From NCBI RefSeq assembly GCF_042242105.1, contig NC_092014.1:1686374-1750373 (forward strand): a stretch of DNA of 64,000 bases. Reading direction: 5' to 3'. Position 1 is the first letter of the stretch. Every line of letters begins with the position of its first letter. Origin of the DNA: Pempheris klunzingeri. Lineage: Eukaryota; Chordata; Actinopteri; Acropomatiformes; Pempheridae. The position numbers were made by a program, and so were the translations under genes. Below are positions 1 through 64,000 of this stretch, piece by piece. The notes under the pieces were generated by a model. The model did not search any database. It saw only the letters and a list, made by a program, of their open reading frames with translations, and was not told the DNA's origin.

Positions 1-346
1 AATGTTTCGTACGGCGCCTTTCTGGTCATTTCGACTTTTACAATACGAACCGTATGAAGTGACTCAGGTGAGCGGCTGTGGTTGCCGTCCCCGTCCTCTT
101 GGTGTTTCGATTATTATTCTAAGGACTTTTTAAACAGTCCGTTTGGTTGTTTTCTGGTCGTATCCAGTCCTTGTTTCCTGGTTTTATTTTGTAGTAGTCT
201 TATTCTACCTCACTTCCTGCCCTTGTGTGTTTTCCCACCTTTCTGATTATCTGCACCTGTCCCTTGTTTGATTCACCTGTCCTCACTCCCCTTGTTCATA
301 TACCTCCTCCTTCATATATCCTCTGCTCTTTGTTGGTGTTTGTATT

Positions 347-352
347 TTATTC

Positions 353-385
<33 letters not shown>

Positions 386-435
386 CACTCATATCTCAAG
401 ACGGTTTCCATAAAGAGCAGCTCAGACCAAACTCT
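347..435 (+). repeat. dispersed fish retroelement tail, left part
   Basis: The text 'caatcaatctttatttata' followed by an 'aagcgcc' core and 'aaagagcag...agaccaaact' is a very common teleost repeat, probably a retroposon 3' region. It is interrupted at 436 by a piggyBac-type element. Another copy lies at 10,091-10,262. The family name is not assigned. Confidence 0.55.
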
Positions 436-764
436 TTAACCCTTTCATGCACAGAGGTCACTTCAGTGTGCAGCTCTTCAGAAGCTGTTTTCTTGTATAT
501 GCATGAGTAACATCTAAGGAGTCATGCAGTTGCTAAATTTTCCAAGTATTGATTTTATATTGGGAGGAAATTATGATTAATCACATGTCCACTGAATTGT
601 ACACCATGCATCAGGAGCTAGATTTCAACTACTGGACATGTAAAAATATCTTTATAAAATATGGGTTGAAGAAAAATAAAGTTAAAATCTTGTTTTTCAT
701 GAATAAACATGAATAAAAACACTTCCTGACTGAGGTTATCATAATTCATGCATGAAAGGGTTAA
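436..764. mobile_element. piggyBac-type MITE with TTAA target duplication
   Basis: The element body at 440-760 (321 bp) begins CCCTTTCATGCA and ends with its exact reverse complement TGCATGAAAGGG, a 12-bp perfect terminal inverted repeat. It is flanked on both sides by TTAA (436-439 and 761-764). TTAA duplication with a CCC start is diagnostic of the piggyBac superfamily. No transposase frame is present, so it is non-autonomous. It is inserted inside an older dispersed repeat. Confidence 0.85.
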
Positions 765-774
765 TGAAGAGTAA

Positions 775-1050
775 AGTAAAGTTTATTTAGTGAAGCACTT
801 TTCACAGAACAACGTCACAAAGTGCTTTACAGGAGTAAAAGAAGAGTAAAAACAGTAAATGTAATAAAATGAAGGATTCAAGAATCCCCACATGAGCAGC
901 ATCAGATATTATATCAGGCAACAGTGGCAGGAAGAACTCCCCTTTAACGGGAAGAACTCCCCTTTAACGGGAAGAACTGCCCTTCAACAGGAAGAAACCT
1001 CGAACAGAACCAGAACCACTCTCTGTTGTTGGGTGGAGGGGTAGAAAGAG
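775..1050 (+). repeat. dispersed fish repeat remnant with 20-bp tandem units
   Basis: This continues the repeat interrupted by the piggyBac element: 'agtaaagtttattta', 'aaagtgctttacag' and 'gaagaaacctcgaacagaac' are typical fish retroposon-tail phrases. Positions 931-990 hold three tandem 20-bp units beginning 'gaagaactcccctttaac', a local amplification of the motif normally present once. Confidence 0.5.
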
Positions 1051-2577
1051 AGAGAGAGGAGGGTGGTGGTGGTTTGCACAACCAAAATAACTATAACTAA
1101 TAACTATAACTAACTATATTTATGCCTCAACCTGTTTCTTGGCTTCTTACCTGCACCTGCCTGCTTTACTCTAACAAAGGTTAGTGGCGTTAAAGTCACC
1201 TTTCCCTCCGTCCCTAGCAACAAACATCCTTCATCGTCGTAGGCGACGGTCGTAGGCGTGCAGCGGTGCACCGAAAGGTTTAAGTTCACCGTCACGATCA
1301 CGACAGATTTATGTTGCAGTGAGAAGAATATTTCACGTAATCACTGTCTGAACTATCTTACAGGCTCTGCTTTATTATCTTTGGTACGTTCAGGTGTCGA
1401 GTTTCTGCCTCTTGGTCGTGACAAAGCAATTAAAGCTGCAGAGTTTGAATGGACCCTCGAGAACATGTTGGCTTTGAACGCACCCACGAAGTCTTCAGCA
1501 AATCAGGTTCTCCGTCCTGGGCGGAAAAGCGTAGGCAGCAGGTAACCTGAAGCTGGCTACCTTTTCTTTTGACTGGCTCATGCTGTGCACACCCCTGCAG
1601 GTAAACACATGACTCATACGGTCGCGTACGGCCAGATAACAGGCTCAACCTGAGACCTGTTTACCCACAGTGCACCAGGCTGCAGAGATAAACAGGCTGT
1701 TCTTCACTTTTTAAAGTCCCGTATTTGTTCCCGTCCTACTTTTACGCTGAATTAGTTCAAACAAACAGAGGTCTGGCTCACTGAAAACAGAGAAAATCTT
1801 CCAGGCTCTTTCAAAACTCTGTCTCAGTAGGTGGAACTGCACGATACTACTTTAAATCTGAGATTAATTTTAGAGGCGTCGTGAGTGCAAACAGTCGTAT
1901 GGCTTTATGAATTTAATGTAAAATTGACCTACATCATCCAAAAGTTACTTACTCATCTACTATGCTAACATGCTAATATGCTATGATCCCAATATGGCTC
2001 CCTGTTGAGCTATTGTACCTCATTTGTGCAGCACATTGGACAAATTGAGAAAAGTCTAACTTTCTCCTTCATTGTTTGGTTGTCCCTCATCAGATGGATG
2101 AAAAACTAAACGGCTTCCCAATCCTCGTAATCCTAAAGTTATAATGGATCCTCCAAGGCTGATATGATAACAACAACGTTTAGTCACATTTATTCACGTT
2201 ATGTCACTTTTTTATAATGAAAAAGCTGCAAGAAATGTTAGCTAACATAACGTCATCGAGCTAACGGGAATGAATAACCATGATAAACAACAGTGGCTAG
2301 CTAGTTCACATAGCTTCCCTCATCTATCTGACAAATATCAATATTGACCGAGACAGAAAAAATTATTTTTTTGCCAAATCAAAAGTTCGAAGTTTGACTA
2401 CAAGTCTGAGAACCTTGAAGAAACAACAGCTCAGTAGTTTGTATTGTTTCCGCTGGAGGATCCCTGCTGAAACTCTCCCCTGCTCCTCTCCAGAGGTCTT
2501 TTTTGTGGGGGTGTTTTCTATTGATCGGGCAAACTGATGCCCCCGAACCAGCCAGCAGAGCGCTGTCGATAATGTCA

Positions 2578-2607
2578 GGGGGAGGGGAGGGGAGGGGAGG
2601 GGAGGGT
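2578..2607 (+). other. G-rich tract with G-quadruplex potential
   Basis: A (GGGGA)n run supplies at least four G-tracts of three or more on the plus strand, which is the sense strand of spred2 intron 1. It can in principle form a DNA or RNA G-quadruplex. A function is not shown. Confidence 0.5.
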
Positions 2608-3923
2608 TGGTCTGGAAATGACATTGAGGAAAGGTCAGCAGGCAGCAGTGTCCCTGGTCCCCGGCAGTCCGGCCCCACCCACACAGGACAACATCGATTT
2701 TATATCAGTGCTGACCTCCATCTGAGCCGCTGGTGCCCGGTGAGTCCAGCTGAGGCGGCTCTGGTTGTTAGAACTGGTTTTAATGTTAAAAATATCCAAG
2801 TGGGCTGAGCAGTAATTCAGTATTCTCATTTATCTCAACTCGGCTGTGTTTTAGGTTTTAGGATGAATGAAATGAGTTACTGAGCTTTGGTTTTTCGGCG
2901 GTTGCCCCCACTGGTGTTCTCAACCAGGGTTTGAATCTATTTCTGACTGGTGCTGCGGTTGTAATTTACATTCCTTGTCTATTATTAGTCCTCCGCACCT
3001 GTACGGATGTGTTGTCAGACATTTACAAGTATGATCACAAACTTGTGAACAAAAAGTATATGAAAAACGATGCTGTTGATTGCAGTCAAGTTAACAGTAA
3101 AGTAAATAATCGCAGGAACTAATTGAATTTTTAGAGTTTTTCTCTCTTTTTGCATGTTGATGTACAAACCAATGATGCACACTGCATTTCTGCTCAGATA
3201 AAAATTAGGCTACAATAACATTACATCACAATGTTTTACTTTCATTATAATTGATGAAGTAATAATAAATAAAAAAGATTATATATCTGCATTTGCTCAG
3301 CAAGGGTTTTGTTTTTTTTATGATGATGTCATAAAATATGAGAAAAAAACACGATAGAAACTTCAAATATCAATAAAATAACATTCGTTACAGCCCTGAG
3401 AACTATGTTAGATATCACACAGTGATAAAACCTTTAAGAGGACGACTTCTCTCTCTGTGAAAGGCGGAGCAGAACTAGTCGGCACTGATTTGGTGTTTTG
3501 CATGTCAAACTGGACCAGTTATGAGTTGTTCTCTTTTCAGCCAAACTTTTCTTCGTTTAAACCGAATCATCCAGATGTTTTTTCGGTCTACAAACCACCA
3601 CATTCTCCTGAGTTTAGTTTAGATTTAGTTAGTTAGATCTGTGCTGCTGAGCTCCACCTTCTGTAGCTGCTGAGTTTCATGTCACTGCCGATCGGCGTCC
3701 AACCGGCAACGTGACGTGGCTAATGGGAGATGGATTTCCTTTAGGGTCGACTCGGCTGTCGGCCACGCGCCTGCAGATCGACTCCACCACCCCACCGCTC
3801 ACGTTTCACACATCCGCTGGCTCTAAAACAATAAAAACAATAAAAACATGATGGTCACCGCTGCTGCTGTTTCGGTCGACCTGGTGAGAGTAGAGCAAGC
3901 GATTTTCTACGCTGATGATGATC

Positions 3924-3926
<3 letters not shown>

Positions 3927-3964
<38 letters not shown>
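3927..3964. repeat. (GT)n microsatellite
   Basis: Pure dinucleotide run of about 19 units. A shorter GT stretch follows at about 4,106-4,131. Confidence 0.95.
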
Positions 3965-3970
<6 letters not shown>

Positions 3971-4404
3971 TGATTGACAACACTAGTGTTCCTGTGGGAG
4001 CAGTATGTGTAGTTATGTACTGTGTGAGTATGTTTGTCTTTCATGATGATGGAACAAACAGACCACCAGAGGCTATTATCTACAGCTCTGGTCAGCCCCC
4101 ACAGATGTGTGTGTGTATGTGTGTGTGTGTGTCATGCCTGTTTGTTTGTGCATGCACACACATTTAAGTGCTCTAAGCAGCCGCTTCATTACTGTGTCCT
4201 CTGAGGACGCAGCTGTTTGAGGGCAGGGATGTCCAGCTATGTGCAGCCTGCAGGAAGCAAGGAGCCTCTATTACTACTCAGTATGTTTAGTTCTCGGTTC
4301 CCAAAAGGTCCCTGCTCTGAGGGTAGTGCTCTGTAGTACTGTGGGGATTACTGTGTTCGCTGGTCATACACAAACTTCGGGCTGCTCCGTGGTGTTCGGT
4401 TGAG

Positions 4405-4850
4405 TTGATTTCAAACATTCTTTACTCAAGTCGAAGTGAAAAAGTCCAGGCTGTGAAATGTACTCGACGTGGATCTGCTCTGTCGGCCATGTTGGCTGCT
4501 TCACTTTCACCTGCTAGTTGTCGCTGCAAAGACGCCACATCTGTCTTTCTTCCCCCTCTCCCCTCGCTCTCGTCTGTTTCGTCTGTGGTGCGTGATGGCT
4601 TCATCACAGCATCGTCTTTTCCACGTCTCATTGTCCGATTCATTCAGGCTGGAACCGGTTCTGAAAGTGTGAACGGACACGAGATGAGCGTTTTTAAAAA
4701 ATGGCATTAAAACTGAAGCCTTAGAAGAAATTACAGATATTTGTTGTTAAAGTAGAAAGCTGTCAGGAAATAAAAGTTCAAGTAAAGTGCAGACGCATAG
4801 AAGTGAAGTACTTGTACCTGGTTACTTCCCTCCTCTGGTTGCTACTGAAA
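4405..4850. repeat. probable dispersed 'tactcaagt' repeat
   Basis: Degenerate phrases such as 'ctttactcaagt', 'aaagtccaggctg', 'aaataaaagttcaagtaaag' and 'gaagtacttgtacctggttactt' match a very common short-TIR fish repeat built from tac/aagta words. Related text occurs at 37,370-37,800. The borders are approximate. Confidence 0.4.
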
Positions 4851-6169
4851 CCTGTCGAGTTCATCATGTAGGATATAAGACCTGTGTGTGTGTGTGTATG
4901 ACTCAGGTGTGATTAAGTCGGTCTTATCGCAGCGTGTTTGAACCAGCACTGAGCTCAGAGCTGCTTTATCTCTGTGATCCTGTTTCAGCCCACATCCAAA
5001 CGCTGCCTCTGCTCTCATCTGGACTGAATCATGAATCAGTCTGACTTCCCTTTATTCACAGGCTCAGTCTCCTGCGTCCTTATTTCTTATTTTAATGTGT
5101 TTGCAGCATGAAGGGTCCCTCTGGATGAGCTGTTATTACTGACCTCCTCACTCTGTGATCATGGATGCACAGAAACTCACTGGAACAGTTTTGATCCAGA
5201 TGCAGGATCTGTGATTCTTCTTTTCTATGATTTCCCTGACAGATTTATCAGTGGATTTATTATTGAGTCTAAAGAGTAAAGGCCTTTACACACCTGACAC
5301 AGCACACCAGATTCATTTACAAGTCAATATTACTTTTTCATTGTGTATCCAGTCCGTGCTTCCAAATCAGCGGTGGAATTTCACTGAGCGATATTGCTGC
5401 TTTTATTTGATTGTAAATTTTAAAAAAAATCTGGCATGTTTCTCAGTAAACTGGAATTAATGAAAAACAAATTCTGAATGTAGGAACATGAACTCAGTCT
5501 CTCTCTTCAGCTCACCGGGTATAAAAGTGCCCCTAGATCCCCTAGAGCAGAGGGGACCAGCATCTTGGGCCTGTCGAGCTGGCTAACTTCCTGTTAGCCC
5601 TCTGCTAACTTCCTGTTATAATATGAATATAATTATTGAATTGAGCAGCTCTTCTAGACTTTCCAAGTGCGAATGAACAGGATGGATCAAATTCTTATGG
5701 TAAATGCTGATTTACAGACAGGGAAAAAAAGTCTTTCAGGGCCCAGTAGCGTCACTTGATGGACGCCATTGTTGTAATTACACGGTTTGGCCACTTTGTA
5801 AAATTGACGCACTTCCTGAGGGATCGGTCACCACGTTTTGACGTCTTCAACTGGCAGTTGCACGACGTGATCGCACGAAAAGATGAAGTCTGAATTTTCA
5901 AACAGGATCGTGCCTCCCGCTGCCACTTCAGGGTCGCTCGCAGGAGTTCGGTTATCAGAGGGTGAACACATCACCACGGCTGCTCCCTCAGCTCAAACAT
6001 GTCCTGCAAAAAAACACAGTTTGGTATTATATCCTGTGAAAATAGCAGCTTCTGTTATTTAATAGTGAAATGACTGCCCTATAAATGATAATGCACAACT
6101 GAGCAGTTTGTTTTGCAGTAATGAGCTCCTTGCTGTACATTATCCAGGCTTCCTATTTAAAAAATGTAT

Positions 6170-6370
6170 AATTTGACAAAATATTGGCTTAAAGGGCTTT
6201 AGGGCGGGGCTACCTGCTCACTGACCAATCAGAGGAGGCCCTTGTCACTTCTGGCTCCAAAAAAAACAAGATGGCGACGTCTGTAAAGCCAATCTCGAGG
6301 CTTCAAAACGACAGTGTGCAAACCATCGGGTGACGCCATGGTGGCTGCGTCCACTTCTTGTATCTAATCT
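6170..6370. repeat. dispersed fish repeat fragment
   Basis: The block 'aagatggcgacgtctgtaaa', 'tcgaggcttcaaaacgacag' and 'gtggctgcgtccacttcttg' matches from memory a repeat found thousands of times in teleost genomes, usually ending near 'acagtctatgg'. The ends are not resolved and the class is uncertain. Confidence 0.45.
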
Positions 6371-7218
6371 ACCGTTAAATTCTGTCCTGTTGAGTCCCAC
6401 AACTTTATATCCATTAAACTCATAACTCAACACATAATAATGACATGTAGTTTTGCACATGGTCTTCACGCTGGTGTCCGTTGGGTCATTTGCCGGAAAG
6501 AACTGGTTCATAACTTGAAAGGTAGTTTTCTTCTGCGTGGTGCTTTTCTGATCTGAGACTGTTGGCAAACGGGCCGACTTCCTGTTCGGTGTGAGGAATC
6601 GTGTGTGATGTGAAAACAACAGGTTCAGTGGACAGAAGTGTTACAGAACGTTGACAGTCGGACCTCCTTCGACTAGTAAAGGAGCTCCTTTCACTGGATC
6701 CGTCAGGGTTTGTTGCAGACAAAAGATGATCTGATAAACAGACTTTGTGGAAATGCTCAGTTTGCATCTGTGAGTCACTTCTGATGGAGTCATCCTCACA
6801 CCTGCACACCTATGGACCTTTGACCTTTTCTTCACGAGCCTGAAAGCACTGAGACACCTGCTACACACACACACACACACACCTTCCACAGTTTTGAAGA
6901 CCCTTGTTGACATAATGCATTCCCAAGCCCCGCCCCCCAACCTTAAACCTTAACCTGAGTCTAACTTTAACCTTAAAACCGACTTTGAAATCGCAAAAAC
7001 AAAGACTACAAAAACTGGAGTTGCCCTTTTGGAATTTTAAGGCCTGTAGATGCAGAGTTGACCGACCAACTAACCAGCGTCACCTGTCACCTGAGAACCG
7101 ACTGCAGGCCTGTGAGATGCTGTTTACATTCACTTTACATCACCAGTCATTTTGTAAGTGAAGGTGTCACTTTGTGCAAATGGAGGATCTCTCATTTTGG
7201 AACCGAACTCCAGTATAT

Positions 7219-7290
7219 AGTCCCTCCTCTGTGTGTGTGTGTGTGTGTGTCACTGCACGCTGCCGGCAAATGCAGTGATGACTCATGCTA

Positions 7291-7332
<42 letters not shown>

Positions 7333-7574
7333 CAAGCACCATCTGTTTGACAGGCAGGCTGAATCACACGGTGGAGGGAAGCAGTGTGTGTGTGTGTGTG
7401 TGTGTCTCCTGCATCTCTCTGGTGCCGTTAGGATGTGGCGTCGGCGTCGGCGCAGCTCGACAACCTGTCGTCAACGCAGGCCGCCGTGACACTGTTACCG
7501 TGGAAACAGGATGTACGAGGGATGTCGGAGTACAAAAGGCGAGACGGAGCGAGAGAGAGAGAGAGAGAGAGAGA
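7219..7574. repeat. microsatellite cluster (GT, CA, GT, GA)
   Basis: Four short simple repeats occur close together: (GT)n about 7,219-7,250, (CA)n about 7,291-7,330, (GT)n about 7,385-7,406 and (GA)n about 7,551-7,574. Opposing GT and CA runs could pair. They create Cys-Val and His-Thr reading frames that are not genes. Confidence 0.9.
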
Positions 7575-7891
7575 TTTTTATTTCTTTTCACTTTTAATCC
7601 CAACCTTCATTCTTCCTTTGCTTTCGTATTTTGCCTCCACGCCGTCGGCCTCCCGCTCGATGAGGCCGCCTGGCTGCGGACGCTGGTGGTGTCATCAGAG
7701 CTACGAGTTCTGATTGGACGCTGGCGAGCAGTAATGCCCCCCTCACGAGCTTCCTCCCAACTATTATTGTCTGTCTTGACCTCTTTGTGTGTTTGAACCC
7801 TTCTGTAATGTGTCTGGTGTTTAAGTTTGCTCCTTCAGAGTTTTGAAAGGATCCAAATGCTAACCGGCGCTCTCCCTCTGGTGCGTTGCAG

Positions 7892-8066
7892 TGACAGCTA
7901 CATTGTGCGCGTCAAAGCGGTGGTGATGACCAGAGACGACTCGAGCGGCGGCTGGTTGGCGCAGGACGGCTGTCTGAGCAGAGTGGGCGTGTGCAGGCTG
8001 CTGGCGACCGAACTGCTGGGACGCAACACCTTCCTCATCCACGGGGAACGCCTCAAGGACAAGCAG
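7892..8066 (+). CDS. spred2: spred2 exon: N-terminal half of EVH1
   Basis: Acceptor 'cgttgcag' precedes 7892 and donor 'gtcggt' follows 8066. The exon starts with the last base of a split codon, then encodes [20 protein letters not shown] and continues to [18 protein letters not shown] and FLIHGER are conserved EVH1 strand segments. '[11 protein letters not shown]' is more divergent from the human sequence I recall, in a surface loop. Confidence 0.93.
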
Positions 8067-11000
8067 GTCGGTCCGGCGGCATTTCGCACGAGCGAAGCAG
8101 CCTTACGGGAAGCCGAGCGGTTCAAAAACATGTGACTTCAAACACGCCGACGACATGTTAACACGTCAAGAACGGAAAGATTTGTCACACACAGTTAATA
8201 GCGAGGGGGCGTGATTTTCAAATTTTCTAAATATTCGATGAATTTTTAAAGATGGAGTAGTTTACACGACTATCGTATTTTCCTCTGTTTTTACTGGCAC
8301 CCGGTCGATTGATCCGGGGCTCTGAGATGAAGCCAGGTCTGTGTGAAGATGTGGTCTCTGATCTTTCAGTCCCATTTCATCCAGCAACCGTCCGCTTTAA
8401 TCCAAGCGTGTACATCTGCCATGTTCAGCAATAAAATTAGACGATAATAAAAACCTTTCTCCTTTAAGTAAAATTATGGCGGGTATAAAACCACGTGACA
8501 GCTTTGTTTTTCCAAGCAACTCTTTCCTAAAATACGGTCAGGACAGGTTCATATAATCCAGGACAGGATCAGATTAGATGTTAAAGTGTCTGAAACTCAC
8601 CTTTTAATAACAAAAACAGTTTAAAATCAGCTGCTTGTGTCTCAGGTGTTCATCAGACAGACCGCCATTTTGGAAATTGGTCACTGGGTCACATGACTGA
8701 ACCAGGAAGTTCAGTATCTGTCACTGAGGGACTTCTGGAGTTAAACTCAAGGATAAAAGCTGTAAAGGGACATTTCCAGGATATTTGAAGGGTGTGTGAC
8801 ACATGTGTTATTATGGTTTAAGGGAGTTACGTCCTAGTTAGCGACAACGGTGGCGTTTGTTTGTGTGTGTTTGTTCGAATAATCGTCAAATAGTTCACAG
8901 TGAGTATCGAATAGCATCGTGCTGGTGACATCATTCGCAATCAGGGTCTGTGCACTTGTGATTGGAGATCCCACCCACAGGCTGTCAATCATGACGTTTC
9001 ACTCCCTTTTCATAGCATCATACAACTAATTAAAACCAAAACTGACCAGACAAAAGATGAGAACTAGCTAAAATAACAGAAACAGAAATGTATTTAGATT
9101 TAGGAGTTTTAATTCCACCTTTTGGGAGCCGTCGTGTCGCCCATCTTTTCTCAGAGGGCTCCTTTTTCTGTCTCATCTCGCTTGTCCGATGTGATTTCTC
9201 TCTTCCCAGGTGATTCTGGAGTGTTTCTTAAAGAAGGATCTGGTTTACACGAAGGCCACGCCGACGTTCCACCACTGGAAGGTGGACAACAAAAAGTGCG
9301 GTCTGACCTTCCAGAGTCCGTCCGACGCCCGAGCCTTCGACCGCGGGGTGAGGAAGGCCCTGGAGCACCTGACAGAAGGTACGGCTCGGAAACCTCAACT
9401 GTAGGTGAAAGGTCACGGCTCCTAAAGGGTTTACGGAAACCAGCGCGAATGAAAAAGGGCGAACAACAAACTACAGAATAACTTAATTTGGTCCATAAGT
9501 ATCATCGGAAACACTGTCAGTACAGGTACCGTCACCTTGACTGTGATATCGGATCCTGAATGACACTTCTTTCAACCATTAGCCCCATTTTTCCACTGCA
9601 GGAACTGAAATCACCGAAATTACCCTCAACCCCAAACTCTCCCTGGAAAAGTACATTGCTGTGTGCTGCAGGAGGCTGATTGATCGAACACACTTGCAGC
9701 ATTCCTCACTTCCGTGTTTAAGCCGGCGTGGCTGCAAACTGGTTTATTTCACTTCTACAAGCTTCACTTTGTTTGAGTTTTGATCGTTTGGAAAATGGAG
9801 CAAAAGAACAGAAGCAGACGGACGATGAGGTCCAGGCTCTTTAGAGCAGGACGACGAGTCTGTGGAGGAATAAATAAATGTAGGACACACGCCGAAACAG
9901 ATTCATGAGAAGCTGAAGAAACTTAAGCAAGATTATAAGAAGCTGAAGGAGCAGAACAGTCGCTCCCCCATACGTCATCAGCCTGGTTAGAATAAATGGA
10001 AACACAAAACACAGATTACCAGGAATTCTTTTACCAGGTAAAAAAGTTCCTGGTAATAAAAGTTCCTGGAGATGTTGGTGGAAAAGGGACTAATCAATCT
10101 TTATTTATATAGCACCGCTTCATAACTAGTGTTATCTTTCCATAAAGAGCAGGTCTGGACCAAACTCTTAAATTAAGAGAGAGGCCCAATGATTCAGGAG
10201 TTCAAGGACGAGAAAGCGTCAGATGTTCTATTAAACTCCCCTTTAACAGGAAGAAACCTTACGTACAATTTTTCAATACAGATTTTATTAAATCCATTCT
10301 AACAAAAAGAAAGTTGCATTACTCATTACTGCACTTCTCAAATCTTTACTTTCATTTTTCAGCCGCTTGGAAATTTCAAAATATATAAAAGTACAGTGTG
10401 CTTCAGCTTCAGCTTCCTGTTAGACCTCTGACTCGGTGTTGTGTCCGTGGCAAAGCAGTTTTACTACATTAAAAACAATTTACCGCAACTTGTTGTTTGT
10501 TAACGTAACATCAATAAATGTAAATGTAGATTTGGTACCAAATGACGGTGTTTTTTGACACGCTCCAGCAGGTTGGGTGGTGTCAGGCTAAGTTGTTACC
10601 GTTATCTGAACCGGAAAATAAAACGGTCCAGAGGTCTCACTTCCTGTCGTTCTGCTCTCCAGGGTCGACCACGTCCTCGTCAACGCTGCAGAACGAGGCG
10701 GAGCTCGGCGACGATGACGTCTTCACGGTGAGGAACTCACAACACGACAGTCTTGATCTCCGCGTGCTGTTTTAATGATCACTCAGTGCATCGAAATTCA
10801 CTTTGGAGCATCGAGGGGCTGCTTTTGTTGTTTTGTGTTGCTTTTATTTGCTGCATTGCAACAACAGACTGTGTGTGTGTGAGTGAGAGTTTATCTGAAC
10901 CATCTTGTTCTTGATAAATGAGATGGATCTCAGTGTCGTGTGTTAATTGCAAAGTTGGAGTCAGGTCCAGGTTAGCTTAGCTTAGCTTAGCTTAGCAAGA

Positions 11001-14000
11001 CTGGAGACAGGAGGAAACAGCGTGCCGGACGGCGTGTCCCGACGGTGAGCGAGCCTCCTCTTCCCACGTTTGTACATTTAAAACTGAAAACACGTTTTAT
11101 GTAGTGACGTTCAGACGTTTCTTTACTGCGGCTCACAGGTAACGCAGGTGATCCATCAGTCAACAGATCGGCAGCTCATTCCCCAGATTCAAATGGTGCT
11201 TTTCCATCACACAGTTTTAGCTCTGCTCGCCTCGCCTCGACTCGGTTTGGGTCGTTTTCCTTTACAGTAGCGTACCACCTCAAAGTGGGCGGGGTCGTCA
11301 TAGCAAGGTGACCCGAAACTCCAGTGACGTCATTTGTATGCGACACAATCAAACACAGCTGAGGACCTGGAGCGTTTGGTTTGTGTGGAGCCGTTTAACC
11401 TCTTCACAGAAATAATAAAAACTGTTTCCAGCGTTTTAAAAACGGAGGGTTTGATTCTTGTGAACGAGTCGCTCTCATGACTCATCCAGTGATGTCACTC
11501 CCTGGCCAATCAGTGGCCTGCAGTCTGGTGACGTCACATTGTCAGCTCGACTGGAGGAGGAACTAAGAAAGTACCTGGAACCAGGAACTATCACCTGGTG
11601 GGAAACCATAAAGACTGTGCTGGTTTGTCCTTTAGCAAAATGCTAAAGCAGCTTCGGTGTGTGAATGATGTGTTCATGGGTAAATGTGGATATAGCGTGG
11701 AGGCGCGGTCTAAACGACTAGACTAGATGCTCTCCAGCCATCAGCAGCAGGTTGTTACTGTGGATATCGGCTCCGTGTGACCTCCTCGTTTCAGCTTCAC
11801 CGACCTGCTCCTCGGCCTCGTCCATCACACGGCTTACTGAGACAGAAAGACCTGTTGGGACAGTCCAGTGGAAAACAAGGCTGCTGGAGGAGCTCACCTA
11901 CCAACTGATGCAGCCGTGGTCGCTCCACAGACGAGCCACTAAAAGATTCTCGTGTCACCTCCGTCCTCAGGGGACCAGGCCCGGCTCTCCGCTCCCCTTT
12001 ACTGTCGACTTTACTCCGTCGGCTTCAAAGAAAAAGGGCGTATCGTTTCCGCAGGATGTCCAGCGCTGGAGGAGGGAGGCCGACCTGTCAGTAATCCGTC
12101 ACCGAGCTGCCTGTTTACATAGCTGGCCTCGTTTAGAGCAGAGCCGGGCGGACGGAGGGGAGCGTGGCTGCAGATCATTCCCATCCGTCCCGTCTGCGAG
12201 CCTGGCTCCTCCAGGAGGAAGAGGAAGAGGAGGAGGACAATGAGGATGTAGATCGACATTCTTCAGGGGTGAATAAAACCTTCCTCTGGAGGCCCCTGAA
12301 CAACAGAGGAGGAGATGTGGACGGAGAGTCACGTGACACGACGTGGACGCAGGTTATTCTATCGTTATTAACGCAGCCTTTTCAAACAGGCGTCAACAGA
12401 AACATCCTTCAGGATCAGGATCAGCTTTTATCGGCCAAGTATGTGAACGGGAATGTTTTCACATAAACAGAGAAAAAGGGAGAGACACAGTATACAGTGT
12501 AAATGTGTGAATATAAAAGCTTAGATGTAAAACCTGTGACAGAAGCGTCATGATGCTGGAGTAAATATGGAAGGACTGTATAGATACAACATGTGCGTCA
12601 GGCTCAGTGTGCACACAGAATCAGGTTTACTAGCAGTTAGCTGTCTACATTTCAATGGTTTTATCTTTTTTTCTTCATTACTGCACAGTGCATGCAGAGG
12701 TTATGAGCGGTCGAGTGAAGCGGCTGATTCATACAAGCTAGTTTTTGGAGAATTAAAAAAAAAAAGAGTCAGAAAACGTCATCAAGTCTCTTTTTAAAGA
12801 ACTCTTTCCTACGTTCAGACCGAACTTTGGTGATGAATTTAGACTGAGAACTGTGTGATTTTAGGTTTCTAATCATCTGAAGTCACCTTCTATAAATACG
12901 TGGGTCACAATATTCAACAGTATTGAAGGAATCAGCCTGGAGGAGGCTTTTTTCATGTCATGTATGAAAAACACACTGTTGCCAATAAAGTTGGAATCAA
13001 ATGTTTTTCTACCTCTTCTCATAAAATGATTGTGACAATGTGATTTATTCTTGATAAATAAAGTTTAGATCTTGTTTAACTTTATTGATCAAACTCTTCC
13101 AAACAGATCACAGTGAAACTTAAACCACAGTGAACCTTTGCAGACTGTGGATTCAGGCTTTAACTAAATTGGGGGTATTGAACAATTATTCCAACTTTAT
13201 GGGAAACAGTGTAGAATATACAAATGTTGTTTTTACCTTTTCATTTTTTAATTTTCTTCAATATAAAATATATTAATACATCAAGAATGCTCTAATTATT
13301 AGTGGTGTGCGGATCGATACTGAAATATCGATACCTCAGATACCAGATATTTATGTTCTAGAATATTAACATATTTTAGTTATTAGGACTAAACGTGTAG
13401 TTCATCATTAACAGGAACACGGTGGAAAGTAACTCTACTATGGGGATCTCGTCTAAATGACCCCCAGCTGGTCGGAACTACTTTCTCTTCCGCCTGTCAT
13501 AGTGTGAAATACGGCTGCGACGCTAACGAATCTTTTCAAAGGACTTAAAGGGAAAACTGTAAATATGCTGCTGAATGTTTGTTTTCAAATGTTCAGGCGA
13601 GCGTTTTAAGATGCCGTCAATTAACAGGCAACTTTTCAGTATTTAGTTTTTCTCGTATCATAATTCTTCATAATTAAACAATCGTCTTAAGCTTTTGTAC
13701 AAAGTATTTGAGTTGGTATCTGATCGGAAAGGAAATCTGTGGTGTCATCACTACTAATTATAAACACCTCAAATGGAAATTTATGTCAGCAAAGTATAAA
13801 ACTAAAGACAAACAGCCAAAAGTGAGTCGCAAGAATGTAAAATGTGTCCAGTGTTTTCACACTTTAAAGCCAAAACCGACTTCTCAGCTCCTCTCGAGTC
13901 TGACAACGTCTTCTTGTGCGATCGAGTGCGAAAGCGGCGGCTCGTGTCGACCCTGAGGACGATGCTGGGCTGGGACTCATTTAGCACAGGCCCGATAAAG

Positions 14001-15774
14001 GCACAAAGACTCCAGGGACGATTCTGCTTTTGGTTCTGGAGGTCGTTTGGTTTAATTTCCCCCTCGTTTTTGTCTGATTGTACACAGACGTCTGGTGGAG
14101 GAGCTGAAAGAATCCAGACAAAGACGTTGTATTTCAGGATTTCCTCGAGATGCTTTTACTGTTTTACGCGGTGGGTTGATTCCCAGGTGGAGGTGGAGGC
14201 ACAGAGTGATCAGCCAAGAGGAAGAAGGTCAATGACGTCACACTGCAGCCCTCAGCAGATGTTGGCAGTTGGCGTTACAGCTCTTTTACAAGCCTGGATT
14301 TAAAATGCTCAGCACATGTTAACTAAACAATCTCATCTCAAAACACACCAGACTCCATTGACAAAAACAGCAATTTTACCTCACAGAACACAGGATTTGC
14401 TGGTCTAGCGCTGCCTGGATCTGTAAGCTTGTTTCTGTTATTGTGTGCTACACAAATATTGTGTTGGATCAGACTAAACTATAAAAACACCAAAGTCACA
14501 CAACACAAACAAACTAACTGATCAAGGCCATGGTAGACTGGCAGCTCCTGTGTTCTGTGCTGTACTAAAATGGCTGTTTTTGTCAATGGAGTCTGGTGGT
14601 TTTGAAGTAGTTAAACCAAAAGGATCTACTAGACCAATTTCAACACTTTGTTCTACCTATTAGTCATGTAGACACCAAGGAGTTGCCCTTTAACATCTGC
14701 CACTTCCTTCCCTCCACAGCTGGTGCGGCCTGAGGTGCAACATCCCTGAGAGCTAATCAGCACGGAGTTACCCTTTAACGTTCTCACCATCTCTTCTCTG
14801 CCCACTTCCTCCAGACGGCCACCGACAGCTCGTCCAACTCGTCCCAGAAGAGGGAGCCAGCGATGCACTCACTGGCTCCGCCCAACGCCTGCGAGGCCCG
14901 TCGGCACCACTGCATCCTGGGACATTTCTACGAGCAGCACCGGCCCTCTGAACACTACTTCCTGGACCAGGTGAGTAGGGTCAGAGTGGGGGCGCCAATA
15001 AAAAGCCCATAACCCACAAGGCTTTGCCGGGAAAACGGGGGACTTCCTTCATGACCGTTTCCATCTCCTCTGTCTCCGCAGGCGATGCACATGTTCCCTC
15101 GTCACGTCAGCTTCCAGGTGGAGGAGGAAGAGATCGTACGCATCAACCCCCGCGAGCGAACCTGGCTCACCGGCTACGGGGACTACCGCCACGCCAACTC
15201 CACCCGTGACAAACTGCCCCAGCCCGACAGCCTGGACGCCTACGTACGCTTCGCCAAGAACGAGCCGCCCAAACACGACTACACCTACCCGTACCCGCTC
15301 GGCTGTGACGTGCAGCGAGGCTGCGACGGCAAAGCCGGTTGCCTGGAGCTGGCCGGCGGCCACAGGGCGGTGGTGACGGTGCAGCCGCGAGCGCTGCAGC
15401 CTAAAGGCAAGAGGCGGAAGGAGGACGGTGAGCGATCGCGCTGCGTCTACTGTCAGGACATGTTCAACCACGAGGACAACCGGCGGGGCCGCTGCCAGGA
15501 AGCGCCGGACCCCATCCAGACCTGCATCCGGCGGGTCAGCTTCATGTGGTGCGCCGACAGCCTGCTGTATCACTGCATGTCGGACCCGGAGGGGGACTAC
15601 TCGGACCCGTGCTCCTGTGACACCAGCGACGAGCGTTTCTGCCTGCGCTGGTTGGCGCTGGTGGGCCTGTCGCTGCTGGCGCCGTGCATGTGCTGCTACG
15701 CCCCCCTCAGGGCGTGCTACCGCTGCGGCGTCGCCTGCCACTGCTGCGGCGGGAAACACAAAGCTGTGGGCTGA
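7892..15774 (+). CDS. spred2: SPRED2, Sprouty-related EVH1 domain protein (5 exons, N-terminus outside window)
   Basis: Coding exons are 7892-8066, 9210-9378, 10663-10727, 14815-14970 and 15082-15774. All have GT-AG borders, and the phases join into 418 residues plus a split first codon. Order: EVH1 (from [12 protein letters not shown] to the TFHHWK and GLTFQSP motifs, about residues 1-115), a Ser-rich linker with the SPRED2-specific phrase [19 protein letters not shown], a Kit-binding region around '[19 protein letters not shown]', then a Cys-rich SPR domain ending [10 protein letters not shown]. Known family role: SPRED proteins sit at the membrane, bind neurofibromin through EVH1 and suppress Ras-Raf-ERK signalling. 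The linker and KBD text fit SPRED2 rather than SPRED1 or SPRED3. Teleosts can carry spred2a and spred2b and I cannot say which this is. The short first coding exon is missing. It is convergent with actr2. Confidence 0.95.
9210..9378 (+). CDS. spred2: spred2 exon: C-terminal half of EVH1
   Basis: It follows 'tcttcccag' and ends before 'gtacgg' in codon phase 1. It encodes [20 protein letters not shown], then HHWKVDNKK and the helix [19 protein letters not shown]. The TFHHWK, GLTFQSP and ARAFDRG motifs define the SPRED EVH1 core and C-terminal helix. Confidence 0.95.
9583..10087. mobile_element. non-autonomous DNA transposon with Myb-like coding relic
   Basis: The ends are imperfect inverted repeats: 'ttagccccatttttccac' at the left and 'gtggaaaagggactaa' at the right, both with 'caggaac/gttcctg' just inside. 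The interior reads, in one frame near 9,900-9,964, [20 protein letters not shown], resembling the Myb/SANT-like protein encoded by PIF-Harbinger elements (KLKxDYxKxKDxN). The superfamily assignment is inference, and the target duplication is not clean (tta/taa). It lies in spred2 intron 3. Confidence 0.55.
10091..10262 (+). repeat. dispersed fish retroelement tail
   Basis: This is a second copy of the repeat at 347-435: 'aatcaatctttatttatata', 'aaagagcaggtctggaccaa' and 'ctcccctttaacaggaag'. It directly abuts the Harbinger-like element. Confidence 0.6.
10663..10727 (+). CDS. spred2: spred2 exon: SPRED2-specific linker
   Basis: This 65-nt exon lies between 'ctctccag' and 'gtgagg'. After completing a Gly codon it encodes [20 protein letters not shown] plus T. 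This short linker is nearly invariant among vertebrate SPRED2 proteins as I recall them and is the best evidence for the paralogue call. Confidence 0.93.
10952..11011 (+). repeat. half-copy of 'ttagcttagcataaagactgg' fold-back repeat
   Basis: It contains five tandem 'ttagc' words followed by 'aagactggagacagg', which matches the left arm of the complete fold-back copy at 16,346-16,529. The right arm is absent. Confidence 0.55.
11194..11610 (+). mobile_element. MITE copy A (TIR 'tggtgcttttccatc')
   Basis: The left end is 'tggtgcttttccatcacaca' and the right end 'cacctggtgggaaacca'. The interior carries 'cgcctcgactcggtttgg', 'gtagcgtaccacctcaaagt' and 'ggtttgattcttgtgaacga'. The same sequence occurs in reverse orientation at 18,787-19,210. 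It is a common non-autonomous DNA element of fish, with superfamily not proven here. It lies in spred2 intron 4. Confidence 0.7.
12405..12500 (+). repeat. dispersed repeat remnant
   Basis: 'aggatcaggatcagctttta' with 'ggccaagtatgtgaac' matches a fish repeat tail normally written 'atcagctttattggccaagt'. Related text appears near 23,100-23,130. It is short and degenerate. Confidence 0.4.
12971..13214. mobile_element. Tc1/mariner-type MITE
   Basis: Inverted ends: 'acactgttgccaataaag' followed by 'ttggaat' at the left, and 'attccaactttatggg' followed by 'aaacagtgta' at the right. The ends reduce to TA-CACTG and CAGTG-TA, the Tc1/mariner pattern (the left TA is mutated). About 240 bp with no transposase frame. 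Confidence 0.65.
13300..13753. mobile_element. hAT-type MITE with 8-bp target duplication
   Basis: CTAATTAT occurs immediately before (13,292-13,299) and after (13,754-13,761) a 454-bp element. The element starts TAGTGGTG and ends CATCACTA, an inverted repeat with one mismatch. An 8-bp duplication plus ends matching YARNG is characteristic of hAT elements. The interior starts with 'ggatcgatactgaaatatcg', a common fish hAT theme. There is no transposase frame. Confidence 0.8.
14337..14681. mobile_element. fold-back element, copy A (left arm partial)
   Basis: 'accagactccattgacaaaa' at the left and its complement 'ttttgtcaatggagtctggt' at about 14,577-14,596 form long inverted arms. Outside the right arm comes 'aaccaaaaggatct' and 'agaccaatttcaacacttt'. 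The same family is present at 17,396-17,872 and 24,860-25,497. It lies in spred2 intron 4 just upstream of the next exon. Confidence 0.7.
14815..14970 (+). CDS. spred2: spred2 exon: Ser-rich linker
   Basis: It lies between 'ttcctccag' and 'gtgagt' and is 52 codons in phase 0. It encodes [14 protein letters not shown], conserved in SPRED2, then a more variable His-rich stretch ending [11 protein letters not shown]. It links EVH1 to the Kit-binding region. Confidence 0.93.
15082..15774 (+). CDS. spred2: spred2 last coding exon: Kit-binding and SPR domains
   Basis: It follows 'ctccgcag' and ends in TGA at 15772-15774 (230 codons plus stop). It encodes the Kit-binding segment ([18 protein letters not shown], then TGYGDYRHA and [19 protein letters not shown]), a basic [11 protein letters not shown] hinge, and the Cys-rich Sprouty domain ([31 protein letters not shown]-like text, [34 protein letters not shown]). 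The Cys-rich domain directs membrane localisation in this family. The exon is very GC-rich at third positions, which leaves long empty frames on the opposite strand. Confidence 0.96.
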
Positions 15775-16345
15775 GACTCCGCCCTCCTCGCACAGGCAGC
15801 AAGGACTCATGGGAGGAGGCAGGGAAAAACGGGGGCCGCTGTGATTCTCATGTCGTTTTTTCATCGTTATCGTTTGTCTCGTCTACGATTTGCAGAAGGA
15901 GGAGATCAAGAACTTTGTCTCAACAGATGGAAAAAAATAGTTCCCTGTTGTTTTTCGTTTTTATGTCTTTTGTGACACAAAGACAGAACAAAGGATATTA
16001 ATTTCTATGTAGAATTATAGAAACATATATATATATATGTATGTATATGACAGGTACTTTATATTTTTACACTCATGTGTTTTAAAGGCTTGAATATGTG
16101 TTTTTTGCAGCGTTGTGAGGTCAGTGTGAATGTGGTCGTGTTGCAGAGGGAACAGCAGCTCGCTGACACGCTGCAAAACATTTTCACATTAGCGGGACGT
16201 GTTAACACGTCATTAAGTCAGGAAAGACAAAAAACACCAGATGTGTCGAGATAATTCCACTTTAGAGGGGTTAGTTTTAAAACTTTTGGCTGAAAGTTAG
16301 ATGAGAGGACGGATTTAAATCTCCCAGAGCTGGAGTCAGGACGTG

Positions 16346-16529
16346 GTTAGCCTAGCTTAGCATAAAGACTGGAAGCGGGGGGAAACTGCTAGCTTGGCTC
16401 TGTCCAAAGTTCAAAATTCAAAGCTACAAATTAACATGTTAAATCTAGTGTTTCATCTGTACACAGACGTAAAAGTCAAAGCAACAATAGTGGTTTCCCC
16501 TCCCAGTCTTTATGCTAAGCTAGGCTAAC
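16346..16529. repeat. complete fold-back repeat ('ttagcataaagactgg' arms)
   Basis: The left arm 16,346-16,386 contains 'gcctagcttagcataaagac' and the right arm 16,493-16,529 its complement 'gtctttatgctaagctaggc', separated by about 106 bp. This is a common teleost short repeat. Half-copies occur at 10,952-11,011 and inside the element at 26,651-27,811. Confidence 0.75.
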
Positions 16530-16913
16530 TGGTTCTGCACCTTTATGGGCAGTATCAGTCCTCCAATCAAAGTCAAACAGCAGTTGTCTTTTCATGTCTT
16601 GCACCGTGCCAGCAGCTCTGGTTCCCCAGTGTCCAGCAGAGGAGCTTCACCGGTCTGAAAGCTGCACCGCTGAGCTCCCAGCAAACTGAACAGATGAACC
16701 AGTTTGGCCGACCGGTAGGACCCACAGTCCTGACCGGGTCAGAAATATGACACCAATTTGACAGAAGATATAAAACTGTAGCTCGGCATGTTGGATTTAG
16801 ATCTGGGTCCCTACAGTTTTGTCCTCCGTACTGGTCAGACTGGTCCGTCTGTGCTGGTTTGTGGTTTAGAGGAACAAAACTCCCAGTGAGAGTAAAGCTA
16901 TAACAAGAGCTTA

Positions 16914-16914
<1 letters not shown>

Positions 16915-16951
<37 letters not shown>
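16915..16951. repeat. (TG)n microsatellite
   Basis: Simple TG run of about 18 units downstream of spred2. Confidence 0.9.
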
Positions 16952-16953
<2 letters not shown>

Positions 16954-17395
16954 TATCATGTACCTGAGACTGTCTGTCAAAGCGATGGGTATCAATAATG
17001 ATCCTTTTGTTGCTATAAATATGGACAAGAAGGCAAATCATCGTGTCTCACAGTTACAAACTTGACCTGAAGACACTTTACTTACTTTACTTTACTTTAC
17101 TACTTCACGTTAGACAATCTTAGGTCGGCCTCCTTCGTCTTAACAGAGACGCGCTTACTTTAAAACGAATGGTTTAAAACAGTTGTAGAAAGTCTAGCCG
17201 ATGCCAGCCTGATCCTGGGGAGAATAAGTCGATCCCACAACCTTTTTACGAAATGAGCACAAAGTCTGAAAATCCAGATAAAGATTTTTGTAGTGAAACT
17301 TTGTCTTAAGGAGCGTTTTGTGGTGTCAAAAACATAAAAGGAGGATTATTTAGATTTTTAAAACTCGTCCATACTCTCACAGTGATTTCAAAATG

Positions 17396-17872
17396 AATGG
17401 TGGGTACAAAAAGTTTTTGAATTGGTCCAGTGGAACTGTTGTTATATCGCTCTCTTCAAAGCGACCAAACTCCATTGACAAAAACAGGAATTTTGCCTCG
17501 TAGAGCGCTGGACTGTGTGTTGTGACTTTGGTGTTTCGAAGGGTTAGTTCTGATCACAACTAACAGTTTAAAACACCAAAGTCACACAATAACACAAACA
17601 AACTGATCGATCGAGGCTGCAGCAGACCAGCAGCACCCGTCTTCAGTGAGATAAAATAAAGCAGCAGCTCCTGTGTCCTGCGAGGTAAAATCACTGTTTT
17701 TGTGAATGGAGTCTGGTGTGTGTGCAGAGAGCTTAAACCAAAAGGATCTTCCAGGTCTCTCTCTGTAGGGATCCTTTCCATACTGCTGTCACACACTTAC
17801 AATAACAATCTGCTTGGTGGCTGCAGGCTGAGGTGATCTACTGGACCATTTAGACACCAAAATGTGTACAAA
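17396..17872. mobile_element. fold-back element, copy B
   Basis: It holds 'gaattggtccagtgg', 'accaaactccattgacaaaa' and the opposite arm 'tttttgtgaatggagtctgg', then 'aaccaaaaggatcttccagg' and 'gaggtgatctactggacca'. Compared with copy C, an inner part of the right outer arm is missing. Confidence 0.65.
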
Positions 17873-18786
17873 TAGGACCCAGGTTTAAAAAGACAAGAGT
17901 AAAACTTGAAAGAGCTTATTATTAGAGGCTCCCCTTATTATGAGATCCTCACCTTGAGGTTATTAGTTTTAAACAGCTGGACTGATGCTGGCAGTTGTGT
18001 TAGTCCGGTCAGTTAAGGATGGAGCCTCAAGAAGCGCTTGTCAGATGGTTGAATAGCTTCGGAAACGCCATCCCTCTGCACCACACATAAAAAAGAACAG
18101 GAACATTAATAACAAAAAGAAGTTCAGTACGGGGAACAAATATACGGTGCAAAGTAGATGAATAAACAAATAAGTAAAACAATATCTATATAGAATAAAG
18201 AAATCAAGAATATCTTAAGATTTTGTGCTCATTTCACAGAAACCCTGTGAGTCTTCATTAGCGGAGCGAGAGGCGTGAACACCGACTCTCCCAAAGCTGA
18301 AACTAGTGAATAAGCTGCAGCAGTTGTGCACAACCTCAGTCCTCATCACGACTCAGAAGAACAAACCTCAGCCGACGTGTGATGTTCAAATTATTTACTG
18401 TCCTCGTCACTTTCTTTCGCCGCTTTGTTGTGTGTTTGCTTCGACTCTCTCGTCTGTCTGGTGTCGGTCTCATTCAGCGCAATTTACTTTGGTCTCCAAA
18501 GTCCTTTAATGATCTCATGGAAGTTTTAACAGCTTGTGTAATTCCTCTGCTTGTAAACGAGCCGTCTGCAGCTCCCACAGTTTGTCTTCATTTGTGTCTG
18601 AAAGCCGCTGAACTTTTTCCAAGCCATCAGTTTTTAGTTTGGTTTCCTTCCTCCGGGGCGGCTGCTGGTTTCACTTCAGCTCTATGAAACTCAGCTCGCA
18701 GAGATATGAAACTTAAACCCGTCGACGTGTCCTCGTGTACCGCAACGTCAGATCAGACTCGCCGTTTCGACTCGACTCGGCCTTTT

Positions 18787-19210
18787 TGGTTTTCCACCAG
18801 GTACTTTTTTAGTACCTACTCGGCCGGGGTTCCCAGCGAGCTGAGTCGAGCCGAAAATGTGACGTCACCAGACTGCAGGCCACTGATTGGCCAATCAGGG
18901 AGTGACATCACTGGATGAGTCATGAGAGCGACTCGTTCATAAGAATCAAACCCTCCGTTTTTAAAACGCTGGAAACAGTTTTTATTATTTCTGTGAACGA
19001 GGTAAACGGCTCCACACAAACCAAACGCTCCAGGTCCTTAGTTGTGTTTGTTTGTGCCGTATACAAATTATGCCGCCGGAGTTTCGGGCCGCCTTGCTAT
19101 GATGACCCCCCCACTTTGAGGTGGTTATTACGCTACTGTAATGGAAAACCAACCAAACTGAGTCAAGTCGAGTAGAGTCGAGCTAAAACTGTGTGATGGA
19201 AAAGCACCAT
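18787..19210 (-). mobile_element. MITE copy B, inverted relative to copy A
   Basis: This is the reverse complement of the element at 11,194-11,610: it starts 'tggttttccaccagg' and ends 'gatggaaaagcaccat', with 'atgagtcatgagagcgactc' and 'aatcaaaccctccg' inside. The two copies could pair as a 0.4-kb inverted repeat about 7 kb apart. Confidence 0.7.
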
Positions 19211-20430
19211 AACTGTTCAGTTACGTTACATTTGTGACGAACGATAACGCTGTGAAATGGTTGCAGTTTGGTTTCGGCAACAAAACTACTTGGTTAGGTT
19301 TAGGACAATATTATGTTTGTTTGGTTTAGAGGAGTTCGTTAAACACGGAAGTGAAGTTATGTTACAGAAAAGATGTTAAGTTACGTTTAAAACTTTACGA
19401 ACCGTCGCTTTGGTTAGGTTTGTGCACCAAAACTAGTGAGTTAAGTTTAAGAAAAGATGATAGTTTGAGTTAAAAGAAGTACGTTAGTGATGTACGTTAA
19501 AAGTTATGTTACATAAGTTACATAAGTTAGTTTGAATTCGGTGAATACGTTTCCACAATAAACAGCATTGACTTCATACAGCAGGTCGGTCAGAGTCGCT
19601 ACGTTATCTCCTCATTTGCACATTTTCTTGCCAAAAAAATGCAAAATCTGCCTCAAACGAGCTCAGATTTATTTTTTAAAACGAGGAAGCTTTGAAGCTT
19701 GAAACGTAGCTGTTTCTATCAACTGTTTTTTCTAATGCGATTCTTCAAAATGCTCATAAAAATACATTGATGGAAACAATTATTGTGACTATTATTATCA
19801 TAAAAACTACTAAAAACTTTGGGAAATACGATCTGGTGGCGCTTTTTAAATTTTTGAGATATTTTGTGGCTCTGTAGCAAAATTTTGCGAAATGAAAAGC
19901 TTCAGTATTTCAGCCTTTATACCAGATTTGGGAATTAAAATATATTAATATGGAATATTTAGATCATATTCTTGGATCCCTGCACCAAATATTTGGAATT
20001 TTAGACTTATAATAATGACTTGAGTTGAAATAACTACATGTGAAGTGGAGTTACCTGATGTTACGAAACTTAAATAACTCAATGCTGCCTTTTGATTTCA
20101 CGTGGGACATAAACAGCAGCCTTAATGGTGAAAGTCCAGTTTAACATTAGTTACTGAAGTGAAGTTATGCTGCGAGCACGGCACAAGCAAACATGTTCGC
20201 ACTTTGGTTACGTTTAGGCACCAAAACGACTTGGTTAGGTTTAAGAAAAGATGATGTTTGGGTTGAAATAAGTAGAAGTGAAGCTACCTTACGTTTGCAT
20301 TTCACACAGGAAGTTATGACACGAGCAAACACTGTGAAATGTTTTGGTTAGTTTTAAGAAAAGATGATGTTTGGGTTGAAATAAGGACGTAAGTTATGTT
20401 GGAAGTCACATTATGTCCGTAACTTAAAAT
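19211..20430. repeat. degenerate repeat region ('acttggttaggttt' words)
   Basis: Phrases such as 'caacaaaactacttggttag', 'caccaaaacgacttggttag' and 'agaaaagatgatgtttgggt' recur at about 19,270, 19,410, 20,220 and 20,340, often followed by 'gaagttatgtta'. This is a known-looking fish repeat theme in diverged, partly tandem copies. The middle (about 19,560-20,100) shows no clear units. Confidence 0.5.
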
Positions 20431-20568
20431 AACTTCGGATCCATCCACCCCGACCTTTAAACTGCGTCACCTGACTTCCTCCTTTGCCATAATTACTGGA
20501 GGTCGCCTTCGTGAACATCAGTCATTTTAAAACAAACATCTAATGTCGTCGTTTTCCGTATGAGGACA

Positions 20569-20571
<3 letters not shown>

Positions 20572-20617
<46 letters not shown>
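20572..20617. repeat. (CA)n microsatellite
   Basis: Pure run of about 23 CA units. Confidence 0.95.
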
Positions 20618-20618
<1 letters not shown>

Positions 20619-20903
20619 ACCAGTACGCCATTAAAATCCAACATGTTGCACCTTAAATTTAAGAAAGACACTTTAGGCTCAGTCCCGTCCGTCCGTCCGT
20701 CTCTCTGCTTGGTTTCCTCCTGCCATCGTCTCTGCAGAGAAGATTCCCATGTTTGCGTTTTTTTCTGTCCGTGGCGAGGAAAGTGAACCAAAAGCAGTTT
20801 GTGCGTCGGACGCAGCGTCTTCGGCCTGCGCTCACGTCACTGCAGCTGTTAAAGGAAAGTGCCTGAAGCCTCCTCTTCATTTCTGTCCCGGTGTATATTT
20901 CAG

Positions 20904-20935
<32 letters not shown>
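20904..20935. repeat. (AAT)n microsatellite
   Basis: Ten AAT units in AT-rich sequence. Confidence 0.95.
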
Positions 20936-20937
<2 letters not shown>

Positions 20938-21137
20938 TGATGATAATAACAGTGTAGGTTGAATTCATTGGTTTGTCTTTTTTATATAATTCACGTTTTT
21001 ACCTATGTAAAAAAAACAGAATACATATATATGTATATGTATATGTATCAAGTGTATGATGTACATTTTCAGTTCTATTTTTTTATTGTTTCTAATATGA
21101 TGGATGTAAATCTCTTCTAATGAGACGATGAGACATG

Positions 21138-21143
21138 AATAAA
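21138..21143 (+). terminator. candidate spred2 polyadenylation signal
   Basis: AATAAA occurs in an AT-rich stretch that looks like the end of a long 3'UTR. It is the last strong plus-strand signal before the convergent actr2 end. The choice is tentative. Confidence 0.35.
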
Positions 21144-22471
21144 TACAAATACATCATCTGGAAACTAAAGAAACGGACGGTCTTTTAATGACTTGTTACG
21201 CCTGCAGACGAACTTTTCACTGTAACCACAAGTCTTTTATTTCTATTTTGTCATAAATGAGCACATAATGTTTATGAACAGTCTCATGGGGGGGGGGGCA
21301 TTTAGTTTACTGAGGCCTTCAGGTGTTTTCCAAAGGTACAGAAAGGCTCAAATGTTACGTCCAAAGTCTCTGCGATAAAGACAAACTGGCCCACTTCCCT
21401 CCAGAAATGCTAAATGCTAATTTTTGACTTCTGATTCTGGGTAATGAATTTTTAAAAAAAGCTGTATAAGTGTCTTCCACCAGCAGAAAGATGGAACATT
21501 TCTTCTGTAATCACTAATTAGCTTCCTGTTGGATGCAGTAAAGCTTCTCTAGAGTTTGCAGATGATGCGATTTTAGTACTTTTTGAATCACAGGCATCGA
21601 TAAATATTTGCATTATTCTTGAGGGTTTTTATTTCCTTTTCAAAAAAAAATGGCGGATAGGTAGCGACGCTGTAACCGTAATTCTGAGTGTGCGCCGGGA
21701 CGAGAAGAGGATTCGCCAACTTCTGCTGACACGACTGGTTCAATGTGAGAGATTTCGCTTAATGTCAGAGATATTAATTAACGTCAAACATATTGATTAC
21801 TATCGGACATATTGAATAAATGAGCTCGCCTGTCTCACCAAACTCACTCCTGTTTAAATTCATGTTTTTAGACCAACTGTCTTATTTCCTCTTGACATGT
21901 TCGTTATGCACTCAAAGTCCCTACAGAAGCTCCTCGTGTGTGTAAACTTGCTTGGTAATAAACACGGTTGTGATTGTTGGTTATTGATCAGCAAACAGCA
22001 GAGTAATCAGCATCGGATCCTCAGATCAGATCAACGCTCCTGTTAATGTACAGCTGCAGGAAACAAACGCACAAAGTCGTGTCTGTGTTTCCGAGTAGGA
22101 TGGGTGTGTGTGTGTGTGTGTGTGTGTGAGTGTGTATGTGAGTGTGAGTGTGTGTGTGTGTGTGTGTGTGGGGGGGGTTCGGTGGTCTATCGCAGTCACA
22201 TTTGTTTCAGATTTCATCCGAGTAAACAAAGCGAGGCAGGCAGACTCACTGGGGCCTCGGTAAATCAGGCCCAGACGAGCGTCCCGACCCGCTGGATTCC
22301 TCACACACACTGCTCTGCTGGGGACACACACACACAGGGTGTCTGATCTATCTGTGCAGGGCTGATTTTCCAGCCATGTTTATGGTGGTTGGGCTGTTTT
22401 TATTGTTCATCTTCAGCTCAACAACAACAATAAAGAGCCGATTCTTTTTCCTCCACTGAGTCAAACCAGGA

Positions 22472-22502
<31 letters not shown>

Positions 22503-22670
22503 GTGTGTGTTGGCTGACAGAGGACAACATGTGTCTGGTACTGACCGCGATGGAAGAACTACTCACATCTTTTATCTGTTTTTCAGTTAAAGTAGTGACG
22601 CCCCTCTGCAGAAGTAAAAGTCCATCCTGCACTCAAAATCTCACCAAGCACAAAACTATAACCAGCAAAA

Positions 22671-22707
<37 letters not shown>

Positions 22708-22989
22708 AGAAAACACTCCTAAAACCTGAACATCATCGGCGTGTCCCAAACGTCTTTATTGGAAAACGTTGAGTCCTGATTCAAAGCGGTTCAGGAGGTT
22801 TGTGGTGCCACAGTGACCCTCTGAAGCAGCAGGTTTCTGTCCGATCGGCTCTGGAAATCCTTAAAAACCCACACGATAAGAGGCGAAGCGCTTCCCCCCA
22901 GACCCTCCCTTTAATCCGACCATCTCACCGTAATTTAAGACCACAGACATGAAGACACGTGAACACCAGGCATCTATAAATCACTTTGC
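21144..22989. other. interval between convergent spred2 and actr2 ends
   Basis: No gene is seen. It contains (GT)n at 22,103-22,169, a (CA)n run that passes directly into GTGTGTGTGT at 22,472-22,510, and (CA)n at 22,671-22,706. The remainder shows nothing I can name. Confidence 0.5.
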
Positions 22990-22995
22990 TTTATT
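22990..22995 (-). terminator. candidate actr2 polyadenylation signal
   Basis: AATAAA on the minus strand (plus text 'tttatt') lies in an AT-rich context. A second candidate is at about 22,754-22,759. If used, the actr2 3'UTR would be about 5 kb and contain several repeats, so a closer, weaker site is also possible. Confidence 0.25.
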
Positions 22996-24859
22996 TAAAT
23001 CAGCGGTTGGCAGTTATGCTATAAACAAAAGACAAAAAGGACGACCAGCAAGAATAACTGTACTTGGCACTTGATGACCGTGTTGTCAAGAGGAAACTAT
23101 ACATTTACATTTGTCGGCCAAGTGCCTCCGATGTACACGTTAAGAGCCGAGACGGAAAACCACAAATACCAGCTTTGACGTGGTCTCCTTTTCCTGACAC
23201 CAGATTCTCAATAAGATCACAAATAACCAAACCACTTTCTCTCCTGTGATCCCAAACCCACAAATTCATCTTCAGTACAGCCAAGAAAGAGGCAGCGGCG
23301 GAGGAGAGAGAAGAGCGGCCACGAGGAAACCTTCAGATTCCTGACTGACTGGACTCTTCAGTCCTCTAAACGTCCCACAGTTGGTCCATTCGTTGAACCC
23401 AGGATGCGTTCAGGGTTCGACTTCACATCCGTCACACAGTTTTTGGTCCTGATGACGTCGCCAAAATCATCCCGACATGCAACGACTTCAGCTGACGTCG
23501 TCTCCGCGGAAAACTGAGGCGTTTTTCAATGGAAAAGGTTGTAATCATATAAATCATCTCGCCTGACTTAAATATTCACGTGACGTGACAGTCGGTCAAA
23601 ATTACTTCATTCCACTCTGTAAAAAGGAGTCTTGTTATTGCTGAGGGACAAAGTGAAACGATCACCTGCAACTAAAACTGATGATGTGGACGAAACAACC
23701 GGGCTGGTTTGATCTCATCACTACGACGGCGTATCAGGGCCACTGTACGTTAAACAATAACTGGAGATTGAGGTCATAAATTGGGATAAAAAACACCTTG
23801 GATGTTCTGAGATTCAAGTGATGAGTTTTCAGAGAAAAAACTTGAATATTCTCATAAATCTGGGTTTGAAAAAAAATAATCTGGTGATTCTGGGCTGAAA
23901 TTATGAATTTTCGCTAAATCCAAAATATTTTACGATCCGATCTTATAAACGACGAGCAGCACGTCTGTGGTTCATTTTCCGTTTTCATCTCCAATATCCA
24001 AGATTTTATCACATAAATTTTGGAGTTTTTCCTCTGAATATTGCACCCCTTCCCCGGCTACGTAATTTCTAAAATTGTTTTTGTATTTCTTTTTTACATT
24101 CAGTGGCCCCGATACGCTGCTGTACATTAAAAATATACCGTGTTGGCTGATTGGGTTACGAGACACTGCGACACAGAGTAGAAGCAAAAGGCAAAACAGC
24201 TGAAAACGATAAATAAATCATGTCGACAGCTGTGTTAGCATCGCAAAGCTAAAGTTGATACCATTAGCTCTCATCTCATCACTTTTTAATCGAATTTCTA
24301 CGTCGCTTGGCGAAAGAACACTCAGATTTAGCTCAACCAATGAGATCATTTATGATCCCAGAATCATTCGCATCATTAACTCCCACTGTTTGTCGGCGCT
24401 AAACTCCTTTTCTCCTCCCCGACCAACACGAGGAGTTACTCCCAATTGGAGGTTTCCTCTTACAAACAGGATATGTTTCATTTTGTTCATATGTGAACTA
24501 TGAATTTCGTTCACCGCGCTGTAGAACTGCAGACTGACTGAACCCAGATCAGCCGTTCAGGGCAGAAAGCTTCACTGTGACCCTCAGTGAAACAACAACG
24601 AACAGAAGTCCGTCAGAGGAAAAAGGCAAAAACAAAACACACAAAGCACATTAATGATCAGGAACAGTGAAGGAAACAGAAGTAAGTAAACAAAACGTGG
24701 AATTGAAAGCGCGGTGCATTATTGTCACTAGAGGAATGAATAGCGATGATCCAGGACGGTCACATAACGGATCACAGTCCAGGATCCCAGGATCTAAAAC
24801 TCTCCGGCTGGTTTGCATCGGTTAATTCCAGTATCTTTAAACCCGAGTTCTATTTCATA

Positions 24860-25497
24860 TATCCTGGTGTTTAAATGACTGGTAGGTAGTAAAAGTGTTG
24901 GAATTGGTCCAGTAGATCACCTCAGCCGGCAGCCGCGAAACAGGATGCAATGATATAAGAGCTGTTATATCACTCTCTTCAAAGCCACCAGACTCCATTG
25001 ATAAAAACAGTAATTTTACTATGTAGAACATGTGACTGTGTGTTGTGACTTTGTGGTGTTTGGAAAGGTTACTTCAGATCTAAACTAACCGTCTGAAAAA
25101 AACAGTCACAATAACACAAACAAACACAAACAAACTAACCGATGGAGGCAGCAGCAGAGCAGCAGCTCCTGTGTCCTGTTCTCTAAAATCCCTGTTTTTA
25201 TGAATGTAGTCTGGTGTGTGTGCAGAGAGCGATATAACGGCTGTTTGTGGTTAAACCAAAAGGATCTTCCAGGTCTCTCTCTGTAGGGATCCTTTCCATG
25301 ATGCTGTCACACACTTAGAATAACACTCTGAGCCTGTTAGTGGATCAAACAAGCTCTTTTAGTGGACCTACTGTGATCAGGTGCAGTTGTCCCAAAGGAT
25401 CATGTTGCAGCCCGTTTGGTGTCTGCTGGCTGAGGTGATCTACTGGACCAGTTCCAACACTTTTAATACCTACCAGTCACTCACACACCAGGATGTG
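24860..25497. mobile_element. fold-back element, copy C (most complete)
   Basis: The outer arms are complementary over about 65 bp: 'actggtaggtagtaaaagtg' and 'ggtccagtagatcacctcag' on the left, against 'ctgaggtgatctactggacc' and 'cacttttaatacctaccagt' on the right. Inner arms repeat the 'agactccattgataaaaaca' and 'gtttttatgaatgtagtctg' pairing. There is no coding frame. It is the best of the three copies in this window. Confidence 0.75.
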
Positions 25498-26341
25498 GAC
25501 ACAGAGAGGATCATGGGTTTAAAACTACCAGTATTACCCATTAAAGTTTTAGGTCTGCAACTAACTAATTATTCCTGCTAATTATTTTCTCTCAAATCAA
25601 ATAATAATTTGCCATATGATTATCAGCAGTTTAATTTGTCAGCTGACTTAATTGATTTATCAGTCGAGCTTTGTCCTAAGAGGCTTCACATGCTCACAAA
25701 CATGCTGCTTGTTTTAATTAACCTGACATGTCAAAATAAGAGGAACACCTCTGAATGTGAGAGCCATGTGGGTTTGATTGAGGGTAAATCATGTTTCTCG
25801 TTACTTTACAATCACAATTTCCCACATTATAGGACAATAAAAAGACTGCCTGCCATCTTTCTTGTAATTAATTCTTCCCCAACTAGTTTTAGGAGCTGCT
25901 CTGTGACTTAAATGGCGACGCAGGACGTTGACATGAAGTGTGACGGTCCTGGATCGAGACTAAGGAATGACCCGATGCTTCGTAGTCGCTGGGGAATGGA
26001 AACTGTTCTCTCACGACTCCTCTGTGATCTGAAATCGCTGGTTTGTTGTTGGTAAACTGGATACAGAGACAAATCAAACCCATTAAAAAGCTCCAACTGG
26101 CCCGTTTCCAAACGCCAAAACTCTGCTCACCACAACAAATCAAACCCTCCAACACCGAAGACAAGAAAACTCAAACATTTTTTTTGTCATCTCACGTCTT
26201 TGCACTTAAATCAGACCTCCTGTGGAAGATAAGAGCCGCTCAATGAGGCGAGCAAATGTTCCCACAAAGAGACGACGCGAGGACGGACAAGCGAGGCGCC
26301 GAGTTAAAAATGGCCGCCAAACTTTAAACCGGAAACATGTC

Positions 26342-26364
26342 GGGGGGGGGGGGGGGGGGGGGGG
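26342..26364. repeat. G23 homopolymer
   Basis: 23 consecutive G bases on the plus strand. The length is prone to sequencing error. Shorter G runs occur at 21,291, 26,560 and 26,739. Confidence 0.9.
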
Positions 26365-26650
26365 TGATCTGTGTTTTAAAGGACACAGCATGTAATGATC
26401 ATGTGACACATTTTTCACATGGCGGAGGCCTCGTTTTCAAAAAAGGAACTTAAATGCAACACTAATAATCATAATAATAATAATAATAATAATCGTCATC
26501 ATCTTCAACTTCAAAACAGCCAGGAGGTCATTGTGACCACAGGTGAGCTGCTCTCAGAAGGGGGGGGGGACTAAATTAGGACACCTGGACTTTATCAAAG
26601 TAAACTGGACTGTTTGAGCCTCTTTAATGCCTTCGGTGCTTATTTCACCT

Positions 26651-27811
26651 GTAAAGGAATAGTTCAACATTTTGGAAGACACGCATTTGCTTTCTCGCCA
26701 AGAGTTAGCTTAGCTTAGCTTAGCATAAAGGCTGGAAGGGGGGGGGGGCGCAAGAGTAAAACCAGCACATCGTGGTTTTCCAGGAGGACGTGAGAGGGAC
26801 TACCTCTCGGCCGGCAACAACAACTTCAAAAAGTCGTGAAAATGATTCTTCCGCTCTGCTAATTATTCAGCGTGTGCACGTTTTCTTCTTCTTCTGCTCT
26901 CCTTGCAGGGGACAGACTGACGATTGTTCCACCGCTATGCTAATTCAGAGGAGAAGAAGAAGAACTGTTATCCCGCCGCGACACGTTTTCTGCTCCGTGT
27001 TCTTCTTCTTGTGCTCCTTCATTTCAATCACTCTCCTCAGTGCAGCGCCAGTCTCCCTCTAGTGGTGAGTTACAGTATGGCGACATGTTAAATGCACAAA
27101 AATAACGAACAGAGAAGGATTTTCTCCTCGTGAAAGTAGCAGAAGAAATTAATAAATGTATAAAAAAAAAATAGAAATGCTGTGTGAACCTCCGCATTTT
27201 AACGCAAAAATTTACTTAAATCATGTTTAGGTTCCTTCACAAGTCAAATTATTTAACAGAAAAGCACGCAGTGGAGGTGGAGCACTGTTTCAGCCCTGAG
27301 AGGCGTCTGCAGGTCTTCCTTTGAGGGCGGGGCAGCCTGTATGTAGCCTGAGAGGCGACACCCAGGGTGTTAAAAACCCCTCTCTGCTGCTCATTACTGT
27401 ACTGTTACTATCACTACTAATGACTTTTATCAACTCTGCTCTGCTTCATGCCGGCCTGACGGTAAAGGGACAATGTTTAGAAATTAGTCAGCCAGGAAAT
27501 AGTCAAGCAAAAACCCCCCACCCCCAAAAAAGCAGCTCGTCCAGGGTGCTGGCAGGCAGATTTTGTTACCTTAGCAGAGACGCTGACGAAGCCCGAAGGC
27601 TGAAATGCATCAGTTCTCTTGTGCTGCTGAACAAAAGGATAAACAGACTTCTCTGCTGACGGCTCGGTGGTTTTACACTTGGAGTCGAGCCGGCCAGGTG
27701 AGTTGTGTTTTACCTTCGGACAGCAGCAGAAGCTAAGCTAACCACCTCCAGCTGCAGCCCGACGGGAGCACTTATGAGAGCACTTCCTAAAATGTTGTAC
27801 TATTCCTTTAC
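26651..27811. mobile_element. 1.16-kb element with ~25-bp inverted ends
   Basis: The left end 'gtaaaggaatagttcaacat' is matched by the right end 'gttgtactattcctttac'; 23 of 25 end positions pair. Just inside, 'gttagcttagcttagcttag' on the left faces 'agctaagctaacc' on the right, so it belongs to the same fold-back family as 16,346-16,529 but is much larger. No protein is recognised inside. Confidence 0.6.
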
Positions 27812-28065
27812 ATGGCACTGAAAACATCATTCTCAGTATTTCTGTGTTGCCAGTAAATATTCAAAAACTCCGCCATGAGACTTCTTACCCCAAATCTCCA
27901 CATCCTTCATCCCTCTCTCCCCTCCTCCCTCCCTCCCCTACGGTGTGACCATCCAGACACATCAAGGTAAGCGATGCATGGATACCAGCTGACGGGGTGG
28001 ATGGGTGAGGTGGGGTGGAGGGTGTGGGGGTGAGTGGGAAGTGTTTTTGCTCGTTTGTTTGCGTT

Positions 28066-37204
<9,139 letters not shown>

Positions 37205-37985
37205 GTTTGGTCCCTGAATTCAGCAGCAGCCTCCCACTGCCTGCACAACCAGCTAACGCCAAGCTAGCCCAGCACCCGGAAGCAACACGCCCAGCACTTC
37301 CGGCGTCGCTCCTTCAGAATAAAACCACTATCTCCACAACGAGGAGGCTGCATTTACTCCAGTTCTGCACTTAACTAAAATTTTTAAATACTTACTTTTC
37401 CGCTGCTTCGCTACAATTCAGAGGCAAATATTGTGGCCCACTTTTTACTCCACTGCAGATCCACCTTAATAATTCAAAATACAACTAACAGATACATTTT
37501 GATGTAAAAAATTTAGCTCAAGAAAAAACCTTAATTGGTGTCCTGGGGAGAAATGTAAAAGCTTTGCAAGCAAGTAGTTAAAATTCACGAACACATTACT
37601 GAGTACTTTTTATTTGTAGTACTTTAAAGCGTTGGAGCTTTGAGCTGTCAGACAAATGAGTAGAAGTAGGTTGTAAACTTGCATAAGATGGAAACACTCA
37701 AATAAAGTACAAGTACTATGAATGTCTACTCTTGCACAGTACTTGAGTCGGTTTAGTTGCATTGCTCCACTGAACACTGAGTAAAGAAAGTTTGAACTCA
37801 ATGGAAATAATAATCAGAAATATGTAATTCTGATAAATATTTCTGATGGTAAAATGGTTCCACACCAATTTGTTGAAACGTCATTACTACTCCAAAAACC
37901 TTTTTAAACCAGCAGCAGCTGAATTCTTGGTCACGTTGGGAGGCGGCACAACCAGTAATAAAAACATGATGACTCAGGTGTTTAT
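37205..37985. promoter_or_regulatory. actr2 5' region and spacer before the TRIM array
   Basis: The ~120 bp just beyond the actr2 ATG should hold its 5'UTR and promoter; no TATA box is evident. About 37,370-37,800 is made of 'tactttttactccactgcag', 'aataaagtacaagtact' and 'cagtacttgagtcgg' phrases of a common fish repeat. Homology to the TRIM array starts sharply at 37,986. Confidence 0.45.
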
Positions 37986-38181
37986 CACCAACTGTGTAAA
38001 TCAGAGGGAGGAAACAGAGGAGGAGCAGAGCTTCAACGTCACACTGCAGAACTGAAAGTAAAGTCAGTCAGAGTGGCAGCCAGGCAGCCGTGGAGACACG
38101 TCTGTGTTTCTGTCTGAAGAAAATCCAGACTGACTTCATCAGGTCTCCTCAACAACACAGCAGAGCCTCTGCCAAACACTG
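37986..38181 (+). other. 5' non-coding exon of TRIM copy 1
   Basis: A 196-bp segment ends at a strong donor (CTG/GTGAGTAC). The acceptor 'ttcccactgtgtgcag' lies at 39,190, three bases before the ATG. All four units preserve the donor, intron and acceptor. The transcription start is not known, so the left end is only the homology border. Confidence 0.6.
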
Positions 38182-38480
38182 GTGAGTACAGATGATCACA
38201 TTTACAGCTTCAATCACCAGGATCAACACAAAGCTTCAGCTCCGCTCAGCAGGAAGTTCCACATTTCACACTTGTGACGTTGGTTAAAGTAGAACTACGG
38301 CTGTTTGTCCAGCGACCACTTTAACAGCTTTAAACAGCCTCTGTGTGTCAGCTCTCAGGACTTTAGGGACTTTAAACTGATTCTCTGTGGTTTGGAGTTT
38401 AGTTTCACTCTCACTTTCCTGCTGTCATTACTGTTTACTGATCACTACATGCAGCCATACTGCTTCCTGTTTCCTCTACT

Positions 38481-38536
38481 GCTTCACAATAAAGGCTTTC
38501 CAGCAGAGAGCCAGCAGGAGGCTTTTAATGTGAAGC
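38481..38536. repeat. 56-bp palindrome in TRIM intron 1
   Basis: Arms 'gcttcacaataaaggc' and 'gcttttaatgtgaagc'. Same family as 32,656-32,708. Copies in the other units are at 45,307-45,362, 53,106-53,161 and 60,524-60,579. Confidence 0.65.
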
Positions 38537-38795
38537 ACCAAGAGGAAATGGAACATGTTTCTCATCAGGTATTCAGGGAACAGTGAGGATCCTGGGCGTC
38601 GGCCAAAACAGTGATGTCACATAGATGAAACTGAACACGACTGACTAATATCATCACTTTGCACCCAAAGTACCTGAAACATTTAGTCCCAGGAATCTTT
38701 TTTCAAGGAACTTAAAGGCTCCTTCAGCCAGTTGTTGTCTAAAAGACCTGTGAAGATCAGGAAAGTTAGCCCGCTGACGCCTGTAGGCTCCATCA

Positions 38796-39090
38796 TATCT
38801 TAAAGAGCTCATGGTACCGTACTACCCCACTGGAGCTCTGAGCTCCCAGACTGCAGCCGACTGGTGGCTCCTAAAGTCCTCTGAAGTAGTGATGGAGCCA
38901 GAGCTTTCAGCTATCAGGCTCCTCTCCTGTGGAATCTGCTTCCAGTTTGGGTTCGGGAGTCAAACACCTCTACATTTCAGAGAGGGTCAAAAACCTCCAC
39001 TTAGTGATGAAGCCTATAGTTTAGGGCTGGTTCAGGCCTTGGACCAGCCTCTAGTGATGCTGCTGTAGGCTCAGACTGCCGGGGGATGTT
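38796..39090 (+). repeat. non-LTR retroelement 3' fragment in the TRIM intron
   Basis: 'aggctcctctcctgtggaat', 'ccagtttgggttcggga' and 'agcctatagtttagggctgg' match the degenerate C-terminal and 3'UTR region of an abundant fish LINE. The 85-codon frame across it is a relic, not a gene. It is co-duplicated at 45,622-45,916, 53,421-53,715 and 60,839-61,133. Confidence 0.65.
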
Positions 39091-39192
39091 ATTATTATTC
39101 ATGTATTAACTATTGTCATGTTTTCCACTGGTACCATGTTTTTAGTTTTTTGACTACACTGTTCTTCCTTTTCTTTCCCACTGTGTGCAGAC

Positions 39193-40833
39193 ATGGCTGC
39201 TGCAAACTATCTGAGATCTGAAGATCAGTTTCTGTGCTCCATCTGTCTGGATGTGCTCACTGATCCCGTCACCACACCATGTGGACACAACTTCTGCAAA
39301 ACCTGCATCACTGAACACTGGAACACTAACGACCGGTTTCTGTGTCCCTTGTGTAACAAGGCTTTTACCACAAGACCTGATTTGTGTGTCAACACTTTGC
39401 TCTCTGAGATGGTCTCTCAGTTCAGACAGTCAGCTCAACAGGACGCCAGCAGCAGCAGCTCAGAGCAACAAGTGTCCAAACCAGGAGAAGTTCCCTGTGA
39501 CGTCTGTGCTGGAACCAAACTGAAGGCCCTGAAGTCCTGCCTGGTGTGTCTGGTCTCCTACTGTGAGACTCACCTGGAGCCTCATCTGACAGCTTCACGT
39601 CTGAAAAGACACCAGCTGATCGACCCTGTGGAGAACCTGGACAGCAGGATGTGTACGAAGCACGATAAACCTCTGGAGCTGTTCTGTAAGACCGACCAGA
39701 CGTGTATCTGTGTGCTCTGCTCTGTTTTAGACCACAAGACACATGAGTTTGTTCCTCTGAAAGAAGAATATGAAGGACAGAAGGCCGAGCTGGGGAAGAC
39801 AGAGGCTGAAATCCAGCAGATGATCCTGAAGAGACGACTGAAGATTGAGGAGATCAAACGGTCAGCTGACCTCAGTCAGGAAGATGCAGACAGAGAGATA
39901 GCAGAAGGTGTTCAGGTCTTCACTTCTCTGAAGGAGCGTGTTGAGAGAGGCCAGGCAGAGCTCATCAACACCATCAAAGAGAAGCAGGAAAGAGCAGAAA
40001 AACAGGCCCAAGCTTTCATCAGAGAGCTGGAACAGGAAATCTCTGAGCTGATGAAGAGGAGGACTGAGGTGGAGCAGCTCTCACGCTCTGAAGACCACCT
40101 CCATCTCCTCCAGAGTGTCCAGACCCTCAACACCAACCAGCCTCCAGCCACCAGGGACTGGACAGAGGTCAGCGTCCCTCCACCGTCCTATGAGGGGACT
40201 GTGAGCAGAGCTGTGGCTCAGCTGGAGGAGGATCTCAGTAAAGAGATGATCAAAGCTGAGCTGAGGAGGGTCCAGCAGTTTGCAGTGGATGTGACTCTTG
40301 ATCCTGATACAGCAAATCCTGATCTCATCCTGTCTGATGATGGGAAACAAGTGTATGATAGTGATGTGGAGAAGAATCTCCCAGACAATCCAGAGAGGTT
40401 TTCTAAGTCTACCTGTGTCTTAGGAGAGCAGAGTTTCTCTTCAGGCAGATTCTACTTTGAGGTTCAGGTTAAAGAAAAAACTGAATGGACTTTAGGAGTG
40501 GCCAGAGAGTCGATCAACAGGAAAGAGATCATCATACTGAGCCCTAAGAATGGTTACTGGACTGTATGGTTGAGGAATGGGAATGAGTACAAAGCTGCTG
40601 GTAACCCTTCAGTCCTTCTCTCTCTGAGGTCTCAGCTTCAGAAGGTGGGGGTGTTTGTGGACTATGAGGACGGTCTGGTCTCCTTTTATGACGTAGATGC
40701 TGCAGCTCTCATCTACTCCTTCACCAGCTGCTCCTTCACTGAGAAACTCTTCCCCTTCTTCAGTCCGGGTAATAATGATGGAGGCAAAAACTCTGCCCCT
40801 CTGATCATCTCTCCTGTACACGCAGTAGACTGA
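39193..40833 (+). CDS. TRIM copy 1: RING/B-box/coiled-coil/PRY-SPRY E3 ligase, bloodthirsty-like
   Basis: A single exon of 546 residues. RING C3HC4 uses C15, C18, C30, H32, C35, C38, C51 and C54. A B-box1-like Cys/His cluster spans about 102-140, and B-box2 spans 154-184 (C154, H157, C165, D168, C173, C176, H181, H184). The coiled coil is about 190-300, PRY from about 366 (LDPDTANP), and SPRY from about 415 to the end (GRFYFEVQV, YEDGLVSFYDV). The start is supported by the acceptor 3 nt upstream and an ACATGG context. RING-TRIM proteins are ubiquitin ligases that dimerise by the coiled coil and recognise targets with PRY-SPRY; many fish members act in antiviral innate immunity. The wording resembles teleost bloodthirsty-related/TRIM39-like genes more than finTRIMs, by recall only. 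It lacks three residues (KKL-type) after M352 present in the other copies, and its B-box2 is the most divergent (CICVLC..DHKTH). Confidence 0.92.
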   Translation: MAAANYLRSEDQFLCSICLDVLTDPVTTPCGHNFCKTCITEHWNTNDRFLCPLCNKAFTTRPDLCVNTLLSEMVSQFRQSAQQDASSSSSEQQVSKPGEVPCDVCAGTKLKALKSCLVCLVSYCETHLEPHLTASRLKRHQLIDPVENLDSRMCTKHDKPLELFCKTDQTCICVLCSVLDHKTHEFVPLKEEYEGQKAELGKTEAEIQQMILKRRLKIEEIKRSADLSQEDADREIAEGVQVFTSLKERVERGQAELINTIKEKQERAEKQAQAFIRELEQEISELMKRRTEVEQLSRSEDHLHLLQSVQTLNTNQPPATRDWTEVSVPPPSYEGTVSRAVAQLEEDLSKEMIKAELRRVQQFAVDVTLDPDTANPDLILSDDGKQVYDSDVEKNLPDNPERFSKSTCVLGEQSFSSGRFYFEVQVKEKTEWTLGVARESINRKEIIILSPKNGYWTVWLRNGNEYKAAGNPSVLLSLRSQLQKVGVFVDYEDGLVSFYDVDAAALIYSFTSCSFTEKLFPFFSPGNNDGGKNSAPLIISPVHAVD

Positions 40834-41367
40834 TGACTTCTCTTATTTCATGTGATGATTTACTGCATTTAAGAGAGTGAATGAACATTTATAGTGTCAA
40901 CGAAATATCTGATTTCATACAGAATCTGTTTGCTTTGGTGATTGATTTATATGGATCCATCACAGAGGAAACACGTCAGTTTGCTGATTTTTGGGTCATT
41001 TGTTTCTGTTTTATTACTGTTCTTCTATTTGATGTGCAGCCACAGAAAACATGCTGCTGAATATTTCACTGTGTCGTCAACAGTTCGGTCCATTACATAC
41101 CTGCAGTGTCTACAGAGAACAGCTTGTCTTTGTTATGACGGCTACAAAAACTTAATGGACAAAGTCATTAATAGAACTGATGCAGAATTTTCTATGTGAT
41201 GTGAAAAGTGGTTTGGTGAATTACTGGTGGCTTTGGTCAGTTTTTATGTGGTTTGTGAATAATTTGTGGTTCATGGTGAATAATCTGTAAATGTGTGACA
41301 ACAATGGAGAGAGGTAATTACTGGATTTAAAGACATTAAAGAGCTGTTTCTGCCAATCATCAATAAA
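40834..41367 (+). other. TRIM copy 1 3' region to AATAAA
   Basis: Likely 3'UTR ending near AATAAA (41,362-41,367), with another AATAAA in 'cacaataaactcaca' about 300 bp on. It includes an 82-codon frame from ATG 40,951 to 41,199 that is preserved in all four units and encodes one hydrophobic segment (SLLIFGSFVSVLLLFFYLM). Its coding status is unproven. Confidence 0.5.
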
Positions 41368-42244
41368 TAGTTTGAAAAATGGGCTTTGATTCTGTGGAAA
41401 TCTTCAGGGTTTTAACCGTTTGCCTTCAGCCCGACCGTGTGCTTCCTGCTGTTTGACTAAAATGACTTTTACCTTCTTCACATGTTCAGTAAAATCCACA
41501 CGTCGTCCTGCTTGTGAATCATTTCATTGGTGCAGCCTGAACTCACTCATCTCCCTGGCAGGTTTTGGGGTGAGTACGGGAGAGACGGCCGGGACGGATA
41601 TGATGAGGGTCACATGACTGACGGGGGAGGGCGGCCGACCAGACTGCTCCTCTTCCCAGCTTCTCACAATAAACTCACATATGAACTCATCCTTTCTGTC
41701 TTAAACTGTAACATAACACCTCACTCATCAAAAACACTTCATTCACCTTCAAACTCCTGAAAATGCTCAGAAAAGGGGAAAGTTTGAACACCTACAGTTC
41801 TGTGACAACTGAAGACCATGTGACACGGTCAAAAACTCTGGAAGAAGACAACAAGTGGCCCTTGAGTTGAGAGTTTTTGGCAGACTGACGTTTTCAAACT
41901 AAACAAAATGATGTTTTCCAACGGCACACTCTGGTTTCACTTTATAACAAGAAGAAACATCTGTGGTATCAAATACTGAGATATCACATGATGTAAATAT
42001 AAAGTATTGATTAAGATGTGGTAGGAACTGATACACGATGGTTAGTATGACAGGAGTGTTGATCAAATAACCAAGGTAGTAGAAGATGTAACCAATCAAT
42101 AAGCATGAAACAATGCAACCAAATATCACATTTTATACTCTGTTTTAAATATAGGATTTTTTTTAACACTTTGTTTAAAAAATGCAGAAAGAGGAAACCA
42201 GAACCTTAAAGGTGTAAATTGACGTGAAAGTATTGTTTAAAAAG

Positions 42245-42589
42245 TGTTGAGGAGGAGCTGGAACCTAATAGTGCCAGCAGATGGTGCTGTAGGATAAAGA
42301 CAAAATAATAGCTGCTCAGTGGAAGCTCACAAGGTCGGACAAAGTGATCAGGTCAAGTGGAGTTCAGAGGGACAAACTCCTCCTCATCAAAGGTGGTATA
42401 ATTTCATTGGGTGGGGAAAGATGCTAGGGGGCAGGCAGATGCTGGTTTTGGGTTATAAAAGATGGAACCTGTGCATTGTTTAGTCAGAACTGTTTGTTTG
42501 GGCTTTGTTGTCGACAATAAACCTCCACTGTGCTGAACTCTGAACTCTCCCGGTGCCTATTTGGATGATTTACTCTTTGGTTTTTGACA
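42245..42589 (+). mobile_element. LTR-like segment in unit 1 spacer
   Basis: Starts TGTTGAGG and ends TTTTTGACA. It carries a TATA box 'gttataaaag' about 55 nt before 'acaataaacc', the layout of a retroviral-type LTR. Equal-length 345-bp copies occur in units 2 and 3. No target duplication is visible, so this remains a candidate. Confidence 0.35.
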
Positions 42590-43124
42590 CTTTGAAGAAC
42601 CTGGATGGAGAAGATTGACCCAGAAAAGATAAGAATGACGATAAAAGTGATGAGAGCACAGAAAGAAAATGTAATGTTGATCACCATAAACAAAGTGGTG
42701 TAAACTCTTTAAAGCTTCCCACTGTCACCAGACGTTACAGTTACACTCCACAGCCTGATGGTAACGTCAGTACATGATGCAAAACACAATGTCTGCTTAC
42801 CTTCATCTTCATCAGCAGCCACTGTGCAGTAGAAACTCTATGACGTCTCTATTGAGGCTAACAGACAGTTTTAGACTCTGAAGCATTAGTCCAAGACTTA
42901 AGAAGCACTCATTGTGATGATGGAATGATTTCACCAGTACAGACAGTTTAAAGTCCTGTTAAAACTGGGAATAAAGGAGCAGTTTCCTGTTTTCATCTGT
43001 AGTTTCCTGCAGTGCTTCTTCTTGCAGGCAACAACACAGACCGACAACAATAATTCAAGTTCTGTTTGCTGAAAGTCGACCTCATTGTTTCAGGTTAAAT
43101 TTCAACACTGACTACAAAATAATA

Positions 43125-44379
43125 TTGTCTGGTCTCTCTGGAATGGAATCCTGAGAACCTGGGAGCTGTGTTGTCGGGGGCTATGGCCCCTGATAGGGTC
43201 TCCAAACGCAAAGTGGTTCCAGGGGAGGGGCCAGAGTAAGAGCGGTTCAAAAACCCTGTATGAAGAAGAAGCTAAAGAGCAACGTACCCTCACCCGGGTT
43301 AGGGAATCCGGGACCCCCTTCTGGAGCCAGGCCAAGCCCAAAGGAATACCGTAGCACTGCAACCCTGTGGGTACCTGGCATGCAGACCCCCAGCATTGTA
43401 GACTGGCTGTAGGGACACAGAACATCACCTCTCTTTTGAGGAAAGAGTTGGAGCTGGTGCGGGAGGCTGAGCCCTACCAGTTAAGACATAGTTGGGCGTC
43501 GGCTCTGGAACCAAACTCCTGGAGAAGGGCTGGACTCTCTCCTTTTCCAGAGTTGCCCAGGGTGAGAGGCGCCAGACGGGTGTGGGGATACTCAGGAGGG
43601 AGTCCCCGGCTGAGTGTTGGAGTTCTCCCCAGTGAACAAGAGGGCCGCCTCCATGTGACTACGGGTTGCTGATTGTTGTGTGTGCATATGAACCTTACAG
43701 CAGTTCAGAGTATCCGGCCTTCTTGGAGGCTCTGGATGGATCAGATGGTGGGAGAGGCGGCCGGACAGACCTGGTCGGCCCAAAAGTGTAGTGAGGGTTT
43801 GCTGGGAATGTCTGGTGGAGGCCCCTGTCCTGGAGGTCTTCAACTCCCACCTCCAGAAGAGTTTCTCTTACATCCCAGGGGAGGTTGGGGACATGGAATC
43901 CCAGTGGGCCATGTTCAAAGCCTCCATTGCAGAGGTGGCTGCTGAGAGCTGTGGCCAGAAAGTCATCGGTGCTGGACCAAGAATCCGCTGTTGGATGCCA
44001 GCGGTGACGGAGTCCATCAAGCTGAAGAAGCAGGCCTTTTGGGCCTGGCTGGCTCAGGGGTCTCCTGAAGCAGCAGATCGGTATCAGGCATCCAGAAGGT
44101 CGGCGGCTTCAGTGGTCACTGAGTTCGAGGAGGCTATGGAGAAGGACTTTTGGGTGGCCTCAAGGAACTTTTGGCAAACCATTCAGCGGCTCAGGAAGGG
44201 AAAGCGGGGCTTGGCTCAGGCTGTATTCAGCCGGGGAGGAGAATCGCTGACCCAGACTGGGGATATTGTTGGGCGGCGGAAAGAACTCTTTGAGGAACTC
44301 CTGAACCCAATCAACACAGAGTCTGAAGACTCGGGGGAAGCAACACAACAACAAATAGTGTTGTCTGGTCTCTCTGGAA
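43125..44379 (+). mobile_element. truncated LINE flanked by a 19-bp direct repeat
   Basis: TTGTCTGGTCTCTCTGGAA occurs at 43,125-43,143 and 44,361-44,379, while units 2 and 3 carry it once in the corresponding spacer (51,848 and 59,743). The insert begins with text of a familiar fish LINE ('ggggctatggcccctgatag'). It encodes broken endonuclease-start text (VGTQNITSLLRKELELVREA) and, at 43,791-44,340, the linker before the reverse transcriptase (KLKKQAFWAWLAQGSPEAAD, FWQTIQRLRKGKRG, DIVGRRKELFEELLNP). Most of the endonuclease and all of the RT core are missing. The family was not named. Confidence 0.75.
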
Positions 44380-44805
44380 GACTCATCCAACAAAAACTGG
44401 TGTGTACCTTCATTTCAGCAGGGCACATTTCTGGAGGCCTGACAGCCTCCTCATATCTGACCACTTGTACATGACTCCCTGCTGCACTGCAGCAACAACA
44501 ACAGGTGGACCACCGACTGCTGCTGCCAACCAGAACGACCACTAGATGGACCACAACAGAGGGATGATGAGCCCAAAGTGAGTGTACTGCTGCCATGCCG
44601 AGGACCAAACACTCCTGGTACATGTGAGCGAACACACCGTCCGTCATGTTCAGGATCATCACTCATGATGGCCGAGGACCCGACCAACAGCCTCACACCA
44701 GTCTCTGCAGGAGGAGACGCCAGCTACAGTAAAACCTCCCTCCTCCACCTGTTGGGTGCAGAACCACCTTTGTTCCATATTAACAGAGAAGACTGGGGAG
44801 TTTCC

Positions 44806-45001
44806 CACCAACTGTGTAAATCAGGGGGAGGAACCAGAGGAGGAGCAGAGCTTCAACGTCACACTGCAGAACTGAAAGTAAAGTCAGTCAGAGTGGCAGC
44901 CAGGCAGCCGTGGAGACACGTCTGTGTTTCTGTCTGAAGAAAATCCAGACTGACTTCATCAGGTCTCCTCAACAACACAGCAGAGCCTCTGCCAAACACT
45001 G
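44806..45001 (+). other. 5' non-coding exon of TRIM copy 2
   Basis: 196 bp ending at the same CTG/GTGAGTAC donor. The intron is 45,002-46,016. Confidence 0.6.
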
Positions 45002-46018
45002 GTGAGTACAGATGATCACATTTACAGCTTCAACCACCAGGATCAACACAAAGCTTCAGCTCCGCTCAGCAGGAAGTTCCTCTTTTCTCATTTCACACTT
45101 GTGACGTTGGTTAAAGTAGAACTACGGCTGTTTGTCCAGCGACCACTTTAACAGCTTTAAACAGCCTCTGTGTGTCAGCTCTCAGGACTTTAGGGACTTT
45201 AAACTGATTCTCTGTGGTTTGGAGTTTAGTTTCCCTCCACTTTCCTGCTGTCATTACTGTTTACTGATCACTACATGCAGCCATACTGCTTCCTGTTTCC
45301 TCTACTGCTTCACAATAAAGGCTTTCCAGCAGAGAGCCAGCAGGAGGCTTTTAATGTGAAGCACCAAGAGGAAATGGAACATGTTTCTCATCAGGTATTC
45401 AGGGAACAGTGAGGATCCTGGGCGTCGGCCAAAACAGTGATGTCACATAGATGAAACTGAACACGACTGACTAATATCATCACTTTGCACCCAAAGTACC
45501 TGAAACATTTAGTCCCAGGAATCTTTTTTCAAGGAACTTAAAGGCTCCTTCAGCCAGTTGTTGTCTAAAAGACCTGTGAAGATCAGGAAAGTTAGCCCGC
45601 TGACGCCTGTAGGCTCCATCATATCTTAAAGAGCTCATGGTACCGTACTACCCCACTGGAGCTCTGAGCTCCCAGACTGCAGCCGACTGGTGGCTCCTAA
45701 AGTCCTCTGAAGTAGTGATGGAGCCAGAGCTTTCAGCTATCAGGCTCCTCTCCTGTGGAATCTGCTTCCAGTTTGGGTTTGGGGGTCAAACACCTCTACA
45801 TTTCAGAGAGGGTCAAAAACCTCCACTTAGTGATAAAGCCTATAGTTTAGGGCTGGTTCAGGCCTTGGACCAGCCTCTAGTGATGCTGCTGTAGGCTCAG
45901 ACTGCCGGGGGATGTTATTATTATTCATGTATTCACTATTGTCATGTTTTCCACTGGTACCATGTTTTTAGTTTATTGACTACAGTGTTTTTCCTTTTCT
46001 TTCCCACTGTGTGCAGAC

Positions 46019-47668
46019 ATGGCTGCTGCAAACTATCTGAGATCTGAAGATCAGTTTCTGTGCTCCATCTGTCTGGATGTGCTCACTGATCCCGTCACCA
46101 CATCATGTGGACACAACTTCTGCAAAACCTGCATCACTGAACACTGGAACTCTAACGACCGGTTTCTGTGTCCAGTGTGTAAAGAGGCTTTTACCACAAG
46201 ACCTGATTTGAGGGTCAACACTTTGCTCTCTGAGATGGTCTCTCAGTTCAGACAGTCAGCTCAACAGGACGCCAGCAGCAGCAGCTCAGAGCAACAAGTG
46301 TCCAAACCAGGAGAAGTTCCCTGTGACGTCTGCGCTGGAACCAAACTGAAGGCCCTGAAGTCCTGCCTGGTGTGTCTGGTCTCCTACTGTGAGACTCACC
46401 TGGAGCCTCATCTGACAGCTTCACGTCTGAAAAGACACCAGCTGATCGACCCTGTGGAGAACCTGGACAGCAGGATGTGTACGAAGCACGATAAACCTCT
46501 GGAGCTGTTCTGTAAGACCGACCAGACGTGTGTCTGCATGCTCTGCCCTGTTTTAGACCACATAGGACATAAGTTTGTTCCTCTGAAAGAAGAATATGAA
46601 GGACAGAAGGCCGAGCTGGGGAAGACAGAGGCTGAAATCCAGCAGATGATCCAGAAGAGACGACTGAAGATTGAGGAGATCAAACGGTCAGCTGACCTCA
46701 GTCAGGAAGATGCAGACAGAGAGATAGCAGAAGGTGTTCAGGTCTTCACTTCTCTGAAGGAGCGTGTTGAGAGAGGCCAGGCAGAGCTCATCAACACCAT
46801 CAAAGAGAAGCAGGAAAGAGCAGAAAAACAGGCCCAAGCTTTCATCAGAGAGCTGGAACAGGAAATCTCTGAGCTGATGAAGAGGAGGACTGAGGTGGAG
46901 CAGCTCTCACGCTCTGAAGACCACCTCCATCTCCTCCAGAGTGTCCAGACCCTCAACACCAACCAGCCTCCAGCCACCAGGGACTGGACAGAGCTCAGCG
47001 TCCCTCCACCGTCCTATGAGGGGACTGTGAGCAGAGCTGTGGCTCAGCTGGAGGAGGATCTCAGTAAAGAGATGAAGAAGCTGATTAAAGCTGAGCTGAG
47101 GAGGGTCCAGCAGTTTGCAGTGGATGTGACTCTTGATCCTGATACAGCAAATCCTTATCTCATCCTGTCTGATGATGGGAAACAAGTGTATGATAGTGAT
47201 GTGAGGAAGAAACTCCCAGACAATCCAGAGAGGTTTTCTAAGTGTATCATTGTCTTAGGAGAGCAGAGTTTCTCTTCAGGCAGATTCTACTTTGAGGTTC
47301 AGGTTAAAGGAAAAACTGAATGGGATTTAGGAGTGGCCAGAGAGTCGATCAGCAGGAAAGAGAACATCAAACTGAGCCCTGAGGATGGTTACTGGACTGT
47401 ATGGTTGAGGAATGGGAATGAGTACCAAGCTCTTGATAACCCTTCAGTCCGTCTCTCTCTGAGGTCTCAGCCTCAGAAGGTGGGGGTGTTTGTGGACTAT
47501 GAGGACGGTCTGGTCTCCTTTTATGACGTAGATGCTGCAGCTCTCATCTACTCCTTCACCGGCTGCTCCTTCACTGAGAAACTCTTCCCCTACTTCGGTC
47601 CGGAAGATAATGATGGAGGCAAAAACTCTGCCCCTCTGATCATCTCTCCTGTACACGCAGTAGACTGA
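46019..47668 (+). CDS. TRIM copy 2: bloodthirsty-like RING/B-box/PRY-SPRY E3 ligase
   Basis: A single exon of 549 residues, with the same domain order as copy 1 and all RING zinc ligands intact. It shares the RING segment CPVCKEAFTTRPDLRVN with copy 3. In SPRY it shares FSKCIIV and WDLGVARESISRKEN with copy 4, and FTGCSF with copy 3. Private changes include NSNDRF in the RING, LCPVLDH in B-box2, YQALDNPSVRLS and YFGPEDNDGG in SPRY loops. Likely an active ubiquitin ligase of innate immunity, by family inference. The target is unknown. Confidence 0.92.
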   Translation: MAAANYLRSEDQFLCSICLDVLTDPVTTSCGHNFCKTCITEHWNSNDRFLCPVCKEAFTTRPDLRVNTLLSEMVSQFRQSAQQDASSSSSEQQVSKPGEVPCDVCAGTKLKALKSCLVCLVSYCETHLEPHLTASRLKRHQLIDPVENLDSRMCTKHDKPLELFCKTDQTCVCMLCPVLDHIGHKFVPLKEEYEGQKAELGKTEAEIQQMIQKRRLKIEEIKRSADLSQEDADREIAEGVQVFTSLKERVERGQAELINTIKEKQERAEKQAQAFIRELEQEISELMKRRTEVEQLSRSEDHLHLLQSVQTLNTNQPPATRDWTELSVPPPSYEGTVSRAVAQLEEDLSKEMKKLIKAELRRVQQFAVDVTLDPDTANPYLILSDDGKQVYDSDVRKKLPDNPERFSKCIIVLGEQSFSSGRFYFEVQVKGKTEWDLGVARESISRKENIKLSPEDGYWTVWLRNGNEYQALDNPSVRLSLRSQPQKVGVFVDYEDGLVSFYDVDAAALIYSFTGCSFTEKLFPYFGPEDNDGGKNSAPLIISPVHAVD

Positions 47669-48204
47669 TGACTTCTCTTATTTCATGTGATGATTTACTG
47701 CATTTAAGAGAGTGAATGAACATTTATAGTGTCAACTAAATATCTGATTTCATACAGAACCTGTTTTCTTTGGTGATTGATTTATATGGATCCATCACAG
47801 AGGAAACACGTCAGTTTGCTGATTTTTGGGTCATTTGTTTCTGTTTTATTACTGTTCTTCTATTTGATGTGCAGCCACAGAAAACATGCTGCTGAATATT
47901 TCACTGTGTCGTCAACAGTTCGGTCCATTACATACCTGCAGTGTCTACAGAGAACAGCTTGTCTTTGTTATGACGGCTACAAAAACTTAATGGACAAAGT
48001 CATTAATAGAACTGATGCAGAATTTTCTATGTGATGTGAAAAGTGGTTTGGTGAATTACTGGTGGCTTTGGTCAGTTTTTATGTGGTTTGTGAATAATTT
48101 GTGGTTCATGGTGAATAATCTGTAAATGTGTGATTGTACAATGGAGAGAGGTAATTACTGGATTTAAAGACATTAAAGAGCTGTTTCTGCCAATCATCAA
48201 TAAA
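47669..48204 (+). other. TRIM copy 2 3' region to AATAAA
   Basis: AATAAA at 48,199-48,204. The 82-codon downstream frame is intact from ATG 47,786. This unit lacks a ~70-bp segment present in units 3 and 4 (see 55,939-56,008). Confidence 0.5.
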
Positions 48205-48753
48205 TAGTTTGAAAAATGGGCTTTGATTCTGTGGAAATCTTCAGGGTTTTAACCGTTTGCCTTCAGCCCGACCGTGTGCTTCCTGCTGTTTGACTAAAAT
48301 GACTTTTACCTTCTTCACATGTTCAGTAAAATCCACACGTCGTCCTGCTTGTGAATCATTTCATTGGTGCAGCCTGAACTCGCTCATCTCCCTGGCAGGT
48401 TTTGGGATGAGTACGGGAGAGACGGCCGGGACGGATATGATGAGGGTCACATGACTGACGGGGGAGGGCGGCCGACCAGACTGCTCCTCTTCCCAGCTTC
48501 TCACAATAAACTCACACATGAACTCATCCTTTCTGTCCTAAACTGTAACATAACACCTCACTCATCACAAACACTTCATTCACCTTCAAACTCCTGAAAA
48601 TGCTCAGAAAAGGGGAAAGTTTGAACACCTACAGTTCTGTGACAACTGAAGACCATGTGACACGGTCAAAAACTCTGGAAGAAGACAACAAGTGGCCCTT
48701 GAGTTGAGATGTTTTGGCAGACTGACGTTTTCACTTTATAACTGGCTTTTTAT

Positions 48754-49443
48754 TGCTTCTAACAAGAGGAAACATCTGTGGTATCAAATACTGAGATATC
48801 ACATGATGTAAATATAAAGTATTGATTAAGATGTGGTAGGAACTGATACACGATGGTTAGTATGACAGGAGTGTTGATCAAATAACCAAGGTAGTAGAAG
48901 ATGTAACCAATCAATAAGCATGAAACAATGCAACCAAATATCACATTTTATACTCTGATTTAAATATAGGATTTTTTAACACTTTGTTTAAAAAATGCAG
49001 AAAGAGGAAACCAGAACCTTAAAGGTGTAAATTGACGTGAAAGTATTGTTTAAAAAGTGTTGAGGAGGAGCTGGAACCTAATAGTGTCAGCAGATGGTGC
49101 TGTAGGATAAAGACAAAATAATAGCTGCTCAGTGGAAGCTCACAAGGTCAGACAAAGTGATCAGGTCAAGTGGAGTTCAGAGGGACAAACTCCTCCTCAT
49201 CAAAGGTGGTATAATTTCATTGGGTGGGGAAAGATGCTAGGGGGCAGGCAGATGCTGGTTTTGGGTTATAAAAGATGGAACCTGTGCATTGTTTAGTCAG
49301 AACTGTTTGTTTGGGCTTTGTTGTGGACAATAAACCTCCACTGTGCTGAACTCTGAACTCTCCCAGTGCCTATTTGGAAGATTGACTCTTTGGTCTTTGA
49401 CACTTTATAACTTCTGTTGCTTCTAACAAGAGGAAACATCTGT
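48754..49443 (+). repeat. 26-bp direct repeats around the LTR-like segment
   Basis: A 26-bp sequence, 'tgcttctaacaagaggaaac' plus six more bases, occurs exactly at 48,754-48,779 and 49,418-49,443, each preceded by 'cactttataac'. The first copy is shortened in units 1 and 3. The interval includes a 345-bp LTR-like segment at 49,058-49,402. Confidence 0.5.
49058..49402 (+). mobile_element. LTR-like segment in unit 2 spacer
   Basis: 345 bp, equivalent to 42,245-42,589, with the TATA box and AATAAA retained. Followed by 'ctttataac' rather than the unit 1 flank. Confidence 0.35.
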
Positions 49444-50253
49444 TACAGGTACCGGCTGGTACCAAGTAAACAGATTATCGATTCTGCAAACAGAACAAAT
49501 GACTGAGACAGGGCAACTTTGCTTCCGCTTGTTCAGCCTCGCTCAGCAGAATCCAATTTATTCTCATTTGTGATTACAACAATAAACCTTCTCTTTATAA
49601 CTCATTCACAGACCAGCTATTAAAATCAAACTCCTAATTACATGTTGTTCAGTGTTCTTACTGAATTACAATTTATATTTTAATTCACCAAATCTTAATA
49701 AACAATAACAATGTTTGTATCCTTGCAGGTTGTATCCTAACCATGAATATCATTACCATTCCTGTTCCAGTCACAGGTTTCGTTGTGTGAGCATCCAATA
49801 GCTCTTAGCATGCTACTGCTAACAGTGGAAATGGCTTTGCGGTTTTTATTAAATGTAACAGCCATTTTCTTACCATATTTTAACAATATTTACATATACA
49901 ACAGCATCATAAAATATTTTCCGAATATTTACACATCAAACCAAATGTACAGGAGCCCAACGATAACCAACTGAATGGCGCGATGCAGGATGAGCATTTA
50001 CCACAGCGCCATTTTGTGCTAATATGCTGATGGCCAGTAACAGATATTCATTACGTTATATATACATAAATTCTGCTACCATTCTCTTTACAGACAACCC
50101 AACTCAAACATCAATCGATATGTTCACAAAGTAAACACAACAGACCGGGATGCCGCAAAAGCCACAAAGCGACTGCTGCAAACACACAACACAAAGTGCC
50201 CCGCTGCCTCCTGCTGGCCAAAGGCGGGAACGACATGTTAATTCCCTGTAACA
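49441..50253. mobile_element. 813-bp insertion with TGTTACAGG inverted ends (unit 2)
   Basis: Starts TGTTACAGG and ends with the complementary CCTGTAACA. It is absent from unit 1 and present at the same place in unit 3. On the minus strand 'gttataaagagaagg' could be a TATA box, so a minus-strand LTR is possible. No clear target duplication and no protein. Confidence 0.45.
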
Positions 50254-50556
50254 AAACAAATGCATTGCCTACTGTGGACACCTTAAAAGCATGTTGCTAC
50301 TACTTACAAACACAAAATACATTATCATAATTGTGACGTCACACATCACAGAGCAAAAAGCCGTCTGAAACCGAAACAATCAGAACGACAATAAAGGTAA
50401 TGAGCACAGAAAGAAAGTCCAAGAGTTAAGAAGCACTCATTGGGATGATGAAATGATTTCACCAGTACAGACAGTTTAAAGTCCTGTTAAAACTGGGAAT
50501 AAAGGAGCAGTTTCCTGTTTTCATCCGTAGTTTTCTGCAGTGCTTCCTCTTGTAGG

Positions 50557-51750
50557 TGTAACATGTATTAAATGAATACAAGGATAATTATAATGAGACC
50601 ACAAATGGGGTTTGAAATGGCTAGAATATCAGAAGAAACTAAATGCGGCTACTGGAGGGCAGGGATGTGCAGTAAATAAAGACGATGACAGTATTTGCAG
50701 TTGAATATGGAAAATATATTGAACCATAAAGTGCACAAAACAAAACCAAAAATCATAATATTTACAATCCTGCAATTCCTGAATAACTGGTTTAGCATTC
50801 AACCATTCAAAATGCACATTTATAATTGGCCAATAATTGCTTAACATGAGTCACAGTGCAGTCACCCAGGTCTAACTCCCTGATCAAAACACATGATCAA
50901 ATGAACGAGCTTAGAGTTTTTTGGGTTTGAGGAGTAATGATGGAGAAATGCATATAATCCAGAAATATGAATGTGGTGAAATGCTCGGATCGAGAAGGTG
51001 GGATAGTAGGCAGGCTGGCAAGTGAAACTGACTGCAACAAGTTCTCTTCAGGCTCCTGGCCTTGTTTCCTAGCTCGCCATCTTGGAGTTGGTGCCAAGGC
51101 AGGGCACCTGGCCTGCATGGACCAAACAATCCATTTAGAACCTCAAAGACAAAGCTAATGAATGCTACGCTAACATAGCATGTCTCACCATATAATAGTA
51201 TAAATTACACCACAATCAGACATGCATTTACAATCTTGTGTTAGCATGTTAGCATATTAACATGATACATTGGTATCCAAAATCAGCCCTGTAAGTGTCG
51301 ACAAGTTACTAGACCCTTATGTTAGCATTAGCCTATACGCTAACATTGTAGCTAATGCTAACAGGCCGTCATCCATCATCACATTTAATTGACAATTCAA
51401 AACTCACCAGTTCAGCAGTTCAGTCTCACGGCACACAAGATAACAGGCCCCAACACACATGCAATGGTCTGGTTCTAAATGGTTGGTTACAAACAACATG
51501 ATTTAAACCAGGAAACTGCATGATATTTGAATTAAGGTATGAAATTGTTTGGAAACCTGACCTGCAGCTGTTGTCCCCTGGCCTCTCTCCCACACAACCA
51601 AAAGGGAAATGAGGTCAGGGCAGCTTATATAGTGCCTCGGAGACAAGTGATTGGGAGTTTGAAGTCATGTGACTGTCATGTGACATGGTACATTCAAAAG
51701 AATGGGAAAAACACACACTGGGCTAAACAGTGATTTCAACCCTGGTTACA
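50557..51750 (-). mobile_element. 1,194-bp insertion with TGTAAC ends (unit 2), possible solo LTR
   Basis: Bounded by TGTAAC and GTTACA and flanked by 'tagg' and 'ccgg', where unit 1 has an uninterrupted 'cttgcaggcaac' (43,021). The minus strand has a TATA box (CACTATATAAGC, about 51,618-51,630). Its size and ends would suit a retroviral-type LTR, but no polyadenylation signal is certain. Internal AT-rich text contains 'tgttagcatgttagcat' words. Confidence 0.45.
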
Positions 51751-52096
51751 CCGGCAACAAGACGGATAACGACAATAATTCAAGTTCTGTTTGCTGAAAG
51801 TCGACCTCATTGTTTCAGGTTGAATTTCAACACAACAACAAATAGTGTTGTCTGGTCTCTCTGGAAGAGTCATCCAACAAAAACTGGTGTGTACCAAAGT
51901 GAGCGTACTGCTGCCACGCCGAGCACCAAACACTCCTGGTACATGTGAGGGAACACACCGTCCGTCATGTTCAGGATCATCACTCATGATGGCCGAGGAC
52001 CCGACCAACAGCCTCACACCAGTCTCTGCAGGAGGAGACGCCAGCTACAGTAAAACCTCCCTCCTCCGCCTGTTGGGTGCAGAACCACCTTTGCTC

Positions 52097-52569
52097 TGTC
52101 GTATCTTCTCTGATGATGATGATGTGCAGTTGATGAAAGGAAACTTCCGCTGACAACGACTTAGTGAATAAAAATAGGTTTATTACAAAAAGGTCAGTTG
52201 TCTAACAGGCACCATGGAAGCCTGGGAAGACGTTCAGCCAATTGTAGGAACAGACAGTGTAACCCCCGGCCGAATCTGCTGCCTGTGTCCCCGTCTCCTC
52301 TAGAGCCCACTCTGTGGTCACCTTTTATACTCTTCTTGACCACCTAGCTCAACATCTGATGTCTTTGTTAAAATGTAAAGGAATGTACCATAAAAACCTA
52401 CAACCATCTGTGCCCAGATAAGGAGGTAAAGCTCAGGTCACTTCTGCCAAGGTCATGCTTTCCAAGGTCTGATTCCTTTAGATAAGCAGACACCAAACAG
52501 GCACCGTCATAAACACCAAGTGGACACTGTCATAAATACCACTCTTAAATGCACACACCAGATACTACA
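52097..52569 (-). mobile_element. 473-bp solo LTR, unit 2 only
   Basis: The ends TGTCGTATC and GATACTACA are inverted repeats with one mismatch, flanked by GCTC on both sides (52,093-52,096 and 52,570-52,573). The equivalent sites at 44,770 and 59,987 are empty. On the minus strand a TATA box (AGTATAAAAGG) is followed by a polyadenylation signal (TAATAAACC) about 160 nt later, the normal U3-R-U5 order. No internal retroviral genes remain. Confidence 0.75.
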
Positions 52570-52603
52570 GCTCCATATTAACAGAGAAGACTGGGGAGTT
52601 TCC

Positions 52604-52799
52604 CACCAACTGTGTAAATCAGAGGGAGGAAACAGAGGAGGAGCAGAGCTTCAACGTCACACTGCAGAACTGAAAGTAAAGTCAGTCAGAGTGGCAGCCA
52701 GGCAGCCGTGGAGACACGTCTGTGTTTCTGTCTGAAGAAAATCCAGACTGACTTCATCAGGTCTCCTCAACAACACAGCAGAGCCTCTGCCAAACACTG
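52604..52799 (+). other. 5' non-coding exon of TRIM copy 3
   Basis: 196 bp ending at the same donor. The intron is 52,800-53,815. Because of the solo LTR, the sequence immediately upstream differs from that of other copies. Confidence 0.6.
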
Positions 52800-53817
52800 G
52801 TGAGTACAGATGATCACATTTACAGCTTCAACCACCAGGATCAACACAAAGCTTCAGCTCCGCTCAGCAGGAAGTTCCTCTTTTCTCATTTCACACTTGT
52901 GACGTTGGTTAAAGTAGAACTACGGCTGTTTGTCCAGCGACCACTTTAACAGCTTTAAACAGCCTCTGTGTGTCAGCTCGCAGGACTTTAGGGACTTTAA
53001 ACTGATTCTCTGTGGTTTGGAGTTTAGTTTCACTCTCACTTTCCTGCTGTCATTACTGTTTACTGATCACTACATGCAGCCATACTGCTTCCTGTTTCCT
53101 CTACTGCTTCACAATAAAGGCTTTCCAGCAGAGAGCCAGCAGGAGGCTTTTAATGTGAAGCACCAAGAGGAAATGGAACATGTTTCTCATCAGGTATTCA
53201 GGGAACAGTGAGGATCCTGGGCGTCGGCCAAAACAGTGATGTCACATAGATGAAACTGAACACGACTGACTAATATCATCACTTTGCACCCAAAGTACCT
53301 GAAACATTTAGTCCCAGGAATCTTTTTTCAAGGAACTTAAAGGCTCCTTCAGCCAGTTGTTGTCTAAAAGACCTGTGAAGATCAGGAAAGTTAGCCCGCT
53401 GACGCCTGTAGGCTCCATCATATCTTAAAGAGCTCATGGTACCGTACTACCCCACTGGAGCTCTGAGCTCCCAGACTGCAGCCGACTGGTGGCTCCTAAA
53501 GTCCTCTGAAGTAGTGATGGAGCCAGAGCTTTCAGCTATCAGGCTCCTCTCCTGTGGAATCTGCTTCCAGTTTGGGTTCGGGAGTCAAACACCTCTACAT
53601 TTCAGAGAGGGTCAAAAACCTCCACTTAGTGATGAAGCCTATAGTTTAGGGCTGGTTCAGGCCTTGGACCAGCCTCTAGTGATGCTGCTGTAGGCTCAGA
53701 CTGCCGGGGGATGTTATTATTATTCATGTATTAACTATTGTCATGTTTTCCACCGGTACCATGTTGCTAGTTTATTGACTACAGTGTTTTTCCTTTTCTT
53801 TCCCACTGTGTGCAGAC

Positions 53818-55467
53818 ATGGCTGCTGCCAGTTGTCTGCTGTATGAAGATCAGTTTCTGTGCTCCATCTGTCTGGATGTGCTCACTGATCCTGTCAGCAC
53901 ATCATGTGGACACAACTTCTGCAAAACCTGCATCACTGAACACTGGAACACTAACGACCGGTTTCTGTGTCCAGTGTGTAAAGAGGCTTTTACCACAAGA
54001 CCTGATTTGAGGGTCAACACTTTGCTCTCTGAGATGGTCTCTCAGTTCAGACAGTCAGCTCAACAGGACGCCAGCAGCAGCAGCTCAGAGCAACAAGTGT
54101 CCAAACCAGGAGAAGTTCCCTGTGACGTCTGCGCTGGAACCAAACTGAAGGCCCTGAAGTCCTGCCTGGTGTGTCTGCTCTCCTACTGTGAGACTCACCT
54201 GGAGCCTCATCTGACAGCTTCACGTCTGAAAAGACACCAGCTGATCGACCCTGTGGAGAACCTGGACAGCAGGATGTGTACGAAGCACGATAAACCTCTG
54301 GAGCTGTTCTGTAAGACCGACCAGACGTGTGTCTGCATGCTCTGCTCTGTTTTAGACCACACAGGACATAAGTTTGTTCCTCTGAAAGAAGAATATGAAG
54401 GACAGAAGGCCGAGCTGGGGAAGACAGAGGCTGAAATCCAGCAGATGATCCAGAAGAGACGACTGAAGATTGAGGAGATCAAACGGTCAGCTGACCTCAG
54501 TCAGGAAGATGCAGACAGAGCGATAGCAGAAGGTGTTCAGGTCTTCACTTCTCTGAAGGAGCGTGTTGAGAGAGGCCAGGCAAAGCTCATCAACACCATC
54601 AAAGAGAAGCAGGAAAGAGCAGAAAAACAGGCCCAAGCTTTCATCAGAGAGCTGGAACAGGAAATCTCTGAGCTGATGAAGAGGAGGACTGAGGTGGAGC
54701 AGCTCTCACGCTCTGAAGACCACCTCCATCTCCTCCAGAGTGTCCAGACCCTCAACACCAACCAGCCTCCAGCCACCAGGGACTGGACAGAGGTCAGCGT
54801 CCCTCCACCGTCCTATGAGGGGACAGTGAGGAGAGCTGTGGCTCAGCTGGAGGAGGATCTCAGTAAAGAGATGAAGAAGCTGATCAAAGCTGAACTGAGG
54901 AGGGTCCAGAAGTTTGCAGTGGATGTGACTCTTGATCCTGATACAGCACATCCTGAACTCATCCTGTCTGATGATGGGAAACAAGTGAATCATGGTGATG
55001 TGAGGAAGAAACTCCCAGACAATCCAGAGAGGTTTTCTAAGTCTGCCTGTGTCTTAGGAGAGCAGAGTTTCTCTTCAGGCAGATTCTACTTTGAGGTTCA
55101 GGTTAAAGGAAAAACTGAATGGACTTTAGGAGTGGCCAGAGAGTCGATCAACAGGAAAGAGAACATCACACTGAGCCCTGAGGATGGTTGCTGGACTGTA
55201 TGGTTGAGGAATGGGAATGAGTACAAAGCTCTTGAGAACCCTCCAGTCCTTCTCTCTCTGAGGTCTCAGCCTCAGAAGGTGGGGGTGTTTGTGGACTATG
55301 AGGACGGTCTGGTCTCCTTTTATGACGTAGATGCTGCAGCTCTCATCTACTCCTTCACCGGCTGCTCCTTCACTGAGAAACTCTTCCCCTACTTCAATCC
55401 GTGTCGTAATGATGAAGGCAAAAACTCTGCCCCTCTGATCATCTCTCCTGTACACGCAGTAGACTGA
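53818..55467 (+). CDS. TRIM copy 3: bloodthirsty-like RING/B-box/PRY-SPRY E3 ligase
   Basis: A single exon of 549 residues. The N-terminus differs from the other three (MAAASCLLYEDQF instead of MAAANYLRSEDQF); RING ligands are intact. It shares CPVCKEAFTTRPDLRVN with copy 2, FSKS-CV and EWTLGVARESINRKE with copy 1, and EDGCWTV and YKALENPPVLLS with copy 4. Private: VNHGDV in PRY, YFNPCRNDEG near the end, and AIAEGV and AKLINT in the coiled coil. The solo LTR lies about 1.2 kb upstream of its ATG and could affect its promoter. Confidence 0.92.
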   Translation: MAAASCLLYEDQFLCSICLDVLTDPVSTSCGHNFCKTCITEHWNTNDRFLCPVCKEAFTTRPDLRVNTLLSEMVSQFRQSAQQDASSSSSEQQVSKPGEVPCDVCAGTKLKALKSCLVCLLSYCETHLEPHLTASRLKRHQLIDPVENLDSRMCTKHDKPLELFCKTDQTCVCMLCSVLDHTGHKFVPLKEEYEGQKAELGKTEAEIQQMIQKRRLKIEEIKRSADLSQEDADRAIAEGVQVFTSLKERVERGQAKLINTIKEKQERAEKQAQAFIRELEQEISELMKRRTEVEQLSRSEDHLHLLQSVQTLNTNQPPATRDWTEVSVPPPSYEGTVRRAVAQLEEDLSKEMKKLIKAELRRVQKFAVDVTLDPDTAHPELILSDDGKQVNHGDVRKKLPDNPERFSKSACVLGEQSFSSGRFYFEVQVKGKTEWTLGVARESINRKENITLSPEDGCWTVWLRNGNEYKALENPPVLLSLRSQPQKVGVFVDYEDGLVSFYDVDAAALIYSFTGCSFTEKLFPYFNPCRNDEGKNSAPLIISPVHAVD

Positions 55468-56076
55468 TGACTTCTCTTATTTCATGTGATGATTTACTGC
55501 ATTTAAGAGAGCGAATGAACATTTATAGTGTCAACTAAATATCTGATTTCAAACAGAATCTGTTTGCTTTGGTGATTGATTTATATGGATCCATCACAGA
55601 GGAAACACGTCAGTTTGCTGATTTTTGGGTCATTTGTTTCTGTTTTATTACTGTTCTTCTATTTGATGTGCAGCCACAGAAAACATGCTGCTGAATATTT
55701 CACTGTGTCGTCAACAGTTCGGTCCATTACAAACCTGCAGTGTCTACAGAGAACAGCTTGTCTTTGTTATGACGGCTACAAACACTTAATGGACAAAGTC
55801 ATTAATAGAACTGATGCAGAATTTTCTATGTGATGTGAAAAGTTGTTTGGTGAATTACTGGTGGCTTTGGTCAGTTTTTATGTGGTTTGTGAATAATTTG
55901 TGGTTCATGGTGAATAATCTGTAAATGTGTGATTGTACAATGAAGCAGATGTTGAACACGAGGCCTGAATGAGAAGAGAACAGAAAAGCCTGTTGTTTGT
56001 CACCACCAACAATGGAGAGAGGTAATTACTGGATTTAAAAGACATTAAAGAGCTGTTTCTGCCAATCATCAATAAA
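55468..56076 (+). other. TRIM copy 3 3' region to AATAAA
   Basis: AATAAA at 56,071-56,076. The 82-codon frame from ATG 55,585 is intact. A ~70-bp segment (about 55,939-56,008) present here and in unit 4 is missing from units 1 and 2. ACAATG lies at both borders, which fits deletion by short homology. Confidence 0.5.
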
Positions 56077-56950
56077 TAGTTTGAAAAATGGGCTTTGATT
56101 CTGTGGAAATCTTCAGGGTTTTAACCGTTTGCCTTCAGCCCGACCGTGTGCTTCCTGCTGTTTGACTAAAATGACTTTTACCTTCTTCACATGTTCAGTA
56201 AAATCCACACGTCGTCCTGCATGTGAATCATTTCATTGGTGCAGCCTGAACTCGCTCATCTCCCTGGCAGGTTTTGGGGTGAGTACAGGAGAGACCGGGA
56301 CTGATATGATGAGGGTCACATGACTGACGGGGGAGGGCGGCCGACCAGACTGCTCCTCTTCCCAGCTTCTCACAATAAACTCACACATGAACTCATCCTT
56401 TCTGTCCTAAACTGTAACATAACACCTCACTCATCACAAACACTTCATTCACCTTCAAACTCCTGAAAATGCTCAGAAAAGGGGAAAGTTTGAACACCTA
56501 CAGTTCTGTGACAACTGAAGACCATGTGACACGGTCAAAAACTCTGGAAGAAGACAACAAGTAGCCCTTGAGTTGAGAGTTTTTGGCAGACTGACGTTTT
56601 CAAACTAAACAAAATGATGTTTTCCAACGGCACACTCTGGTTTCACTTTATAACAAGAGGAAACATCTGTGGTATCAAATACTGAGATATCACATGATGT
56701 AAATATAAAGTATTGATTAAGATGTGGTAGGAACTGATACACGATGGTTAGTATGACAGGAGTGTTGATCAAATAACCAAGGTAGTAGAAGATGTAACCA
56801 ATCAATAAGCATGAAACAATGCAACCAGATATCACATTTTATACTCTGATTTAAATATAGGATTTTTTAACACTTAACATTTAAAAATTGCAGAAAGAGG
56901 AAACCAGAACCTTAAAGGTGTAAATTGACGTGAAAGTATTGTTTAAAAAG

Positions 56951-57295
56951 TGTTGAGGAGGAGCTGGAACCTAATAGTGTCAGCAGATGGTGCTGTAGGA
57001 TAAAGACAAAATAATAGCTGCTCAGTGGAAGCTCACAAGGTCGGACAAAGTGATCAGGTCAAGTGGAGTTCAGAGGGACAAACTCCTCCTCATCAAAGGT
57101 GGTATAATTTCATTGGGTGGGGAAAGATGCTAGGGGGCAGGCAGATGCTGGTTTTGGGTTATAAAAGATGGAACCTGTGCATTGTTTAGTCAGAACTGTT
57201 TGTTTGGGCTTTGTTGTGGACAATAAACCTCCACTGTGCTGAACTCTGAACTCTCCCGGTGCCTATTTGGAAGATTGACTCTTTGGTCTTTGACA
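56951..57295 (+). mobile_element. LTR-like segment in unit 3 spacer
   Basis: Third 345-bp copy of the TGTTGAGG...TTTGACA segment. Confidence 0.35.
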
Positions 57296-57333
57296 CTTTA
57301 TAACTTCTGTTGCTTCTAACAAGAGGAAACATC

Positions 57334-58146
57334 TGTTACAGGTACCGGCTGGTACCAAGTAAACAGATTATCGATTCTGCAAACAGAACAAATGACTGAG
57401 ACAGGGCAACTTTGCTTCCGCTTGTTCAGCCTCGCTCAGCAGAATCCAATTTATTCTCATTTGCGATTACAACAATAAACCTTCTCTTTATAACTCATTC
57501 ACAGACCAGCTATTAAAATCAAACTCCTAATTACATGTTGTTCAGTGTTCTTACTGAATTACAATTTATATTTTAATTCACCAAATCTTAATAAACAATA
57601 ACAATGTTTGGATCCTTGCAGGTTGTATCCTAACCATGAATATCATTACCATTCCTGTTCCAGTCACAGGTTTCGTTGTGTGAGCATCCAATAGCTCTTA
57701 GCATGCTACTGCTAACAGTGGAAATGGCTTTGCGGTTTTTATTAAATGTAACAACCATTTTCTTACCATATTTTAACAATATTTACATATACAACAGCAT
57801 CATAAAATATTTTCTGAATATTTACACATCAAACCAAATGTACAGGAGCCCAACGATAACCAACTGAATGGCGCGATGCAGGATGAGCATTTACCACAGC
57901 GCCATTTTGTGCTAATATGCTGATGGCCAGTAACAGATATTCATTACGTTATATATACATAAATTCTGCTACCATTCTCTTTACAGACAACCCAACTCAA
58001 ACATCAATCGATATGTTCACAAAGTAAACACAACAGACCGTGATGCCGCAAAAGCCACAAAGCGACTGCTGCAAACACACAACACAAAGTGCCCCGCTGC
58101 CTCCTGCTGGCCAAAGGCGGGAACGACATGTTAATTCCCTGTAACA
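57334..58146. mobile_element. 813-bp insertion with TGTTACAGG ends (unit 3)
   Basis: Same length and position as 49,441-50,253, with only a few differences. It therefore arrived before units 2 and 3 separated. Confidence 0.45.
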
Positions 58147-58463
58147 AAACAAATGCATTGCCTACTGTGGACACCTTAAAAGCATGTTGCTACTACTTAC
58201 AAACACAAAATACATCATCATAATTGTGACTTCACAATTGTGGCGTCACACATCACAGAGCAAAAAGCCGTCTGAAACCGAAACAATCAGAACGACAATA
58301 AAGGTAATGAGCACAGAAAGAAAGTCCAAGAGTTAAGAAGCACTCATTGGGATGATGAAATGATTTCACCAGTACAGACAGTTTAAAGTCCTGTTAAAAC
58401 TGGGAATAAAGGAGCAGTTTCCTGTTTTCATCCGTAGTTTTCTGCAGTGCTTCCTCTTGTAGG

Positions 58464-59645
58464 TGTAACATGTATTAAATGAATACAAGGATAATTATAA
58501 TGAGACCACAAATGGCTAGAATATCAGAAGAAACTAAATACGGCTACTGGAGGGCAGGGATGTGCAGTAAATAAAGACGATGACAGTATTTGCAGTTGAA
58601 TATGGAAAATATATTGAACCATAAAGTGCACAAAACAAAATCAAAAATCATAATATTTACAATCCTGCAATTCCTGAATAACTGGTTTAGCATTCAACCA
58701 TTCAAAATGCACATTTATAATTGGCCAATAATTGCTTAACATGAGTCACAGTGCAGTCACCCAGGTCTAACTCCCTGATCAAAACACATGATCAAATGAA
58801 CGAGCTTAGAGTTTTTTGGGTTTGAGGAGTAATGATGGAGAAATGCATATAATCCAGAAATATGAATGTGGTGAAATGCTCGGATCGAGAAGGTGGGATA
58901 GTAGGCAGGCTGGCAGGCGAAACTGACTGCAACAAGTTCTCTTCAGGCTCCTGGCCTTGTTTCCTAGCTCGCCATCTTGGAGTTGGTGCCAAGGCAGGGC
59001 ACCTGGCCTGCATGGACCAAACAATCCATTTAGAAACTCAAAGACAAAGCTAATGAATGCTACGCTAACATAGCATGTCTCACCATATAATAGTATAAAT
59101 TACACCACAATCAGACATGCATTTACAATCTTGTGTTAGCATGTTAGCATATTAACATGATACATTGGTATCCAAAATCAGCCCTGCAAGTGTCGACAAG
59201 TTACTAGACCCTTATGTTAGCATTAGCCTATACGCTAACATTGTAGCTAATGCTAACAGGCCGTCATCCATCATCACATTTAATTGACAATTCAAAAGTC
59301 ACCAGTTCAGCAGTTCAGTCTCACGCCACACAAGATAACAGGCCCCAACACACATGCAATGGTCTGGTTCTAAATGGTTGGTTACAAACAACATGATTTA
59401 AACCAGGAAACTGCATGATATTTGAATTAAGGTATGAAATTGTTTGGAAACCTGACCTGTAGCTGTTGTCCCCTGGCCTCTCTCCCACACAACCAAAAGG
59501 GAAATGAGGTCAGGGCAGCTTATATAGTGCCTCGGAGACAAGTGATTGGGAGTTTGAAGTCATGTGACTGTCATGTGACATGGTACATTCAAAAGAATGG
59601 GAAAAACACACACTGGGCTAAACAGTGATTTCAACCCTGGTTACA
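58464..59645 (-). mobile_element. 1,182-bp insertion with TGTAAC ends (unit 3)
   Basis: Counterpart of 50,557-51,750, shorter by 12 bp ('ggggtttgaaat' missing near 58,514). Same borders. Confidence 0.45.
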
Positions 59646-60021
59646 CCGGCAACAAGACGGATAACGACAATAATTCAAGTTCTGTTTGCTGAAAGTCGAC
59701 CTCATTGTTTCAGGTTGAATTTCAACACAACAACAAATAGTGTTGTCTGGTCTCTCTGGAAGAGTCATCCAACAAAAACTGGTGTGTACCAAAGTGAGCG
59801 TACTGCTGCCACGCCGAGCACCAAACACTCCTGGTACATGTGAGCGAACACACCGTCCGTCATGTTCAGGATCATCACTCATGATGGCCGAGGACCCGAC
59901 CAACAGCCTCACACCAGTCTCTGCAGGAGGAGACGCCAGTTACAGTAAAACCTCCCTCCTCCAACTGTTGGGTACAGAACCACCTTTGTTCCACATTAAC
60001 AGAGAAGACTGGGGAGTTTCC

Positions 60022-60217
60022 CACCAACTGTGTAAATCAGGGGGAGGAACCAGAGGAGGAGCAGAGCTTCAACGTCACACTGCAGAACTGAAAGTAAAGT
60101 CAGTCAGAGTGGCAGCCAGGCAGCCGTGGAGACACGTCTGTGTTTCTGTCTGAAGAAAATCCAGACTGACTTCATCAGGTCTCCTCAACAACACAGCAGA
60201 GCCTCTGCCAAACACTG
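60022..60217 (+). other. 5' non-coding exon of TRIM copy 4
   Basis: 196 bp ending at the same donor. The intron is 60,218-61,233. Confidence 0.6.
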
Positions 60218-61235
60218 GTGAGTACAGATGATCACATTTACAGCTTCAACCACCAGGATCAACACAAAGCTTCAGCTCCGCTCAGCAGGAAGTTCCTCTT
60301 TTCTCATTTCACACTTGTGACGTTGGTTAAAGTAGAACTACGGCTGTTTGTCCAGCGACCACTTTAACAGCTTTAAACAGCCTCTGTGTGTCAGCTCTCA
60401 GGACTTTAGGGACTTTAAACTGATTCTCTGTGGTTTGGAGTTTAGTTTCACTCTCACTTTCCTGCTGTCATTACTGTTTACTGATCACTTCATGCAGCCA
60501 TACTGCTTCCTGTTTCCTCTACTGCTTCACAATAAAGGCTTTCCAGCAGAGAGCCAGCAGGAGGCTTTTAATGTGAAGCACCAAGAGGAAATGGAACATG
60601 TTTCTCATCAGGTATTCAGGGAACAGTGAGGATCCTGGGCGTCGGCCAAAACAGTGATGTCACATCGATGAAACTGAACACGACTGACTAATATCATCAC
60701 TTTGCACCCAAAGTACCTGAAACATTTAGTCCCAGGAATCTTTTTTCAAGGAACTTAAAGGCTCCTTCAGCCAGTTGTTGTCTAAAAGACCTGTGAAGAT
60801 CAGGAAAGTTAGCCCGCTGACGCCTGTAGGCTCCATCATATCTTAAAGAGCTCATGGTACCGTACTACCCCACTGGAGCTCTGAGCTCCCAGACTGCAGC
60901 CGACTGGTGGCTCCTAAAGTCCTCTGAAGTAGTGATGGAGCCAGAGCTTTCAGCTATCAGGCTCCTCTCCTGTGGAATCTGCTTCCAGTTTGGGTTTGGG
61001 GGTCAAACACCTCTACATTTCAGAGAGGGTCAAAAACCTCCACTTAGTGATAAAGCCTATAGTTTAGGGCTGGTTCAGGCCTTGGACCAGCCTCTAGTGA
61101 TGCTGCTGTAGGCTCAGACTGCCGGGGGATGTTATTATTATTCATGTATTAACTATTGTCATGTTTTCCACTGGTACCATGTTGCTAGTTTATTGACTAC
61201 ACTGTTTTTCCTTTTCTTTCCCACTGTGTGCAGAC

Positions 61236-62885
61236 ATGGCTGCTGCAAACTATCTGAGATCTGAAGATCAGTTTCTGTGCTCCATCTGTCTGGATGTGCT
61301 CACTGATCCCGTCAGCACACCATGTGGACACAACTTCTGCAAAACCTGCATCACTGAACACTGGAACACTAACGACCGGTTTCTGTGTCCCTTGTGTAAC
61401 AAGGCTTTTACCACAAGACCTGATTTGTGTGTCAACACTTTGCTCTCTGAGATGGTCTCTCAGTTCAGACAGTCAGCTCAACAGGACGCCAGCAGCAGCA
61501 GCTCAGAGCAACAAGTGTCCAAACCAGGAGAAGTTCCCTGTGACGTCTGCGCTGGAACCAAACTGAAGGCCCTGAAGTCCTGCCTGGTGTGTCTGGTCTC
61601 CTACTGTGAGACTCACCTGGAGCCTCATCTGACAGCTTCACGTCTGAAAAGACACCAGCTGATCGACCCTGTGGAGAACCTGGACAGCAGGATGTGTACG
61701 AAGCACGATAAACCTCTGGAGCTGTTCTGTAAGACCGACCAGACGTGTGTCTGCATGCTCTGCTCTGTTTTAGACCACATAGGACATAAGTTTGTTCCTC
61801 TGAAAGAAGAATATGAAGGACAGAAGGCCGAGCTGGGGAAGACAGAGGCTGAAATCCAGCAGATGATCCAGAAGAGACGACTGAAGATTGAGGAGATCAA
61901 ACGGTCAGCTGACCTCAGTCAGGAAGATGCAGACAGAGTGATAGCAGAAGGTGTTCAGGTCTTCACTTCTCTGAAGGAGCGTGTTGAGAGAGGCCAGGCA
62001 GAGCTCATCAACACCATCAAAGAGAAGCAGGAAAGAGCAGAAAAACAGGCCCAAGCTTTCATCAGAGAGCTGGAACAGGAAATCTCTGAGCTGATGAAGA
62101 GGAGGACTGAGGTGGAGAAGCTCTCACGCTCTGAAGACCACCTCCATCTCCTCCAGAGTGTCCAGACCCTCAACACCAACCAGCCTCCAGCCACCAGGGA
62201 CTGGACAGAGGTCAGCGTCCCTCCACCGTCCTATGAGGGGACTGTGAGGAGAGCTGTGGCTCAGCTGGAGCAGGATCTCAGTAAAGAGATGAAGGAGTTG
62301 ATCAAAGCTGAGCTGAGGAGGGTCCAGAAGTTTGAAGTGGATGTGAACCTTGATCCTGATACAGCACATCCTAAACTCATCCTGTCTGATGATGGGAAAC
62401 AAGTGAGTGTTAGTGATGTGAGGAAGAAACTCCCAGACAATCCAGAGAGGTTTTCTAAGTGTATCATTGTCTTAGGAGAGCAGAGTTTCTCTTCAGGCAG
62501 ATTCTACTTTGAGGTTCAGGTTAAAGGAAAAACTGATTGGGATTTAGGAGTGGCCAGAGAGTCGATCAGCAGGAAAGAGAACATCATACTGAGCCCTGAG
62601 GATGGTTGCTGGACTGTATGGTTGAGGAATGGGAATGAGTACAAAGCTCTTGAGAACCCTCCAGTCCTTCTCTCTCTGAGGTCTCAGCCTCAGAAGGTGG
62701 GGGTGTTTGTGGACTATGAGGACGGTCTGGTCTCCTTTTATGACGTAGATGCTGCAGCTCTCATCTACTCCTTCACCAGCTGCTCCTTCACTGAGAAACT
62801 CTTCCCCTACTTCTGTCCGGGTAATAATAATAGAGGCAAAAACTCTGCCCCTCTGATCATCTCTCCTGTACACGCAGTAAACTGA
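61236..62885 (+). CDS. TRIM copy 4: bloodthirsty-like RING/B-box/PRY-SPRY E3 ligase
   Basis: A single exon of 549 residues. It shares CPLCNKAFTTRPDLCVN and FTSCSF with copy 1, VSTxCGHNFC with copy 3, FSKCIIV and WDLGVARESISRKEN with copy 2, and EDGCWTV and YKALENPPVLLS with copy 3. Private: KEMKEL and KFEVDVNL in the linker, VSVSDV in PRY, TDWDLG, and FCPGNNNRG near the end. It ends AVN where the others end AVD. RING and B-box2 ligands are intact. This copy best shows the mosaic nature of the array. Confidence 0.92.
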   Translation: MAAANYLRSEDQFLCSICLDVLTDPVSTPCGHNFCKTCITEHWNTNDRFLCPLCNKAFTTRPDLCVNTLLSEMVSQFRQSAQQDASSSSSEQQVSKPGEVPCDVCAGTKLKALKSCLVCLVSYCETHLEPHLTASRLKRHQLIDPVENLDSRMCTKHDKPLELFCKTDQTCVCMLCSVLDHIGHKFVPLKEEYEGQKAELGKTEAEIQQMIQKRRLKIEEIKRSADLSQEDADRVIAEGVQVFTSLKERVERGQAELINTIKEKQERAEKQAQAFIRELEQEISELMKRRTEVEKLSRSEDHLHLLQSVQTLNTNQPPATRDWTEVSVPPPSYEGTVRRAVAQLEQDLSKEMKELIKAELRRVQKFEVDVNLDPDTAHPKLILSDDGKQVSVSDVRKKLPDNPERFSKCIIVLGEQSFSSGRFYFEVQVKGKTDWDLGVARESISRKENIILSPEDGCWTVWLRNGNEYKALENPPVLLSLRSQPQKVGVFVDYEDGLVSFYDVDAAALIYSFTSCSFTEKLFPYFCPGNNNRGKNSAPLIISPVHAVN

Positions 62886-64000
62886 TGACTTCTCTTATTT
62901 CATGTGATGATTTACTGCATTTAAGAGAGCGAATGAACATTTATAGTGTCAACTAAATATCTGATTTCAAACAGAATCTGTTTTCTTTGGTGATTGATTT
63001 ATATGGATCCATCACAGAGGAAACACGTCAGTTTGCTGATTTTTGGGTCATTTGTTTCTGTTTTATTACTGTTCTTCTATTTGATGTGCAGCCACAGAAA
63101 ACATGCTGCTGAATATTTCACTGTGTCGTCAACAGTTCGGTCCATTACAAACCTGCAGTGTCTACAGAGAACAGCTTGTCTTTGTTATGACGGCTACAAA
63201 AACTTAATGGACAAAGTCATTAACAGAACTGATGCAGAATTTTCTATGTGATGTGAAAAGTTGTTTGGTGAATTACTGGTGGCTTTGGTCAGTTTTTATG
63301 TGGTTTGTGAATAATTTGTGGTTCATGGTGAATAATCTGTAAATGTGTGATTGTACAATGAAGCAGATGTTGAACACGAGGCCTGAATGAGAAGAGAACA
63401 GAAAAGCCTGTTGTTTGTCACCACCAACAATGGAGAGAGGTAATTACTGGATTTAAAAGACATTAAAGAGCTGTTTCTGCCAATCATCAATAAATAGTTT
63501 GAAAAATGGGCTTTGATTCTGTGGAAATCTTCAGGGTTTTAACCGTTTGCCTTCAGCCCGACCGTGTGCTTCCTGCTGTTTGACTAAAATGACTTTTACC
63601 TTCTTCACATGTTCAGTAAAATCCACACGTCGTCCTGCATGTGAATCATTTCATTGGTGCAGCCTGAACTCGCTCATCTTCCTGGCAGGTTTTGGGGTGA
63701 GTACAGGAGAGACCGGGACTGATATGATGAGGGTCACATGACTGACGGGGGAGGGCGGCCGACCAGACTGCTCCTCTTCCCAGCTTCTCACAATAAACTC
63801 ACACATGAACTCATCCTTTCTGTCCTAAATTGTAACATAACACCTCACTCATCACAAACACTTCATTCACCTTCAAACTCCTGAAAATGCTCAGAAAAGG
63901 GGAAAGTTTGAACACCTACAGTTCTGTGACAACTGAAGACCATGTGACACGGTCAAAAACTCTGGAAGAAGACAACAAGTGGCCCTTGAGTTGAGATGTT
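62886..64000 (+). other. TRIM copy 4 3' region
   Basis: AATAAA at 63,489-63,494 and again in 'cacaataaactcacac' near 63,789. The 82-codon frame from ATG 63,003 is intact. The remainder is spacer like that of unit 3. Confidence 0.5.

Follow-up and report, generated by a model that had tools for sequence, protein, structure and literature searches.

A single gene-conversion pool of at least 24 bloodthirsty-related (btr) TRIM genes, under diversifying selection on their ligand-binding face, is very probably what is sampled by the window discussed here, the whole stretch of 64,000 nucleotides from Pempheris klunzingeri that was analysed. Tandem duplication would have made the copies in three clusters, as their layout suggests, and gene conversion, aided by unequal crossing-over within clusters, would homogenise the coding exon and an upstream island across all of them, including the inverted cluster B; gene conversion would presumably also be the mechanism by which variants are seen to be reassorted among the copies. 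Diversifying selection would keep altering some 25-30 codons of the PRY-SPRY face matching the ligand grip of TRIM21, and the genes likely encode cytosolic ubiquitin ligases with differing ligand specificities, in other words a germline-encoded recognition repertoire.

Layout and identity of the genes

The window holds four near-identical tandem RING-B-box-coiled-coil-PRY-SPRY genes (Table 1), which a preliminary description of the same DNA had presented as a four-copy array; four is indeed the number present, but this count is set by the limit of the window, since three clusters inside a 370-kb region of the genome (C3:1438204-1808370) together contain at least 24 copies, and the cluster in question runs on past the window to C3:1808370. 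Cluster A (plus strand) has six genes, cluster B (minus strand, inverted) six and cluster C (plus strand) 12, the window copies being C1-C4 and all these counts being lower bounds. The other 23 copies are 91-95% identical to copy 2 in protein. RING is absent from B1 and C8, both outside the window, and these two were left out of the set of 22 full exons (11 from A+B, 11 from C) used below; all 22 form one clade among 75 sequences, whether residues 1-364, the PRY-SPRY or the whole is used. The set of 20 proteins omits P0007 (identical to copy 4) and the isoforms P0027 and P0038, and the Sander rows P0078, P0101 and P0114 enter the entropy and PHI/association sets while being left out of the 75-sequence tree and the residue-state comparison. 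Proteins of other species are a subset of the best 120 matches listed, from a database clustered at 90%, rather than full gene sets.

Table 1. Features of the window; coordinates of the four coding exons include the stop codon.
Feature	Position	Strand	Remarks
Four tandem units	37968..64000	+	Last unit truncated at window edge; first 4 genes of 12-gene cluster C
Copy 1 (cluster C gene 1, C1), complete coding exon	39193..40833	+	546 aa; without 3 aa (KKL) before PRY; ORF, Pfam
Copy 2 (C2), complete coding exon	46019..47668	+	549 aa; ORF, Pfam
Copy 3 (C3), complete coding exon	53818..55467	+	549 aa; ORF, Pfam
Copy 4 (C4), complete coding exon	61236..62885	+	549 aa; ORF
Copy 1 PRY-SPRY region	40276..40830	+	Starts at residue 365 in copy-2 numbering
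Copy 2 PRY-SPRY region	47111..47665	+	Residues 365-549
Copy 3 PRY-SPRY region	54910..55464	+	Aligned to TRIM21 PRY-SPRY
Copy 4 PRY-SPRY region	62328..62882	+	
Copy 1 upstream island: presumed promoter and non-coding exon 1	38040..38422	+	Donor after 38181 (CACTG/GTGAGTA at 38181/38182); 97% identical to copy-2 island
Copy 2 upstream island: presumed promoter and non-coding exon 1	44860..45248	+	Donor after 45001; identical to island of gene A1 in another cluster (388/388 nt)
Copy 3 upstream island	52658..53047	+	Donor after 52799
Copy 4 upstream island	60076..60465	+	Donor after 60217

The window genes belong to TRIM class IV (RING, B-box, coiled coil, PRY-SPRY): in all four proteins zf-RING_UBOX and zf-C3HC4 exceed the curated Pfam cut-offs, and PF00643 (B-box), PF25600 (TRIM coiled coil), PF13765 (PRY) and PF00622 (SPRY) are likewise above cut-off. 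The PRY-SPRY matches the TRIM21 and pyrin structures, and an NCBIfam search gave sub-threshold matches only. Among the best 120 matches listed, the nearest named relatives are teleost bloodthirsty/TRIM39-like TRIMs, the names including TRIM39-like, TRIM21-like and Bloodthirsty-2, with RFP-like and TRIM47-like among a small number of others; most names in the database listing appear automatic. Bloodthirsty-2 of Oplegnathus fasciatus, 83% identical to copy 2, is the nearest full-length bloodthirsty-named protein among the 120. Placed by these named relatives, the pool is very probably one of bloodthirsty-related (btr/TRIM39-like) TRIMs, and the multigene expansion with diversifying B30.2 of that teleost subset is present here, in 24 copies.

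The flanks of the window copies differ by 0.6-1.6%. When A/B genes are compared with C genes, the neighbouring intron and 3' flank barely align, and exon homology ends upstream at -47 to -42 in all but A5 and downstream, for most pairs, at +27 to +40 after the stop. These extents are pairwise and replace an alignment of the 1.2-kb flanks of the 22 copies as if homologous, in which pi was 0.17-0.45 per 200-column block, except in the last upstream block (0.025). Such sharp limits suggested a mobile cassette with exact ends, a notion rejected in favour of the simpler one of intron turnover plus exchange, because an upstream island with its splice donor, whole or partial, stands before 24/24 copies at 97-100% identity, the sequence at the 3' edges is diverged yet still related, and gene A5 of cluster A has a C-type intron. 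Part of the upstream intron also aligns between some A and C genes (A1-C2, 1.06 kb at 96%). A retrocopy was likewise rejected, since the stretch in common contains, ahead of the ATG, the polypyrimidine tract and acceptor of an intron. The donor in each island suggests a non-coding exon 1. In a scan for ISRE-like and GAS-like strings past position 36500, the copy-2 island has no perfect ISRE and one imperfect one; perfect matches lie elsewhere, at 50367 and 58274 and, in copies 2-4, on the opposite strand of the polypyrimidine tract that precedes the ATG, and GAS-like strings occur in introns and exons, with no function claimed for any of them.

Exchange among copies and clusters

The preliminary description proposed that no single tree explains how the four copies share variants, and its groupings can all be read in the sequence: copies 1 and 4 have CPLCNKAF..LCVN in the RING where 2 and 3 have CPVCKEAF..LRVN; in early SPRY 1 and 3 carry EWTLGVARESINRKE and 2 and 4 carry WDLGVARESISRKEN; further on 3 and 4 share YKALENPPVLLS; and later 1 and 4 have FTSCSF against FTGCSF in 2 and 3. 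The conflict goes beyond chance, as all three possible splits occur among 42 two-against-two sites over the shared ~3.9 kb, in 13 runs (permutation P about 1e-5). When sites ≤2 bp apart are merged, keeping the first of each group, 30 sites (15/9/6) remain in 12 runs (P = 0.0018), and 15 sites in 6 runs when only coding sites are taken (P = 0.011). A GENECONV-like longest-run check on the four copies alone is weak, its best uncorrected P values (0.031 for all sites, 0.027 for coding) giving no significance over six pairs.

Stronger evidence for the exchange then proposed comes from the other copies. Clusters A+B and C (11 full exons each) share 102 polymorphic nucleotide sites, counted over alignment columns that have at least 8 letters in each group; 12 of these sites fall in codons with silent variation only. 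Fixed differences between the two occur in codons 545-546 only; shared polymorphisms and fixed differences number 60/0 for A-B, 81/3 for A-C and 78/3 for B-C. Three of seven 24-nt N-terminal haplotypes occur, exact, in all three clusters, and a 9-nt deletion is common to C1, C7 and B6. PHI is significant over the 22 full DNA exons (P = 0.001), as is the mean longest run shared across clusters (P = 0.003); the single longest cross-cluster run is not (P = 0.10). Segment exchange among the copies is thus supported as real, with gene conversion its probable mechanism, and the inversion of cluster B would favour conversion over unequal crossing-over for that part of the pool.

Could the groupings within SPRY instead be largely convergence, with the same codons mutating repeatedly to the same residues and little exchange inside the PRY-SPRY? 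I regard this as possible, if somewhat unlikely. At 33 hypervariable codons, chosen by hand, 99/118 P. klunzingeri states are also found in the other species used, the control being 83/129 at 61 variable sites of residues 1-364; moreover, 33/41 PRY-SPRY columns examined have all codons joined by single steps, and only 4/102 haplotypes of the hypervariable segments (six segments of 12-57 nt) are common to different clusters, so that part of the SPRY mosaic from which exchange was first proposed could be recurrent mutation under selection. However, PHI is significant on the PRY-SPRY alone (DNA, 22 copies, P = 0.01; protein, 20 copies, P = 0.0006), A2 and C5, from different clusters, are identical over 192 nt of PRY-SPRY (codons 463-526) spanning 31 polymorphic sites while differing at 40 codons outside that stretch, a further 9-nt deletion is common to A2, A5 and C5, and five codons show recurrent states ≥2 nucleotides apart without intermediates, 4/10 pairs of these being incompatible with one tree (C10 and C11 were left out of both codon-step comparisons). 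For PRY-SPRY proteins, PHI misses significance both in Sander (P = 0.07) and in Perca (P = 0.70). Variants within the PRY-SPRY may owe their spread to short exchanges, to recurrent mutation or to both.

An improbable alternative is that an already diverse array was recently duplicated as a block, without continuing exchange, so that the groupings are leftovers of sorting; it would accommodate the several intron types that coexist within one cluster, the C-type intron of A5 and a coiled-coil silent divergence of about 0.3-1.5% in all comparisons, whether within clusters or between them. Sorting without recombination would nevertheless predict partners over the whole exon, whereas in five 330-nt windows the nearest relatives of each of the four copies change among copies and clusters along the exon, association between sites in the 20 P. 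klunzingeri proteins reaches zero past about 50 residues, and PHI reaches significance both in C taken by itself (P = 0.003) and in A+B taken by itself (P = 0.0005). In Sander, association does not vanish with distance, still standing at 0.036 beyond 150 residues. Less credible still is an assembly artefact in which haplotypes or fewer genes were wrongly arranged as tandem copies, in spite of the 99.9% identity of C9 and C10 across the 4.1 kb compared and the exact 7,253-bp spacing of C9, C10 and C11: misassembly of the window copies is unlikely given their unequal coding-exon spacings (6826, 7799 and 7418 bp), copy-specific indels and the lack of any N in the window, and the assembly is haplotype-phased, from HiFi reads (about 104x, mean 12.45 kb, haplotype 1 QV 57.65; PMC12488967) longer than one unit.

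Selection on the PRY-SPRY

The preliminary description overlooked the stronger signal, which is that the SPRY variants are almost purely non-synonymous and would thus be shaped by selection. Among the window copies 36 PRY-SPRY codons vary non-synonymously and none synonymously (P = 2e-5), with dN 0.057-0.088 against dS 0.003-0.012, and minimum-change counts of non-synonymous to silent changes are 53:2 (window), 95:13 (C), 79:11 (A+B) and 118:22 (all 22). The excess is significant in the PRY-SPRY and in no other exon part tested. The 36:0 of the window is the extreme end, since the 22 copies together show a modest excess (ratio about 1.8); among them silent diversity is also higher in the PRY-SPRY (piS 0.035) than in the coiled coil (0.011), and in the RING it exceeds replacement diversity (piS 0.067, piN 0.038). 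Local hypermutation at the SPRY end of the exon, which the density of variable nucleotides among window copies would fit (0.092, or 51/555, in PRY-SPRY against 0.015-0.019 in flanks), is scarcely believable with silent PRY-SPRY divergence in the window not above that of the flanks (dS 0.003-0.012 against 0.006-0.016) and a similar transition:transversion mix (25:20 against 19:19).

Diversifying selection on the PRY-SPRY is very probable from these counts, and alignment to TRIM21 suggests that it acts on the ligand-binding face. While 58/185 PRY-SPRY residues vary among the 22 copies, all six TRIM21 Fc-contact positions named in PMC6722209 do so (P = 8e-4), and 4/6 vary among the four window copies, TRIM21 numbering having been mapped by hand count on the PRY-SPRY alignment. 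PRY-SPRY entropy profiles correlate with those of Sander and Perca copies (rho 0.64 each). No loop or surface statistics are drawn from a structure prediction of copy 2 (53 sequences), as its mean pLDDT was 51.8.

Known systems and meaning

This family is a striking new example of a kind already known in bony fishes. A 2011 paper on btr B30.2 domains already reported positive selection and recombination, with breakpoints found by GARD in zebrafish, whose btr genes it describes as relatively dispersed, chromosomes 7, 15 and 19 carrying clusters (PMC3137616). As far as that account extends, the two share class IV TRIMs with a PRY-SPRY, many copies, selection on B30.2 and recombination, and P. 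klunzingeri differs in having its 24 copies very alike (window flanks as above) in three clusters within 370 kb, with exchange that reaches across an inverted cluster and hardly any differences fixed between clusters. The finTRIMs (ftr), reported in 2009, likewise combine expansion, recombination (one GARD breakpoint) and positive selection on B30.2 loops that correspond to those of TRIM5alpha and TRIM21, with three selected sites just upstream of the RING, but by their description are another TRIM subset, whose closest mammalian relatives are trim16/trim25 (PMC2657112). Gene conversion plus positive selection on B30.2 was also described in 2016 for zebrafish NLR-B30.2 genes, for which short conversion tracts were proposed to combine substitutions into new variation (PMC4852459); on the description given there, those are NLR proteins with B30.2 rather than TRIM ubiquitin ligases, whereas in P. 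klunzingeri the upstream island belongs to the pool along with the entire TRIM coding exon. TRIM21 itself, the antibody Fc receptor, aligns with the P. klunzingeri PRY-SPRY at E about 1e-55, but the copies differ at the Fc-contact positions, so a common Fc-like ligand is not to be expected. By analogy with TRIM5alpha, TRIM21 and the published finTRIM/btr work, the recognition repertoire is presumably antiviral.

It can be suggested, tentatively and with rather low confidence, that spiny-rayed fishes maintain a germline recognition repertoire in which the whole TRIM coding exon is a cassette shared among tandem and inverted clusters, its backbone homogenised again and again in each lineage, with the same 25-30 ligand-contact codons re-diversifying each time from this uniform state. 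N-terminal/RING types would assort without regard to the PRY-SPRY type they are joined to, and ligand specificity would thereby be paired at random with ligase output. The window is an unusually clean case, since flanks differing by so little and silent PRY-SPRY divergence of 0.3-1.2% against 6-9% at replacement sites make the residues under selection directly readable. It opens to testing the question of how a germline recognition repertoire arises from gene conversion together with diversifying selection in a vertebrate possessing adaptive immunity as well, and the copies themselves serve as natural panels of PRY-SPRY variants on one backbone.

Gene structure and genomic setting of the TRIM copies

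The window carries four tandem TRIM units, with coding exons spaced 6826, 7799 and 7418 bp apart, and in this respect the four-copy array of the preliminary description stands, but it is only part of a larger set: cluster C, which these units begin, holds 12 genes, and a six-frame genome search, which can undercount, puts the total at 24 copies or more. Identity to copy 2 (the reference for residue numbering here) is 91-95% for the other 23 and falls to 72% for the next nearest relative outside the clusters, on contig C5 (not the gene C5). Dozens more TRIM-like open frames, many closely spaced and 32-37% identical to copy 2, lie on contigs G000:C8, C7, C23, C15 and C4.

Each window unit has a single uninterrupted coding exon of 546-549 aa, and all four proteins have Pfam matches to RING, B-box, TRIM coiled coil, PRY and SPRY. 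Every ATG is preceded by the acceptor TGTGTGCAG, followed by ACATG, and roughly 1.0 kb farther 5' each unit has a conserved donor, after 38181, 45001, 52799 and 60217. Judged from such splice signals, the gene probably consists of a non-coding exon 1 and a single coding exon. The copy 4 protein is identical, letter for letter, to the database protein P0007; among the matches listed, 18 proteins, isoforms included, are named P. klunzingeri. In two of the 24 copies, B1 and C8, some 80 codons are missing in frame and the RING with them; these genes are possible decoys or dominant negatives, and their 5' flanks are related despite their different clusters. The three units C9-C11 have an exact 7,253-bp spacing, with C9 and C10 99.9% identical across the 4.1 kb compared, and represent either a very recent duplication or a spot where the assembly needs checking.

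As for the rest of the window, the TRIM units start about 5.5 kb past an Arp2 exon, and the interval from copy 1 to copy 2 contains two long reading frames that match nothing in Pfam; the first may be a non-LTR retroelement remnant, and the second runs into copy 2's upstream island.

Positions of features within the window and of the TRIM clusters A, B and C on its contig (G000:C3)
Feature	Position	Strand	Remarks
Window	C3:1686374-1750373	+
Sprouty-domain exon	window 15055-15774	+	PF05210, E 4e-31; presumably resembles the end of a SPRED gene
CA/TG-rich simple repeat	window 31526-32280		long; beside Arp2 exon; spurious long reading frames on both strands
Arp2 exon	window 32284-32421	-	matches actin-related protein 2 structures, E 4e-25
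First long reading frame	window 43692-44474
Second long reading frame	window 44461-44937
Cluster A	C3:1438204-1462395	+	6 genes
Cluster B	C3:1536524-1575059	-	6 genes
Cluster C	C3:1725566-1808370	+	12 genes, the window holding the first four
B1, RING-less	G000:C3:1573686-1575059	-	same loss as C8; also runs off its own 3' end
C8, RING-less	G000:C3:1777899-1779290	+	same loss as B1
C9-C11 (L020-L022)	G000:C3:1784961-1801116
Extra island copies in cluster B	G000:C3:1541084, 1555356, 1568763		197 nt each

Mosaic variation within and between clusters

The groupings of variants originally quoted for copies 1-4 are all found in the sequence, and within these four copies all three possible splits occur and are clustered (42 sites in 13 runs, P about 1e-5; 30 sites and P = 0.0018 with neighbouring sites merged; 15 sites and P = 0.011 for the coding exon alone); a longest-run test on the same four copies gave no significance once corrected. 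With all 22 full exons (the RING-less B1 and C8 omitted) the mosaic case is firm: PHI returns P = 0.001 for the whole exon, 0.01 for PRY-SPRY (from residue 365) and 0.0005 for residues 1-364, and, for the whole exon within single groups, 0.003 in C alone and 0.0005 in A+B alone. Excess association between sites, measured in 20 database proteins of P. klunzingeri, is 0.25 at distances within 2 residues, drops to 0.05 at 6-10 and vanishes beyond 50.

The sharing extends across clusters. When the 11 full exons of A+B are set against the 11 of C, skipping columns with fewer than eight letters per side, 102 nucleotide sites have two or more variant bases in common between the sides, 12 of these sites lying in codons whose variation is purely silent, and fixed differences amount to three sites at the extreme end of the exon, in codons 545-546. 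Three of seven 24-nt N-terminal haplotypes are present in A, B and C, one 9-nt deletion before PRY is common to C1, C7 and B6, and another, within PRY-SPRY, to A2, A5 and C5; A2 equals C5 at codons 463-526, a 192-nt stretch of PRY-SPRY with 31 polymorphic sites, and again over codons 1-97, with 40 codons differing elsewhere. For cross-cluster runs in general, the longest single one has P = 0.10 and the mean of the longest runs P = 0.003. The RING-side variants at residues 5-9 and 53-65 (e.g. 39205-39387), NYLRS versus SCLLY/SFLLY and LNK versus VKE, are haplotypes with linked silent differences that are present in all clusters, and Sander and Perca also vary at many of these positions.

Coding-exon homology between A/B and C stops at -47 to -42 on the 5' side (with the exception of A5, a cluster A member with a C-type intron) and on the 3' side, for the majority of pairs, 27-40 nt past the stop; farther out the 3' flanks are only weakly related. 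The donor-bearing block farther upstream realigns at 96-98% over 0.33-0.63 kb in the pairs tried (96% over 1.06 kb for A1-C2), and the non-aligning part is therefore the intron portion that adjoins the coding exon, which in A1-C2 measures about 0.57-0.69 kb. This 0.39-kb donor island, presumed to be promoter and non-coding exon 1, lies whole or partial upstream of all 24 copies at 97-100% throughout (A1 and copy 2 agree at 388 of 388 nt), shortened to 197 nt in A2 and A3 and split in most B genes; each of the three extra cluster-B copies is upstream of a gene already having one. Gene conversion and unequal crossing-over had been offered as alternatives, and because cluster B is inverted, crossing-over gives no simple account of its place in the pool, which conversion would fit. 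Conversion halted where homology ends would leave such a pattern: exon and island kept alike, with turnover of the intervening sequence.

Replacement changes in PRY-SPRY

Among the window copies, 36 PRY-SPRY codons vary non-synonymously and 0 synonymously (binomial P = 2e-5); dN ranges over 0.057-0.088 and dS over 0.003-0.012 between pairs, and the flanks differ by 0.006-0.016. The zero is partly luck; the non-synonymous excess is nonetheless genuine and, of the parts compared, belongs to PRY-SPRY only, as minimum-change N:S counts, which favour the null, give 53N:2S for the window copies (P = 1.7e-5), 95:13 for cluster C (P = 8e-4), 79:11 for A+B (P = 0.0013) and 118:22 for all 22 copies (P = 0.0065). 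Across the 22 copies, 39 of 58 non-synonymous PRY-SPRY columns have a constant third base and 51 encode each residue by a single codon, as expected if diversity rose fast from a uniform backbone. Silent diversity exceeds replacement diversity in the RING (piS 0.067, piN 0.038), whose haplotypes thus look older and merely shared.

The key Fc contacts of TRIM21 named in a review (W299, D355, W381, W383, F450 and D452; PMC6722209) map, on an alignment to TRIM21 with the numbering counted by hand, to positions 380, 436, 462, 464, 530 and 532. Across the 22 copies none of the six is constant (P = 8e-4, against a background of 58 varying among 185 residues) and four are within the 24 most variable (P = 0.003); in the window's copies four vary, 462 and 464 being invariant. 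At 34 chosen hypervariable positions every one of the 22 copies has a distinct haplotype.

Other fishes, and what the pattern may mean

Proteins of other fishes, which are best matches only from a 90%-clustered database, included among the matches listed 24 from Sander lucioperca and 13 from Perca flavescens, and in each species variable PRY-SPRY positions tend to coincide with those of P. klunzingeri (Spearman 0.64). Site association in the Sander set declines without reaching zero (0.036 beyond 150 residues), and neither Sander (P = 0.07) nor Perca (P = 0.70) gives a significant PHI for PRY-SPRY proteins. Trees of 75 sequences place the 22 P. klunzingeri copies in one clade and the 8 of Sebastes in another, whether built on residues 1-364, on PRY-SPRY or on the whole protein; the 7 of Siniperca form a clade for residues 1-364 and the whole protein but not PRY-SPRY, and those of Sander and Perca intermingle. 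At 33 hypervariable codons picked by hand, the other species used share 99 of 118 residue states of P. klunzingeri, compared with 83 of 129 at the control, the variable sites of residues 1-364. A backbone homogenised within lineages, with variation renewed at the same sites, fits these results.

Earlier papers already describe positive selection with recombination breakpoints in the B30.2 domains of btr genes (PMC3137616) and conversion plus selection in fish NLR-B30.2 genes (PMC4852459). Open-licence PMC papers listed for P. klunzingeri or for exchange among TRIM39/btr genes included nothing closer; the pool of at least 24 copies described here, which spans an inverted cluster, has hardly any fixed differences and shows an almost purely replacement signal in the window copies, is a new case of this kind, and a very clear one. 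The coiled coil of TRIM proteins dimerises the protein. From what is known of TRIM class IV, and from published work on finTRIM, btr and NLR-B30.2 (PMC2657112, PMC3137616, PMC4852459), PRY-SPRY most likely binds a ligand and RING most likely ubiquitinates. Read from sequence, the pattern says that selection would be changing the choice of ligand, and by analogy we infer that these genes may have an antiviral or immune role.
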